From positions 186,001 through 250,000 of the forward strand of contig JABTUC010000005.1 in the NCBI GenBank assembly GCA_015075545.1: DNA of 64,000 bases. Reading direction: 5' to 3'. Below the pieces are notes generated by a model. That model saw only the letters and a program-made list of their open reading frames with translations. It had not been told where the DNA came from and made no database searches. The position numbers and the translations under genes were made by a program. This document shows positions 1 through 64,000 of this stretch, piece by piece. Source of the stretch: Ideonella sp. GTDB taxonomy: Bacteria; Pseudomonadota; Gammaproteobacteria; Burkholderiales; Burkholderiaceae_C. Numbering within the stretch: the first letter of the stretch is position 1; each line of letters opens with the position of its first letter.

Positions 1-1
1 C

Positions 2-1588
2 GTCGACCAGGCGGTGATGTCGTGCGGCGGCGTCAGCAACGGCATCTACCCGACCGATGCCGCCTCGCAGACGCAGTATCTGTGCGAAGACTCGCGCACC
101 ACGGTGCTGTTCGTCGAGGACGACGAGCAGCTCGACAAGGCGCTCGAGGTGCGCGCGCAACTGCCGCTGCTGCATCGCATCGTGGTGTTCGACATGGAGG
201 GTCTGTCGAATCTCGACGACCCGATGGTGATGAGCCTGGAAGCACTGCGCGCGCTCGGCCGCGAGCATGCGCAGGCCCATCCCGACGCGCTGCAGCAGCG
301 CATCGCGGCCATCGCCCCCGAGGATCTGGCGTTGCTGGTCTACACCTCGGGGACCACTGGCAGGCCCAAGGGCGCGATGCACCTGCACGGCGCGCTCACC
401 TGGACGGTGCGCCAGACCGCGCTCGTGCTGCCGCAGGTGCGCGGCGACGAGCGCATGTGCTTCCTGCCGCTGTGCCACGTCGCCGAGCGCGTGCTCGGCG
501 AGTTCTCGTCGATCTACGCCGGCTCGGTGCTCAATTTCGTCGAGAACCCCGACACGGTGCCCGAGAACGTGCGCGAGATCGCGCCGACCATCTTCTTCGC
601 CGTGCCGCGGGTGTGGGAGAAGTTCTATTCGGCGGTGACGATCGCCGTCCGCGAGGCGACGCGGCCTCAGCAGTGGGCCTATGCGTGGGCGATCGGCGTC
701 GGGCACCGGGTGGCCGGGCGCGTGCTCGCGCAGCAACCGGTGTCGGCCTGGCTCAAGCTGCGGTTTCTGGTGGCGCGGGTGCTGGTGCTGAACAACGTGC
801 GCCGGATGATCGGCATTCATCGCGCGCGCTACCTGCTGACCGGCGCCGCGCCGATTGCGCCCGACCTGATCCAGTGGTACCTCGCGCTCGGCGTACCGAT
901 GCTCGAGGGCTGGGGGATGACCGAAACCACCGCGATCGGCATCGTCAACCGGCCCGATGCGATGCGCATCGGCACCATCGGTACGCCGGCGCACGGCGTG
1001 CAGGCCCGGATCGACCCGGCCACCGGCGAGATCCAGGTGCGCGGCCGCAACGTCTTCGCCGGCTACCTCAACCAGCCCGAGAAGACCGCCGAGGCGATCG
1101 ACGCCGAGGGCTGGCTGCACACCGGCGACGTCGGCACCGTCGACGCTGACGGCTACTACCGCATCACCGACCGCATGAAGGACATCATCATCACCGCGGG
1201 CGGCAAGAACGTGACGCCCAGCGAGTGGGAGAACGAACTGAAGTTCAGCCCCTACGTCACCGACGCGGTGGTGATCGGCGACAAGCGGCCCTACCTCACC
1301 GCGCTGGTGATGATCGACCAGGAGAACGTCGAGCGTTTCGCGCAGGAGCGCGACATCCCGTTCTCCAACTACACCAGCCTGACGCGCGCGCCGGAGATCC
1401 GCGCGCTGATCGAGGGCGAGATCGACAAGGTCAACAAGAAGTTCGCGCGCGTCGAGCAGATCAAGCGCTTCCACCTGCTCGAGACGCAATTGACGGCCGA
1501 AGACGAAGAGCTGACGCCGACCATGAAGCTCAAGCGCAAACTGGTGCACGCGAAGTACGCACCGCAGATCGAAGCCATGTACCGATGA
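2..1588 (+). CDS. AMP-dependent long-chain acyl-CoA synthetase (5' truncated by window edge)
   Basis: The frame is already open at the window start, so the N-terminus lies outside; 528 codons remain. The adenylate-forming signature YTSGTTGRPKG is at about residues 116-126, followed by GWGMTETT (A5 motif) and a C-terminal TGDVG...DRMKDIIITAGGKNV hinge and lid region. This matches long-chain fatty-acid-CoA ligases of the FadD15/AMP-binding family, which activate a carboxylate to acyl-AMP and then acyl-CoA. The binding-protein gene starts 19 bp downstream, so the two are probably co-transcribed. In Burkholderiales such ligases often sit inside branched-chain-amino-acid-type ABC transporter clusters, which suggests uptake and activation of an organic acid. 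The substrate cannot be read from sequence. Confidence 0.88.
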   Translation, partial: VDQAVMSCGGVSNGIYPTDAASQTQYLCEDSRTTVLFVEDDEQLDKALEVRAQLPLLHRIVVFDMEGLSNLDDPMVMSLEALRALGREHAQAHPDALQQRIAAIAPEDLALLVYTSGTTGRPKGAMHLHGALTWTVRQTALVLPQVRGDERMCFLPLCHVAERVLGEFSSIYAGSVLNFVENPDTVPENVREIAPTIFFAVPRVWEKFYSAVTIAVREATRPQQWAYAWAIGVGHRVAGRVLAQQPVSAWLKLRFLVARVLVLNNVRRMIGIHRARYLLTGAAPIAPDLIQWYLALGVPMLEGWGMTETTAIGIVNRPDAMRIGTIGTPAHGVQARIDPATGEIQVRGRNVFAGYLNQPEKTAEAIDAEGWLHTGDVGTVDADGYYRITDRMKDIIITAGGKNVTPSEWENELKFSPYVTDAVVIGDKRPYLTALVMIDQENVERFAQERDIPFSNYTSLTRAPEIRALIEGEIDKVNKKFARVEQIKRFHLLETQLTAEDEELTPTMKLKRKLVHAKYAPQIEAMYR

Positions 1589-1607
1589 CCACCTGCAGGA
1601 GACTTCA

Positions 1608-2768
1608 ATGAAATTGCTCGCCGCTGCACTCGCCGCCACCGCGCTCGCCGCCGGCAGCGCCTTCGCCCAGCAGCAGGGCGTGTCCAAGACCGAGATCGTG
1701 ATCGGCACGATCCAGGATCTGTCGGGTCCGCTGGCCGGCTACGGCAAGCAGGTGCGCAACGGCATGGTGCTGCGCGTCGACGAGATCAACGAGCAGGGGG
1801 GCATCGGCGGGCGCAAGCTCAAGCTGCTCGTCGAAGACTCCGGCTACGACCCCAAGCGGGCCGTGCTGGCAGCGCAGAAGCTGGTGAACCAGGACAAGAT
1901 CTTCATGATGGTCGGGCACATCGGCACGGCCCAGAACCTGGCCGCGATGCCGGTGCTGTTCGAGAAGAACATCGTCAACTTCATGCCGGTGACCGCGGCG
2001 CGCGAGATGTACGAGCCGTTCAACCGTCTGAAGTACGCCTTCGCGGTGCCGTACTACGACCAGATGCTGGTGATGCTGCCCAAGATGGTGAAGGACAAGG
2101 GCGTCAAGAAGGTGTGCGCGATCTACCAGGACGACGAGTTCGGGCTCGAGGTCGTGCGCGGCGCCGAGGCAGGGCTGAAGAAGATCAACATGGAGATCGC
2201 CGAGAAGACCACCTACAAGCGCGGTGCCACCGACTTCTCGTCGCAGGTGGCGCGCATGAAGGCGGCCAATTGCGAGCTGGTGGTGATGGGCACCGTCATC
2301 CGCGAGACCATCGGCACGATCGCCGAATCGCGCAAGACCGGCTTCAATCCGATCTTCCTCGGCACCAGTGCCTGCTACACCGATCTGATCCACAAGCTCG
2401 GCGGCCCGGCGATGAACGGCCTGTATGCCTCGATGAGCACGCAGCAGCCGTACCTCGACGAGGCGTCGCAGCCGATCCGCTTCTGGGCCAACAAGTACAA
2501 GACCAAGTTCAACGAGGATCCGACGGTGTTCTCGGCCTACGGATACGTCATCGCCGATGCCTTCGCGCGTGCGGCCGCCAAGGCCGGCGCCAACCTCACC
2601 ACCGACAGCTTCATCAAGGCGATGGACACGATGGTGATTCCGCCCGACATGTTCGGCAGCCCCGAGGCCACCTTCGGGCCCAAAAAACGCCTGGGCAGCG
2701 ACGCGTCGCGGCTGTCGCAGATCGTCGACGGCAAGTGGAAGGTGATCTCGGGCTACGTGACGCCCTGA
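1608..2768 (+). CDS. ABC transporter substrate-binding protein, branched-chain amino acid (LivK) type
   Basis: This 386-aa protein begins with a Sec signal peptide ([20 protein letters not shown], cut before QQQG). The mature part has the type I periplasmic binding fold typical of Leu/Ile/Val receptors: [17 protein letters not shown] near the mature N-terminus, then a [14 protein letters not shown] segment. The start ATG has CAGGAGA eight bases upstream. It follows the acyl-CoA synthetase by 19 bp and is followed by a hairpin terminator, so it is probably the last gene of that operon. The permease and ATPase genes would lie upstream, outside the window. The ligand is unknown; in this context aromatic or fatty acids are as likely as amino acids. 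Confidence 0.88.
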
Positions 2769-2789
2769 GCGAAGCAACGAGGTGCATCG

Positions 2790-2816
2790 CGGGCCGCTGA
2801 TGCGGCCCGTCTTGCT
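2790..2816 (+). terminator. Intrinsic terminator after the binding-protein gene
   Basis: An 8-bp perfect stem (CGGGCCGC / GCGGCCCG, loop TGAT, 2790-2809) is followed by a T-rich run TCTTGCT. It lies 22 bp after the stop of the binding-protein gene. Confidence 0.6.
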
Positions 2817-2847
2817 CTTGCCCGACCAGGCGGCGCGTGGCGCTGCC

Positions 2848-2853
2848 GATAAT
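2848..2853 (+). promoter_or_regulatory. -10-like element GATAAT six bases before the rlmD start
   Basis: GATAAT is separated from ATG 2860 by CGCCGC, and no Shine-Dalgarno is present. A transcript from this box would begin at or next to the start codon. I see no good -35 match, so the call rests on the -10 and on the same spacing recurring at other genes here. Confidence 0.45.
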
Positions 2854-2859
2854 CGCCGC

Positions 2860-4212
2860 ATGCACGATGACGAGGCGCCGTGGCTGCAGGTGGAGTCGCT
2901 CGACCTCGACGGGCAGGGCGTCGCGCACCGCAGCGACGGCAAGGTGGTGTTCGTCGAGGGCGCGCTGCCCGGTGAGCGCGTTCAAGTGTCGCTCGCGCGC
3001 CGCAAGGCGCAGTGGGAGCAGGGCACGCTGAGTGCGCTGCAGCGCGAGAGCTCGCAGCGGGTGGTGCCGCCGTGTCCGCATTTCGGCCTGCATGCGGGGG
3101 CGTGCGGCGGGTGCAAGCTGCAGCACCTGCATCCGTCTGCCCAGCTGGCGGCCAAACAGCGCGTGCTCGAAGACAGCCTGCAGCATCTGGCGCGCGTCAC
3201 CGCGCAGCGCGTGCTGCGGCCGCTGCAGGGCCCGGCCTGGGGCTACCGCCAGCGCGCGCGGCTGTCGGTGCGCTACGTGGCCAAGAAGAATGCCGTGCTG
3301 GTGGGTTTTCACGAGCGCAAGTCGCGCTACGTGGCCGACATGGCCGAGTGTCGCGTCCTGCCCCCCGCGGTCAGCGCGCTGTTGCCGGCGCTGCGCGAGT
3401 TGATCGGTGCGATGGCGGCGCGCGATCGCGTGCCGCAGATCGAGCTGGCGGCCGGCGACGACGTCTGCGCCCTTGTGCTGCGCCACCTCGATCCACTGTC
3501 CGGGCCTGACGTCGACCGCTTGCGCCGCTTCGCATCCAGCCACCGTGTGCAATGGTGGCTGCAACCAGGGGGCCCCGACACCGCGCGGCCGCTCGACGCC
3601 GGCGGCGGCGCGCTGAACTACGCCCTGCCGGATTTCGGGCTGAAGGTCGCTTTCCGCCCGACCGACTTCACGCAGGTGAACCTGGCGATCAACCGCGTGC
3701 TGGTGGCCCAGGCGGTACGCCACCTCGACCCTGCACCAGACGACCAGGTGATCGACTGGTTCTGCGGCCTGGGCAACTTCACGCTCGCGCTGGCGCGCCG
3801 CGCACGCACCGTGCTCGGCATCGAAGGCAGTCGCGGCCTGGTCGAGCGCGCGCGCGACAACGCGCGGGCCCATGCACTGGACGAGCGTGCCTCGTTCGAG
3901 GCGCGCAACCTGTTCGAGCTCTCGGCCGACGACCTGCTCGCGCTGCCGCGCGCGCAACGCTGGCTGATCGATCCGCCGCGCGAGGGCGCCTTCGCGCTGG
4001 CCAAGTCGGCGGCCGAACTGGCGCAGGCCGGCTGGCAGGCTCCGCAGCGCATCGTCTACGTGAGCTGCAACCCCGCGACGCTGGCGCGCGACGCCGGGCT
4101 GCTGGTTCATCGGGCCGGCTACGTGTGTGCGGCTGCAGGGGTGGTCGACATGTTCCCCCACACGGCGCACGTGGAAAGCCTTGCGGTCTTCGACCGCAAG
4201 GCTTCGGCGTAG
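2860..4212 (+). CDS. rlmD: 23S rRNA (uracil(1939)-C5)-methyltransferase RlmD (RumA)
   Basis: This 450-aa SAM-dependent methylase modifies U1939 of 23S rRNA. An N-terminal TRAM-like beta domain (residues 5-60) is followed by a cysteine cluster, with CPHFG...CGGC near residues 72-87, matching the [4Fe-4S] ligands of RumA. The SAM motif [15 protein letters not shown], the catalytic region IDPPREGAF and the nucleophile motif [11 protein letters not shown] are all present. ATG 2860 is chosen over upstream in-frame starts because homology begins there and a -10-like box lies just before it. The last codons and the stop run into the first copy of a 59-bp tandem repeat. Confidence 0.93.
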
Positions 4213-4344
4213 GGCCACATCGCGCAGCGATGTGCGCCGGAGCCAAAGCAGCATTCCGGGCTTCGGCGTAGGGCCACATCGCGCAGCGATGTGCGCCGGA
4301 GCCAAAGCAGCATTCCGGGCTTCGGCGCAGGGCCACATCGCGCG
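4202..4344. repeat. 59-bp tandem repeat, two full copies plus a partial third, each with a hairpin
   Basis: Copies at 4202-4260 and 4261-4319 are identical over 59 bp; a third begins at 4320 and diverges after about 25 bp. Each full unit carries the palindrome CACATCGC-GCA-GCGATGTG (8-bp stem, 3-nt loop). The first copy contains the last codons and stop of rlmD, so the repeat grew from the gene end into the intergenic space. REP-like function or RNA stability is possible but not shown. Confidence 0.85.
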
Positions 4345-4360
4345 AGCGCCTCACAACGAC

Positions 4361-4384
4361 GAAGGGCCCCTCCAGGGGCCCTTC
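4361..4384. terminator. Strong hairpin between convergent rlmD and the Bax-inhibitor gene
   Basis: A 10-bp perfect stem GAAGGGCCCC / GGGGCCCTTC with loop TCCA lies between the two convergent genes. There is no long T-run on either side, so it is a probable bidirectional terminator rather than a textbook one. Confidence 0.55.
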
Positions 4385-4405
4385 GCTCGGTTGCTCGGGG
4401 GCTCG

Positions 4406-5101
4406 TCAGTCCCGCTCGCCGCCGAAGATCCCGAGCAGCATCAGCAGGCTCTGGAACACGTTGTAGAGGTCCAGATAGATCGCCAGCGTTGCCGACACGT
4501 AGTTGGTCTCCCCGCCGTCGACCACCCGCTTGATGTCGTACAGCATGAACGCCGAGAAGACGCCCAGGCACAGCACCAGCATCGTCAGCATCAGCGCCGA
4601 CGACTGCAGGAAGAAGTTGACTACGAAGCCCACCAGCACGATCAGTGCGCCGACCATCAGGAACTTGCCCATGCTGGACAGGTCGCGCTTGATCACCGTC
4701 GACAGCGTCGCCATCGCGAAGAAGATCACTGCGGTGCCGCCGAACGCGGTCATGATCAGCGTGGCGCCGTTGGCCATGCCCAGCACGAAGGCCAGCAGGC
4801 GCGACAGCATCAGGCCCATGAAGAACGTGAAAGCCAGCAGCAGGTAGACGCCTGCCGGCGAGTTCTTGGTTCGCTCGATCGCGTAGATCAGCCCGAATGC
4901 GCCGGCGAAGAAGACGATCAGGCTGATGCCCGGTGTCATCGCGGTCGCGATGCCGGTGCTGATGCCGACCCACGCGCCGAGCACCGTGGGCAGCAGCGAA
5001 AGCGCCAGCAGCCAGTAGGTGTTGCGCAGGACGCGGTTGCGATCGGGGGCCAGCGCGCCGGAGCCGGCCAGGCCGGGCTGGGTTTGCAGCCGTTGTTCCA
5101 T
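4406..5101 (-). CDS. Bax inhibitor-1/YccA family inner-membrane protein
   Basis: This 231-aa protein has about seven hydrophobic segments (from LLALSLLPTVLGAWVGI through the C-terminal LAIYLDLYNVFQSLLMLLGIF) and the BI-1 family ending YLDLYNVF. YccA, the E. coli relative, is an FtsH substrate and modulator in the inner membrane; ftsH is also in this window but 7 kb away. The start at 5101 is chosen because GGAGGATTC lies directly upstream; a longer in-frame start at 5161 lacks a ribosome site. It is convergent with rlmD and divergent from carA. Confidence 0.9.
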   Translation of the reverse strand: MEQRLQTQPGLAGSGALAPDRNRVLRNTYWLLALSLLPTVLGAWVGISTGIATAMTPGISLIVFFAGAFGLIYAIERTKNSPAGVYLLLAFTFFMGLMLSRLLAFVLGMANGATLIMTAFGGTAVIFFAMATLSTVIKRDLSSMGKFLMVGALIVLVGFVVNFFLQSSALMLTMLVLCLGVFSAFMLYDIKRVVDGGETNYVSATLAIYLDLYNVFQSLLMLLGIFGGERD

Positions 5102-5245
5102 GAATCCTCCGAAGTTGGATGACGCGGGTTTCAGACCCACGCCCCTATTGTAAGTTCCCATTCAGGTGCCGGGGTGATTTGTGTTTCGCAATAGCGTCTG
5201 CTCATGGGGGTCGCGCCCCGCCGCGGTGCGGCAAACCCGCGCCGC

Positions 5246-5251
5246 TATAAT
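5246..5251 (+). promoter_or_regulatory. Probable carAB promoter -10 box
   Basis: A perfect TATAAT lies in the GC-rich divergent region upstream of carA; the -35 side is weak. It would give a leader of about 115 nt. That leader contains the palindrome CCGTCGACGG and an ACTCCG/CGGAGT hairpin shortly before the start, but nothing I can match to a known pyrimidine attenuator. Confidence 0.5.
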
Positions 5252-5371
5252 CTGCCCGCGTCCTACACCCCGCGCGCAGCCTAGCGAGACTCCGTCGACG
5301 GTTTCCCCTCGGACTCCGGCCTCCGAACAGCGGAGTGGAGCTGGGTGCGCATACCGACGGAGCCCCCTTTC

Positions 5372-6523
5372 TTGCCAGCCGCCTCGCCACCCGCCCTGCT
5401 CGCGCTCGCGGACGGCAGCGTCTTCATCGGCCATTCGATCGGCGCCGCGGGCGCCACGGTAGGCGAAGCGGTGTTCAACACCGCGCTCACCGGCTACCAG
5501 GAGATCCTGACCGATCCGAGCTACTGCCGGCAGATCGTCACGCTGACCTATCCGCACATCGGCAATACCGGCGTCAATGCCGAGGACGTCGAGGCCAGCC
5601 GGGTGCATGCCGCCGGCCTGGTGATCAAGGATCTGCCGGTGCGCTCGTCGAGCTTCCGCCAGACGATGACGCTGCAGCAGTACCTGCAGCGCGAGGCCGT
5701 GGTGGCGATCGCGGGCATCGATACGCGCCGGTTGACGCGTCACTTGCGCGCGCACGGCACGCAGAGCGGCTGTATCACCGCATTCGCACCCGCTGCGCGC
5801 ATCGAGCCGGCCGACATCGACGCCGCGGTGGCCCGGGCGCGCAATGCGCCCAGCATGCTGGGGCAGGATCTGGCGCGCGAGGTCTCGGTCAAGCAGCCTT
5901 ACGCGTGGCACGAGGGCGAATGGCGCCTGGGCGCTGGCCATGCCGCGCCGCCGCCCGCGCGCTGGCACGTCGTGGCCTACGACTACGGCATCAAGCGCAA
6001 CATCGCGCGCATGCTGGCCAGCCGCGGCTGCCGCGTCACCGTGGTGCCGGCACAGACCACGGCGGCCGAGGCGCTGGCGCTGTCGCCCGACGGCATCTTC
6101 CTGAGCAACGGGCCAGGCGACCCGCAGGCGTGCGACTACGCGATCCGCGCGACCCGAACGCTGGTGGACAGCGGCCTGCCGGTGTTCGGCATCTGCCTTG
6201 GCCACCAGATGCTCGCGCTGGCGTCGGGCGCCAAGACGTTCAAGATGAAGTTCGGCCACCACGGTGCCAACCACCCGGTGAAGGATCTCGACAGCGGCCG
6301 CGTCTCGATCACCAGCCAGAACCACGGTTTCGCGGTGGACGAGAAGACGCTGCCGCCCGCGCTGCGCGCCACCCATGTGTCGCTGTTCGACGGCACGCTG
6401 CAAGGGCTCGAGCGCACCGACCGGCCGGTGTTCAGCTTCCAGGGTCACCCCGAGGCGAGCCCGGGGCCGCACGACATCGGCTACCTGTTCGACCGTTTCG
6501 TGGCCCTGATGGAGAAGCGCTGA
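5372..6523 (+). CDS. carA: Carbamoyl-phosphate synthase small (glutaminase) subunit
   Basis: CarA releases ammonia from glutamine for CarB, feeding pyrimidine and arginine synthesis. The N-terminal CPSase domain starts [12 protein letters not shown]; the class I amidotransferase domain has the nucleophile motif FGICLGHQM (Cys about residue 275) and the histidine motif [13 protein letters not shown]. The TTG at 5372 is chosen: it has GGAG nine bases upstream and gives 383 aa, close to the E. coli length. GTG 5345 is in frame and would add nine residues. The stop is one base before carB, so the genes are coupled. Confidence 0.93.
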
Positions 6524-6524
6524 C

Positions 6525-9863
<3,339 letters not shown>

Positions 9864-9908
9864 ACTGCCATCATGGCGGCGCGTGGTGGCGCCGCCTGCT
9901 CGATGCGA

Positions 9909-9929
9909 CGCGCCCTCAGGCGCGTTTTT
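9909..9929 (+). terminator. Intrinsic terminator between carB and greA (possible greA attenuator)
   Basis: The stem CGCGCC / GGCGCG with loop CTCA (9909-9924) is followed directly by TTTTT. It ends 21 bp before the greA start. It can end the carAB transcript and would also act on any transcript starting at 9861-9875. Confidence 0.7.
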
Positions 9930-9950
9930 CTCTTTGCGATGGAATCCGCG

Positions 9951-10427
9951 ATGGCCACCATTCCTCTGACACGCCGTGGCGCCGAACTGCTGAAGACCGA
10001 GTTGCAACGGCTCAAGTCGGTCGAACGCCATGCGGCCATCCAGGCGATCGCCGAGGCGCGAGGCCACGGCGACCTGTCGGAAAACGCCGAGTACGAGGCG
10101 GCCAAGGACAAGCAGGCCTTCGTCGAAGGGCGCATCGCCGAGATCGAGGGCAAGCTCGCCGCCGCGCAGGTGATCGACCCCGCCTCGCTCGATGCCGGCG
10201 GCCGCGTCGTGTTCGGCGCCACCGTCGAGCTCGAAGACGAAGCGGGCGGCCAGCGCGTCACCTACCAGATCGTCGGCGACGACGAGGCCGACCTGAAGCA
10301 GGGTCTGATCTCGATCAGCTCGCCGATCGCGCGCGCGCTGATCGGCAAGGAAAGCGGCGACGTGGCCGACGTGCAGGCGCCCGGTGGCGTCAAGAGCTAC
10401 GAGATCGTCGACGTGCGCTACCGGTGA
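9951..10427 (+). CDS. greA: Transcription elongation factor GreA
   Basis: This 158-aa protein rescues backtracked RNA polymerase by stimulating transcript cleavage in the secondary channel. The N-terminal coiled coil carries the tip [13 protein letters not shown], with the acidic residues D41 and E44 at the E. coli positions. The C-terminal FKBP-like domain ends SYEIVDVRY. The start at 9951 (MATIPLT) fits family length. The frame is open back to ATG 9873, which would add 26 basic or hydrophobic residues translated through a terminator hairpin, so I do not prefer it. Confidence 0.94.
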
Positions 10428-10499
10428 CCTGCGCCGGCGCAGCACCGCGCTCGGTGGTGGCCGGTGGAGCCGCCTGCCGGTGCGATCGCGCGAGCGAGC

Positions 10500-10970
10500 T
10501 CAGACCGCCTTCTTCTTGAGGCTGCTGGTGCGCCGCTTGGCGCGCTTGACCAACCCGCCTGCGGTGACGCGTTGATTGCCCAGCACCTGGACCTTCCTGA
10601 TCGTCGGCCGCTGCGCCGGATTGCGCGAGAACTTCACCAGCCGCACGGTGCGCGGGCCCGGCAATCGGCCGTCGCGCGAGGCCGTGGCTTTTGGCGGCAG
10701 GGGCCGCCACAGTACCAGCAGCTTGCCGATGTGCTGCACGGCCGCTGCGCCGAGGCGGTCGGCCGCGTCGATCAACAGCGCCTGTCGCTGCTCGCGGGAT
10801 TCGGAGAGCACGCGCACCTTGACCAATCCGTGCGCCCTCAGCGCCGAGTCGAGTTCGCGTTGCACCGAGGGGCTCAGGCCGTCGCTGCCGATCATCACCA
10901 CCGGGTCGAGGTGGTGCGCCGATGCGCGCAGCGCCTTGCGCTGCTCGGCAGACAGGATGATCGCGGCCAT
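10500..10970 (-). CDS. yhbY: YhbY/CRS1-YhbY (CRM) domain RNA-binding protein
   Basis: This 156-aa protein has the CRM fold at residues 5-95: [20 protein letters not shown], the GSDGLSPSV loop (GxxG-type) and [13 protein letters not shown]. YhbY associates with the pre-50S ribosome and group-II-intron-like RNA. A basic tail rich in Arg and Lys (residues 98-156) extends beyond the roughly 97-aa E. coli protein. It is divergent from rlmE, another 50S maturation gene, across a 23-bp gap. A GATAAT box lies six bases before its ATG. Confidence 0.9.
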
Positions 10971-10976
10971 CCGATC

Positions 10977-10982
10977 ATTATC
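10977..10982 (-). promoter_or_regulatory. -10-like GATAAT six bases before the yhbY start
   Basis: On the minus strand GATAAT-GATCGG-ATG. There is no Shine-Dalgarno, and transcription would start at or near the ATG. Confidence 0.45.
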
Positions 10983-10993
10983 TCCGCGGCGCC

Positions 10994-11662
10994 ATGAGCC
11001 GAAGCAAGAAGGTCAACCGGGCGTGGCTGCATGACCATGTCACCGACCCCTACGTCAAGCTGGCGCGCAAGGAGGACTACCGCGCGCGCGCAGCCTACAA
11101 GCTCAAGGAGATCGACGAAGCGCTGCATCTGCTCGCGCCCGGACAGGTGGTGGTCGACCTCGGCAGCGCGCCGGGCGCATGGAGCCAGTACGTGCGGCGG
11201 CGGTTCGCGCCGAAGGCCGTCGCCGGTGGCGGCGCGGCGCCCGGCGCGCTCGACGGCACGATCATCGCGCTCGATATGCTGCCGATGGCGCCGATCGAAG
11301 GCGTGCATTTCGTCGAGGGCGATTTCCGCGACGAAGCCGCGGCGCAGGCGCTGGCCGCACGGCTGCAGGGCCGCGCGGTCGACGTCGTGCTGTCGGACAT
11401 GGCCCCCAACCTGTCGGGGGTGGCGGTGTCCGATGCGGCGCGCATGGCCGATCTGGTCGAGCTCGCGCTCGCGTTCGCACGGCAGCACCTTGCCATCGAC
11501 GGCGCGCTGGTGGCCAAGGTGTTCCATGGCAGCGGCTACAGCCAACTGGTCGAGCGCTTCAAGCAGACGTTTCGGGTTGTGAAGGCGATCAAGCCCAAGG
11601 CGTCGCGCGACAAGTCGGCCGAAACCTTTCTGGTGGGGCGGGGTCTGAAGCGACCCAGGTGA
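10994..11662 (+). CDS. rlmE: 23S rRNA 2'-O-methyltransferase RlmE (FtsJ/RrmJ)
   Basis: At 222 aa it methylates the 2'-OH of U2552 in the 50S A-loop. The SAM motif [14 protein letters not shown] and the catalytic K-D-K-E tetrad are visible at K36, D135 (LSDMAPN), K175 (AKVFHG) and E210 (SAETFLV). It is 13 residues longer than the E. coli protein, mainly through a Gly/Ala-rich loop at about residues 74-88. It precedes ftsH by about 200 bp, the same order as rlmE-ftsH in many proteobacteria, where both are heat induced. Confidence 0.95.
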
Positions 11663-11737
11663 AGCCGCCTGCGGCGGCGCCAACGAATGCGCATCGGGCC
11701 CGCCTTCGCCAGACCCCCCGACGCGCGAGGGCGGACC

Positions 11738-11765
11738 CTTGTCTGCACTAGAATCGACCCCAATT
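11738..11765 (+). promoter_or_regulatory. Candidate sigma-32 promoter upstream of ftsH
   Basis: CTTGTCT (11738-11744), a 13-bp spacer and CCCCAATT (11758-11765) resemble the RpoH consensus CTTGAAA-N13-CCCCATNT. A sigma-70-like TAGAAT at 11749-11754 overlaps it. The leader to the ftsH start would be about 90-100 nt. Confidence 0.5.
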
Positions 11766-11860
11766 GCGCTCGCAGGTGCGACGCGTCCGTGTCGCCGCTT
11801 TGGTGACGGAGCCGGGAGCATGTCAGCGCGCGGATCCGATGCAGGCTGGAAGGAGCCGCG

Positions 11861-13765
<1,905 letters not shown>

Positions 13766-13787
13766 GCGTTCGCAGGCGTCACAATCG

Positions 13788-13808
13788 ACGGGGCCGCTGG
13801 CCCCGTTT
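13788..13808 (+). terminator. Hairpin with short T-run after ftsH
   Basis: An 8-bp stem ACGGGGCC / GGCCCCGT with loop GCT, followed by TT. It lies between ftsH and folP and partly overlaps a CACAAT box (13780-13785) that could be the folP -10, so it may attenuate rather than fully stop read-through. Confidence 0.5.
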
Positions 13809-13830
13809 CGCATTCCATCCGTCGACGCCG

Positions 13831-14664
13831 ATGCTCTGGCAGACCTCGCGCCACACGATCGACCTCGCACGCACGCGCGTGATGGGCATCGTCAACGTGA
13901 CGCCCGATTCGTTCTACGACGGCGGCCGCCATGCGAGCGTCGGGGCCGCGCGCGCGCATTGCGAGCGGCTGGTCGGCGAGGGCGCCGACATGCTGGACAT
14001 CGGCGGCGAGTCGACGCGGCCCGGCGCACGCGCGCCGGGCGTGCAACGAGAGATCGACCGCGTGCTGCCGGTGATCGAGCACGCCTGCACGCTCGGGGTG
14101 CCGGTGTCGATCGACAGCAGCCGGCCCGAGGTGATGCGTGCGGCACTGGCCGCGGGCGCCGACATCGTCAACGACGTGCGGGCACTGCGCGCGCCCGGGG
14201 CGCTCAAGGCCGTGGCCGCGCACGGCAGCTGCGGTGTCTGCTTGATGCACATGCTGGGCGACGACCCGTCGACGATGCAGTGCGCCCCCGTCTACGCCGA
14301 CGTGGTGACCGAGGTGTGCGCCTTTCTGCAGGAGCGGCTGGCGCAGGCCGAGCGTGCCGGTGTGGCGAAATCGCGCATCGTGCTCGATCCGGGGATCGGT
14401 TTCGGCAAGACGCCGGAGCACAATTGGGCGCTGATGCAGAGGCTCGAGATGTTGTGCGCAATCGGCCAGCCGGTGCTGATCGGCTGGTCACGCAAGTCGA
14501 CGCTGGGCGCGCTCACCGGCCGCGACGCCGACGGGCGGTTGTCGGCCAGCCTGGCTGCGGCACTGGCCGCCGCACAGCGCGGCGCGCGCATCGTGCGCGT
14601 GCACGACGTGGCGCCGACGGTCGATGCGCTGGCGGTCTGGCGTCGCTGCGGTTTCAACGCTTGA
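13831..14664 (+). CDS. folP: Dihydropteroate synthase
   Basis: This 277-aa cytoplasmic enzyme condenses 4-aminobenzoate with hydroxymethyldihydropterin diphosphate in folate synthesis and is the sulfonamide target. The signatures are [14 protein letters not shown] near residue 15, [12 protein letters not shown] near 52 and [11 protein letters not shown] near 215. ATG 13831 is chosen because family homology begins at [12 protein letters not shown]. The frame is open upstream, but that part reads through the 3' end of ftsH. glmM follows after 10 bp. Confidence 0.95.
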
Positions 14665-14674
14665 CGGGGAGACG

Positions 14675-16006
14675 ATGGCAAGACGCTACTTCGGTACGGA
14701 CGGCATTCGCGGCACGGTCGGGCAGTCGCCGATCACGCCCGATTTCCTGCTGCGGCTCGGTCATGCGGTGGGTCGCGTGCTGCGGCGTGATCGCGCGCGC
14801 GCGCAGGTGGTGATCGGCAAGGACACTCGCATCTCGGGCTACATGATCGAGTCCGCGCTCGAGGCTGGCTTCGCATCGGCCGGAGTCGACACCTTGCTGT
14901 GCGGCCCGATCCCCACCCCTGCGGTGGCCTACCTCGCGCGCGCGTTGCGACTCGACCTCGGTGTGGTGATCAGCGCGTCGCACAACCCGTACCCGGACAA
15001 CGGCATCAAGTTCTTCTCGGCCGCCGGCGAGAAACTACCCGACCAATGGGAGCTTGCCGTCGAATCCGCGCTCGGCGAGCCGGCGCAGTGGGTCGATTCG
15101 ATGGGCCTGGGCAAGGCGCGACGAATCGACGACGCGGGTGGACGCTATATCGAGTTCTGCAAGGGCACCGTGCGGCACGACCTCTCGCTGCGCGGCATGA
15201 AGATCGTGATCGATGCGGCGCACGGGGCGGGCTACCGCGTCGCGCCCGACGTCTTTCACGAGCTGGGCGCCGATGTGGTGGCGATCGGGGTATCGCCCGA
15301 CGGACTCAACATCAACGACGGCGTCGGTGCCACCGCGCCGACGGCGTTGGTGAAGGCGGTGGCCGCCCACAAGGCCGACTATGGGATCGCGCTCGACGGC
15401 GACGCCGATCGCCTGCTGATGGTCGACGGCGACGGCCGCATCTACAACGGCGACGAGCTGCTCTACGTCATGATCGCCGAGCGGCTGTCCACCGGCCAGA
15501 CGGTCGAGGGAGCCGTCGGCACGCTGATGACCAACATGGCGATCGAGCTGGCGCTCAAGCGCCGCGACGTGCCGCTGGTGCGCGCCCGCGTCGGCGATCG
15601 CTATGTCCTCGAGGAGCTGACCGCGCGCCGCTGGCTGCTCGGCGGCGAGGGTTCGGGGCATCTGCTCGCGCTCGACAAGCACACCACCGGCGACGGCATC
15701 ATCAGCGCGCTGCAGGTGCTGCAGGCGGTGCGACACAGCGGCCGCACGCTGTCGCAGCTGCTGCACGGCGTGTCGCTGTTTCCGCAGACGCTGATCAACG
15801 TGCGGCTGGCGCCCGATATCGACTGGAAGGCCAACCGCAGGCTGGCCGCCGAGCAGGAGGCGGTGCAGCGCGACCTCGCCGACTCGGGCCGCGTGCTGAT
15901 CCGGGCCTCCGGCACCGAACCGCTGCTGCGGGTGATGGTCGAGGCGAGCGATGCCGACATGGCCCGTGGCTGCGCCGAAAGGCTGGCGCGCGCCGCCGCT
16001 GCCTGA
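14675..16006 (+). CDS. glmM: Phosphoglucosamine mutase
   Basis: This 443-aa enzyme interconverts glucosamine-6-P and glucosamine-1-P for UDP-GlcNAc, peptidoglycan and LPS synthesis. The phosphoserine loop ISASHNP has the catalytic Ser at 102, and the metal loop DGDADR has D241, D243 and D245, both at E. coli positions. The C-terminal phosphate-binding loop [14 protein letters not shown] is present. The start has GGGGAGACG just upstream. It ends the ftsH-folP-glmM group. Confidence 0.96.
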
Positions 16007-16008
16007 GC

Positions 16009-16029
16009 GCGCAGCGCGGCGTGCTGCGC
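16009..16029. terminator. Hairpin between convergent glmM and the ArnT-like gene
   Basis: Stem GCGCAGC / GCTGCGC with a 7-nt loop lies in the 24-bp convergent gap. There is no T-run, so it is a weak call. Confidence 0.35.
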
Positions 16030-16030
16030 C

Positions 16031-17716
16031 CTAGGGTCGGGCGGCGGGTAACGCGGCGCGGCGGTAGACGCCAGTGACCTCGTCCTTGTCGGTCGGCCGC
16101 CGCTCGATCGCAATCAGCTGCCAACCCTCCGGCGTAGTCGGCGGGCGCGCGATCGTGCCGGCCTTGACCCAGATCGGGCACTCACTGCGGATGCCGGCGT
16201 CGGGGCGGGCGTCGACGCGCCAGCGGCCGTAGTACTCGAGGGCCGCCGTCAGCGCCCGCGGCAGATCCGGCGCGGCGATGCATACCCCGGGTCGAATGTG
16301 CTTCGACAGCAACGCCACGTGGGGGCGATAGCTGCGCGCATAGTCCAACGGCTGCAACCATAGCGTCATCGCCAGCGTCCACGACAGCACGACACCGCCG
16401 GCGGGTAACACCAGGCTGCGCCAGATTGCGGCGCGGTGCCGCGCGGTGCGCCAGCGCACCAACCACAACCACGCCGCGGTAGCCAGCGTGGCGACGATCA
16501 ATGGCAACCAGGCGAAATGCGGCACGAAGCCCGGAATCAGCTTGCTCACGTGGGCGGCGGTGCGCGCGGGCACGCCGCTCTGCATTGCGATGTAGATGAC
16601 CCACACCCACAGCGCCAGCAGCGAGAAGAAGAACACCGAGAACCAATCGATCGCCGAGCTGGTGCTGCGGTTCAGCGTCGGCAGCGCGAAGGCGGCCAGC
16701 ACGGCGATGCCGGGCAGGCCCAGCATCAGCGCGCGGTCGGAGCCGCCCATCGTCAGGTTGGCGACCAGCGCAGTGACCAGTACCGACAGTGGAATCGCCA
16801 CGTGCCGTCGCGACAGGAAGCGTCGCCAGCGCCACAGCGCCCACAGCGCCAGCAGCCATGATGGCCAAAGGAACCACAGCCACTGGCGCGTGATCGATGG
16901 CCACTGCTGTGGAGTCGGCGGCGTGATGCGCCACGCCCACTGGCCAAGCAGCCAGGCGGCTGCGCAGGCCAGCAACGTGGCTGCTGCCACCCACCAGCCG
17001 AAGCGCTGCACGCCATCGTAGGTGGAGCGCGCACAGATCGCGGCTCCCGCGACGCCAAGCACCGCGGCGATCATCGGTGCACCGCTGCAGGCGAGCACCG
17101 GCAGCGATAGCACGATGCCGATGCGAGCGCGCTGCGGGTGGTACGGCGCCACCGCCAGCGCCCACTGCGCCGCCGCCACCGCGGCCAATTGCGCCAGCTC
17201 GGGCGTGGTCTCGTGGCCGAGCTGCAGCAAGCCGAGCGTGGCCACCAGCGCGAGGATCGAGGCGTCGGAAATCGCGCGCGCGTAGTCGACACCGGCAGCT
17301 TCGCCGCCGAAGGCGAACGGCAGCGGCTGCGCGGCCTCGGTTCGCGCCAGTGCGAAGCAGCCATACCACAACGCAATCAGCGCCAGCGCCAGCAGCAGCG
17401 CAAACGGAATTCGCACCGCCAGCGCCGGATCAAGCCAAGGCTGGGTGAGCATGATGAATGCCGCACCGAGCCAGTTCGGCAGCGGCGCCGCGTGGGTCGG
17501 CACGCCGCCGAGCGTGGGCAAGAGCCAAGACGTGCGGCCCTCGGCCATCGCCAGCATCTGCCCGAACGCCGCGAGGTCGGCGTTCTTCCACGGATCGCGC
17601 CCGAACACCCCAGGCAGCACGTAGGCGGCACACAGCAGCAGCAGCGCGGCACGCGGCAGTCGGCGCGCCGCGTCGCTGCTGACCAACGCCGGGATCGGTG
17701 CGTTCTTGGCGTTCAC
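16031..17716 (-). CDS. ArnT/PMT-like glycosyltransferase family membrane protein
   Basis: This protein of about 561 aa has ten or more hydrophobic segments and a short soluble C-terminal domain. An early periplasmic-loop region reads GVFGRDPWKNADL and then LPTLGGVPTHAAPLPNW, resembling the substrate loop of ArnT-like (GT83/GT39) lipid-linked sugar transferases, although the usual acidic pair is not clear. The substrate is unknown. The GTG at 17716 is chosen because the frame upstream reads through the rpmE2 3' region and its terminator; the ribosome site is poor, so the start is uncertain. The gene is convergent with glmM. Confidence 0.7.
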   Translation of the reverse strand: MNAKNAPIPALVSSDAARRLPRAALLLLCAAYVLPGVFGRDPWKNADLAAFGQMLAMAEGRTSWLLPTLGGVPTHAAPLPNWLGAAFIMLTQPWLDPALAVRIPFALLLALALIALWYGCFALARTEAAQPLPFAFGGEAAGVDYARAISDASILALVATLGLLQLGHETTPELAQLAAVAAAQWALAVAPYHPQRARIGIVLSLPVLACSGAPMIAAVLGVAGAAICARSTYDGVQRFGWWVAAATLLACAAAWLLGQWAWRITPPTPQQWPSITRQWLWFLWPSWLLALWALWRWRRFLSRRHVAIPLSVLVTALVANLTMGGSDRALMLGLPGIAVLAAFALPTLNRSTSSAIDWFSVFFFSLLALWVWVIYIAMQSGVPARTAAHVSKLIPGFVPHFAWLPLIVATLATAAWLWLVRWRTARHRAAIWRSLVLPAGGVVLSWTLAMTLWLQPLDYARSYRPHVALLSKHIRPGVCIAAPDLPRALTAALEYYGRWRVDARPDAGIRSECPIWVKAGTIARPPTTPEGWQLIAIERRPTDKDEVTGVYRRAALPAARP

Positions 17717-17766
17717 GGCGCGATCATGCCGCACGCGCCGCGCCCGCTTCGCCTGCCACAGGCAAA

Positions 17767-17789
17767 GAAAAAGGCAGCCGCAGCTGCCT
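17767..17789 (-). terminator. Intrinsic terminator of rpmE2
   Basis: A 7-bp stem AGGCAGC / GCTGCCT (17772-17789) is followed on the minus strand by TTTTTCTTT. It lies 22 bp after the rpmE2 stop. Confidence 0.8.
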
Positions 17790-17810
17790 CGGTCGGGCGC
17801 GCGCCGCAGC

Positions 17811-18071
17811 TCACTTCTTGAGGCCGACCCGCGCGAACTTGTTGCGGAACTTCTCGACCCGACCACCCAGGCTGTCGACGCTCTTCTGCGTGCCGGTGTA
17901 GAAGGGGTGCGACTCGCTGGTCGTTTCGAGCTTGACCAGCGGCAGCTCGCGGCCGTCGTCCATTGTGATCGTCTCTTTCGTCTGCAGCGACGAACGGGTG
18001 ACGAACTTGAAGCCGTTGGACAGATCCACGAAGCAGATCTCGCGGTATTCGGGGTGGATGCCTTGTTTCAT
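17811..18071 (-). CDS. rpmE2: Ribosomal protein L31, type B (zinc-independent)
   Basis: This 86-aa protein begins [16 protein letters not shown] and contains [13 protein letters not shown], the L31 signature. It lacks the CxxC zinc pairs of type A L31, and only one Cys remains (residue 13), so it is the type B (YkgM/RpmE2) form. In E. coli the type B paralogue is induced under zinc limitation. I see no clear Zur box here, and this may be the only L31 gene. A TACAAT -10-like box on the minus strand at 18147-18152 would give a leader of about 70 nt. Confidence 0.94.
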
Positions 18072-18146
18072 CGAAGCCTCGGTGCTGTGGGGACGGGAGC
18101 CACGCCTCGTCAGTGGGGCGCACTTTCCGCAGCGGGGGAAGCCAGC

Positions 18147-18152
18147 ATTGTA
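18147..18152 (-). promoter_or_regulatory. -10-like TACAAT upstream of rpmE2
   Basis: TACAAT on the minus strand, 75 bp before the rpmE2 ATG, preceded by a GGCCGC-rich hairpin. The -35 is unclear. Confidence 0.4.
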
Positions 18153-18249
18153 CTTTGGCCGCAGCGGCCCCGGCTTTCGGCGCGCGCCAAGGATCTGCGA
18201 AAGGCAGAAGTCGGCACCCCGGATTCGTGCTCCCGGCGCCGCGGCGCCC

Positions 18250-20010
18250 CTAGAGTCCGATCAGTCGCAGGGCTTGCAGCAGCCGCGCCTTCTGGGCGGC
18301 GTCGGTGAGTGGGTAAGACGCGAGCCATCGCTGCGTGTCGAAAGCGGGCTCGAGCGCTCGAATCTCTCCCGCCTCCCATTGCGCTGCGTCGAGCCTCGCC
18401 TGCAAGTGGTGTACGGCGGCCAGATAGATGTGCGCCTCCAGGTTCTGAGGGTTGCGCAGCAGCGCCTGTTCGAGGTTCACGAGAGCCTGCTCGCCGTCGC
18501 CCAGGAAGTAGTAGGCGCGGCCGAGCAGCAGGAAGTACAGCGAACCCGCGCTCGGGTTCAGCCGAAACGACGTGCGCAACAACCCGACCGCCTCGCGTGG
18601 ACGTCCGATGTAGGTGGAGATGCCCCCCTTCAGCGCGTAGGCATCCGCGTATGACGGATTCAGGCGCAGCGCGCGGTCGAGGTGGCGCAGCGCTTCGTCG
18701 TGCTGGCGCCGCTGCGTGTGGACGAAGCCGAGCACCCAATGCGTCTCGGCGACCTCGGGGCTCAACTGCTCGGCCGTCTGCGCGAATTCGAGCGCTCGCG
18801 TCAGCGCAGCACCGCCGTCGGCGGCCCAGCCCAACTGGTAGTCGAGTGCATAGGTCATCGCCAACCCGGCGTAAGCGCGCGCGAACGACGGATCGGCACG
18901 GATCGCCTCCCAATACAGCGCGCGGGCAATCTCGTTCTGCGCCCGGCTGCGCACCAGCAGCGCGCTCTGGCCACGCAGGAAGTGCTCGTAGGCCTCGAGG
19001 TTGCGCGTGTAGCGCTGCGCCAGCCGCAGCGTCTCGGCCTCGCTTACCTTGACCGGCAGGACCGCCAGAATGCTGCGTACCAGGTCGTCCTGGACCGCAA
19101 AAAGGTCGGTTGAGTCTCGATCGAAGCGTTGTGACCACAGTTGCCGACCGGCAACCACATCGGCCAGATGCGCGTGCAGGCGCAAGCGCCCGTGGTCACC
19201 CTGCACGGACCCCGAAAGGACGTAGCGTGCCTGGGACCTCAGCGCTGCACGCGTGGATGGCGGCTCGACCCCGGTGGCGACCCGCAGGTTGGAGACCTTC
19301 GACAGATCGGTGACCAGATCGGCCGTGATGCCGCGCGCGATCAGCTCGTGTCGCGGCTCGGTGCCGACGGCCTCGAACGGCTCGACGCTGACCAGCGGCA
19401 GCGCATCGCCAGACACGCTGCTCGGTTCGATTGCGCTCGACGCGACATCGCCTGCTTGCCCCTGCCACAGCCACCAGCCGGTTCCCGCCGCGGCCGTCAT
19501 CACCAGCGTCGCGGATATCGCCCACACGGCTCGGGTCGATCGAATGCCGCGACCGGTTGGCGGCGGATCGGCATCCGCACGAGCCGGCCTCGGTGGCAAC
19601 CGTTGCGCTGGCATTTCGGCGGCTGCCTGCCCGGGTGTCTGCAACTCGTACTCGACCGTGGCGATCAATCGATAGCCCTTCTTCGATATCGCCTGGATGT
19701 ATCGGGGCTCGTGTGCGGTGTCGCCGAGCGCCTTGCGCAGCTTGATGACGACCTGCGTCAGCGCGTTGTCTCCGACGATCACGTTGGGCCACACAGCGGC
19801 CAGCAGCTCGTCGCGGCTCACGACCTCGCCGGGCCGGGCCGCCAGGCGGAGCAGCACCGCCATCGCCTTCGGCTCGAGTCGTACGATCTCGGCGCCCCGG
19901 GCGATCTGGTTCAGGTCGGGCGCAATGCGCCACTCGCCGATGCGCGTCGTGGCAAGTGACTCGGGCTCGAATTTTGTCCGTTGCAACACCGCTGCTGGCC
20001 GTTCCTTCAT
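18250..20010 (-). CDS. CadC-like winged-helix transmembrane regulator with TPR C-terminus
   Basis: This 586-aa protein has three parts. An OmpR/CadC-type winged helix spans about residues 24-120 ([44 protein letters not shown]). A single TM helix is at about 161-182 after a Pro/Arg-rich linker. The periplasmic part starts with a FlgO/TolB-N-like domain ([30 protein letters not shown]) and continues as TPR repeats to the end. It would bind DNA with its cytoplasmic domain and sense an envelope signal. It is divergent from a secreted cupin, its likely target. ATG 20010 is preferred to TTG 20013. Confidence 0.85.
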
Positions 20011-20042
20011 CAAAACCTAATCGATCGGTGGGGACTTGTCCA

Positions 20043-20086
20043 TCACCAACTGGTGACATGGCACCCCTCGGGTCGCGAGTGCGACC
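20043..20086. promoter_or_regulatory. Two inverted repeats in the regulator-cupin divergent promoter region
   Basis: TCACCA-AC-TGGTGA (20043-20056) and GGTCGC-GAGT-GCGACC (20071-20086) lie in the 101-bp gap between the divergent starts. Either could be the operator of the CadC-like protein; the second could also form an RNA hairpin. Confidence 0.4.
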
Positions 20087-20111
20087 GATGTCCGACCAAT
20101 GGAGGTGACCG

Positions 20112-20714
20112 ATGAAGCGTTCGTGGATCTACTGCGTCGCGCTGATCGCTGCCGTGGGCTTGGCGCCCGCGGCAGCCTCAGCGCAATCGAAACTGGTGAT
20201 CAAGGCACTGGCCGAGAAGAAGGTGCAGTCATTGCCGGACGGGCCGTTGTTCTGGCAAATCGAGAACTTCGCGACGCTCGGCGAGGCGCAAGCGGCGGCT
20301 GGTCCGATGGGGCTCGCCGTCGAGTCCGCCGGCAAGGTCTGGCTGTTTCGTCTGGGCCCGGCAGGGTTGAAGGCTTCGGAAGGCGGCCGGCAGGTGACGC
20401 AGGTGGGGCCGGTGCCGAGAATCACCGCGGCCGACTACCTGCTGCGCATCAACGAGGCGAGCGGCCCGCCCGGGAGCATCACGTCGATCCACTCGCACCC
20501 CGGATCGGAAGCGTTCTATGTGCTGAGCGGCGAGCAGAGCATTCGCTCGCCGCACGGTGTCATGCGGATCCGACCGGGGCAGAGCGAGACGGGTCAGGGC
20601 GCCGATGTGGCCATGCAGGTGTCCAGCAGCGGCGCGACCGATCTGCGCGCGCTGGTGATGTTCGTCGTCGACGCCAACAGACCATTCTCGTCGCCGGCGA
20701 AGCTGCCGGACTAG
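20112..20714 (+). CDS. Secreted cupin-domain protein
   Basis: This 200-aa protein has a Sec signal peptide (hydrophobic core, cleavage after ASA at residue 24). A single cupin barrel lies in the C-terminal half: HSHPGSEAFYVLSGE gives candidate metal ligands H127, H129 and E133, followed by a second motif around residues 150-185. Substrate and reaction are unknown. The start has GGAGGTGACCG six bases upstream. Divergence from the membrane regulator suggests an envelope-stress or signal-response pair. Confidence 0.8.
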   Translation: MKRSWIYCVALIAAVGLAPAAASAQSKLVIKALAEKKVQSLPDGPLFWQIENFATLGEAQAAAGPMGLAVESAGKVWLFRLGPAGLKASEGGRQVTQVGPVPRITAADYLLRINEASGPPGSITSIHSHPGSEAFYVLSGEQSIRSPHGVMRIRPGQSETGQGADVAMQVSSSGATDLRALVMFVVDANRPFSSPAKLPD

Positions 20715-20756
20715 CGGAACCTGCAAGCTCGCCTGGCTGGCTCGGCCCGGCAGGCG

Positions 20757-20782
20757 TTCACGAGTCCTTGCGGGCTCGTGAA
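20757..20782. terminator. Hairpin between convergent cupin gene and rho
   Basis: Stem TTCACGAG / CTCGTGAA with a 10-nt loop, located between the two stops. No T-run is present. Confidence 0.45.
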
Positions 20783-20791
20783 GGCCCGGCC

Positions 20792-22057
20792 TCACCCACC
20801 TCTGCGCATCATGTCGAAGAAGTCGAGGTTGTTCTTGCTGGCCTTCATCTTGTCGAGGATGAACTCCATCGCCTCGATCTCGTCCATCGGGTACAGCAGT
20901 TTGCGCAGGATCCAGGTCTTCTGCAGGATCTCGGGCTTGAGCAGCAGCTCCTCGCGCCGCGTGCCGCTCTTGTTGAGCAGGATCGACGGGTAGACGCGCT
21001 TCTCCGACATGCGGCGATCGAGGTGGATCTCGCAGTTGCCGGTGCCCTTGAACTCCTCGTAGATCACCTCGTCCATCTTCGAGCCGGTGTCGATCAGCGC
21101 GGTACCGATGATGGTCAGCGAGCCGCCTTCCTCGACGTTGCGCGCCGCGCCGAAGAAGCGCTTGGGCCGCTGCAGCGCGTTGGCGTCGACGCCGCCCGTG
21201 AGCACCTTTCCGGAAGAGGGCAGCACGTTGTTGTAGGCGCGCGCCAGCCGGGTGATCGAATCGAGCAGGATCACGACGTCCTTCTTCAGCTCGACCAGGC
21301 GCTTGGCGCGCTCGATCACCATCTCGGCCACCTGCACGTGGCGCGCGGCGGGCTCGTCGAAGGTCGAACTGATGACCTCGCCGCGCACCGTGCGCACCAT
21401 CTCGGTCACCTCCTCGGGCCGCTCGTCGACCAGCAGCACGATCAGGTGCACCTCGGGGTAGTTGGCGACCAGCGCGTGCGCCAGGTGCTGCATCATGATC
21501 GTCTTGCCGCTCTTGGGCTGCGACACCAGCAGCGCACGCTGGCCTTTGCCGATCGGTGCGATCAGGTCGATGATGCGGCAGGTGATGTTCTCGTCGCTCG
21601 CCTTGATGTCGCGTTCGAGCCTGAACTGCTCCTTCGGGAACAGCGGCGTCAGGTTCTCGAACATGATCTTGTGCTTGCTCTCCTCGGGCGTCAGGCCGTT
21701 GACCTTGTCGACCTTGACGAGCGCGAAGTAGCGCTCGCCGTCCTTGGGCACGCGCACCTCGCCCTCGACCATGTCGCCCGTGTGCAGGTTGAAGCGGCGG
21801 ATCTGGCTGGGGCTGAGGTAGATGTCGTCGGTCGACGCCATGTAGCTGGTGTCGATCGAGCGCAGGAAGCCGAAGCCGTCGGGCAGCACCTCGAGCACGC
21901 CGTCGCCGAACACCTGCTCGCCGCCCTTGGCGCGCTTTTTCATGATCGCGAACATCAGCTCCTGCTTGCGCATGCGAGCGACGTTCTCGATCTCCAGTTC
22001 TTCGCCCATCTTGATGAGCGCGGAGACGTGTTGCGCCTTCAGTTCGGACAGATGCAT
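20792..22057 (-). CDS. rho: Transcription termination factor Rho
   Basis: This 421-aa hexameric RNA helicase ends untranslated transcripts. It has the N-terminal Rho-N segment [23 protein letters not shown]... up to about residue 45, a cold-shock-like RNA-binding domain ([19 protein letters not shown]), Walker A QPKSGKT and the Q- and R-loop region near [23 protein letters not shown] 22057 is chosen because Rho homology starts there; the upstream open frame is leader. It follows trxA with a 212-bp leader. Confidence 0.96.
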
Positions 22058-22268
22058 CGTCTTGTCGGGGTGGAAGGCCGGGCCCGCTGCCTGCGGGCGG
22101 CGACCGGAAATCCGGCCGTGTTCCGCAGCGTGTTCGCCCCGCACCGCGGAGCAAACGGTTCATGCACTGGGGTTGAGGGCCGGAACCGCGCCTGGAATCG
22201 CTGGCGCGGCGGCAGTCTTTTGGCGGCTACTCCGGGGCCTGGTGGCCCGCGGCGCCGCAATGGCGCGG

Positions 22269-22299
22269 ATTATAGATGACCGTCGAGGAAGGCAGTCAA
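22269..22299 (-). promoter_or_regulatory. Probable rho promoter at the trxA 3' end
   Basis: On the minus strand TTGACT (22299-22294), a 19-bp spacer and TATAAT (22274-22269). The -10 overlaps the trxA stop codon. It gives a leader of about 200 nt before rho; in E. coli a long rho leader mediates Rho-dependent autoregulation. Confidence 0.5.
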
Positions 22300-22599
22300 T
22301 TGCGACTTCGATAGCGCGCCGACCTTGGTGGCCGCCAGTTGCCCGCCCTTGAACAGCATCAGCGTCGGGATGCCGCGGATGCCGTACTTGGCCGGCACGC
22401 CCTGGTTGTCATCGACGTTCATCTTGGCGATCTGCAGCCGGTCGCCGTAGTCCTTGGCGGCCTCGTCGAGGATCGGGGCGATCATCTTGCACGGCCCGCA
22501 CCACTCGGCCCAGTAGTCCACCAGCACGGGCTTGTCGGACTTCAGCACGTCGGCGTCGAACGTCGCGTCGGATACATGCTTGATCAGGTCACTGCTCAC
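22270..22599 (-). CDS. trxA: Thioredoxin 1
   Basis: This 109-aa thiol-disulfide oxidoreductase has WCGPC with the redox cysteines C34 and C37, the cis-proline segment [11 protein letters not shown] and the ending [13 protein letters not shown]. The GTG at 22599 is chosen: GGAGG lies six bases upstream and the protein then has normal thioredoxin length. trxA followed by rho is a common proteobacterial arrangement. Confidence 0.95.
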
Positions 22600-22694
22600 T
22601 CGGGCCTCCTCGGGCGCGCCCCTTCGCAAGGGCGTCGCGAGGATTCTGACACATCGGCCTTTGGCCCTGTGCGCAGCGCAAAATCGATCGCCTC

Positions 22695-25325
22695 ATGGTT
22701 GCGATCGAGACGCTGCAGTTGACCGCGGCCGCCGCGCCGGCGCAGCTCTGGCGCGCGGCGGCGGCGGCGATCCGCGGCTGGCTGGCGCGGCAATGCATAC
22801 CACCGGCCGACGCCGTGGTGCTGCTGCCGTTCGCCGAGTTGATCGCGCCGGCGCGGCGCGCGCTGGCCGAAACCGGCGACTGGTTGCCGCGGCTGCACAC
22901 CACGCGCACACTGGCCTCGGCGCTCGGCCCCGAGCCGCCGCAGGGTGCCGGCGAGGTCAGCGGCGACGCCGCAGCCGACCGCGCGTCGGCGCGCGAGTTG
23001 CTGCGTGACCACGACTGGGCCGCCGCCTGGCTGCAGCGCGATCCACGCGCCTTCGACGCCGCGCTCGACCGCCTCGTGCACACCGCGCACGCGCTGCGGG
23101 CGAAGGCTTCGGCGCTGCCGCCGCACGAGCGGGCTGCATGGCGGCAACAGGCGCGTCAGCAGTTGCCCAGCGGCAGCGGAGTCGGTGCGACGCATCGTTT
23201 GCTGCTGCGCGCGGCGCTCGAGTGGTGCGCCTTGTCCGATGGGGCAGCCAGCGATCGGCTGTTCGCCCACCGGCCGGCAGCGTGGGTGGTGGTGACACTG
23301 GGCGGTGAGGACGAGTTGGCGCTCGGCGTCGCCCGCGCCGGCACTGCGCACGGCGTGCCGGCGCTGCATCTGTGCGCCGACCCCGTGGCCGCCGACCCGT
23401 TGGCTGGCTGGCCCGAGCAATGCGAGGTCGTGCTGCAGGAGGCCGCCGACGCCGAGGAAGAGGCTTGCGCCACCGCGTGGGCGGTGGCGCAGCAGGTGCA
23501 CGCCGGTGCGACGCCGGTGGCGCTGGTGGCGCAGGACCGCGCGCTGGTGCGACGCGTGCGCGCGCTGCTCGAGCGGCAGCAGATCGATCTCGCCGACGAG
23601 ACCGGCTGGTCGCTCGCCACCACGCGGGCCGGCGCCCGCGCAAGCGCGGCGCTGCGCGCGGCGCAGGCGGCCGTCGCGAACGACGACATGCTCGACTGGC
23701 TCAAGGCCGACCATGCCGATGCCGCGGCCGCGGAACTGGCGACCCTCGAGAAACTGTGGCGCGGTGTGCGCGTCCATGACGGCGCCCTGCAAGGGCGCGC
23801 CAAGGCGTTGTGGCGGCGCGAGCGCACACGGCTCGATGCCTTCGCTCGCCCGCGCGCACGGCCGTTCGCGCAATGGTTGCGGGCATTGGACCGCCTCTTG
23901 CTCGCGGCCGACCCGGCACATCCCTGGCACGACGACGCGGCGGCGACGCAGTTGCGCCGCGCGCTGCGGCTGGGCGAGCACGATGGCAGTGCGCGGCATG
24001 GTGCCCTCGAGTGGTCCCTGCAGGAGTTCGCCGCCTGGGTCGACTCGGCGCTGGTCGATGCCGTGTTCGTGCCGCAGGCCAGCGCGCAGGCGGCCAGCGT
24101 CGTCATCACGCCGCTGGCGCGCGCGATCGGCCGCGACTTCGCGGTGGCCATCGTGCCGGGTGCCGACGAGCGACGGCTGGGGTCGTTGCCGCCCGAATCG
24201 GGGCTGCTCGACGAATCGCTGCGCCGCGCGCTCGGCCTGCCCGATCGCGCCGCACGTCAACGCCGTGCCGCGCTGTCGTTCGTGCAACTGCTGCGCCTGC
24301 CGCGCGTGATCGCGCTGCGGCGGCGCGCCGAAGGTGACGAGTTGCTTGCGCCGAGCCCGTGGCTGCAGCGCCTGCACCTGGCGCGCCGGCAGCGCGGCGC
24401 GCCGGCGTTCGCCGAGCACGGCACGCAGCTGCCGCAGCGTAGCGTGTTGCTCGCGCCGGTACCGCGGCCCGCGCCGCAGGCGGCGGGCGCGTTGCCGGCG
24501 TCGCTGAGCGCCAGCGCGGTGGAGGCGCTGCGGCAATGCCCGTACCGCTTCTTCAGCCGCTCGGTGCTGCACCTGTCGGAGCAGGCGGAACTCGACGACG
24601 AAGTGGGCAAGCGCGATGCCGGCACGTGGCTGCACGCCACGCTCGAGCGATTTCACCGGGCGCGCGCCGAGCGCCGCGAGCCCGCTGACGATGTGCGGCA
24701 TTTCGTCGCCGCCGCCGACGAAGCGCTTGCCGAACTCGCGCGCGAAGAAGGCATCACCGCCGAAGCGATGGTGCCGTTCAGCGCCGGGTTGCCGGCGCTG
24801 GCTGCGCGCTACGTGCACTGGCTGCAGGCGCAAGAGGCGCAGGGCTGGCGCTTCGATGCCGCCGAGCTGAGCGTGACCACATCGATCGGCGAGAGCGGGC
24901 TGGCGCTGAAGGGTCGAATCGATCGCATCGACGTGCGCAGCGACTCGCCTGCAGTGCGCCTGATCGACTACAAGACCAACAACCGCAAGGCGCTCGAAGA
25001 CAAGGTGCGCCGACCGCTCGAGGACACCCAGCTCGCCGTGTACGCCGCACTGCAGTTGGCACGGCAACCGCTGGCGCGGCCCGTGCAGGCGTGCTACCTC
25101 GCGCTCGACGAACCCGACGAAGTGGTTGCCGTCGAACATGCTGGCGTCGAGCACAGCGCGCAGGTGCTTGCCCGGCATGTCGCGGCCGAGCGCGCGCGCA
25201 TCGAGGCCGGCGCCGCGTTGCCGGCACTCGGCGAGCCGCCGGTGTGCGACACCTGCGAGGCGCGCGGCCTGTGCCGCCGCGACCACTGGAGCAGTCTGGG
25301 CGAGGACGGCAGCGATGGGGCGTGA
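22695..25325 (+). CDS. AddB-like PD-(D/E)XK nuclease of a recombination-repair helicase complex
   Basis: This 876-aa protein has no Walker A in its degenerate helicase-like N-terminus. The C-terminal nuclease carries VRLIDYKTNNRK (PD-(D/E)XK core) and LEDTQLAVYAAL. Four cysteines fit the AddB/Dna2-type iron-sulfur nuclease: RQCPYRFF near residue 615, then CDTCEARGLC near 851-860. It would work with the downstream UvrD-like gene in end resection of double-strand breaks, in place of RecBCD. The addA-like start overlaps its 3' end by 11 bp. A CAAAAT box lies ten bases before the ATG. Confidence 0.82.
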   Translation: MVAIETLQLTAAAAPAQLWRAAAAAIRGWLARQCIPPADAVVLLPFAELIAPARRALAETGDWLPRLHTTRTLASALGPEPPQGAGEVSGDAAADRASARELLRDHDWAAAWLQRDPRAFDAALDRLVHTAHALRAKASALPPHERAAWRQQARQQLPSGSGVGATHRLLLRAALEWCALSDGAASDRLFAHRPAAWVVVTLGGEDELALGVARAGTAHGVPALHLCADPVAADPLAGWPEQCEVVLQEAADAEEEACATAWAVAQQVHAGATPVALVAQDRALVRRVRALLERQQIDLADETGWSLATTRAGARASAALRAAQAAVANDDMLDWLKADHADAAAAELATLEKLWRGVRVHDGALQGRAKALWRRERTRLDAFARPRARPFAQWLRALDRLLLAADPAHPWHDDAAATQLRRALRLGEHDGSARHGALEWSLQEFAAWVDSALVDAVFVPQASAQAASVVITPLARAIGRDFAVAIVPGADERRLGSLPPESGLLDESLRRALGLPDRAARQRRAALSFVQLLRLPRVIALRRRAEGDELLAPSPWLQRLHLARRQRGAPAFAEHGTQLPQRSVLLAPVPRPAPQAAGALPASLSASAVEALRQCPYRFFSRSVLHLSEQAELDDEVGKRDAGTWLHATLERFHRARAERREPADDVRHFVAAADEALAELAREEGITAEAMVPFSAGLPALAARYVHWLQAQEAQGWRFDAAELSVTTSIGESGLALKGRIDRIDVRSDSPAVRLIDYKTNNRKALEDKVRRPLEDTQLAVYAALQLARQPLARPVQACYLALDEPDEVVAVEHAGVEHSAQVLARHVAAERARIEAGAALPALGEPPVCDTCEARGLCRRDHWSSLGEDGSDGA

Positions 25326-28300
25326 GCCCGCGTATCGCGCCGACGGCCGCGACTGCGACGCCGCGCAGTTCTACGGCCTCGCCTGCGACCCGCGGCGCAG
25401 CGGCGTGATCGAGGCGTGCGCCGGCGCTGGCAAGACATGGATGCTGGTGTCGCGCATCGTGCGCGCTCTGCTCGACGGCGCAGCGCCCGACGAGATCCTG
25501 GCGATCACCTTTACCCGCAAGGCGGCCGCCGAGATGCGCGTGCGCCTGCACGAGTGGCTGCGCGAGTTCGCCGAGGCTTCGCCCCAGCAACGCATCGACG
25601 CGCTGGTCGCGCGCGGCTTGTCGCGTGTCGAAGCCGCGCGCTCCGAGGGGGCGCTCGCGGGGCTGCACGCGCAGGTGCTGCAGGCCGATACGCAAGTGCA
25701 GATCCACACCTTCCACGCCTGGTTCGCCCAGTTGCTGCGGCTGGCGCCGCTGGAACTGCTCGATGCGCTCGGGCTGCATCCGGCAATGTCGCTGATCGAG
25801 GAGATCGGCGACCAGGTCGGCGAGTTGATGCGCCGCTTTCAGCGCGAGGTGCTGGCGCAGCCGGTGCTGCTGCAGGACTATCGAGCATTGATCGAGCGCC
25901 ACGGCCGTTGGCGGCTCGATCAGTGGCTGCACGCGGCGCTCGACCGGCGCCAGGAGATCGAACGCGCCGACGCCCACGGCGCGCTCGCCCACGCGATCGA
26001 GCCTGCGGCGCAGCGCTGGCCCGGGTGCGCAGGCTTCGCACATCCGATCTTGCGCGCCACCGGCGACGCCGCCTTGCGGCGGGTGTTGGGGCGCGCCGTC
26101 GATGCGCTGGTCGCTCACGGTGGCGGCCGGGAGCGCAACGCGGCCGACGAACTGACCGCGGCGCTCGACCTCGCCGACGCTGCAGCGACATTGCGAGCGC
26201 TGCGCAAGGCGCTGCTCACCAAGGCCGGGTCGCCGCGCGTGCTGGCCGCGAGCCAGGCCCTCGACGACGCATGCGAGGCTTTGCGGTTGCTCGAACGACA
26301 GATGGCGCAGCAGGATGCGCACGACGATCATCAACGAATGGTGCGGCTGAGCCGCGTACTGCTGCGGTGCTGGCAAGTGCACAAGCGCGAACGTGCGCTG
26401 ATGGACATGCAGGATCTCGAGCGCGGCGCGTGGGCACTGCTGTCCGACCCGGTCGCTTCGGGCTGGGTCCAGCAACGCCTCGATGTGCGGCTGCGGCATG
26501 TGCTGATCGACGAGTTCCAGGACACCAGCCACCTGCAGTGGCAGGCGCTGCACAGCTGGCTGGCGGCGTACGCCGGGGCCGGCGGCGGCACCAGCGGGCA
26601 GCAGCCGCCGGCGCTGTTCATCGTCGGCGACCCGAAGCAGAGCATCTACCGCTTCCGCGGCGCCGAGCCGCGGGTGTTCGCCGCTGCCCGGCGCTTCGTC
26701 GTCGAGGGTCTGGCCGGGTACGATCTGTTGTGCAACCACACGCGGCGCAACGCGAGCGCGGTGATCGGCGCGGTCAACGCGGTGTTCGGCGGCGCGCAGT
26801 CGGCGGGCGACTATGCCGGCTTCGTCGCCCACAGCACGCAGCACGACGGTGGCCCGGCCGGCGAGGTCCGCCGCGTCGATGAGCCGCCGCGGGCGCCACG
26901 CGAGGCAGTGTCGCGCGGCGACGGCTGGCGCGACTCGCTGACCGTGCCGCGGCACGAGGCGAGGGAGCCGCGCGCGCTCGACGAAGCGCGCCTTGTCGCG
27001 CGTGGCGTTCGGCAGTTGATCGTCGAGGGTGGCGTTGGAGCCGGGCAGATCATGGTGCTGGCGCGCCGCCATGCGCCGCTGGCGCGCGTCGCGCAGGCGC
27101 TGCAGGCGTTGCACGTGCCTTGTGTGGCTGCCGAGGAGGTGCGGCTCGGTTCGTCGATCGAGGTGCAGGATCTGGTTGCGGTGCTCGACGTGCTGGCTTC
27201 GCCCGCGCACGATCTCTCGCTGGCGCAGGCGCTGAAGAGCCCGTTGTTCGGCGCCAGTGACGCGCAATTGCTGGCGCTGTCGCGGCGCGCGGCCGGCGAG
27301 GGTGGGGCGACTCCCTGGTGGAGCGCGCTGCTGACGTGGCCCGATGCACCGCCGGAACTCGCCCGCGCGCGCGGCCTGCTGATGCGCTGGACCGGCGATG
27401 CCCGCGTGCTGCCGCCGCACGATCTGCTCGATCGCGTGGTCGACCAGGGCGACCTGATGGCGCGCCTGGCTGCCGCCGTGCCGGCCGAGCGCCGCGTTGC
27501 GTCGCTGGCGGCGGTGCAGGCGCTGCTCGCGCTGTCGCTGGCGATCGACGGCGGGCGCCACGCCAGCATCTACCGTTTCGTGCGCGCGCTGCGACAGCAG
27601 GCGCTCGCGGTGCGCGTGCCGGCGCGCGCCGATGCGGTGCAGTTGTCGACCGTGCACGGCGCCAAGGGGCTGGAGGCGCCGTGCGTCTGGGTGGTCGACG
27701 CCGACCCGCACGAGCCGCGCGAGTCGAAGCCCGGGTTACTGATCGATTGGCCGGTCGACAGCGTTGCGCCGAGGCTGGCGGCGTTCGTCGCCGACCTGTC
27801 GTCGCCGTGCGTCTCGCTGTCGACGTTGCGCGACGATGAGCTGGCTGCCGCGCAGCGCGAGGAGCTCAACGCGCTGTACGTGGCGATGACCCGCGCCGAG
27901 CGGATGCTGGTGTTCAGCCGCACGGCACCGCGTCGCGACGGCTCGCAAGGCGGCTGGTGGGCACGGGCCGTGCCGCATGCTGTCGTCTGGTCGGTGGACG
28001 GTGCGCAGGCCCCGGGGACGTCGCCCGAGGCGACGCGGGCGGTCGTCACCGAACTGCCGGCCCCGTCGCCGCGTGCTCCGCTGGGCAAGACACAGCAGGC
28101 CACCACCACTTCGCCGGCGGCGCAACTCGGGCGCGCGGTGCATCGGGTGCTGCAGTGGAGCACGGCGGGGCAGCCGGCGGCCGATCTGCACACACTGGCC
28201 GCCGCGGCAGCGACGGAGTTCGAGTTGCCGTCGGCGGCGATCGAGCGGGTCGAGCACTACGCGCGCACGATCCGCGAGAGCCCGGCGCTGCAGCGATTCT

Positions 28301-28590
28301 TCGACCCGTCGCAGTTCGGCTGGAGTGCCGACGAGTTCGACATCGTCAGCCTGGGGGACATTTTGCGCATCGACCGTCTGGTGCGGTTCGACGCCCCGGC
28401 GCGAAGCTGGTGGGTGCTCGACTACAAGCTGGCGGCCGATGCCGCGGCCGATGCCGGCCTGCGCCGCCAGTTGGCGCGCTACCGCGACGCCGTGCGCGTG
28501 CTCGCGGCAGGCGCCCCGGTGCACGCCGCGTTCATCACCGGCGACGGCGCGCTGCACGAACTGCCGCCAGCCGAGCGGCCAGGCGAATAG
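25315..28590 (+). CDS. AddA-like UvrD-family helicase with C-terminal nuclease
   Basis: This 1091-aa SF1A helicase has motif I EACAGAGKT (residues 33-41), motif Ia ITFTRKAAAEMR, motif II DEFQDTSHLQW, motif III GDPKQSIYRFRGAE, motif V VHGAKGLEAPCVW and motif VI YVAMTRAER. The C-terminal PD-(D/E)XK domain reads WWVLDYKLAAD. ATG 25315 lies inside the end of the addB-like gene, giving translational coupling. Together the two resemble AddAB: 3'-5' translocation, nuclease on both strands and loading of RecA. Divergence from Firmicutes AddA makes the gene name tentative. Confidence 0.85.
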   Translation: MGREPAYRADGRDCDAAQFYGLACDPRRSGVIEACAGAGKTWMLVSRIVRALLDGAAPDEILAITFTRKAAAEMRVRLHEWLREFAEASPQQRIDALVARGLSRVEAARSEGALAGLHAQVLQADTQVQIHTFHAWFAQLLRLAPLELLDALGLHPAMSLIEEIGDQVGELMRRFQREVLAQPVLLQDYRALIERHGRWRLDQWLHAALDRRQEIERADAHGALAHAIEPAAQRWPGCAGFAHPILRATGDAALRRVLGRAVDALVAHGGGRERNAADELTAALDLADAAATLRALRKALLTKAGSPRVLAASQALDDACEALRLLERQMAQQDAHDDHQRMVRLSRVLLRCWQVHKRERALMDMQDLERGAWALLSDPVASGWVQQRLDVRLRHVLIDEFQDTSHLQWQALHSWLAAYAGAGGGTSGQQPPALFIVGDPKQSIYRFRGAEPRVFAAARRFVVEGLAGYDLLCNHTRRNASAVIGAVNAVFGGAQSAGDYAGFVAHSTQHDGGPAGEVRRVDEPPRAPREAVSRGDGWRDSLTVPRHEAREPRALDEARLVARGVRQLIVEGGVGAGQIMVLARRHAPLARVAQALQALHVPCVAAEEVRLGSSIEVQDLVAVLDVLASPAHDLSLAQALKSPLFGASDAQLLALSRRAAGEGGATPWWSALLTWPDAPPELARARGLLMRWTGDARVLPPHDLLDRVVDQGDLMARLAAAVPAERRVASLAAVQALLALSLAIDGGRHASIYRFVRALRQQALAVRVPARADAVQLSTVHGAKGLEAPCVWVVDADPHEPRESKPGLLIDWPVDSVAPRLAAFVADLSSPCVSLSTLRDDELAAAQREELNALYVAMTRAERMLVFSRTAPRRDGSQGGWWARAVPHAVVWSVDGAQAPGTSPEATRAVVTELPAPSPRAPLGKTQQATTTSPAAQLGRAVHRVLQWSTAGQPAADLHTLAAAAATEFELPSAAIERVEHYARTIRESPALQRFFDPSQFGWSADEFDIVSLGDILRIDRLVRFDAPARSWWVLDYKLAADAAADAGLRRQLARYRDAVRVLAAGAPVHAAFITGDGALHELPPAERPGE

Positions 28591-28611
28591 CACGGCGCTT
28601 GGCCGCCTCTT

Positions 28612-28629
28612 TGCGCGATTGCTCGCGCA
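28612..28629 (+). terminator. Hairpin after the addA-like gene
   Basis: A perfect 7-bp stem TGCGCGA / TCGCGCA with loop TTGC, 22 bp after the stop. There is no T-run, so it may instead shape the 5' leader of the next gene. Confidence 0.4.
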
Positions 28630-28692
28630 CCGGATTGGGTGCAATCGGCGGACGAGCGGCCTTACCTCTCGAGTACTGCCCTGGTTGCGCCC

Positions 28693-30465
28693 ATGACCAC
28701 GCCTGACAGCGCCCACGCCGCGGCATCGCATTCCGCGCAACCCGCGCCGTCGCCCGCGTTCGGGCGCTTCAGGCTGTTGCGGCTGCTCGGCAAGAGCGCC
28801 CAGACGCTGGTGTGGCTGGCGACCGATCCGCACGACGACGGCGACCGGCTGCTGGTGATGCCGCGCGCGCAGGTGATCGAACGCGACCGACTGCAGCGTC
28901 ATCTCGAGAGCGCCCGCATGGCGATGCGGGTCACTCACCCGGGCCTGGCCGGGGCAGTCGAGGTCGGCGAGCACGATCGCTGGCCATACACGGTCTACGA
29001 GCGCGGCGACTCCAGCACGCTGATCGAGCTGACCGGCGCGCAGGGGTTGCCGCCGCTGGACGTTGCACGCTGGAGCATGCAGGTGCTCGACGGTCTGGCG
29101 TTTGCCCACGAGGCCGGGCTCGCGCATCGCGACATCCAGGCCGCGATGGTCTGCGTCGACGGCAACGGGCGCGCCCGGCTGATCGGACTGCAGGCCGCCG
29201 CGACCGCCGATGCGGCGCTGGCGGCCGGCCACAGCGTGGCTGCCTTGCAGGCACAGCGACGTGCCGCCGAACGCGACGTGCTCGCCTTCGGGCTCGTTCT
29301 GCACTACGCGCTGACCGGTCAACATCCGCTGGAGCAGCACGACACCGCGGCGACGATCGCCCTGCTGCCACCGCAGGGTCGCGACATCGTGCGCCTGCCG
29401 TGGACGACGGCGCGCCCGATTCCCGAGGCGCTGCGCGCCATCGCCAATCGCGCCACCGACCGCCAGCAGCGCCAGCGCTACCACAGCGCGCGCACGCTGG
29501 CGCGTGCGCTCGAAGGCTGGATCCGTGCCGAGGAGGCCGCCGACGGCGGGCCCCTGGCGCTGCTGATCGACCGACTGCGCAGCAACGGCACCCTGCCGTC
29601 GCTGCCTGGCGCCGCGCGTCGGGCTGCCAGGCTGGCGCTGATGGAGCGCGAGCGCACGATCGAATTGGCCGAAGTCGTGTTGCAGGATCCGGCGTTGAGC
29701 TTCGAGCTGTTGCGCTCGGTCAACACCGCCGAGGTGCGCGGCGCGGTGATCGCGGGCAGCGGTCCGGTGCTGACGATGCGCCGGGCGATCGCGATGGTGG
29801 GCCTCGACGGCGTGCGTCGCGCGGCGCTCTCGTTGCGCGACTGGCCTGGTCCGCTGGGCGCCGCCGCCGCCGCGCAGCTCGAAACCGCAATCGGTCGGGC
29901 GCAGCGCGCGGCACGAATCGCTCAATTGCTGCGGCGGCCAGGCTACGACGCCGAGGTGGTGTACCTGGTCGCGCTGTTGCAGAACCTGGGGCGGCTGGTG
30001 ACGTGCTATCACTTCCCCGACGAAGCGGCGCAGATCGCGCGGCTGATGCAACCGGCAACCGCCGAGCAGCCCGGCCTGGCGGAAGAACCAGGCATGAGCG
30101 AAGAGGGCGCGTCGCAGGCGGTGCTGGGGGTGGACATCGAGGCGCTCGGCTCGGCCGTGGCGCGCCACTGGGGGCTCGACGAATCGGTGCTGCACATGAT
30201 CCGCCGCTTCGGGCTCGACGCCGGTGTGCGCACGATCGAAACCGACGATGACATGCTGCGCGCCACTGGGAGCTGCGCCAACGAAGTAGTCGATGCGCTC
30301 GGCATGCCGCCTCGCCACGTCGGCGCTGCGCTGCAACGCACCGCCCAGCGCTACGGTCGTGCGCTCGGCCTGACGCTGCGCGACCTGCAACTGGCGGCGC
30401 AGGGAGAATCGCTGCACGAAGGCGACGGCAGCGAAGCCGCGCCATCGGATCGGCACGTTGCCTGA
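28693..30465 (+). CDS. Pseudokinase-HDOD fusion protein
   Basis: This 590-aa protein joins a Ser/Thr-kinase-like domain (about residues 24-278) to an HDOD domain (about 295-480). The kinase part keeps the fold markers FRLLRLLGKS and AHRDIQAAM but lacks catalytic features: the beta-3 lysine position reads LLVM, the catalytic-loop Asn is Met152, and IGL stands where DFG should be. It is therefore likely an inactive scaffold. The HDOD part (LPGAARRAARL, LQDPALSFELLRSVNTAE, LLQNLGRLV) resembles output domains in proteobacterial signalling. ATG 28693 starts the unique N-terminus. The role is unknown. Confidence 0.8.
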   Translation: MTTPDSAHAAASHSAQPAPSPAFGRFRLLRLLGKSAQTLVWLATDPHDDGDRLLVMPRAQVIERDRLQRHLESARMAMRVTHPGLAGAVEVGEHDRWPYTVYERGDSSTLIELTGAQGLPPLDVARWSMQVLDGLAFAHEAGLAHRDIQAAMVCVDGNGRARLIGLQAAATADAALAAGHSVAALQAQRRAAERDVLAFGLVLHYALTGQHPLEQHDTAATIALLPPQGRDIVRLPWTTARPIPEALRAIANRATDRQQRQRYHSARTLARALEGWIRAEEAADGGPLALLIDRLRSNGTLPSLPGAARRAARLALMERERTIELAEVVLQDPALSFELLRSVNTAEVRGAVIAGSGPVLTMRRAIAMVGLDGVRRAALSLRDWPGPLGAAAAAQLETAIGRAQRAARIAQLLRRPGYDAEVVYLVALLQNLGRLVTCYHFPDEAAQIARLMQPATAEQPGLAEEPGMSEEGASQAVLGVDIEALGSAVARHWGLDESVLHMIRRFGLDAGVRTIETDDDMLRATGSCANEVVDALGMPPRHVGAALQRTAQRYGRALGLTLRDLQLAAQGESLHEGDGSEAAPSDRHVA

Positions 30466-30514
30466 AGCCCGCGAGGCCGGGCCGGCGTCGGCAACGGCCG
30501 GCCGCAACAGCAAA

Positions 30515-30610
30515 GACGAGCCTTACCCTCGGCACTGGTTGCAACGGCTGGGGCTGCTTGGTTCCCCACCTGACCCGGTTGACCGCGCTTCCATGCGAGG
30601 AGGCCCGTCG
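30515..30610 (-). ncRNA. ffs: Signal recognition particle 4.5S RNA
   Basis: On the minus strand the conserved apical domain reads GGGTCAGGTGGGGAACCA followed by AGCAGCC: a GGAA tetraloop closed by a TGG/CCA stem, with the asymmetric CAGG/AGCAG internal loop that binds Ffh. The outer arms CCTCG near the 5' end and CGAGG near the 3' end (with GGCC/GGCT flanks) pair to close the molecule. A TACAAT box (30622-30617) ends seven bases before the inferred 5' end. The ends are approximate to a few bases. In many betaproteobacteria ffs lies close to dnaX, as here. Confidence 0.9.
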
Positions 30611-30616
30611 CGCGAC

Positions 30617-30622
30617 ATTGTA
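30617..30622 (-). promoter_or_regulatory. -10 box of ffs
   Basis: TACAAT on the minus strand, with the inferred RNA 5' end about seven bases downstream. The -35 side is GC rich and not convincing. Confidence 0.55.
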
Positions 30623-30647
30623 GGTGAGCACCGCCCGGGAGGGCGAC

Positions 30648-31775
30648 TCAGCGCAACTGCAGATCGGCGGCGTCGAAGCGCAGCGACAGCGGTTCGATCG
30701 TCAACTGCTTGGGGCCTTCGTGCACGGCGCCCGCCAGCAGCGCGTCGACTCCGAGGCCCTGCGCGATCTGCACCGTGCGCGCTGCCTCGTCGGCGGCGAC
30801 GAAGAGGGCGAAGCCCGCTCCCATGTTGAACGTGCTGTAGGCCTGCCGGTCGTCGAGCCCCGCGTGCTGCTGGATGAAGCGCAGCACCGCCGGCACCTCA
30901 GGCAGCCGCGCGATGCGGTAGCTGAACGCGGCCGGATGGCGCAGCAGCTTGCGCCAGCCGTGGCCCGTGATGTTTGCGCAGTAGCGCGGCACGATGCCCT
31001 CGCGCCAGAGCGCCTCGGTGATCGGCGCGTACAGCACGGTCGGCGCCAGCAGCGCGTCGCCGTAGCCGAGCCCCGGCGCCACCGGCGTCGCATAGCCTTG
31101 TGGCAGCCGCTCGACCAGCTTGCGCGCCAGGCTGAGGCCGTTGGCATGGATGCCGCTGGAGTGCAGCAGCACGATGGCGTCGCCCGGCGCCAGCCGCTCG
31201 CCGAGCGACAGCCGCGGTTTCGGGTTGATCAGCCCCATGCACGAGGCCGCGAGGTCGATGCGCCCGTTCTCGACGATGCCAGCCAGCGCCGGCGTCTCGC
31301 CGCCGCCCCAGGCCACGCCACAGGCTTCGCATGCCTTGCGCCAGCCCTCGACGAGTCGGCCCGCGCGCGTCGCGTCGGCGAACCACTGCGAACCGCCGGC
31401 CGCCCAGTAGGCCTGCACGACCAGCGGGGTCGCGCCCACGGTGATGAGATCGTTGACGGCCATCGCGATGGTGTCCTGCGCGATGCCGTCGTAATAGCTG
31501 GCGCCGGTGAGCGCGGCCATCTCGTCGGCCACCAGCGCCTTGGAGCCCAGACACTCGACGATGGTGGCGATGTAGAACGGCCCGACGTCGACCACGTAGG
31601 CCGACTCGCCACGCGACGCCTGCACCTCGTGGAACCCGTGCGCGCCGAGTTGCGACGCAGTGGCCGCCGCCGCCCGTTGCGCCTGCACTTTCAGCGGATC
31701 GATCAGCTCGTAGTGAACGCCCGATTGCTCGTAGCTGATCGGGTTGCCGACAGCGGCTGGCGCAGCGCGACTCAT
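30648..31775 (-). CDS. AIR synthase (PurM) family protein
   Basis: At 375 aa it is recognisable as PurM-like from DTIAMAVNDLITVGATPLV, GGGETPALAGI and the late GHGWRKLLRH segment. PurM makes aminoimidazole ribotide from FGAM with ATP. This copy is divergent: the usual DGVGTK-type loop is replaced by VECLGSKALVA and the N-terminus is unlike E. coli PurM. It may be a lineage-specific PurM or an AIR-synthase-related enzyme with another substrate, so I leave out the gene symbol. The start has a GATAAT box six bases upstream and no Shine-Dalgarno. It is divergent from dnaX. Confidence 0.75.
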   Translation of the reverse strand: MSRAAPAAVGNPISYEQSGVHYELIDPLKVQAQRAAAATASQLGAHGFHEVQASRGESAYVVDVGPFYIATIVECLGSKALVADEMAALTGASYYDGIAQDTIAMAVNDLITVGATPLVVQAYWAAGGSQWFADATRAGRLVEGWRKACEACGVAWGGGETPALAGIVENGRIDLAASCMGLINPKPRLSLGERLAPGDAIVLLHSSGIHANGLSLARKLVERLPQGYATPVAPGLGYGDALLAPTVLYAPITEALWREGIVPRYCANITGHGWRKLLRHPAAFSYRIARLPEVPAVLRFIQQHAGLDDRQAYSTFNMGAGFALFVAADEAARTVQIAQGLGVDALLAGAVHEGPKQLTIEPLSLRFDAADLQLR

Positions 31776-31781
31776 GCTTCG

Positions 31782-31787
31782 ATTATC
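31782..31787 (-). promoter_or_regulatory. -10-like GATAAT six bases before the purM-like start
   Basis: On the minus strand GATAAT-CGAAGC-ATG, without a ribosome-binding site. It predicts a leaderless transcript. Confidence 0.45.
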
Positions 31788-31834
31788 GGCGACGGCCGCG
31801 CGCGCGAGGGGCGAGGCGAGCACGGCGCGACTCG

Positions 31835-31840
31835 TAGAAT
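31835..31840 (+). promoter_or_regulatory. -10-like TAGAAT seven bases before the dnaX start
   Basis: TAGAAT-TAGCTGC-ATG. Transcription would begin at about 31847, next to ATG 31848, so the mRNA would be leaderless, or translation would start at the second ATG (31857). Confidence 0.45.
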
Positions 31841-31847
31841 TAGCTGC

Positions 31848-33575
31848 ATGGGGTCGATGGTCCTGGCGCGCAAGTACCGGCCGCGCCGCTTCAGCGAGTT
31901 GGTCGGGCAGGAGCACGTCGTGCGCGCGCTGGGCAACGCGCTGGCCAGCGGCCGCCTGCATCACGCCTATCTGTTCACCGGCACGCGCGGCATCGGCAAG
32001 ACCACCGTCTCGCGCATTCTCGCCAAGTGCCTGAACTGCACCGGCGCCGACGGCAGCGGCGGCGTCACCGCCGAGCCCTGCGGCTGCTGCCAGGCCTGCA
32101 TCGAGATCGACGCCGATCGCTACATCGACTACATCGAGCTCGATGCGGCATCCAATCGCGGTATCGAAGAGGCGCGCGAACTGATCGAACGCGCCGCGTA
32201 CAAACCGAGCGTCGGCCGCTACAAGGTGTTCATGATCGACGAGGCGCACCAGCTCACGAGGGACGCCTTCAGCGCGCTGCTGAAGACGCTGGAGGAGCCG
32301 CCGGAGTACCTGAAGTTCGTGTTGGCCACCACCGACCCCGAACGGATGCTGCCCACCGTGCTGAGCCGCTGCCTGCAGTTCAACCTGCGGCCGATGACGC
32401 CGCAGGCGGTGCAGGAGCACCTCGAGCGCGTGCTCGCCGACGAGAAGATCGTGCACGATACGGGTTCGTTGCGGCTGCTGGCGCGAGCCGCGCGCGGCTC
32501 GATGCGCGATGCGCTGTCGCTTGCCGATCAGGCCATCGCCTACGGAGGTGGGCGGCTCGACGAGGCTGCGGTGCGCGCGATGCTCGGCAGTGTCGAGCGC
32601 TCGGTGGCTTCGGCTTTCGTGCGAGCGCTGGGCGCGCGCGATGGCGCCGCCCTGCTGGCGGCGGTCGACGACATTCGCCAGCGCGGCCAGTCGGCCGCTG
32701 GGGCGCTCGAGGAGCTGGCGATGCTGCTGCAGCAGATGGCGATCGTCCAGGCGGTGCCCGGCGCCCTCGACAGCGCCGATCCCGACACCGCCGAAGCCAC
32801 GCAGCTGGCCGGCGCCTGGCCGGCCGACGAGGTGCAGCTCTTGTACAGCCTGGCCATCCACGGCCGCGAGGAGCTTTCGCTGCTCGGCGATGAATACGCC
32901 GCTCTGGCGATGGTGCTGCTGCGCTTTCTGGCGTTCCCGGCGGCGCCGTCCGGAGCGCTGAGTACCGGGCCGATGGCATCGGCAAGCACCGCAACCGCTG
33001 CGCCCGAGCCGAGCGTGACGAAGGCCGTCGATGCCAGCCATGACGAACCGCCGCCATGGCTCGACGCCCCCGAAAGCGAAGAACTCCGCCCGCGGGCAGC
33101 CGCTGGCCAGACGCAGGTCGCCGGCGTGGCCGACGGCGTGCCGGCGCTGCACCCCACCGCGCTCGGTGAACGCTGGGCGGCGCTGGTCGCCAACTTGTCG
33201 CAACGCGGCCTGATCGCCGCGCTGGTGCGCGAGCTGGCAATGCAGAGCGAGTGGCTTGCCGCCTCGGCCGGGCCCCAGGGAGCGCGCTGGCGTCTGCGCA
33301 CCGAGCGCGAATCGCTGCGCACCGCGGCGCTGCGCGACAAGCTGCAGGCGGCCATCGTGGCGGCGCAGGGCGAGCCGGTCGAACTCGAGCTGGTCGAAGG
33401 CGCGCCGCTCGACACCCCGGCGCTGCGCGAGGCGGCCGCGCGCGCACGTGCACAGCAGCAGGCCGAGCAGACGATGACCAACGACCCGGTGGTGCGCGAG
33501 CTGATGTCGCAATTCAAGACGGCACGCATCGTCCCCGGCTCGATCAAGCCCGTTCAAAGGAACCCCTCAGCATGA
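31848..33575 (+). CDS. dnaX: DNA polymerase III subunits tau/gamma
   Basis: This 575-aa clamp-loader ATPase has Walker A GTRGIGKT (45-52), zinc-module cysteines in CLNCTG...CGCCQAC, Walker [11 protein letters not shown] and sensor 1 LATTDPE. The C-terminal part beyond about residue 380 is the tau extension, ending in DNA-polymerase-binding sequence. I see no A-AAA-AAG slippery site, so a separate gamma by frameshift is not supported. The stop overlaps the ybaB start (ATGATGA). ATG 31848 is used, and ATG 31857 is possible. Confidence 0.94.
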
Positions 33576-33898
33576 TGAAGAACCAGTTGGCCGGCCTGAT
33601 GAAGCAGGCACAGGCGATGCAGGAGAACCTGCGCAAAGCGCAGGAGGAGTTGGCCACCATCGAGGTGGAGGGCCAGGCCGGAGCGGGCCTGGTGAAGGTG
33701 ACGATGACCTGCCGGCACGACGTCAAGCGCGTCAGCATCGACCCCAGCCTGCTCGGCGACGACAAGGACATGCTCGAGGACCTGGTGGCGGCAGCGTTCA
33801 ACGATGCCATCCGGCGGGCCGAGACCACATCGCAGGAGAAGATGGGCAAACTGACCGCCGGCATGCCGCAGATCCCCGGCATGAAGTTCCCGTTCTGA
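33572..33898 (+). CDS. ybaB: YbaB/EbfC nucleoid-associated protein
   Basis: This 108-aa protein has the typical start [20 protein letters not shown], a long amphipathic helix, and the ending [11 protein letters not shown]. The family forms tweezer-like dimers that bind DNA. The start overlaps the dnaX stop, and recR begins 13 bp after its own stop; dnaX-ybaB-recR is a widely conserved operon. Confidence 0.94.
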
Positions 33899-33911
33899 AT
33901 CGCCCTCACGC

Positions 33912-34499
33912 GTGACCGAGCGCGCACTGCAGGATCTGCTGGACGCGTTGCGGCGTCTGCCCGGCGTCGGTGCCCGCTCGGCGCAGCGCATGGCCTTCCA
34001 TCTGCTGCAGCACGATCGCGAAGGTGCCCGGCGCATCGCCGCGGCGCTGCAGGCAGCCGATCGACAGGTGCGCCATTGCGAGCGTTGCTACACGTTCACC
34101 GAGGGCGTGCTGTGCTCGATTTGCCTGGATCCCCGGCGCGATGCGCGGTTGCTCGCGGTGGTGGAGACGCCGGCCGACCAGGCCGCACTCGAGCGCAGCG
34201 GCAGCTTTCGCGGTCTGTACTTCGTGCTGATGGGGCGCCTGAGTCCGCTCGACGGCGTCGGCGTGCGCGACATCGGCATGGCACCGCTGCTCGAGCGCAC
34301 CGGTGATTCCGCGCTCGAGGAGGTGATCGTCGCCACCAGCTTCACCGCCGAGGGCGAGGCCACTGCCGCGCTGATTGCGCAGGCGCTGGCGGGGCGCGGC
34401 ATCAAGGTGACTCGGCTGGCGCGCGGCGTGCCGGCGGGCAGCGAACTCGAGTACGTCGATCTCTCGACGATCGCCCACGCGCTGAGCGACCGCCGTTGA
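33912..34499 (+). CDS. recR: Recombination protein RecR
   Basis: This 195-aa protein acts with RecF and RecO to load RecA on gapped DNA. It has an N-terminal helix-hairpin-helix ([20 protein letters not shown]), a zinc finger CERCYTF...CSIC, and a Toprim domain ([17 protein letters not shown]). It starts with GTG at 33912. It is the last gene of the dnaX operon and convergent with mltD across a 23-bp gap. Confidence 0.95.
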
Positions 34500-34522
34500 C
34501 GCGCCGGCGCCGGGCGGCCAGG

Positions 34523-36136
34523 TCAGCGCTTGGCGCTGCTGTGGGCGGATCTGCCCGCCGACGTGGCGATCTTGCGGTTCGCCGGCCGCTTGGCCGGCAC
34601 CATCACCACGATGTTCTGCCCGCGGCGGAATCTGGCATCGACGCCGACGTGATTCCACAGCGCCACGTGCTCGGCGCTGACGTGATAGCGCCGGGCCACG
34701 GCAGCCACGCTGTCGCCGCGCCGTGACGCGCGAAACGTGACCCGGCGATAACCCCGGGTGTCGGGCGTGAGGGAGAGGTGGCCGTTCTCCGCCAGATGCT
34801 CTGGCACGTCGGTGTCCAGTTCGTCGCGACGCGGCACGACCAGCGACGAGCCGGCCTTGACCAGCATCGACGGCGGGATGCGATTGACATCGCGCAGTTC
34901 GGCCTCGCTCATGCCCACGATGTCGGCGGCTTCCGAGGGCTTGAGCGTGCGCGGCGCCACCCAGACCGTCCAGCTGGCCAGCGGGCCGGCGTGGCGAGGC
35001 AGGTTGCGCACGAACGCGTTGGCGCCGTCGTACGGCAGCAGCACCCGGGCCGAGCCGGCGGCGAGGATCACCGGCCGGTTGGTCTGCGGGTTGAGTTGCT
35101 GGAACTCCTCCAGGGTGATCCCGGCGAGGTTGGCGGCCAGCTCGACGTCGATGTCGCGCTCGATCGCCACGCTCAGGAAGTACGGGTGGTTCTCCAGCGG
35201 CGGCAGCGTGAGCCCGAACGCCTCGGGCCGCGCGACGATGTTCTTCACCGCCTGCAGCTTGGGCACGTAGTCGCGCGTCTCGTATGGCATGCCGCGCAGG
35301 CTTTCGTAGGCGCTGGGCGCGTGGCGCAGGCGCTTGCGCTGCAGCGCGCGCTTGACGTTGCCTTCGCCCCAGTTGTAGGCGGCCAGCGCGAGCTGCCAGT
35401 CGCCGTTGAACATGCTACCGAGCCGCTCGAGGTAGTCGAGTGCCGCGCGCGTCGAGGCGAGCACGTCGCGACGGTCGTCGCGGAAGGCGTTCTGCGTCAG
35501 ATCGTAGATCCGACCGGTCGACGGCATGAACTGCCACATGCCGGCCGCGCGCGCCACCGACATCGCCTGCGGGTTGAATGCGCTCTCGACGAATGGTAGC
35601 AGCGCGAGATCGAGCGGCATGTGGCGCTTCTCGAGCTCCTCGACGACGTGGAACAGGTAGCGGCCGCCGCGTTCGGTCATGCGCGCCACGTAGTCGGGCC
35701 GCTCGGCGTAATAGCGCTCCCACTTGCGCACGCTGGCGTTGCTCATGTCGGGCATCGTGAAGCCGCCGCGAATGCGCTCCCACAGATCGACGCGTGCGCT
35801 CGGATCGCCGAAGTCGACGCGCTTGTCGGGCCGCAGCGGGTCGGCCGCCTCCGGTGGCGCAGCCGGCGCCGCATCGAGCGGGGCCGAGGCGGCCGCGGAC
35901 ACGATGGGCGCGGATGCCGACGCGGCCGGCGCTGCTGCAGCCGATGCGGGCGCTGCCGGAGCGGACGCCGCAGCCGCCACCGTCGGCACTGCGGCTGCTT
36001 CGCTGGCAGTTGCCTCGGCCACCGGCGCCGGCGGAGTCACCGCGCAGCCGCAGGCGAGTGCCGCCGCTGCCAGCGCGGCGCCGCAGCGCAAGCGGGCGAG
36101 CGAACTTGCCGGTGGGCGCAGGATCGAGGCAGTCAT
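34523..36136 (-). CDS. mltD: Membrane-bound lytic murein transglycosylase D (lipoprotein)
   Basis: This 537-aa protein has a signal peptide ending in a lipobox-like ALAC/ACGC segment, an Ala/Pro-rich linker of about 80 residues, an SLT domain with the catalytic glutamate in LLPFVESAFNPQAMS and the motif AAGMWQFMPSTG, and two C-terminal LysM-like repeats; the last contains VTFRASRRGDSVAAVARRYHV. It cleaves peptidoglycan glycan strands to 1,6-anhydro products at the outer membrane. The start at 36136 is chosen to give a proper lipoprotein signal. Confidence 0.92.
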   Translation of the reverse strand: MTASILRPPASSLARLRCGAALAAAALACGCAVTPPAPVAEATASEAAAVPTVAAAASAPAAPASAAAAPAASASAPIVSAAASAPLDAAPAAPPEAADPLRPDKRVDFGDPSARVDLWERIRGGFTMPDMSNASVRKWERYYAERPDYVARMTERGGRYLFHVVEELEKRHMPLDLALLPFVESAFNPQAMSVARAAGMWQFMPSTGRIYDLTQNAFRDDRRDVLASTRAALDYLERLGSMFNGDWQLALAAYNWGEGNVKRALQRKRLRHAPSAYESLRGMPYETRDYVPKLQAVKNIVARPEAFGLTLPPLENHPYFLSVAIERDIDVELAANLAGITLEEFQQLNPQTNRPVILAAGSARVLLPYDGANAFVRNLPRHAGPLASWTVWVAPRTLKPSEAADIVGMSEAELRDVNRIPPSMLVKAGSSLVVPRRDELDTDVPEHLAENGHLSLTPDTRGYRRVTFRASRRGDSVAAVARRYHVSAEHVALWNHVGVDARFRRGQNIVVMVPAKRPANRKIATSAGRSAHSSAKR

Positions 36137-36456
36137 CGACAGGCTTCGGGTCAGGCCGACATCGCTTCGGTGACTCGGCATACCGCGATGCCGTCGGCCC
36201 GCGCGCATTGTCGGTTCATCGCCCGGCGGCGCGCGTTACCGAATTCACGCGATGGAGCGGGCCCGGGAGATTCAGCGCCGGTCAGCGGTCGGCGCGCAAT
36301 CGCGGCTCGCGCGTCGTTGCGAGCACCACGGAAACCTCGGGTCACTAGAATGCCTCGCAGTCACAACGGGTCCGGCGGGTGGCTTGCGGCACACCCCACA
36401 TCCCGGCAGCATGAGCGACGACGGCCGTCGCGAACGAAGCGCCATCACAGCCAAGC
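36137..36456. other. 320-bp intergenic region where gloB is expected
   Basis: This divergent gap holds no open frame with recognisable similarity. A TAGAAT box at 36346-36351 (+) may serve the methyltransferase gene. The E. coli order is mltD-gloB-yafS-rnhA, and here gloB is missing with no visible remnant. Confidence 0.5.
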
Positions 36457-37293
36457 ATGACGACGCGAGACGAGGGGATTATAGAGTTCGCCCAGTGGCT
36501 GCTCAGTCCGCCTGGCCGCTATCTGCTCGATTGGGAGCAGGCTTGCATCGACCGTGCGGTGGCCGACGTGTTCGGCTTCCATGCGCTGCAGCTCGGCCTG
36601 CCGCAGCTCGATGCACTGCGTGCCAATCGCATGCCGCACCGCTGGGTGGCGCAGGATTCGCTGGTGGTGCCGCAGCGCGTCGATCTGCCCGCACCGCGCG
36701 AAGCCATCACCACGCAGTCGCCGAGCCTGCCGGTGGCGCTGCACTGCGACTTCGATGTGCTGCCGTTTCCCAGCCAGAGCGTAGATCTGCTGGTGCTGCC
36801 GCACGGCCTCGAGCTGGCGCGTGACCCGCACGAGACATTGCGCGAGGTCGAGCGCGTGCTGGTGCCCGAGGGGCGCGTCGTGATCGTCGGCTTCAATCCG
36901 GCGAGCTTGTGGGGCCTGCGGCACCGGTTGGGTTCGATGCGGCGGCGCCTCGGCGCATCGCAGCGGCCGCGCTTTCTGACGCATGCAGGAGAGTTCATCG
37001 GCTATTGGCGTCTGCGCGACTGGCTGCGGCTGTTGAGTTTCGAGGTCGAAATTGGCCGCTTCGGATGCTGGCGCGCGCCGGTACGCTCTCAGGCCTGGCT
37101 CGACCGCTGGGCCTGGGTCGAAGGCATCGGCGAGCGCTGGTGGCCGGTGCTCGGTGCGGTCTACCTGGTGGTCGCGGTCAAGCGGGTGCGCGGCATGCGG
37201 CTGGTCGGGCTCGCACGGCGCGAGAAGGGCAAGCCGCAGGCGGCCCCGGCAGTCGCGGTGAACCGCCGCCGTGAACCCGTCGAGATCGAATGA
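36457..37293 (+). CDS. YafS-like SAM-dependent methyltransferase
   Basis: This 278-aa protein matches the conserved neighbour of rnhA. Its class I methyltransferase features are degenerate at the SAM loop but include [50 protein letters not shown], typical of motif post-I to motif III. The substrate is unknown. ATG 36457 is the first start that keeps the conserved [18 protein letters not shown] region; no good ribosome site is seen. The rnhA start lies 10 bp after its stop. Confidence 0.8.
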
Positions 37294-37303
37294 AGGGCCG
37301 GCA

Positions 37304-37741
37304 GTGAGCGAACGGGTCGTCATCTATACGGACGGCGCCTGCAAGGGCAACCCGGGCCCCGGAGGCTGGGGCGCGCTGATGCGCTGGGGCAGTCACGAGA
37401 AAGAGCTGTTCGGCGGCGAGGCGCGCACCACCAACAACCGCATGGAACTGACCGCGGTGATCGAGGCCCTGTCTGCCCTGAGGCAGCGCGCCAGCGTGGC
37501 GGTGTACACCGACAGCGAGTACGTGAAGAACGGCATCACGAGCTGGATCCACAACTGGAAGCTGCGCGGCTGGCGCACCGCCGACAAGAAGCCGGTGAAG
37601 AACGTCGATCTCTGGCAGCGACTCGATCAACTGGCCGCCGCGCACGACGTGCGCTGGCACTGGGTGCGCGGGCACGACGGCGACCCGGGCAACGAGCGCG
37701 CCGACGAATTGGCGAATCAGGGGGTGGCGAGCGTGCAGTGA
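37304..37741 (+). CDS. rnhA: Ribonuclease HI
   Basis: This 145-aa enzyme degrades RNA in RNA-DNA hybrids. With GTG 37304 as start all catalytic residues fall on E. coli positions: D10 (YTDGAC), E48 (NNRMEL), D70 (YTDSEY), H124 (RGHDG) and D134 (NERADEL). That numbering decides the start over GTG 37271. dnaQ, the usual divergent partner of rnhA in E. coli, is absent, and moaA is convergent instead. Confidence 0.96.
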
Positions 37742-37749
37742 GAGATCGG

Positions 37750-37768
37750 CGGCCCGCATGCCGGGCCG
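37750..37768. terminator. Hairpin between convergent rnhA and moaA
   Basis: Stem CGGCCCG / CGGGCCG, loop CATGC, in the 30-bp convergent gap. No T-run is present. Confidence 0.4.
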
Positions 37769-37771
37769 GCC

Positions 37772-38887
37772 TCACCCACCGATGTAGTGCATCTCGATGC
37801 GGCGTTCGCCGGTCCCGACCGCGGTGCCTTCTGCACCGCGCAGCTCCGAATAGCGATCGCTGCGGCGACCCCACAGCTCACCGAGCACGGTGGCGATCTC
37901 GAGGTCGCTGCGGCCGCCGCGCAGCAGCGCGCGCAGGTCGTGGCCGCGGGTGGCGAACAGACAGGTGAAGAGCTTGCCCTCGGTGGACAGGCGCGCGCGG
38001 TTGCAGTCGCGGCAGAACGCCTTGGTGACGCTGGAGATGAGCCCGATCTCGCCGGCGCCGTCGCGATAGCGCCAGCGCTCGGCGGTCTCGCCGCGGGCGG
38101 TGGGTGCCACGGGCTCGAGCGGCCATTGGGCCTGAAGGCGGTCGAGCACCTGGGCCGACGGCACCACCTGGTCCATCCGCCAGCCGTTGCTGGCGCCGAC
38201 ATCCATGTACTCGATGAAGCGCAGCACGATGCCGCTGCCGCGGAAGTGGCGCGCCATCGACACGATCTCGTGATCGTTGATGCCGCGCTGCACGACCATG
38301 TTGACCTTGATCTTCCCGAGGCCCGCCTGCACCGCGGCGTCGATGCCGGCCAGCACGTCGGCGACCGGAAAGTCCATGTCGTTCATGCGGCGGAACACGG
38401 CATCGTCCAGGGCATCGAGGCTGACCGTCACGCGCGACAGACCGGCCGCTTTCAACGCGTGCGCCTTGCGCGCCAGCAGCGAGCCGTTGGTGGTGAGGGT
38501 CAGTTCGAGCGGCTCGCCGTCGGCACCGCGCACTTCGGTGAGCATCGCCACCAGATCCTCGACATTGCGGCGCAGCAGCGGCTCGCCACCGGTGAGCCGT
38601 ACCTTGCTCACGCCGTGCGCGGCGAATACCCGTGCCAGGCGGGTGATCTCCTCGAAGCTGAGCAGCGAGCGGTGCGGCAGGAACTGGTACTCGCGGTCGA
38701 ACACCGACTTGGGCATGCAGTAGCCGCAACGAAAATTGCAGCGGTCGGTGAGCGAGATGCGCAGATCGTGCAGGGGCCGCCCGAGCTGGTCGCTGACCAG
38801 GCCAGTGGGCTCGCGCAGGCGCTGCGGAACGACCGGCACCTCGGCGGCGTAGCGCAGATCGGCCAGCGGTATCACGGATTCGCCCAT
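37772..38887 (-). CDS. moaA: GTP 3',8-cyclase MoaA
   Basis: This 371-aa radical-SAM enzyme starts molybdopterin synthesis from GTP. The N-terminal cluster is CNFRCGYC, the SAM-binding segment is [11 protein letters not shown], the second cluster is in [19 protein letters not shown], and the protein ends in the required GG (HYIGG). moeA, moaD and moaE lie about 10 kb away; moaC and the rest are not in the window. A CACAAT box lies six bases before the ATG, with no Shine-Dalgarno. Confidence 0.95.
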
Positions 38888-38893
38888 CGGGCG

Positions 38894-38899
38894 ATTGTG
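38894..38899 (-). promoter_or_regulatory. -10-like CACAAT six bases before the moaA start
   Basis: On the minus strand CACAAT-CGCCCG-ATG. It predicts a leaderless or near-leaderless transcript. No molybdenum-cofactor riboswitch fits in the short upstream region. Confidence 0.45.
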
Positions 38900-38947
38900 C
38901 CGGTTGCGCGTAGCCGTAGTGGGTGCGGGGCCACCGCACGCTGGTGG

Positions 38948-39487
38948 CTAAGGCTGAACGGCTTCCGACAAGGCCAGCGCTCGGCGCGCACCGTCGTAGC
39001 GCCGCCACCAGTAGGTCGTGGCCATGCTCTCGGTGCGGACGCGGGCACCCGTGCGCGGCGCGTGGATGAAGCGCCCACCACCGACGTAGATGCCCACGTG
39101 CGAGTGCGCGCGCCGCTGGGTGTTGAAGAAGACCAGGTCGCCCGCCTGCAGGGCGTCGCGCGAAACCGGTTGCAGCAGCGGCGTCTGTGCCTGCTCGGCC
39201 GCGCTGCGTGGCAATTCGATGCCCAGCGTCTGGCCAAACACACGGCGCGTGAAGCCGCTGCAATCGAACCCCGTCTCCGCGCCTTCGCCGCCCGCGCGAT
39301 AGGGGCGATCGAGGAAGTTGAGCGCCGCGATCACCACATCGCCCGCGGCCGGCGACGCAGGCTGCTCGGTGCTCTCCTCTGGGAACCCGATGGCCTCGCT
39401 GCGGCGTGGCACAGGCGCAGCACAGGCTGCCAGCAGGAGGCCGGTCGCCACTGCCCCCAGCCCCATGGTTCGAAGCAGCATCGGCAT
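38948..39487 (-). CDS. NlpC/P60 family (C40) peptidase lipoprotein
   Basis: This 179-aa protein has a lipoprotein signal with lipobox LAAC (Cys22). The C40 peptidase domain carries the catalytic Cys76 (TGFDCSGFTR), His130 (SHVGIYVGGG) and a downstream His142. It probably cuts peptidoglycan stem peptides at the outer membrane, like E. coli Spr/MepS. ATG 39487 is the first start that gives a lipoprotein signal; a clear promoter lies directly upstream, so longer forms are unlikely. ATG 39481 is possible. Confidence 0.88.
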   Translation of the reverse strand: MPMLLRTMGLGAVATGLLLAACAAPVPRRSEAIGFPEESTEQPASPAAGDVVIAALNFLDRPYRAGGEGAETGFDCSGFTRRVFGQTLGIELPRSAAEQAQTPLLQPVSRDALQAGDLVFFNTQRRAHSHVGIYVGGGRFIHAPRTGARVRTESMATTYWWRRYDGARRALALSEAVQP

Positions 39488-39497
39488 GGTGGTTTGA

Positions 39498-39526
39498 ACG
39501 ATAAGCTCAGCGATCGCTGTTGTCAA
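39498..39526 (-). promoter_or_regulatory. Sigma-70 promoter of the NlpC/P60 gene
   Basis: On the minus strand TTGACA (39526-39521), an exact 17-bp spacer and TATCGT (39503-39498). The -10 ends ten bases before ATG 39487, so the expected transcript has at most a few 5' bases. Confidence 0.6.
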
Positions 39527-39689
39527 CGAAAAGTTCAATATATGCAACCGGTTAGCGAAATGATCTCAAGTGTCGCTTGATGATCGGTTCGACCGTGGCG
39601 GGTCAACTCGGCACGATGCACCCTTGGAAGGCCGCTGGCCGCGGTCGAGAATGCGGCCAAGCATCATTCGTGGAACTGAGGGCGGCAGC

Positions 39690-41582
39690 ATGAACTACGG
39701 CGACTACCATCGGCGCTCGATCGGCGAGCGCGATGCCTTCTGGAGCGAGCAGGCGCGGCTGATCGAGTGGCAGCGGCCGTTCGACCAGGTGCTCGATTAC
39801 AGCCGCCCGCCGTTCGCACGCTGGTTCATCGGCGGGCTCACCAATCTTTGCCACAACGCCGTCGATCGCCACCTCGCCGCGCGAAGCGACCAGGCGGCGC
39901 TGATCTACGTGTCGACCGAGGTCGAGCGCGAGCAGACCTACACTTTCGCCCAGCTGCACGCCGAGGTGCAGCGCATGGCCGCTTGCCTGCTGGCGCTCGG
40001 CGTGCAGCGCGGCGACCGCGTGCTGGTCTACATGCCGATGGTGCCGGAGGCGGTATTCGCGATGCTGGCGTGCGCGCGTATCGGGGCCATTCACTCGGTG
40101 GTGTTCGGCGGCTTCGCCAGCGTCAGCCTGGCCAGCCGGATCGACGACGCCACACCGCGGCTGATCGTGAGCGCCGATGCCGGCAGCCGCAACGGCAAAG
40201 TGGTGCCGTACAAGCCACTGCTCGACGAAGCGATTCGCCTGGCGCAGCACAAACCCGAGCGCGTGTTGATGATCGACCGCGGCCTGGCGCCCTTCGATGC
40301 GACGGCAGGCCGCGATGTCGACTATGCGTCGCTGCGCACGCAGCACCTCGAGGCATCGATACCGTGCGTCTGGGTCGACGCGACGCACCCGAGCTACACG
40401 CTGTACACCAGTGGCACCACCGGCCGGCCCAAGGGCGTGCAGCGCGACACCGGTGGTTATGCGGTCGCACTGGCCGCGTCGATGAAGCACATCTTCTGCT
40501 GCAACGCGGGCGAAACCTACTTCTCGACCAGCGACATCGGTTGGGTCGTCGGCCACAGCTACATCGTCTATGGCCCGCTGCTGGCAGGCATGGCCACCAT
40601 CCTCTACGAGGGATTGCCGGTGCGCCCGGATGCCGGCATCTGGTGGCGGCTGGTCGAGCAGTACAAGGTCACCGCGATGTTCAGCGCGCCCACGGCCGTG
40701 CGCGTGCTGAAGAAGCACGACCCGGCCTTTCTGAGGAAGTACGATCTGTCGTCGCTGCGCACCCTGTTTCTCGCCGGCGAGCCGCTCGACGAGCCCACTG
40801 CGGTCTGGATCGCCGAGAGTCTGCGCAAGCCGATCGTCGACAACTACTGGCAGACCGAGACCGGCTGGCCGATCCTCACGATCTGCGGCGGCGTCGACCG
40901 TTCGTCACCGAAGTTCGGCTCGCCGGGCAAGGCGGCCTACGGTTATGACGTCAAGCTGATCGACGAGCAGACGGGGCAGGAGCTGACGGGCGCCAACCAG
41001 AAGGGGGTGGTGGCAATCGAGGGGCCGCTGCCGCCCGGGTGCATGCAGACGGTGTGGGGCGACGACGAGCGCTTCGTGAAGACCTACTGGAGCACGCTGC
41101 CGGGGCGCCAGATCTACAGCACCTTCGACTGGGGCATCCGCGACGACGACGGCTACTACTTCATCCTCGGCCGCACCGACGACGTGATCAACGTCGCCGG
41201 GCACCGCCTGGGCACACGCGAAATCGAGGAGAGCATCTCCAGCCATCCAGACGTGGCCGAGGTGGCGGTGGTCGGCGTGGCCGACAACCTGAAGGGTCAG
41301 GTGGCGATGGCCTTCGCGGTGCTGAGGGACCCGGCACGCGCCGCCACGCCGGAGGCGGCGCTGAAACTCGAAGGCGAGATCATGAAACGGGTCGACGAGC
41401 AGCTCGGCGCCGTCGCGCGGCCGTCGCGGGTGCGCTTCGTCACCGTGCTGCCGAAGACGCGCTCGGGCAAGCTGCTGCGCCGCGCGATCCAGGCGGTGTG
41501 CGAGAGCAGGGATCCCGGCGACCTCACGACGATCGAGGATCCGACGGCGCTGCAGCAGATCAAGGACCTGGTGGCCTCGTAG
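39690..41582 (+). CDS. prpE: Propionyl-CoA synthetase / acetyl-CoA synthetase-like ligase
   Basis: This 630-aa protein has the start YGDYHRRSIGERDAFW typical of PrpE, the P-loop YTSGTTGRPKG near residue 240, the motif WQTETGWPI, and near the C-terminus the modifiable lysine in PKTRSGKLLRR (about K594). PrpE activates propionate for the methylcitrate cycle. No prpB or prpC is nearby, so the physiological acid could be acetate or another short acid. The start at 39690 has GAGGGCGGC upstream and fits the family; the frame is open further upstream without similarity. Confidence 0.88.
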   Translation: MNYGDYHRRSIGERDAFWSEQARLIEWQRPFDQVLDYSRPPFARWFIGGLTNLCHNAVDRHLAARSDQAALIYVSTEVEREQTYTFAQLHAEVQRMAACLLALGVQRGDRVLVYMPMVPEAVFAMLACARIGAIHSVVFGGFASVSLASRIDDATPRLIVSADAGSRNGKVVPYKPLLDEAIRLAQHKPERVLMIDRGLAPFDATAGRDVDYASLRTQHLEASIPCVWVDATHPSYTLYTSGTTGRPKGVQRDTGGYAVALAASMKHIFCCNAGETYFSTSDIGWVVGHSYIVYGPLLAGMATILYEGLPVRPDAGIWWRLVEQYKVTAMFSAPTAVRVLKKHDPAFLRKYDLSSLRTLFLAGEPLDEPTAVWIAESLRKPIVDNYWQTETGWPILTICGGVDRSSPKFGSPGKAAYGYDVKLIDEQTGQELTGANQKGVVAIEGPLPPGCMQTVWGDDERFVKTYWSTLPGRQIYSTFDWGIRDDDGYYFILGRTDDVINVAGHRLGTREIEESISSHPDVAEVAVVGVADNLKGQVAMAFAVLRDPARAATPEAALKLEGEIMKRVDEQLGAVARPSRVRFVTVLPKTRSGKLLRRAIQAVCESRDPGDLTTIEDPTALQQIKDLVAS

Positions 41583-41609
41583 CCGGCGCCGACGCTGCGG
41601 CGCGCGCCG

Positions 41610-43232
41610 CTACAGCACGTCGGACGCGTAGTCGGCCAGCCGCGAGCGCTCGCCGCGCGCCAGCGTCACGTGGCCCGAGTGCGGCCAGCCCTTGAAGCGG
41701 TCGACCGCGAAGGTCAGGCCCGAACTGCCTTCGCTGAGATACGGCGTGTCGATCTGCGCCAGGTTGCCCAGGCAGACGATCTTGGTGCCGGGGCCGGCGC
41801 GCGTGATCAGCGTCTTCATCTGCTTGGGCGTCAGGTTCTGCGCCTCGTCGATGAGGACGAACTTGTTGAGGAACGTGCGCCCACGCATGAAGTTGAGGCT
41901 CTTGATGCGGATCTTGCTGCGCACCAGATCCTGCGTCGCCGCGCGGCCCCATTCGCCGGCGCTGCCATCGCCGCGCGCCAGCACCTCGAGGTTGTCGTCG
42001 AGCGCGCCCATCCACGGCCCCATCTTTTCCTCCTCGGTGCCGGGCAGGAAACCGATGTCCTCGCCCAGCGGCACGGTGACGCGGGTGACGATGATTTCGC
42101 TGTAGCGCCGGTCGTCGAGCACCTGGCTCAGGCCCGAGGCCAGAGTCATCAGCGTCTTGCCGGTGCCGGCGGTGCCGGTGAGGGTGATGAAGTCGACCTC
42201 GGGATCCATCAACAGGTTGAGCGCGAAGTTCTGCTCGCGGTTGCGCGCCGTCACGCCCCACACCGCGTTCTTGGCGTGGGTGTAGTCCTTGAGCGTCTTC
42301 AGTACCGCGGTCTTGCCGGTGATCTCGGTGACGCGAGCGTACAGCGGCGCCGCACCCGGCGACTCGAGGAAGACGAACTGGTTGATCATCAGCGCAGGTA
42401 CCAGCGGCCCCGCGATGCGGTAGTAGGTATGGCCGCCCTGGCTCCAGCTCTCCATGGTCTTGCCATGGCGCTCCCAGAAGTCGGCCGGCAGCGGCAGCAA
42501 GCCGGTGTAGAGCAGGTCGCCGTCGTCGAGCGTCTTGTCGTTCTGGTAGTCCTCGGCCGGCAGCCCGAGCGCGCGCGCCTTGACGCGCATGTTGATGTCC
42601 TTGGACACCAGCACCACGTTGCGCCCCGGGTGCTGCTCGCGCAGCGCCTTCACGACACCCAGGATCTGGTTGTCGGCCTTGCCCTGCGGCAGGCCGTCGG
42701 GGAGCTTGACCGCGTGCAGCGTCTCCTGGAAGAACAGTCTCCCCAACGCCTCGCGCTTGCCGGTCTTGGACAGCGCGATGCCGGCCTTTGGATCGAGGTC
42801 GCTGCCCGACACCAGCGCGTCGAGCTCCCGGCTCGCCTGCCGGGCGTTGCGCGCCACTTCGCTCATGCCGCGCTTGTGACCGTCGAGTTCCTCCAGCGTG
42901 ATCATCGGCAGGAAGATGTCGTGCTCCTCGAAGCGGAACAGGCAAAGCGGGTCGTGCATCAGCACGTTGGTGTCGAGCACGAACAGGCGCTTCGGGCCTG
43001 CCGGCCGCGCCGCCTTGGGCTTCGGGGCGAGTGCGGGCTTTTCGACGGGCGGCGCGGTCTCGAGGCGCGGTGCTGCGGCGAACGCAGCGGCGTTGGTCAG
43101 CGCCAGCGGCTCCTTGCCGGCGTCGTGGGGCGGTTGCAGCGAGCGTTTGGCGGTGCGCGCGGCGGCCTGGGCTTCGTAGTCGGTGGCGGACAGCAGGGTG
43201 GCTTTGGAGGCAGGCGGCTTGGGCAGTGGCAT
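41610..43232 (-). CDS. PIN-domain PhoH-family ATPase (PhoH2-like)
   Basis: This 540-aa protein has a low-complexity N-terminus, a PIN domain from about residue 80 (KRLFVLDTNVLMHD, with acidic residues in LEELDGHKRG), and a PhoH domain with Walker A GTAGTGKT and Walker B FVLIDEAQNLTP. PhoH2-type proteins unwind and cut RNA in characterised relatives. It stands alone, convergent with prpE across 27 bp, so it is not an evident toxin-antitoxin pair. Confidence 0.9.
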   Translation of the reverse strand: MPLPKPPASKATLLSATDYEAQAAARTAKRSLQPPHDAGKEPLALTNAAAFAAAPRLETAPPVEKPALAPKPKAARPAGPKRLFVLDTNVLMHDPLCLFRFEEHDIFLPMITLEELDGHKRGMSEVARNARQASRELDALVSGSDLDPKAGIALSKTGKREALGRLFFQETLHAVKLPDGLPQGKADNQILGVVKALREQHPGRNVVLVSKDINMRVKARALGLPAEDYQNDKTLDDGDLLYTGLLPLPADFWERHGKTMESWSQGGHTYYRIAGPLVPALMINQFVFLESPGAAPLYARVTEITGKTAVLKTLKDYTHAKNAVWGVTARNREQNFALNLLMDPEVDFITLTGTAGTGKTLMTLASGLSQVLDDRRYSEIIVTRVTVPLGEDIGFLPGTEEEKMGPWMGALDDNLEVLARGDGSAGEWGRAATQDLVRSKIRIKSLNFMRGRTFLNKFVLIDEAQNLTPKQMKTLITRAGPGTKIVCLGNLAQIDTPYLSEGSSGLTFAVDRFKGWPHSGHVTLARGERSRLADYASDVL

Positions 43233-43256
43233 AGGGCGATACGGCGCGGGCCAAAC

Positions 43257-43284
43257 AAAAAAGCCGCACAGTCGTCTGTGCGGC
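43257..43284 (-). terminator. Intrinsic terminator of bcp
   Basis: A perfect 9-bp stem GCCGCACAG / CTGTGCGGC with a 4-nt loop (43263-43284) is followed on the minus strand by TTTTTT. It lies between bcp and the PhoH gene, which read in the same direction. Confidence 0.85.
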
Positions 43285-43358
43285 CTTTGCTAACGGGTGA
43301 AACGCGATTCGCGGCTCACGGGCATGCGGCCATTATGCGCCTCGCCCATGGCGGCAGA

Positions 43359-43835
43359 TCAAGCGGCCTTCTTCAAATCCTTCACGGCCTTGAGCACCTC
43401 GTCGACATGGCCGGCCACCTTGATGCCGCGCCATTCGGCGCGCAGCACGCCGGCGGAGTCGATCAGGAAGGTGCTGCGCTCGATGCCCTTGACCTTCTTG
43501 CCGTACATGATCTTGTTCTTCACGACGCCGAACATGTGGCACAGCTTCTCTTCGGTATCGGCGATCAGGTTGAACGGCAGTTCCAGGTTGTGGCGGAACT
43601 TGTCGTGCGACGCCATGTTGTCGCGCGACACCCCGAACACCACCGCGCCGGCTTTCACGAAATCCTTGTGGCGATCGCGAAACTGGATGGCCTCGGTCGT
43701 GCAGCCCGGCGTGTGATCCTTCGGATAGAAGTACAACACCACCACCTTGCCGAGAAACGCCTGCGGGGTGAACTTCACCCCATTGGTCGCGACGGCTTCG
43801 AACTCGGGCAGGGGTTTGTTCAGGACAGGCGTCAT
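43359..43835 (-). CDS. bcp: Peroxiredoxin, Bcp/PrxQ type
   Basis: This 158-aa thiol peroxidase has the peroxidatic motif TPGCTTEA with Cys45. The resolving cysteine found at position 50 in E. coli Bcp is Ile here; the only other Cys is at 99, so it is a 1-Cys form or uses Cys99. It reduces hydroperoxides with thioredoxin or another thiol. A TATAAT on the minus strand (43880-43875) is the probable -10, giving a leader of about 35 nt. Confidence 0.93.
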   Translation of the reverse strand: MTPVLNKPLPEFEAVATNGVKFTPQAFLGKVVVLYFYPKDHTPGCTTEAIQFRDRHKDFVKAGAVVFGVSRDNMASHDKFRHNLELPFNLIADTEEKLCHMFGVVKNKIMYGKKVKGIERSTFLIDSAGVLRAEWRGIKVAGHVDEVLKAVKDLKKAA

Positions 43836-43874
43836 GAGGTGCGTTATGGGCTACCCAAGGGGGCACAACCTGCG

Positions 43875-43880
43875 ATTATA
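43875..43880 (-). promoter_or_regulatory. Probable bcp promoter -10 box
   Basis: A perfect TATAAT on the minus strand, 40 bp before the bcp ATG; the -35 is weak. Confidence 0.5.
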
Positions 43881-43951
43881 AAGTTCCATTGCCGGAGCCC
43901 TTGGCACGGGGCCTTCGGCTGCCGGGCGGCGCCGACGCCGATGCGTGGCAC

Positions 43952-44329
43952 TCAGGGCGTGTCGAGCAGCAGTGCCGCCACCACGTTGCGGCCCTCGGTG
44001 GCCAGCACGTTGAAGGTGCGGCACGCCGCCGCGGTATCCATCGTTTCGACGCCAATGCGCTGCTCGATCAACGTGCGCAGCAGCGCAGGCTTCGGGAATC
44101 GCAAGCGCTCGCCGCTGCCGAAGATCACCAGTTCGGGTTCGTGCTGCAACAGCTCATCGAAGTGGGCCTGGGCGAGATCGCCGAAGCGTGCGGGAAGCCA
44201 CGGGCGCACGACGCCGCGCCATGGCACGACGACGCTGCCGTCGTAGGCCTGCGCACCGATCCACACGCGCTGGCTGTCAAGGCGCGCGATGGTGTTCACG
44301 CCGGCGAGGGAATCGGGCTGGAACTTCAC
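43952..44329 (-). CDS. Mth938-like (DUF498/NDUFAF3 family) protein
   Basis: This 125-aa small alpha/beta protein has the family features YDGSVVVPW, ELVIFGSGERLRFP and the ending GRNVVAALLLD. The human relative NDUFAF3 helps complex I assembly; the bacterial role is not established. It starts with GTG at 44329, and no ribosome site is visible. It is divergent from the aminotransferase gene. Confidence 0.82.
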   Translation of the reverse strand: MKFQPDSLAGVNTIARLDSQRVWIGAQAYDGSVVVPWRGVVRPWLPARFGDLAQAHFDELLQHEPELVIFGSGERLRFPKPALLRTLIEQRIGVETMDTAAACRTFNVLATEGRNVVAALLLDTP

Positions 44330-44461
44330 GTGGGGCGCGGGCCTGCCGAGCGGGCGTGGGATGCTGCCGACGAAAGAGCCGGATCGCCGAAGTTGCTATG
44401 GTTAAATTCTAAGTGGCGCAGTGCAGCATCTCGACGCCTGCCGCATAACCCAGGAGTCGCA

Positions 44462-45691
44462 TTGGGCAAACCGATCGCCAAGTCCAGCAAGCTCGCCGAC
44501 GTGGGCTACGACATCCGCGGCCCGGTGCTCGAGAAGGCCCGCCAGATGCAGGAAGAGGGCCACAAGATCATCCAGTTGAACATCGGCAACCTGGCGGTGT
44601 TCGGTTTCGAGCCGCCCGACGAGATCGTGCAGGACATGATCCGCAACCTGCCGGCCAGCGCGGGCTACACCGACAGCAAGGGGCTGTTCGCGCCGCGCAA
44701 GGCGGTGATGCACTACACGCAAGAGAAACACATCGCCGGCGTCACGGTCGACGACGTCTATCTGGGCAACGGCGCCTCCGAGCTGATCGCCTTCAGCTTG
44801 AACGCGCTGCTCGACGCCGGCGACGAGATCCTGGTACCGGCGCCCGACTACCCGCTGTGGACGGCCGCGGTGTCGCTGTCGGGCGGCACGCCGGTGCACT
44901 ACCTGTGCGACGAGCAGTCCGACTGGCTGCCTGACCTGGCCGATCTGCGCCGCAAGATCACGCCGGCCACCCGCGGCATCGTGGTGATCAACCCCAACAA
45001 CCCGACCGGGGCGCTGTATCCGCCGGATCTGTTGAAGGAGATCGTCGACATCGCGCGGCGGCACCACCTGATCGTGTTCGCCGACGAGATCTACGACAAG
45101 ACGCTGTACGACGGCCAGTCGCACACCAGCATCGCGTCGCTCGCCGACGACGTGCTGTTCGTCACCTTCAACGGCCTGTCGAAAAACTACCGCGCCTGCG
45201 GCTACCGCGCCGGCTGGATGGTGGTGTCGGGCGACAAGCGCAACGCCAGCGACTACATCGAAGGCCTGAACATGCTGTCGTCGATGCGGCTGTGCGCCAA
45301 CACGCCCGGGCAGCTCGCGATCCAGACCGCGCTGGGCGGCTACCAGAGCATCAAGGACCTGGTCGCGCCCGGCGGTCGCCTGACGAAGCAGCGCGACTTG
45401 GCTCATCAATTGCTGACCTCGATCCCCGGTGTCAGCGTCGTCAAGCCGAAGGCCGCGCTGTACATGTTTCCGCGGCTCGACCCGAAGATCTACCCGATCG
45501 CAGACGACCAGCAGTTCGCCTACGAACTGCTGGCCGAGGAGAAAGTATTGATCGTGCAAGGCACGGGCTTCAACTGGCCCCGGCCCGATCATTTTCGCCT
45601 TGTGTTCCTGCCGAATGCCGACGACCTCACCGACGCCATCGGCCGCATCGAGCGCTTCCTGCATCACTACCGAAAACGACACAGCACATGA
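44462..45691 (+). CDS. AlaA-like PLP-dependent aminotransferase
   Basis: This 409-aa fold-type I aminotransferase has the PLP lysine in FNGLSKNYRACGYRAGW, the cofactor-contacting NPNNPTGALY and the C-terminal carboxylate-binding Arg in DHFRLVFLP. The N-terminus KPIAKSSKLADVGYDIRGP fits the alanine aminotransferase family seen upstream of hom in betaproteobacteria. The TTG at 44462 is chosen, with CAGGAG seven bases upstream. Its stop overlaps the hom start (ATGA), so it belongs to the hom-thrC operon. Confidence 0.9.
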   Translation: MGKPIAKSSKLADVGYDIRGPVLEKARQMQEEGHKIIQLNIGNLAVFGFEPPDEIVQDMIRNLPASAGYTDSKGLFAPRKAVMHYTQEKHIAGVTVDDVYLGNGASELIAFSLNALLDAGDEILVPAPDYPLWTAAVSLSGGTPVHYLCDEQSDWLPDLADLRRKITPATRGIVVINPNNPTGALYPPDLLKEIVDIARRHHLIVFADEIYDKTLYDGQSHTSIASLADDVLFVTFNGLSKNYRACGYRAGWMVVSGDKRNASDYIEGLNMLSSMRLCANTPGQLAIQTALGGYQSIKDLVAPGGRLTKQRDLAHQLLTSIPGVSVVKPKAALYMFPRLDPKIYPIADDQQFAYELLAEEKVLIVQGTGFNWPRPDHFRLVFLPNADDLTDAIGRIERFLHHYRKRHST

Positions 45692-47049
45692 CCACACGCA
45701 GTGTTGCCGCGAAGGCCGCGCCGCGGCGCGATGCCGAAGCCAAGCCGATCCTCGTCGGGTTGCTCGGCATCGGCACCGTCGGCAGCGGCACTTTCAAGGT
45801 GCTGCAACGCAACCTGGAGGAGATCCGGCGCCGCGCGGGTCGCGCGATCCGCATCGCCACGGTCGCCGATCTCGACCAGGCGCGGGCGCGCAGCGTCGTC
45901 GGCGACGCGGCCCAGGTGGTCAGCGACGCACGGCAGGTGCTCGCCGATCCGGCGATCGACATCGTGGTCGAGCTGATCGGCGGCACCACCACCGCCAAGG
46001 CGCTGGTGCTCGAAGCGATCGCCAGCGGCAAGCACGTGGTCACCGCCAACAAGGCGCTGCTGGCGGTGCACGGCAACGAGATCTTCGCCGCCGCGCACGC
46101 CGGGGGCGTGATGGTCGGCTTCGAGGCGGCGGTGGCCGGCGGCATTCCGATCATCAAGGCGCTGCGCGAAGGGCTCACCGCCAACCACATCGAATGGGTG
46201 GCCGGCATCGTCAACGGCACCACCAATTTCATCCTCAGCGAGATGCGCGACAAGGGCCTCGACTTCGGCAGCGTGCTCAAGGAGGCGCAGCGCCTGGGCT
46301 ACGCCGAGGCCGACCCGACGTTCGACATCGAGGGCATCGACGCCGCGCACAAGGCGACCATCATGTGCGCGATTGCCTTCGGCGTGCCGATGCAGTTCGA
46401 CAAGGCGTACGTCGAGGGCATCACCAAGCTTTCGGCCACCGACATCCGCTACGCCGAGCAGCTCGGCTACCGCATCAAGCTGATCGCGATGGCCAGGCGC
46501 AGCGAGCCGGGCATCGAGCTGCGCGTGCACCCGACGCTGATTCCGGCGCGGCGGCTGATCGCCAACGTGGAGGGCGCGATGAACGCGGTGGTGGTGCAGG
46601 GCGACGCGGTCGGCACCACGCTGTACTACGGCAAGGGCGCCGGCGCCGAGCCCACCGCGTCGGCGGTGGTGGCCGACCTGGTGGACATCACGCGGCTGCA
46701 CACGGCCGACCCGGATCACCGCGTGCCGCACCTGGCGTTTCAGCCCGACGCGCTGGCGGCGACGCCGATCCTGCCGATGGACGAGGTGGTCACCGCGTAC
46801 TACCTGCGACTGCGGGTGGCCGACCAGACGGGAGTACTGAGCCGCATCACGACCATCCTGGCCGAGCACGACATTTCGATCGACGCGGTGCTGCAGCGCG
46901 AGTCGGCGCACGGCGAAGGGCAGACCGACCTCATCATCCTGACGCACGACACCCGCGAAGGCCGCATGAACCAGGCGATCGCCACGATGCAGGCGCTGCC
47001 CACCGTGCTGGCGCCGATCGTGCGCATCCGCAAGGAAGAGTTGAATTGA
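45688..47049 (+). CDS. hom: Homoserine dehydrogenase
   Basis: This 453-aa enzyme reduces aspartate semialdehyde to homoserine for threonine and methionine. It has the Rossmann motif GLLGIGTVGSG near residue 28, the catalytic-domain signature AAVAGGIPIIKAL, and NGTTNFILSEM. A C-terminal ACT domain (YYLRLRVADQTGVLSRIT) suggests feedback control by threonine. ATG 45688 overlaps the upstream stop, and the thrC start overlaps its own stop. Confidence 0.96.
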   Translation: MTTRSVAAKAAPRRDAEAKPILVGLLGIGTVGSGTFKVLQRNLEEIRRRAGRAIRIATVADLDQARARSVVGDAAQVVSDARQVLADPAIDIVVELIGGTTTAKALVLEAIASGKHVVTANKALLAVHGNEIFAAAHAGGVMVGFEAAVAGGIPIIKALREGLTANHIEWVAGIVNGTTNFILSEMRDKGLDFGSVLKEAQRLGYAEADPTFDIEGIDAAHKATIMCAIAFGVPMQFDKAYVEGITKLSATDIRYAEQLGYRIKLIAMARRSEPGIELRVHPTLIPARRLIANVEGAMNAVVVQGDAVGTTLYYGKGAGAEPTASAVVADLVDITRLHTADPDHRVPHLAFQPDALAATPILPMDEVVTAYYLRLRVADQTGVLSRITTILAEHDISIDAVLQRESAHGEGQTDLIILTHDTREGRMNQAIATMQALPTVLAPIVRIRKEELN

Positions 47050-48458
47050 GGTACGTGAGCACGCGGGGCGACGCGACCCCGCGCGCGTTCTGCGAGATTC
47101 TGCTCGAGGGCCTGGCGCCCGACGGCGGCCTGTACCTCCCACAGCGCTATCCGCAGGTCGATCAGGCGACGCTGAGCCGATGGCGGGCCCTGTCGTATGC
47201 CGACCTCGCGTTCGAGATCCTGTCGCTGTACATCGACGACATTCCCGCGGCCGATCTGCGTGCACTGTGCCGCAAGGTGTACTCGAGCGAAGTGTTCGGC
47301 AGCGAGGTGATCGTGCCGTTGCGCCCGCTCGAGGCGGGGCTGTGGATCGAAGGCCTGTCCAACGGGCCGACGCTGGCCTTCAAGGACATGGCGATGCAGT
47401 TGCTCGGCGCGCTGTTCGAGTACGAGCTGGCGCGCCGCGGCGAACGCCTCAACATCCTCGGGGCGACCTCGGGCGATACCGGCAGCGCGGCGGAGTACGC
47501 GATGCGAGGCAAACGCGGCGTGCAGGTGTTCATGCTGTCGCCGCAGGGGCGCATGAGCCCGTTCCAGCAGGCGCAGATGTACAGCCTCGTCGACGCCAAC
47601 ATCCACAACCTCGCGATCGAGGGCGTGTTCGACGACTGCCAGGACATCGTCAAGGCGGTGGCCGGCGACCTGGCCTTCAAGCGCGCTCACCGCATCGGCA
47701 GCGTCAACTCGATCAACTGGGCGCGGCTGGTGGCGCAGGTGGTGTACTACTTCGCGGGCTGGTTCCAGGCCACGCGCGGTGGCGATGCGCCGGTCAGCTT
47801 CGCGGTGCCGTCGGGCAACTTCGGCAACGTCTGTGCCGGCCACGTCGCGCGCATGATGGGGCTGCCGATCGATCGCCTGATCGTCGCCACCAACGAGAAC
47901 GACGTGCTCGACGAGTTCTTCAAGAGCGGCCGCTACCGCGTGCGCGGCGCCGCCGAGACCCACGAGACCTCGAGCCCGTCGATGGACATCAGCAAGGCGT
48001 CGAACTTCGAGCGCTTCGTGTGCGACCTGCTGCAGCGCGACACCGCGCGCACGCGCGCGCTGTTCGGGCCGTTGCTGGCCCACGAGGGCGGTTTCACGCT
48101 CGACGCCACCGTGATGGCGCGCTGCGCGCAGTTCGGCTTCGTCTCGGGGCGCAGCACCCACGCCGACCGGCTGGCGACGATCCGCGAAGTCTGGCAGCGC
48201 CACGGCGACCTGATCGATCCGCACACCGCCGACGGCGTGAAGGTGGCGCGCGATCTGCGGCGGCCCGACGAGACAGTGATCGCGCTGGAAACCGCGCTGC
48301 CGGCGAAGTTCGCCGAAACGATCGTCGAAGCCATCGGCACCGCGCCGGCGCGCCCGGCGGCGCTGCAGGGGTTGGAGGAGCGGCCGCGTCGCGTCACCGT
48401 GCTGCCGGCGAGCGTCGAGCGTGTCAAGGCGCTGATCGCCGCGCACGACCCTGCCTGA
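47046..48458 (+). CDS. thrC: Threonine synthase
   Basis: This 470-aa PLP enzyme converts O-phosphohomoserine to threonine. It has the N-terminal RYVSTRGD, the PLP lysine in GPTLAFKDMAMQ and the phosphate-binding GATSGDTGSAA. The TTG at 47046 overlaps the hom stop (TTGA), and homology starts exactly there. thrB is not adjacent. Confidence 0.95.
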   Translation: MRYVSTRGDATPRAFCEILLEGLAPDGGLYLPQRYPQVDQATLSRWRALSYADLAFEILSLYIDDIPAADLRALCRKVYSSEVFGSEVIVPLRPLEAGLWIEGLSNGPTLAFKDMAMQLLGALFEYELARRGERLNILGATSGDTGSAAEYAMRGKRGVQVFMLSPQGRMSPFQQAQMYSLVDANIHNLAIEGVFDDCQDIVKAVAGDLAFKRAHRIGSVNSINWARLVAQVVYYFAGWFQATRGGDAPVSFAVPSGNFGNVCAGHVARMMGLPIDRLIVATNENDVLDEFFKSGRYRVRGAAETHETSSPSMDISKASNFERFVCDLLQRDTARTRALFGPLLAHEGGFTLDATVMARCAQFGFVSGRSTHADRLATIREVWQRHGDLIDPHTADGVKVARDLRRPDETVIALETALPAKFAETIVEAIGTAPARPAALQGLEERPRRVTVLPASVERVKALIAAHDPA

Positions 48459-48482
48459 GGCAGGCGCTTCGCGCCGCCTGCC
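48459..48482 (+). terminator. Hairpin after thrC
   Basis: An 8-bp stem GGCAGGCG / CGCCTGCC with an inner GCGC-rich loop starts immediately after the thrC stop. There is no T-run; it may end the aminotransferase-hom-thrC operon. Confidence 0.5.
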
Positions 48483-48509
48483 CGACGACGGCCGCGCCGG
48501 CTTGGCACA

Positions 48510-49802
48510 ATGCAGCGGGTGATCGACACCCACACGACACTACAGGCGCAGGCTTCCCGCGCGGCCCCGCTGATGAGCCTGGACGAGGCGATCGAGGGGC
48601 TGCTCGAAGGCACCCGCGGGCACGTCATCACCGAGCGCGAAACGGTGTCGACCTTCGACGCCTTGCATCGGGTGCTGGCGCAGGATGTCCACTCGGCCCT
48701 GGCCGTGCCGCCGTCCGACAACAGCGAGATGGATGGCTACGCGATGCACGCGGTCGACGTGGCTGTAGCGGACACCGTGCTGCCGGTCTCGCAGCGCATC
48801 GCCGCCGGGCAGGTCGGCCAGCCGTTGCAGCCGGGCACCGCGGCGCGCATCTTCACCGGGGCGCCGATTCCGCCAGGAGCCGACGCCGTGGTGATGCAGG
48901 AGCTGTGCGAGGCGATCGCGCCGGCGCGCGAGGGCGAGTTCGGCAGCGTGCGCGTGCGCACGGTGCCGACGCCGGGCCTGTCGATCCGCCGTCGCGGCGA
49001 GGACGTGCCGTTCGATGCCGTGGTGCTGCGCCGTGGCAGCCGCATCACGCCGCAGGCGATGGGCCTGGCCGCCGCGGTGGGGGCGGCCACGCTGCAGGTG
49101 TGCCGGCGGCCGCGGGTGGCGCTGTTCTCCACCGGCGACGAACTGGCGATGCCCGGCGAGCCACTAAGGCCCGGGGCGATCTACAACTCGAACCGCTTCA
49201 CGCTGCGCGGCCTGCTGCAGGCCGCCGGCTGCACGGTGGTCGACCTCGGCATCGTGCCCGACAAACTCGACGCCACGCGCGACGCCCTGCGCCGCGCGGC
49301 CGCTGGGGCTGACTTGGTGCTCACCTGCGGCGGCGTCTCGGTCGGCGAGGAAGACCACTTGAAACCGGCATTGCGCGCCGAGGGGCGGCTCGACCTGTGG
49401 TCGATCGCGGTCAAGCCCGGCAAGCCGCTGGCCTTCGGTGCGGTACGCCGCAGCGGCGGCGAAACCCTGTACGTCGGGCTGCCCGGCAACCCGGTGTCAA
49501 GCACGGTGACCTTCCTGGTGGCGGTGATGCCGGTGCTGCGCGCGCTGTGCGGCGCACCGCCGCAAGGGCCCCGGCCCATCGCGATGACCGCCGGCTTCGA
49601 CTGGCCGGCGCCGGTGTCGCGCCGCGAGTTCCTGCGTGCGCGGATCGCCGCCGATGGCCGACTGGAGATCTACACCAACCAGGGCTCGGGCGTGCTGACC
49701 TCGCTGGTGTGGGCCGACGGCCTGATCGACAACCCGCCCGGGCAGAAGATCGCCCGCGGCGATCGCGTGCAGTTCCTGCCGTTGCCGATGCTGTTGTCAT
49801 GA
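48510..49802 (+). CDS. moeA: Molybdopterin molybdenumtransferase MoeA
   Basis: This protein of up to 430 aa inserts molybdate into adenylylated molybdopterin. Signatures: DNSEMDGYAMH, ARIFTGAPIPPGADAVVMQE, STGDELA, SNRFTLRGLL, TCGGVSVGEEDHLK and GLPGNPVSS. The start is uncertain: ATG 48510 overlaps a CACAAT box, so ATG 48573 (MSLDEAIEGL, aligned to E. coli MSLDTAL) is a good alternative. The stop overlaps a possible moaD start. Confidence 0.94.
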   Translation: MQRVIDTHTTLQAQASRAAPLMSLDEAIEGLLEGTRGHVITERETVSTFDALHRVLAQDVHSALAVPPSDNSEMDGYAMHAVDVAVADTVLPVSQRIAAGQVGQPLQPGTAARIFTGAPIPPGADAVVMQELCEAIAPAREGEFGSVRVRTVPTPGLSIRRRGEDVPFDAVVLRRGSRITPQAMGLAAAVGAATLQVCRRPRVALFSTGDELAMPGEPLRPGAIYNSNRFTLRGLLQAAGCTVVDLGIVPDKLDATRDALRRAAAGADLVLTCGGVSVGEEDHLKPALRAEGRLDLWSIAVKPGKPLAFGAVRRSGGETLYVGLPGNPVSSTVTFLVAVMPVLRALCGAPPQGPRPIAMTAGFDWPAPVSRREFLRARIAADGRLEIYTNQGSGVLTSLVWADGLIDNPPGQKIARGDRVQFLPLPMLLS

Positions 49803-49855
49803 GCCGTTCTGGGACGTCCGACGCGAAGACTTCAACGCCCGGCGGGGACGCGCCG

Positions 49856-50119
49856 ATGAGCGGGCGCCTGCGCGTGCAAGTGCGCTATTTCGCCTCGCTG
49901 CGCGAAGCGCTGGGTGCCGGCGAATCGGTGGAGATCGCCTCCGGCGCGACGGTGGGTTCGCTGCGCGACACTCTGGTCGCGCGCGGCGGCGAGCACGGCC
50001 GTCTGCTGGCGCGCGGCCGGGCGGTGCGCTGCGCGCTGCAGCAGGCGATGGCCGACGAAGGCGCCGTGCTGCACGACGGCGCCGAGGTGGCGTTCTTTCC
50101 GCCCGTCACCGGGGGGTGA
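49856..50119 (+). CDS. moaD: Molybdopterin synthase small subunit MoaD
   Basis: This 87-aa ubiquitin-like sulfur carrier ends in the required double glycine (PPVTGG) that is thiocarboxylated. The domain begins RVQVRYFASLREALG. ATG 49856 gives family length with GGGGA upstream. ATG 49799, which overlaps the moeA stop, would add 19 residues and couple translation. It is followed by moaE, its partner. Confidence 0.92.
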   Translation: MSGRLRVQVRYFASLREALGAGESVEIASGATVGSLRDTLVARGGEHGRLLARGRAVRCALQQAMADEGAVLHDGAEVAFFPPVTGG

Positions 50120-50156
50120 ACGTCGCTCGCGCCGGCAGACGACGCCGGTCGCATGA

Positions 50157-50162
50157 CAGAAT
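50157..50162 (+). promoter_or_regulatory. -10-like CAGAAT seven bases before the moaE start
   Basis: CAGAAT-CGCGCGC-ATG with no Shine-Dalgarno. It could give moaE its own leaderless transcript inside the moe/moa group. Confidence 0.35.
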
Positions 50163-50169
50163 CGCGCGC

Positions 50170-50646
50170 ATGTCGCGCGAGGTCAGCATCCAGCCAACCG
50201 ACTTCGACCTGAGTGCCGAGGTGGCCGCACTGCGCGAGGCCGACGGCCAGGTCGGCGCGGTGGCGACGTTCGTCGGCACGATGCGCGACCGCAACGACGG
50301 CACGCGGGCAAGTGCGATGGAACTCGAGCACTACCCAGGCATGACCGAGCGTGCCATCGAGACGATGGTGGCCGAGGCGCGTGGCCGCTTCGAGATCCGC
50401 GGCGTGCGCGTGATCCACCGGGTCGGCGCGTTGCGGCCGGGCGACCAGATCGTACTGGTGGCGGTCACGGCGACGCACCGCCAGGCGGCCTTCGAGGCCT
50501 GCGAGTTCCTGATGGACTACCTGAAGACACAGGCGCCGTTCTGGAAGAAGGAGACCACGCCCGCGGGCACCCGCTGGGTCGATGCCCGGGCGAGCGACGA
50601 CGATGCGCTCGCGCGTTGGGGCCTGCCAGTGAGCAACGCCGGGTGA
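50170..50646 (+). CDS. moaE: Molybdopterin synthase catalytic subunit MoaE
   Basis: This 158-aa protein transfers sulfur from MoaD thiocarboxylate to precursor Z. Conserved segments: GAVATFVGTMRD, MELEHYPGMTE, HRVGALRPGDQIV and the C-terminal KTQAPFWKKE with the catalytic lysines. ATG 50170 starts family homology. The stop overlaps a GTG that could start crcB. Confidence 0.94.
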   Translation: MSREVSIQPTDFDLSAEVAALREADGQVGAVATFVGTMRDRNDGTRASAMELEHYPGMTERAIETMVAEARGRFEIRGVRVIHRVGALRPGDQIVLVAVTATHRQAAFEACEFLMDYLKTQAPFWKKETTPAGTRWVDARASDDDALARWGLPVSNAG

Positions 50647-50648
50647 GC

Positions 50649-51035
50649 ATGCCCGGCGCCTGGGGCGAGGCGGCGGCAGTGGCTGGCGGCGCCGCCGTCG
50701 GGGCGCTCGGCCGCTGGGGCGCAGGGGTCTGGCTCAACGCGCGCTGGTCGGGGTTTCCGCTCGGCACCTTGTTCGTCAATCTGCTGGGCGGCTTGCTGAT
50801 GGGCGTTGCGCTCGTGTGGCTGCAGGAGCGCTCCTTCGGCACGTTGCGCCTGTTCGTGATGACCGGCGTGCTGGGCGGCTTCACCACCTTCTCAGCGTTC
50901 TCGGCCGAGTCGCTGACCTTGCTCGAGCGAGGCCAATGGGCGATGGCCGCGGCGCACACGCTGACCCATGTGCTCGGCGCGCTGGCGTGCGCGGCACTGG
51001 GCGTGGTGCTGGCGCGCGCTGGCGGGTTGGGATGA
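50649..51035 (+). CDS. crcB: Fluoride ion channel CrcB/Fluc
   Basis: This 128-aa protein has four TM segments. Signatures: GGAAVGALGRWGAG, FPLGTLFVNLLGG, and the pore motif GGFTTFSAFSAES. Fluc channels form dual-topology dimers that export fluoride. ATG 50649 is used; GTG 50643 overlaps the moaE stop and is possible. I see no fluoride riboswitch, which fits with its position inside a gene string. Confidence 0.9.
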   Translation: MPGAWGEAAAVAGGAAVGALGRWGAGVWLNARWSGFPLGTLFVNLLGGLLMGVALVWLQERSFGTLRLFVMTGVLGGFTTFSAFSAESLTLLERGQWAMAAAHTLTHVLGALACAALGVVLARAGGLG

Positions 51036-51110
51036 AAACCACACCGAGCGCGGATCGCCCGCGGCCCGGCGCATCGGGCCCCGGGCTTCGGGCGGGCGGG
51101 CGCCGCTGAC

Positions 51111-51617
51111 ATGGCGTTGCGCGGCCCGTTCGAAGGCGGCGCCGATTCGGCGGCCTTGCGCTCGGCGCTCGGCCGCTTCGCCACCGGCGTCACGCTGGCC
51201 ACCTGCTGCGACGCCAACGGCGAGCCGGTGGGGCTCACCGTCAACTCGTTCGGCGCGTTGTCGCTGGCGCCGCCCCTGGTGCAGTGGTCGCTGCGCTGCG
51301 AGAGTCCGAGCCTGCCGGCGTTCGAGGTCGCTGGCCACTTTGCGATCAACGTGCTCGCCGAGGGCCACCTCGAGCTGTCGCGGCGCTTCGCGGCGCAGGG
51401 CGTCAGGCGCTTCGACCAGGGCCGCTGGCATGCGGGCCACACCGGCAGTCCGGTGTTGGCCGGCGCGCTGGCGGTGTTCGAGTGCGCCCGCCGGTCGGCG
51501 CAGCGCCACGGCGACCACGTGCTTTTCATCGGCGAGGTGTTGCACCACAGCGCCCACGCCGGAGCGCCGCTGCTTTTTCACACCAGCCGCTATCGACGCC
51601 TGGGCGACCCGTTGTGA
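51111..51617 (+). CDS. Flavin reductase family protein
   Basis: This 168-aa protein has the split-barrel flavin-reductase-like domain: LRSALGRFATGVTLATCCD, VGLTVNSFGALSLAPPLVQWSL and GHFAINVLAEGH. The family reduces FMN/FAD with NAD(P)H, often for a two-component monooxygenase. No monooxygenase is adjacent, so the partner is unknown. The start at 51111 lacks a strong ribosome site. Confidence 0.85.
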   Translation: MALRGPFEGGADSAALRSALGRFATGVTLATCCDANGEPVGLTVNSFGALSLAPPLVQWSLRCESPSLPAFEVAGHFAINVLAEGHLELSRRFAAQGVRRFDQGRWHAGHTGSPVLAGALAVFECARRSAQRHGDHVLFIGEVLHHSAHAGAPLLFHTSRYRRLGDPL

Positions 51618-51681
51618 CCGCCGCGGGGCCTTCGCCCTGAGTCAAAGGCGGGGCCGTGCGGCCTGTCGACGACCCTGGCGC

Positions 51682-51709
51682 CTTGAAATGCTGGCCGGCC
51701 TCCTCACCT
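51682..51709 (+). promoter_or_regulatory. Sigma-32-type heat-shock promoter of clpB
   Basis: CTTGAAA (51682-51688) is an exact -35 match, followed by a 13-bp spacer and CCTCACCT (51702-51709), close to CCCCATNT. It lies 23 bp before the clpB ATG, which has GGAGGATTCC. Confidence 0.7.
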
Positions 51710-51731
51710 GCGATGGCAGTCGGAGGATTCC

Positions 51732-54323
<2,592 letters not shown>

Positions 54324-54344
54324 AGCGGCCGCGGCGAGAACACC

Positions 54345-54370
54345 GAAGCCCTCCGCGAGGAGGGCTTCGT
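54345..54370. terminator. Strong hairpin between convergent clpB and the roadblock-like gene
   Basis: A perfect 11-bp stem CGAAGCCCTCC / GGAGGGCTTCG with loop GCGA. There is no T-run; it probably works for both genes. Confidence 0.55.
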
Positions 54371-54389
54371 CGCGAGGAGCGCCTGCGAA

Positions 54390-55691
54390 CTACGCGGCCG
54401 ACGCGGCGCTGTCGCCGTCCAGGCGCTGCAGCTTCATCTTGACCAGCATCAGGTTCGTGGCATGGCTGTCGACCACCGCGTGCAGCGCCAGCCCGGGGCG
54501 GCCCGCGATCGCGCGCACGATCAGGTGGTGACCGGCCAGTGTGATCGCCAGATCGGGCGGCGCCACCGGCAGGCCCATCGCCTTGGCCGCGACGTTGGCC
54601 GCCTCGTGCAGCGCGGCACCCTGCGCGGCCAGCGACGCCGGCCCCGGCCGTGCGCCGGCATGGGCCAGCGTCCGCTGCGTGGCCAGCTCGAACACGCAGC
54701 AACTGATCATGCCGGTGATCTCGATGCACTGGCGCACGTAGGCCTGCCACGGGTTGTTGGCGTCGGTGCTCGATGCGCTCGGCCGCGTCGGCGGCATCGG
54801 ATGCATCGGCAGCGGCGCGGGCGGCTGGGCCGGCGGGCGCGCCGGCGCTGGCGCCGGAAAGGCGATCGGGTCACGACCCGCTGGCGCCGCGATGCCGAGC
54901 GACTGCCCCGCCTGCATCGCGACGCCGGAGTCGCCGCGCACGCGGTTCCAGGTGTTGCTGATCGAGGTCCACGCGTCCGAAGGCTTCACCGCCTGGGGCG
55001 CGATCGATACCTGCACGCCGCTGCGGCCACCGATGTGCGATGCCAGTTGGTGCAGCGCGCCGGCGGGCGACAGCGGCACGAACAGCAACTGACGGCCCGG
55101 CCACGGGCCGCGCGCGATGCCGTCGCGCAGCGGCTGCAGCGCGGTGTCGAGCGCGTGCTGCGGCAGGTCGCCGACCATCACCACGCCGAGCCGGCTGTAG
55201 GCCAGCAGCACACGGGCGAGCGCCGCGCGCTGCTGGCTGTCGGCGTCGACGCGGGTCGAGTACACGCGCAGCATCTGTCCGTTGGCGCCGGGCAGTTCGG
55301 CGAACTCGAGGGTCGCCAGCGCCATGCCGTGGCCCTGGCGGCGGATCACCAGCTTCTGCACCTTGCGTTGCGTGGCCGCGGCCAGGCCGGCCAGGATGCG
55401 CGGCGACGAGTCGGTGGCGATGTCGTGGATGGCGATGAAGTCGCTGGCCCATTGTTGGAACTGCTGCTCCAGGGCTTCCGAGGGCGCGCAGACGACGAAC
55501 ATCTCGAGCTGCTGGTCGCCGATGCGCCGGCCGATCTCGCGCCGCTCGGGCGCCAGGTATTCGTCGCGGTTGGTGAGGATCTGCGTGGCCACGTGCGTCA
55601 ACTCGCGCGTGGCCTGCCATTCCTCCTCGGGCACGCGCGAGTTGTGGACCGATACGTCCCACTGAGACATCTCATGAATCGGCTTGGGCAT
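54390..55691 (-). CDS. Uncharacterised protein with roadblock-like C-terminus (paralogue A)
   Basis: I do not recognise a named family. This 433-aa protein has an alpha/beta N-terminal half (VVMVGDLPQHALDTALQPL at 170-188), a Pro/Ala-rich linker at about 265-315, and a C-terminal domain (about 318-425) with the pattern ITGMISCCVFELATQRTLAHAG ending in LMLVKMKLQRL, which looks roadblock/LC7-like. It is a distant paralogue of the gene at 59587-60732, which shares [16 protein letters not shown] at the matching place. The nadB start lies about 200 bp away, divergent. The start could also be ATG 55670. Confidence 0.75.
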   Translation of the reverse strand: MPKPIHEMSQWDVSVHNSRVPEEEWQATRELTHVATQILTNRDEYLAPERREIGRRIGDQQLEMFVVCAPSEALEQQFQQWASDFIAIHDIATDSSPRILAGLAAATQRKVQKLVIRRQGHGMALATLEFAELPGANGQMLRVYSTRVDADSQQRAALARVLLAYSRLGVVMVGDLPQHALDTALQPLRDGIARGPWPGRQLLFVPLSPAGALHQLASHIGGRSGVQVSIAPQAVKPSDAWTSISNTWNRVRGDSGVAMQAGQSLGIAAPAGRDPIAFPAPAPARPPAQPPAPLPMHPMPPTRPSASSTDANNPWQAYVRQCIEITGMISCCVFELATQRTLAHAGARPGPASLAAQGAALHEAANVAAKAMGLPVAPPDLAITLAGHHLIVRAIAGRPGLALHAVVDSHATNLMLVKMKLQRLDGDSAASAA

Positions 55692-55791
55692 GACGGCTCT
55701 CTGGATGGCCGAAGCACAACGCGCGGCTTGCGCAGCAGTGTAGGAGTCGCCTGCGTGGCGCCGCGGGATTTCGTCACAATGGGCGAAGTGC

Positions 55792-55816
55792 CGAGGGGGG
55801 CCCGCAGCCCCCCTCG
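55792..55816 (+). promoter_or_regulatory. Stable hairpin in the probable nadB leader
   Basis: A 10-bp perfect stem CGAGGGGGGC / GCCCCCCTCG with loop CCGCA. It lies 77 bp before the nadB start and just after a CACAAT -10-like box (55775-55780). No T-run follows, so it is more likely a leader structure or boundary element than a terminator. Confidence 0.5.
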
Positions 55817-55893
55817 TTGAGGGCGTGATAACGGTGGCGCCAGTGCGGCTCGAACCGGCCACAGCGAGAGTGCAGAACCTGAACGGAGACAAC

Positions 55894-57534
55894 GTGTCGC
55901 AAACGAAACCCGCGGTGGTGGTGGTCGGCGCCGGCCTGGCCGGGCTGACGGTGGCCCTCGAACTGGCCGACCGCGGCCCGGTGGTGGTGCTGGCCAAGCG
56001 CGAGATGTCCGAGGCCGCCACCGCGTGGGCCCAGGGCGGCATCGTCGGCGTGCTGGGCAGCGACGACAGCGTGGAGTCGCACGTGCGCGATACCCAGGAC
56101 GCGGGCGCCGGCCTGGTCGACGAGCACACGGCGCGTTTCATCGCCGAGCACAGCGCGGAAGCGGTGCAGTGGCTGGTGGCGCAAGGCGTGCCGTTTTCGG
56201 CCGACCCCAGCGGGCCGCTCGGGCTGCACCTCACCCGTGAAGGCGGTCACGCCGTGCGGCGCATTGCGCATGCCGCCGATGCCACCGGGCGCGCGATCCA
56301 CGAGGTGCTGCTGGCGAAGGCGCGCGCGCATCCGAACATCGTGCTGCGCGAGCGCTGGATGGCGATCGACCTGATCACCTCGCGCCATCTCGGGCGCACC
56401 GAGCCGGCGCGCTGCTACGGGGTGTACGCGTTGCACATCGATGCCAACCGGGTCGAGGCGTTGCCGGCGGCGGCCGTGGTGCTGGCCACCGGCGGCGCCG
56501 GCAAGGTCTACCGCTATACCACCAACCCCGACACCTCCACCGGCGACGGCATCGCGATGGCCTGGCGCGCGGGCTGCCGCGTCGGCAACATGGAGTTCAT
56601 CCAGTTCCACCCGACCTGCCTGTACCACCCGCAGGAGCGCAGCTTCCTGATTACCGAGGCGATGCGAGGCGAGGGTGCGCAGCTCAAGTTGCCCGACGGC
56701 ACTCGCTTCATGCCCGCCCACGATGCGCGGGCCGAGCTGGCGCCGCGCGACATCGTCGCCCGCGCGATCGACTTCGAAATGAAGAAGCACGGCCTCGACC
56801 ACGTGTGGCTCGATGCCACACACCTCGGCGAGCCGTTCCTGAAGGAGCACTTTCCGACCATCCACGCGCGCTGCCTGGCGCTGGGCATCGACATCGCACG
56901 ACAGGCGATTCCGGTGGTGCCCGCGGCGCACTACACCTGTGGCGGCGTGGTCAGCGACCTGCACGGCCGCGCCGACGTGGCTGCGCTGTACGCGGTGGGC
57001 GAAGCCACATACACCGGCCTGCACGGTGCCAACCGCCTGGCCAGCAATTCGCTGCTCGAATGCGTCGTGCTCGGCCGCACCTGTGCCGAGCACATTCTCG
57101 AGAGCGACACGCCGGCGGTGGTGGCCGTACCGGCATGGGACGAAAGCCAGGTCGAAGACGCCGACGAGCAGGTGGTCATCGCGCACAACTGGGACGAACT
57201 GCGCCTGCTGATGTGGAACTACGTCGGCATCGTGCGCACCACCAAGCGCCTGGAGCGCGCGTTGCACCGGATCGATCTGCTGAAGCACGAGATCGACGAC
57301 TACTACGCCAACTTCCGCGTGACACGCGACCTGCTCGAACTGCGCAACCTCGTCGAGTGCGCCGAGTTGATCGTGCGTTCGGCACTGGTGCGCCGCGAGA
57401 GCCGCGGCCTGCACTACAGCCGCGACTTTCCGACCACGCTGCCGGTGAGCCTGCCCACGGTGCTGACACGGCCGGCGCGCAGCCGCACCGAATCTCTACG
57501 TGGCCGCGACCGTCAGATCACTCGCATCGAGTAG
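55894..57534 (+). CDS. nadB: L-aspartate oxidase
   Basis: This 546-aa FAD enzyme oxidises aspartate to iminoaspartate, the first step of NAD synthesis, which NadA then uses. It has the dinucleotide-binding [16 protein letters not shown], the family motif [22 protein letters not shown], and [17 protein letters not shown] 55894 is chosen because GGAGA lies five bases upstream and homology starts there. Its 3' end overlaps the nadC 3' end by 22 bp, tail to tail. Confidence 0.95.
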
Positions 57535-58403
57535 TCGATCGCGCGCACATCCTTGGTGAGTTTGCCCACCGAGATGCGGTCGACACCGGTGGCGGCCACG
57601 GCGCGCAGCTGGTCGAGTCCGAGCCCGCCCGAAGCCTCGAGCAACGCGCGGCCCTGAGCAAGGGCTACCGCCTCGCGCATGCGAGCGAGGTCGAAGTTGT
57701 CGAGCAGCACGCTGCGTGCGCCGTGGGCCAGCGCCTCGCGCAATTGATCGAGCGTTTCGACCTCGATCTGGATCTCGACGCCGGCGTTCAACGCCTGGGC
57801 ACGGCGCAGCGCCTGGGCCACGCCACCGGCGGCGGCGATGTGGTTCTCCTTGATCAGGATGCCATCCCACAGCGCGAGCCGCTGGTTGGCCCCGCCACCG
57901 ACGCGCACCGCGTACTTCTGCGCCTGGCGCAGGCCGGGCAGCGTCTTGCGCGTGTCGAGCACCGCGCAGCCGCGCGGGTTCGGCGAGGCGCCGGCGATGG
58001 CGCGCACGTGCGCCCGGGTTGCGGTGGCGACGCCCGACAGCAACTGCAGGAAGTTCATCGCCGTGCGCTCGGTGGTCAGCAGCGCGCGGGCATTGCCTTC
58101 GAGGCTGCAAACCACGCTGTCCGCCGCCAAATCGGCGCCTTCGTCGTAGCGCCATTGCACGCGCGTGGTGGGTTCGACCGCCTGCGCCACGCCGTCGAAC
58201 CAGTCGCGGCCGCACAGCACGGCGGCCTCGCGCACCCGCAGTTGCGCCTCGACGCGTCGGCCGGCCGGCAGCAGTTGGGCTGTCCAGTCGCCGCGACCTA
58301 CGTCTTCGAGCAGTGCGTCGCGGATGTTGCGCGCCCGCGCCTGCTCGAGCGTTTCGTTGAAGTCGAAACGCAGCTCCGTGTCGCTGACCGACGGCGCGTT
58401 CAC
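57513..58403 (-). CDS. nadC: Nicotinate-nucleotide pyrophosphorylase (quinolinate PRTase)
   Basis: This 296-aa enzyme makes nicotinate mononucleotide from quinolinate and PRPP. Signatures: [40 protein letters not shown] and VLLDNFDL. The GTG at 58403 overlaps the nadA stop (GTGA), so nadA and nadC are translationally coupled. The 3' end overlaps nadB. Confidence 0.95.
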
Positions 58404-59512
58404 GCCACGCCGATGTGCGGCACGAAGCCACCGCCCGGCTGGCCGATCGCTGCGGGGTTGCGGGCTACGAAGTCGAGCATGCGTTCGATGCAACCGAGCG
58501 CCTGGGTGCGCGTAGGCTCGGGCACCACGACTTCGCCCACCCCGCGCTGCAGGCTTGCAAGCACGCCTTCGAGGCCGTTCATCGCCATCCACGGGCAGTG
58601 TGCGCAGCTCTTGCAGGTTGCGCTGTCGCCGGCGGTGGGCGCCTCGATCAGCGTCTTGCCCGGCGCGAGCTGCCGCATGCGATGGAACATGCCCTTGTCG
58701 GTGGCGACGATGAACTCGTCAGCACCGCCGGCGACCACCGCTTTCAGCAGTTGCGAGGTCGAACCAACGACGTCGGCCTGCGCCACCACGCTCTGCGGTG
58801 ATTCGGGGTGCACCAGCACCAACGCCTGCGGGTGCTCCTTGCGCAGCAGCTCGAGTTCGAAGCCCTTGAACTCCTCGTGCACGATGCAGGCGCCGTCCCA
58901 CAGCAGCATGTCGGCGCCAGTGGTCTCCTGGACGTAGCGGCCCAGATGCTTGTCGGGTGCCCACAGGATCTTGTGGCCCTGTTCGTGCAGATGCCTGACG
59001 ATTGCCTGCGCACACGAGCTGGTGACCATCCAGTCGGCGCGCGCCTTCACCGCGGCGCTGGTGTTGGCATATACCACCACCTGGCGCTCGGGATGAGAGT
59101 CGCAGAAGCGGGCGAAGTCCTCCGGCGGGCAACCGAGGTCGAGCGAACAGGTGGCATCGAGGTCGGGCATCAGCACGCGCTTGCCGGGCGACAGGATCTT
59201 GGCGGTTTCGCCCATGAAGCGCACGCCGCAGACGATCAGCGTTTGCGCCGCATGGTCGCGGCCGAAGCGCGCCATCTCCAGCGAGTCGGACACGCAACCG
59301 CCGGTGGCCTGCGCCAGATCCTGCAGGTCGCCGTCGACGTAGTAGTGCACGACCATCACCGCATTGCGCGCCTTCAGCTCGCGCGCGATGGTCTGCTTCA
59401 GCTCGTCGCGCCGTGCAGGCGTCAACGGCACCGGCACCTTGGCCCAGGCGTGCGCGACGCAGCTCGCGCCGCTGGCGTCGGCGCGCGTGTAATCGTAGCG
59501 AACTTGGGTCAT
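58400..59512 (-). CDS. nadA: Quinolinate synthase
   Basis: This 370-aa [4Fe-4S] enzyme condenses iminoaspartate with dihydroxyacetone phosphate. The candidate cluster cysteines are in [23 protein letters not shown] and [13 protein letters not shown]. The start MTQVRYDYT at 59512 is followed by family homology. It leads the nadA-nadC minus-strand pair. Confidence 0.95.
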
Positions 59513-59586
59513 TCGGGGCGGCCGCCACGATGGGTGGCCCGGTTTCAACCTGGGCTCGTCATGGTAGCCCAGGGATCCCGCACGAC

Positions 59587-60732
59587 TCAGAGCAAGTGCT
59601 TTTCGGCCTGCAGGGTCTTGAAGCGCACCAGCGGCACGTTGGCCAGCCGCCGGTCGAGCATCAGCACGAGGCCGAAGCGCGTCGGCGGCGGCAGGCCCGC
59701 GCGCAGCAGCTCGATGCGTGCGCCTTGCGTCACCATCAATTCCTCGCTCTCGGCACCGTACTCGCCGCCGCCCTGGCTGAACACGCGGCGCGCCGCGGTC
59801 AGCCGGCGTGCGCGCGCAGCGAGGTCGAAGGTGAGGCTGTCGCGGCTGTCGTGCGCGAGCAATTCGCCGCTGGCCAGGTCGACGACGCCACAGGCGATCA
59901 CGCCTTCGGTGCGCACGAGCCCGAACAGGGCCTTGGTGACCGCAGAGTCGTCGAGCAGCTTGGCCTGCGCGGCGGCTGCGAAGGTCGGTGCGTTGGCGCA
60001 GGCTTCCCACGCCGACAGCACGGTGTTCCAGACGGTCGAGGCGCCATTGAGCGTTTCGGTCAGCGTGGTTGCCCGAACGCGTGCCGGCCAGGCCTGGCTG
60101 AGGATGCGGTGGCGCATTGCGCCGGCGTTCGGAGGCAGCAGAAACACCACCCACGGGCAATGCCAGTCGGGCTGCTGGGTGGCGATCAACAGCGATTGCA
60201 GCAGCGCGTCGAGCGCATGCGGCTGCAACGCGCCGACGATCACGGCGGTCATGTGCGAGCGCTCGGCCAGCGCGTTGACGATTTCGTCGTGATCGAGCCC
60301 GGAGACCCGGATGTCGGCGTGATAGATCTTCAACGGGCCGGACGCGCGGCGAGGCACCGCGGTGCGCTCGATCACCGCCAGCGTGCGCAGCGCCGCGCGT
60401 TCGCGCAGGTGCAGCTTCTCCACCGGCTGCCCGGTGGCATCCGACAGCGCCTTCACCACCGCCGGCGCCCAGATGCGCGACGGATCGAGCAGCGTGATCA
60501 TCGACGGCGCGCTGCCGAGGTCGGCGCGGCTCTTGGTGAAGTGCTCGCGAATCGATTGCGCCGGCGAGCCGGAGACGAAGACGTCGACCACGTGCGGGTC
60601 GTGCTCGCGCGGCAGTGCGGCCGGCGGTGCCGCTTCCTCGAGCACGGCGGTGGCAGCGAACGCCACTTCGGTCGGTGCATAGCCAGCGCCGATGGGGCGT
60701 GGCCCGAGGTCACCGAACAGGGTCTTGAGCAT
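59587..60732 (-). CDS. Uncharacterised protein with roadblock-like C-terminus (paralogue B)
   Basis: This 381-aa protein has no named family. Its N-terminal half has VDVFVSGSP (49-57), an alpha/beta segment [19 protein letters not shown] (163-181) and [12 protein letters not shown]. The C-terminal part (about 262-381) reads [20 protein letters not shown] and ends near [10 protein letters not shown], the same order of elements as paralogue A. It lies 74 bp upstream of nadA on the same strand, so co-transcription is possible. ATG 60732 is chosen; a GTG three codons earlier is possible. Confidence 0.75.
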
Positions 60733-61014
60733 GCCGTTCACTCCCGCGCGACGAGCGAATCTAGGCCGCGCCGCTCTTGTGCGCCTGTGGTGGTGTACGC
60801 GAATGTCACCGCTCTGGGCTATGGCAGATGTCTCGCTCGACCCGCTGGCCACCGGCTTGCCGGGGTCAGATGCGGGGGTGGCGACGGGCGTCGCTGCGGG
60901 TTCGGGAAGTGGCAGGCGGCAGGCAGTCACGAACGCACACATTTCTTGCGGGTGCCGGGCGTCGCCCCTCGGCTGTCGATAATCGGTGCCAACCGGAAGA
61001 GTAAGGACTCCTCG

Positions 61015-62724
61015 ATGACGCAGCGAATCGCCGGCCATGCCTTGGTCGAAACCCTGATCGCCCAGGGAGTGGACACCGTATTCGGCGTGCCCGGGGAGAG
61101 CTATCTCGCGGTGCTCGACGGCTTTCACCAGCACGCGCAGCGCATCCGCTTCGTCGCCTGCAGGCAGGAGGGCGGGGCCGCGTTCATGGCCGACGCGCAG
61201 GGCAAGCTCAGCGGCCGGCCAGGGATTTGCTTCGTCACGCGCGGGCCAGGTGCCAGCAATGCAGCGGTCGGCGTGCACACGGCGTGGCAGGACTCGACGC
61301 CGATGATCCTGTTCGTCGGCCAGGTGGCCAGCGATCAGCGCGACCGCGAGGCTTTCCAGGAGGTCGACTACCGGCAGATGTTCGGTCCCGGCACGCTCGG
61401 CATGGCCAAGTGGGCCGCGCAGATCGACAGCGCCGATCGCCTGCCGGAGTACGTGGCGCGCGCCTTTCACACCGCGCTGCAGGGCCGGCCCGGGCCGGTG
61501 GTGCTGGCGCTGCCCGAAGACATGCTGACAACCCACACCGCCGCGCCGGTGTTGCCGCGGGTGCACGCGGCATCGGCGTGGCCGGCGCCGGAGGCGCTGC
61601 GCGACGTGCGCAGCCTTCTGCTGACGGCGAAGCGGCCGCTGGTGATCGCCGGCGGCAGCGGCTGGAATGCCGAAGCGTGCCTGGCGCTGCAGCGCTTTGC
61701 GGAAGACTGGGCGCTGCCGGTGGGTTGCGCCTTCAGATTTCAGGACACGTTCGACAACCGGCATCCGCAGTACGCCGGCGACGTGGGGATCGGCATCAAC
61801 CCCAAACTCGCTGCGCGGGTGCGCGAGGCCGATCTGATCCTCGCGCTCGGCATCCGGCTCGGCGAGATGACCACCGGCGGCTACTCGCTGCTGCAGGTAC
61901 CGCGGCCGCAGCAGAAGTTGATCCACGTGCACGCCGGGGCGGAGGAACTCGGCCGCGTCTACCAGGCCGACGCGCTGCTGCAGGCATCGATGGCGCACGC
62001 GGCCAAGGCGCTCGAGACGCTGGACGCGCCGGAGGAGTTGTCGTGGCGCGAGTGGACTGCCGCCGCGCAGCGCGACTACCGCGCCAACCTCGAACCGACC
62101 CCGGTGTCGCCGCTCGACCTCGCGCAGGTGATGAAGACCGTGCAGCGCCTGGCGCCGCCCGATACCGTGTACACCAACGGCGCGGGCAACTTCTCGGGCT
62201 GGCTGCACCGCTACGTGCAGTACCCCGGGTTGCAGCACCACGGGCGCACGCAACTGGCGCCGACCTCGGGCGCGATGGGCTACGGCGTGCCGGCGGCGAT
62301 CGCCGCGTCGCTGCTGCAGCCGCAGCGCACGGTGATCGGCGTCGCCGGAGACGGCGACTTCCTGATGACCGGGCAGGAGTTGGCCACGGCCACCGGGTAC
62401 GGCGCAGGGCGCGGGCCAGGCAAGCTGATCGTGATCGTGGTCGACAATGGCAGCTACGGCACGATCCGCATGCACCAGGAGCGCGAGTACCCCGCGCGCA
62501 TCAGCGGCACCGAGTTGTTCAACCCGAATTTCGCGCAGCTCGCGCAGGCCTACGGCTGGCAGGCGGCGCGCGTCGAGCGCAACGAGCAGTTCGAGCCCGC
62601 GTTCGCGCAGGCGCTGCAGGCGCAGCGGCCGACGCTGCTGCACCTGAAGCTCGACACCGACGTCATCACGACGCGCACGACGCTGTCTGCGATCCGCCAG
62701 CAGGCGCGACAGCGCCAGGGCTGA
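61015..62724 (+). CDS. Thiamine-diphosphate-dependent enzyme, acetolactate-synthase-like
   Basis: This 569-aa protein has the N-terminal ThDP-binding VFGVPGESYLAVLDG with the catalytic Glu, REGGAAFMAD-like RQEGGAAFMAD, a central domain, and the C-terminal GDGDFLMTGQELATATGYG...DNGSYGT Mg/ThDP motif. It is IlvB-like, but no small subunit follows, and an RraA-like gene comes next, so it may be a non-anabolic decarboxylase or ligase. It starts at ATG 61015 with AAGGA upstream; GATAAT at 60979-60984 may be its -10. Confidence 0.82.
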   Translation: MTQRIAGHALVETLIAQGVDTVFGVPGESYLAVLDGFHQHAQRIRFVACRQEGGAAFMADAQGKLSGRPGICFVTRGPGASNAAVGVHTAWQDSTPMILFVGQVASDQRDREAFQEVDYRQMFGPGTLGMAKWAAQIDSADRLPEYVARAFHTALQGRPGPVVLALPEDMLTTHTAAPVLPRVHAASAWPAPEALRDVRSLLLTAKRPLVIAGGSGWNAEACLALQRFAEDWALPVGCAFRFQDTFDNRHPQYAGDVGIGINPKLAARVREADLILALGIRLGEMTTGGYSLLQVPRPQQKLIHVHAGAEELGRVYQADALLQASMAHAAKALETLDAPEELSWREWTAAAQRDYRANLEPTPVSPLDLAQVMKTVQRLAPPDTVYTNGAGNFSGWLHRYVQYPGLQHHGRTQLAPTSGAMGYGVPAAIAASLLQPQRTVIGVAGDGDFLMTGQELATATGYGAGRGPGKLIVIVVDNGSYGTIRMHQEREYPARISGTELFNPNFAQLAQAYGWQAARVERNEQFEPAFAQALQAQRPTLLHLKLDTDVITTRTTLSAIRQQARQRQG

Positions 62725-62826
62725 GGCGCGCGCCGTCGATCGGGTTCGTGCCTGCTCGCAGCAGGCGAGCGGGGCGCGGGCGACGCGGCCTATGATCGCC
62801 CGATCAACTTTGACGGCCCCTTGCAC

Positions 62827-63321
62827 ATGAACCCGCTCTCGACCTGCGACCTGTGCGACGAACACCGCCACGATGCGGGCGAACGCCTTCGCGTGCTACC
62901 GCCGATCTTCCGCGACTTCGGTGCTCGGGTGCGCTTCCACGGCAGCGTCGCCACGCTGCAGTGCTACGAAGACAACACGTCGGTGCGCGAGGCGGTGCAG
63001 TCGCCGGGGCAGGGGCGCGTGCTGGTGGTCGACGGCGGTGGCTCGCTACGGCGCGCGCTGCTCGGCGGCAATCTGGCCGCCGCGGCCGAGAAGAACGGCT
63101 GGGCCGGCGTGGTGATCCACGGTGCGGTGCGCGATGCCGAGGAGTTGTCGCGCTGCCAGATCGGCATCCGCGCGCTCGCGGCGATGCCGCTGGCGACCGA
63201 GAAGCGTCATGCGGGCCTGGTCGACGTGCCGGTCCAGATCCAGGGCGTGTGGGTGCGCCCCGGCGATTCGCTGGTCGCCGACGAAGACGGCATCGTCGTG
63301 ATGGCTGCCGCAGCGCGTTGA
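62827..63321 (+). CDS. RraA family protein
   Basis: This 164-aa protein has the RraA/HMG-aldolase fold: STCDLCDEHRHD, VDGGGSLRRALLGGNLAA, GVVIHGAVRDAEEL and ADEDGIVVM. Members inhibit RNase E or act as 4-hydroxy-4-methyl-2-oxoglutarate/oxaloacetate aldolases; the GGN..A, G.VRD and DEDG pattern occurs in both. The ATG at 62827 is preferred over TTG 62821. TATGAT at 62791-62796 may be its -10. It follows the ThDP enzyme by 102 bp. Confidence 0.85.
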   Translation: MNPLSTCDLCDEHRHDAGERLRVLPPIFRDFGARVRFHGSVATLQCYEDNTSVREAVQSPGQGRVLVVDGGGSLRRALLGGNLAAAAEKNGWAGVVIHGAVRDAEELSRCQIGIRALAAMPLATEKRHAGLVDVPVQIQGVWVRPGDSLVADEDGIVVMAAAAR

Positions 63322-63362
63322 AGCGTGGCCGTCGAATGCACCCCGGTAGAATCGGATGCCAT

Positions 63363-63439
63363 CGGGGTGTAGCGCAGCCTGGTAGCGCAACTGCTTTGGG
63401 AGCAGTGGGTCGGACGTTCGAATCGTCTCACCCCGACCA
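63363..63439 (+). tRNA. tRNA-Pro (anticodon UGG)
   Basis: A 77-nt cloverleaf: acceptor CGGGGTG pairs with CACCCCG; the anticodon stem ACTGC/GCAGT encloses loop TTTGGGA, which puts TGG at positions 34-36; the T-loop is TTCGAAT; CCA is encoded. UGG reads proline codons. It lies seven bases before the start of the Bug-family gene. Confidence 0.95.
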
Positions 63440-63445
63440 TCACGG

Positions 63446-64000
63446 ATGAAGCCATGCGAGTTGCGCTTGCCGTCACGAAGGCGCTCGCTCGCCGCGGCTT
63501 GCGGTCTGATCCTGGCCGGCCTGGCGCGTGCGCAGGCTTCGTATCCGAGCCGTCCCATCACGTTGATCGTGCCGTTCGGCCCGGGCGGCATCGCCGACCT
63601 GACCGCGCGCGCGGTCGCGCGCGAGATGAGCGCCTCGCTCGGCCAGCCTATCGTCATCGACAACCGGCCGAGCGCCGGGGCGATCGTCGGTGCCACTGCG
63701 GTGGCTCGCGCCGCGCCCGACGGCTACACGGTGCTGCTGCTCAGCAACGCCAATGCGGTCAGCGCGGGCCTGTTCCGCAAGCTGCCGTTCGACGTGCAGC
63801 GCGATCTTGCGCCGGTCACGACGCTCGGCTTCTTCGATCTCGCGCTCGTCGTGGCCCAGGGCTCGCGCTGGCGTAGCGTGGGTGATCTGCTGGCACAGGC
63901 GCGGCAGCAGCCGGGCAAGCTGAGCGTCGGCACCATCAGCCGAGGCAGCACGCAGAACCTGGCCGCCGAGCTCTTCAAGGCGATGGCGCGGATCGACATC
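63446..64000 (+). CDS. Bug-family tripartite tricarboxylate transporter receptor (3' truncated by window edge)
   Basis: An open frame of 185 codons runs off the window end. It starts with a signal peptide containing SRRR before a hydrophobic core (LAAACGLILAGLARA), cut near AQA. The mature part has the Bug signature YPSRPITLIVPFGPGG and VIDNRPSAGAIVGA. Bug receptors bind carboxylates for TTT-type uptake or sensing and are abundant in Burkholderiales. The twin arginine may be incidental or may direct Tat export. ATG 63446 has no clear ribosome site. Confidence 0.88.
   Translation, partial: MKPCELRLPSRRRSLAAACGLILAGLARAQASYPSRPITLIVPFGPGGIADLTARAVAREMSASLGQPIVIDNRPSAGAIVGATAVARAAPDGYTVLLLSNANAVSAGLFRKLPFDVQRDLAPVTTLGFFDLALVVAQGSRWRSVGDLLAQARQQPGKLSVGTISRGSTQNLAAELFKAMARIDI

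What the first reader, a model, noticed from the sequence alone, without database searches (positions are those of the whole stretch)
2848..50172. Recurrent -10 box 6-7 nt before start codons: a class of leaderless genes
Seen directly: rlmD (GATAAT, 6 nt, ATG 2860), yhbY (GATAAT, 6 nt), the purM-like gene (GATAAT, 6 nt), moaA (CACAAT, 6 nt), dnaX (TAGAAT, 7 nt), moaE (CAGAAT, 7 nt) and possibly ATG 9873 before greA (TAAACT, 6 nt). None of these has a Shine-Dalgarno, while carA, trxA, clpB, glmM, prpE, nadB and the Bax-inhibitor gene do. The -10 to start-site distance is usually 6-7 nt, so the mRNA should begin at the ATG. Two translation-initiation modes would then coexist in this genome.
Basis: partly seen in the sequence, partly recalled or inferred. 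Interest (0 to 1): 0.7.

Follow-up and report, generated by a model that had tools for sequence, protein, structure and literature searches.

The report
Family-wide leaderless genes in Burkholderiales
A small class of mostly housekeeping genes in this bacterium seems to start its messenger RNA at the start codon itself, with no leader; this is a known way of starting translation, but here some genes keep it, with the same promoter box, across much of a bacterial family.

Summary
Six of the seven listed genes (rlmD, yhbY, a purM-like gene, moaA, dnaX, moaE) have a -10-like hexamer 6-7 nt before ATG and no clear Shine-Dalgarno (SD). The seventh, ATG 9873, is rejected: greA starts at 9951. In a 1.23 Mb sample of the 3.69 Mb genome the peak is sharp: 25 of 700 ATG genes have a strict box at gap 6-7 (shuffles: mean 0.83, maximum 4), against 0 of 287 GTG/TTG genes. 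A looser motif gives an excess of about 48 genes, roughly 5%. The 48 rule-based candidates are poor in SD and show no -35 box. In the family genomes examined (this one included) the box is kept before dnaX in 23 of 23, yhbY 21 of 23, rlmD 19 of 22, moaA 17 of 21, but moaE and ruvB in under half. Leaderless mRNAs are already measured in other Burkholderiales, so the class is a known kind. Less expected: one near-symmetric -10 may serve two divergent, nearly leaderless genes (comF/partner in 9 of 23 genomes, yhbY/rlmE in 10 of 23). No transcript 5' end was measured.

The parts
2848..2853 (+). -10-like box GATAAT of rlmD, 6 nt before ATG 2860; predicted start of transcription at A of the ATG
   Evidence: box (GATAAT or GACAAT) in 6 of 6 genus genomes (this one included) and 13 of 16 other family genomes
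2860..4212 (+). rlmD, 23S rRNA (uracil1939-C5)-methyltransferase
   Evidence: NF009639, 593.2 bits
10977..10982 (-). -10-like box GATAAT of yhbY, 6 nt before ATG 10970
   Evidence: 5 of 6 genus genomes (the sixth has GTG after the same box) and 16 of 17 other family genomes
10500..10970 (-). yhbY, ribosome assembly RNA-binding protein
   Evidence: TIGR00253, 74.6 bits, cut-off 78.5; PF01985
10976..10981 (+). CATTAT on the other strand of the same box, possible -10 for divergent rlmE (predicted leader about 6 nt in this genome)
   Evidence: sequence of the 23-bp gap; GATAAT core in 22 of 23 family genomes, both starts close to it in 10 of 23, not including this genome
10994..11662 (+). rlmE, divergent partner of yhbY
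   Evidence: NF008390, 210.4 bits (below its cut-off of 269)
31782..31787 (-). -10-like box GATAAT of the purM-like gene, 6 nt before ATG 31775
   Evidence: 6 of 6 genus genomes, 4 of 6 other family genomes with an orthologue of 60% identity or more
30648..31775 (-). purM-like gene (PurM paralogue, below the purM cut-off), divergent from dnaX
   Evidence: AIRS/AIRS_C; TIGR00878 164.9 bits, cut-off 236.35
31835..31840 (+). -10-like box TAGAAT of dnaX, 7 nt before ATG 31848
   Evidence: 6 of 6 genus, 17 of 17 other family genomes; TAGAAT in 17 of 18 genus representatives, TACAAT in one
31848..33575 (+). dnaX, DNA polymerase III tau/gamma; the motif VLARKYRP begins at residue 5, which nearly fixes the start (Met4 of this protein is a formal alternative)
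38894..38899 (-). -10-like box CACAAT of moaA, 6 nt before ATG 38887
   Evidence: 6 of 6 genus, 11 of 15 other family, 0 of 9 genomes of other families of the order
37772..38887 (-). moaA, GTP 3',8-cyclase, with about 30 residues before the family model
   Evidence: TIGR02666, 384.9 bits, from residue 32
50157..50162 (+). -10-like box CAGAAT of moaE, 7 nt before ATG 50170
   Evidence: 3 of 5 genus, 7 of 17 other family genomes; the weakest of the six
50170..50646 (+). moaE, molybdopterin synthase catalytic subunit
   Evidence: NF007959, 182.8 bits
48506..48511 (+). CACAAT before moeA, 7 nt before GTG 48519: possible leaderless GTG start, uncertain
   Evidence: box kept in 4 of 5 genus relatives, a start codon at that distance in one of them
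5147..5152 (-). contrast case: TACAAT whose predicted transcript start (5140) lies 39 nt before the SD-led ATG 5101 of the Bax-inhibitor family gene
9861..9866 (+). TAAACT before ATG 9873: rejected, overlaps the carB stop codon; greA starts at 9951

Best explanation
About 5% of this genome's genes, with ATG starts, carry a sigma-70-type -10 element whose last base lies 6-7 nt (5-8 in relatives) before the ATG. RNA polymerase bound there would start the RNA at, or within about 2 nt of, the A of the ATG. The mRNA would have no leader and no SD and would be translated by the leaderless route, in which ribosomes take the 5'-terminal AUG directly. SD-led genes coexist with them. Shown here: the peak, its ATG specificity, SD depletion, absence of a -35 consensus, and conservation of box and spacing for several genes across a family. 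Inferred: where transcripts start, and how ribosomes load.
For: Peak at gaps 6 and 7 without gene calls and with composition-only gene calls: 25 against 0.83 in shuffles, 0 of 287 for GTG/TTG. 48 of 700 ATG genes at gap 6-7 by a fixed rule; the other 29 gap pairs hold 1-16. SD of 4 nt or more in 3 of 48 candidates against 46.9% of 652 other ATG genes. Nearest upstream gene divergent in 24 of 48 candidates against 146 of 652, and on the same strand within 60 nt in 6 of 48 against 271 of 652. In genus plus family, this genome included, the box is kept for dnaX 23 of 23, yhbY 21 of 23, rlmD 19 of 22, moaA 17 of 21, purM-like 10 of 12; the same rule at gaps 14-17 finds 3, 1, 2, 0 and 0. dnaX's start is nearly fixed by its N-terminal motif. 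Of 16 named loci near the family, 11 have such a box at rlmD and together they show the same peak. Measured 5' ends in two Burkholderiales show leaderless mRNAs with this box.
Against: No transcript 5' end or N-terminus was measured. moaE (10 of 22) and ruvB (10 of 23) keep the box in under half of the family genomes examined; 5 of 16 named loci lack it at rlmD, among them Sphaerotilus and one Rubrivivax. A weak -35 is also the rule for leadered boxes here (at least 4 of 6 in 13% of 46, random 7%), so its absence is not specific. 6 of 48 candidates have a same-strand gene within 60 nt upstream and could be read through. moaA's model begins only at residue 32. Gene starts come from my own caller. 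A hexamer at this place could in principle bind a regulator.
Confidence: 0.9

Rival explanations
1. The hexamers are operators or other conserved protein-binding sites next to start codons, not -10 elements, and the mRNAs start further upstream.
For: Hexamer choice is gene-specific and conserved (dnaX TAGAAT, yhbY GATAAT, moaA CACAAT in 9 of 12 genus representatives), and a base or two just before the box is also partly conserved, which a generic -10 would not require.
Against: Different genes have different hexamers that share the -10 pattern (partly imposed by the selection rule). The spacing to ATG is 5-8 nt, where sigma-70 would start. SD is depleted, and little is conserved in the 38 nt upstream of the box, apart from yhbY, where that stretch runs into rlmE. 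Functions are mostly unrelated.
Confidence: 0.05
2. Chance: in a 70% GC genome a few AT-rich hexamers near ATGs look like promoters to a selective reader.
For: Six cases picked by eye; one further case (ATG 9873) was indeed spurious.
Against: 25 observed against 0.83 expected in shuffles; conserved in most family genomes for five of the six genes.
Confidence: 0.01
3. The box is a real -10, but the true start codon lies further downstream, so the mRNA has a short leader and the listed ATGs are mis-annotated.
For: Start choice is uncertain in GC-rich genomes; moeA shows a kept box with a shifting start codon; in five family genomes the partner of comF starts 21-45 nt from the shared box; moaA's model begins at residue 32 and rlmD's match begins at model position 15.
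Against: dnaX's motif begins at residue 5; yhbY and moaE match their models from residues 6 and 4; the peak is ATG-specific and sharp; the spacing to these ATGs is kept in relatives.
Confidence: 0.05

Closest known systems
Leaderless mRNAs of Cupriavidus metallidurans CH34 (dRNA-seq, PMC7563307; passages seen)
   Same: A Burkholderiales genus (placement recalled); TAnAAT motif at -10; 4.67% of primary start sites have a leader under 5 nt; coexist with leadered genes
   Different: There 5' ends are measured; here they are inferred. No comparison across a family is given in the passages seen.
Leaderless transcripts of Burkholderia cenocepacia J2315 (PMC4603805; passages seen)
   Same: 72 genes with the start site exactly at the start codon and 42 within 10 nt, of 2089 genes with a primary start; TA-rich motif directly upstream in place of SD
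   Different: 24 of those are tRNAs; the rest are enriched in regulators, whereas here many are replication, repair, rRNA-modification and cofactor genes (no enrichment test done)
TA-led genes in 953 bacterial genomes (Zheng et al. 2011, PMC3160421; passages seen)
   Same: TANNNT about 12 bp upstream of the start; beta-Proteobacteria 9 of 71 genomes, mean 6.8% of genes
   Different: Genome counts; the passages seen show no gene-by-gene conservation or shared divergent boxes
Bidirectional promoters from near-symmetric -10 elements (PMC10268837; passages seen)
   Same: Two starts on opposite strands, usually 18 bp apart, from one near-symmetric -10
   Different: Not tied to leaderless genes in the passages seen; here the gap between two ATGs is about the length of one such promoter

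Membership tests
Leaderless (TA-led) genes of bacteria | -10-like box with its 3' end 6-8 nt before the start codon, above chance | tested here: met
Leaderless (TA-led) genes of bacteria | No Shine-Dalgarno sequence | tested here: met
   3 of 48 with 4 nt or more of SD against 46.9% of 652 other ATG genes
Leaderless (TA-led) genes of bacteria | ATG start preferred | tested here: met
   no peak for GTG/TTG; strict count 0 of 287 (start codons as chosen by my caller)
Leaderless (TA-led) genes of bacteria | First gene of its transcription unit | tested here: inconclusive
   0 of 48 with under 10 nt upstream non-coding DNA (17.9% of all other genes); 24 of 48 divergent from the upstream neighbour (146 of 652 others), but 6 of 48 have a same-strand gene within 60 nt
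Leaderless (TA-led) genes of bacteria | Mapped transcript 5' end within a few nt of the start codon | not testable with these tools
   no RNA data available
Sigma-70 promoter with both -35 and -10 | TTGACA-like -35 at a 16-18 bp spacer | tested here: not met
   1 of 48 candidates and 0 of 25 boxes of the commonest hexamers reach 4 of 6 matches; random upstream positions 7%
Bidirectional promoter with near-symmetric -10 | Overlapping -10 boxes on both strands and starts 7-25 bp apart | tested here: inconclusive
   geometry met by sequence for comF/partner (9 of 23) and yhbY/rlmE (10 of 23); start sites not mapped

The most novel reading that the evidence does not exclude
In this bacterial family single near-symmetric -10 elements, without -35 boxes, drive pairs of divergent genes whose mRNAs both begin at or within about 2-3 nt of their start codons. 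The whole control region between two genes then shrinks to about 20-25 bp (comF and its partner: AGTATATT with both ATGs 6 nt away in three genomes; yhbY and rlmE: GATAAT plus its complement, in ten). Together with gene-specific, conserved hexamers this would be selection for leaderless expression of particular housekeeping genes over a family's history.
Probability: 0.5. Interest if true: 0.6.

Novelty: new member of a known kind. Interest (0 to 1): 0.45.

Why it matters
The surveys whose passages I saw count leaderless genes per genome. Here they can be followed gene by gene: dnaX, yhbY, rlmD and moaA keep the box and the spacing in most genomes of a family whose proteins have diverged to about 50-75% identity, while ruvB and moaE change state. 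That makes it testable whether leaderless initiation is selected for particular genes or merely tolerated. It would also improve start annotation in GC-rich Burkholderiales and gives very small divergent promoters to test in a cultivated relative.

Tried and rejected
ATG 9873 as a greA start: rejected. rlmE as strictly leaderless in this genome: rejected, its possible box predicts a leader of about 6 nt (coordinates). moeA as a conserved leaderless gene: not supported; the box is kept in 4 of 5 genus relatives but the start codon is not (of the five other family stretches fetched, two gave no moeA match and the rest no usable start). A sigma-54 reading of TTGGCACAAT before moeA: dropped, no -12 element seen (consensus recalled, checked by eye). 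Extended -10 (TGn, recalled): not seen in the candidate profile. ruvB as a further family-wide case: only 10 of 23. Enrichment of functional classes: not tested; 40 of the 42 candidates outside the window were scanned, 35 of 40 had a Pfam hit at 1e-9, and no control set was scanned. The plasmid search listed carB and unannotated matches of 75-78% identity in its first five rows and was not informative. Six papers were seen as passages only. The search for leaderless with bidirectional promoter and divergently transcribed gave 0 papers; the listings for leaderless work in this family (15 of 483 shown, 12 of 72 shown) showed none, but they were capped and the library holds open-licence papers only.

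Limits of the counts: the rule accepts any in-frame ATG from the upstream stop to 45 nt inside the match, so it is lenient; control gaps 14-17 under the same rule gave 0-3 of 12-23. The genus counts include this genome, which was chosen for having the boxes. Rows dropped there: loci beyond the 30 returned per search (G013 among them), matches beginning after residue 60, a second moaE copy of G005 whose other copy was not returned as a locus, and purM-like matches under 60% identity. Searches compare gaps in different reading phases, and their background depends on GC. In the gammaproteobacterial set gap 7 is the highest of 31 gaps (57), though gaps 22 (55) and 13 (52) are close and gap 6 is low (28). 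One search did not check for stops between start and match; one search did, and its numbers (comF start close in 16, not 17; yhbY/rlmE both close in 10, not 11) are the ones used.
Full report
The window lies in a 3.69 Mb, 13-contig genome (85% complete); the sampled third is 70% GC. Its rlmD protein is closest (64-70% identity) to loci titled Rubrivivax, Ideonella, Roseateles, Inhella, Sphaerotilus and Burkholderiaceae, so it belongs near those genera; the order Burkholderiales is recalled from their names. The species is not known to me.

Observation. Gene identities were confirmed: rlmD, moaA and moaE above their cut-offs, yhbY just below one NCBIfam cut-off but above Pfam's, dnaX by Pfam. 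The purM-like gene is a PurM paralogue that scores below the purM cut-off. The hedged ATG 9873 is wrong: the GreA models begin 26 or more residues further on, the caller chooses 9951, and the hexamer contains the carB stop codon.

Chance. I took 60 stretches of the same genome, which with the window make 1.228 Mb. Without any gene calling, [TGC]A[TGC]AAT stands before ATG 27 times at gap 6 and 13 times at gap 7; the other gaps from 0 to 30 hold 0-10. GTG, TTG, CTG and ATC show no peak there; AGT has 10 at gap 7, and CTG has 17 at gap 3 and 15 at gap 12. I then called 987 genes by composition alone, blind to upstream signals. Of 700 ATG genes 25 have the strict box at gap 6-7; dinucleotide shuffles give a mean of 0.83 and a maximum of 4 in 100. 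The loose NANNNT gives 83 against 35.4, an excess of about 48 genes (6.8% of ATG genes, 4.8% of all). Among 287 GTG/TTG genes the strict count is 0. Genome-wide the strict pattern occurs 114 times at gap 6-7 and 19 times at gap 14-15, the highest ratio of 60 genomes of the order searched (one other is of the same family); the ratio exceeds 1 in 60 of 60 and z exceeds 3 in 44. GC content and reading phase affect these ratios.

Anatomy. A fixed rule (A at 2, T at 6, at least 4 of 6 matches to TATAAT, gap 6-7) finds 48 candidates of 700; the 29 other gap pairs hold 1-16. The informative positions are the hexamer, a mostly C or G base close before the ATG, and the ATG itself. There is no -35: 1 of 48 candidates and 0 of 25 boxes of the commonest hexamers reach 4 of 6 to TTGACA, against 7% of random positions; leadered boxes in the same genome show little more (13% of 46). 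SD of at least 4 nt occurs in 3 of 48, against 46.9% of 652 other ATG genes and 21.6% of 5000 random internal positions. None of the 48 has under 10 nt of upstream non-coding DNA, against 17.9% of all other genes. Half (24 of 48) are divergent from their upstream neighbour, against 146 of 652; 6 of 48 have a same-strand neighbour within 60 nt, against 271 of 652. With the box's last T at -7, transcription should start on the A of the ATG. A contrast inside the window is the Bax-inhibitor gene: TACAAT predicts a start at 5140, 39 nt before an ATG with GGAGG.

Conservation. I searched 40 relatives per gene and read up to 30 loci each. Under one rule (gaps 5-8), same genus with this genome / other genera of the family / other families of the order: dnaX 6 of 6, 17 of 17, 2 of 7; yhbY 5 of 6, 16 of 17, 2 of 7; rlmD 6 of 6, 13 of 16, 0 of 8; moaA 6 of 6, 11 of 15, 0 of 9; purM-like 6 of 6, 4 of 6, none to test; moaE 3 of 5, 7 of 17, 0 of 7; ruvB, from outside the window, 5 of 6, 5 of 17, 2 of 7. 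Control gaps 14-17 in genus plus family gave 3 of 23, 1 of 23, 2 of 22, 0 of 21, 0 of 12, 0 of 22 and 0 of 23 in that order. Among genus representatives that keep a box the hexamer is gene-specific: TAGAAT for dnaX in 17 of 18, GATAAT for yhbY in 17 of 17, CACAAT for moaA in 9 of 12, GATAAT in 5 and GACAAT in 9 of 14 for rlmD. Upstream positions carry little information, with exceptions: one or two bases just before the box (moaA, dnaX, rlmD), and for yhbY a stretch about 25 nt upstream that lies in or near rlmE. dnaX's start is nearly certain because VLARKYRP begins at residue 5 here and in the six relatives printed; this protein also has Met4.

Named loci. Sixteen loci near the family show the same peak (17 and 12 at gaps 6 and 7; 0-6 elsewhere); at rlmD 6 of 16 have GATAAT, 4 GACAAT, 1 GAAAAT, and 5 none, among them Sphaerotilus, Methylibium and one Rubrivivax. 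Nine Methylophilales-type loci (44% GC) show no peak, though 5 of 9 have TAAAAT at this place before rlmD; 55 mostly gammaproteobacterial loci show no gap-6 peak (28) but their highest value is at gap 7 (57; 55 and 52 at gaps 22 and 13). So the gene set looks like a trait of this family, with turnover for some genes, inside an order where the class itself is general.

Divergent pairs. Between a ComF-like gene (below its family cut-offs) and its partner (no Pfam hit at 1e-9, no NCBIfam hit at 1e-30) the two ATGs are 20 bp apart, with TATATT on one strand and TATACT on the other. The core AGTATATT is present in 20 of 23 family genomes; comF's ATG lies 5-8 nt from it in 16 of 23, the partner's within 9 nt in 11, and both in 9. 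Between yhbY and rlmE, GATAAT is present in 22 of 23, and both starts are close in 10 of 23; in the window itself rlmE would have a leader of about 6 nt. Near-symmetric -10 elements that fire both ways, usually with starts 18 bp apart, are known. dnaX and the purM-like gene are divergent too, but with separate boxes. Whether one box really serves both genes is inference.

Known or new. Measured leaderless mRNAs exist in two relatives: 4.67% of primary starts in C. metallidurans, and 72 genes exactly at the start codon plus 42 within 10 nt in B. cenocepacia, 24 of them tRNAs. A survey lists 9 of 71 beta-proteobacterial genomes with a mean of 6.8%. My 5% fits. The class is therefore a known kind; gene-by-gene conservation across a family and the shared divergent boxes are what I did not find in the passages and listings seen (searches, all on an open-licence library).

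Functions among the candidates include parE-like, mutM, ruvB, recG, argS, hemE, hemC, rlmB, an rlmI-like gene, relA/spoT, thiL and several regulators. No enrichment is claimed.

Verdict: real, conserved for several genes, and of a known kind.

Noticed in passing
L127:9069-9090: Two divergent genes (ComF-like and an unassigned partner) with ATGs only 20 bp apart share a near-symmetric TATATT/TATACT box; the 8-mer AGTATATT is kept in 20 of 23 family genomes.
   Followed up: partly
30648-31775 and 31848-33575: A PurM paralogue sits divergently beside dnaX; orthologues of 69% identity or more occur in the genus and six other genera of the family, the other relatives giving matches of 30-37% identity.
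   Followed up: partly
48506-48519: GGCACAAT before moeA is kept in 4 of 5 genus relatives while the start codon behind it changes.
   Followed up: partly
L263 (G005:C13:2139-2612): One genome of the genus carries a second moaE 99% identical to the window's, although its other genes compared here are about 69-93% identical; contamination of a bin or recent transfer.
   Followed up: no
G008:C1:276441-277588: moaA matches in two overlapping pieces, one with an internal TGA, in one family genome.
   Followed up: no
L018, L020, L022, L023, L025 (upstream of rlmD): Five of nine Methylophilales-type loci have TAAAAT 6-7 nt before an ATG in the rlmD frame, a possible independent leaderless rlmD in AT-richer relatives.
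   Followed up: no
L108:17463-17501: A further divergent pair with a 37-bp gap holds GATAAT for hemE and a second AT-rich stretch on the other strand.
   Followed up: no
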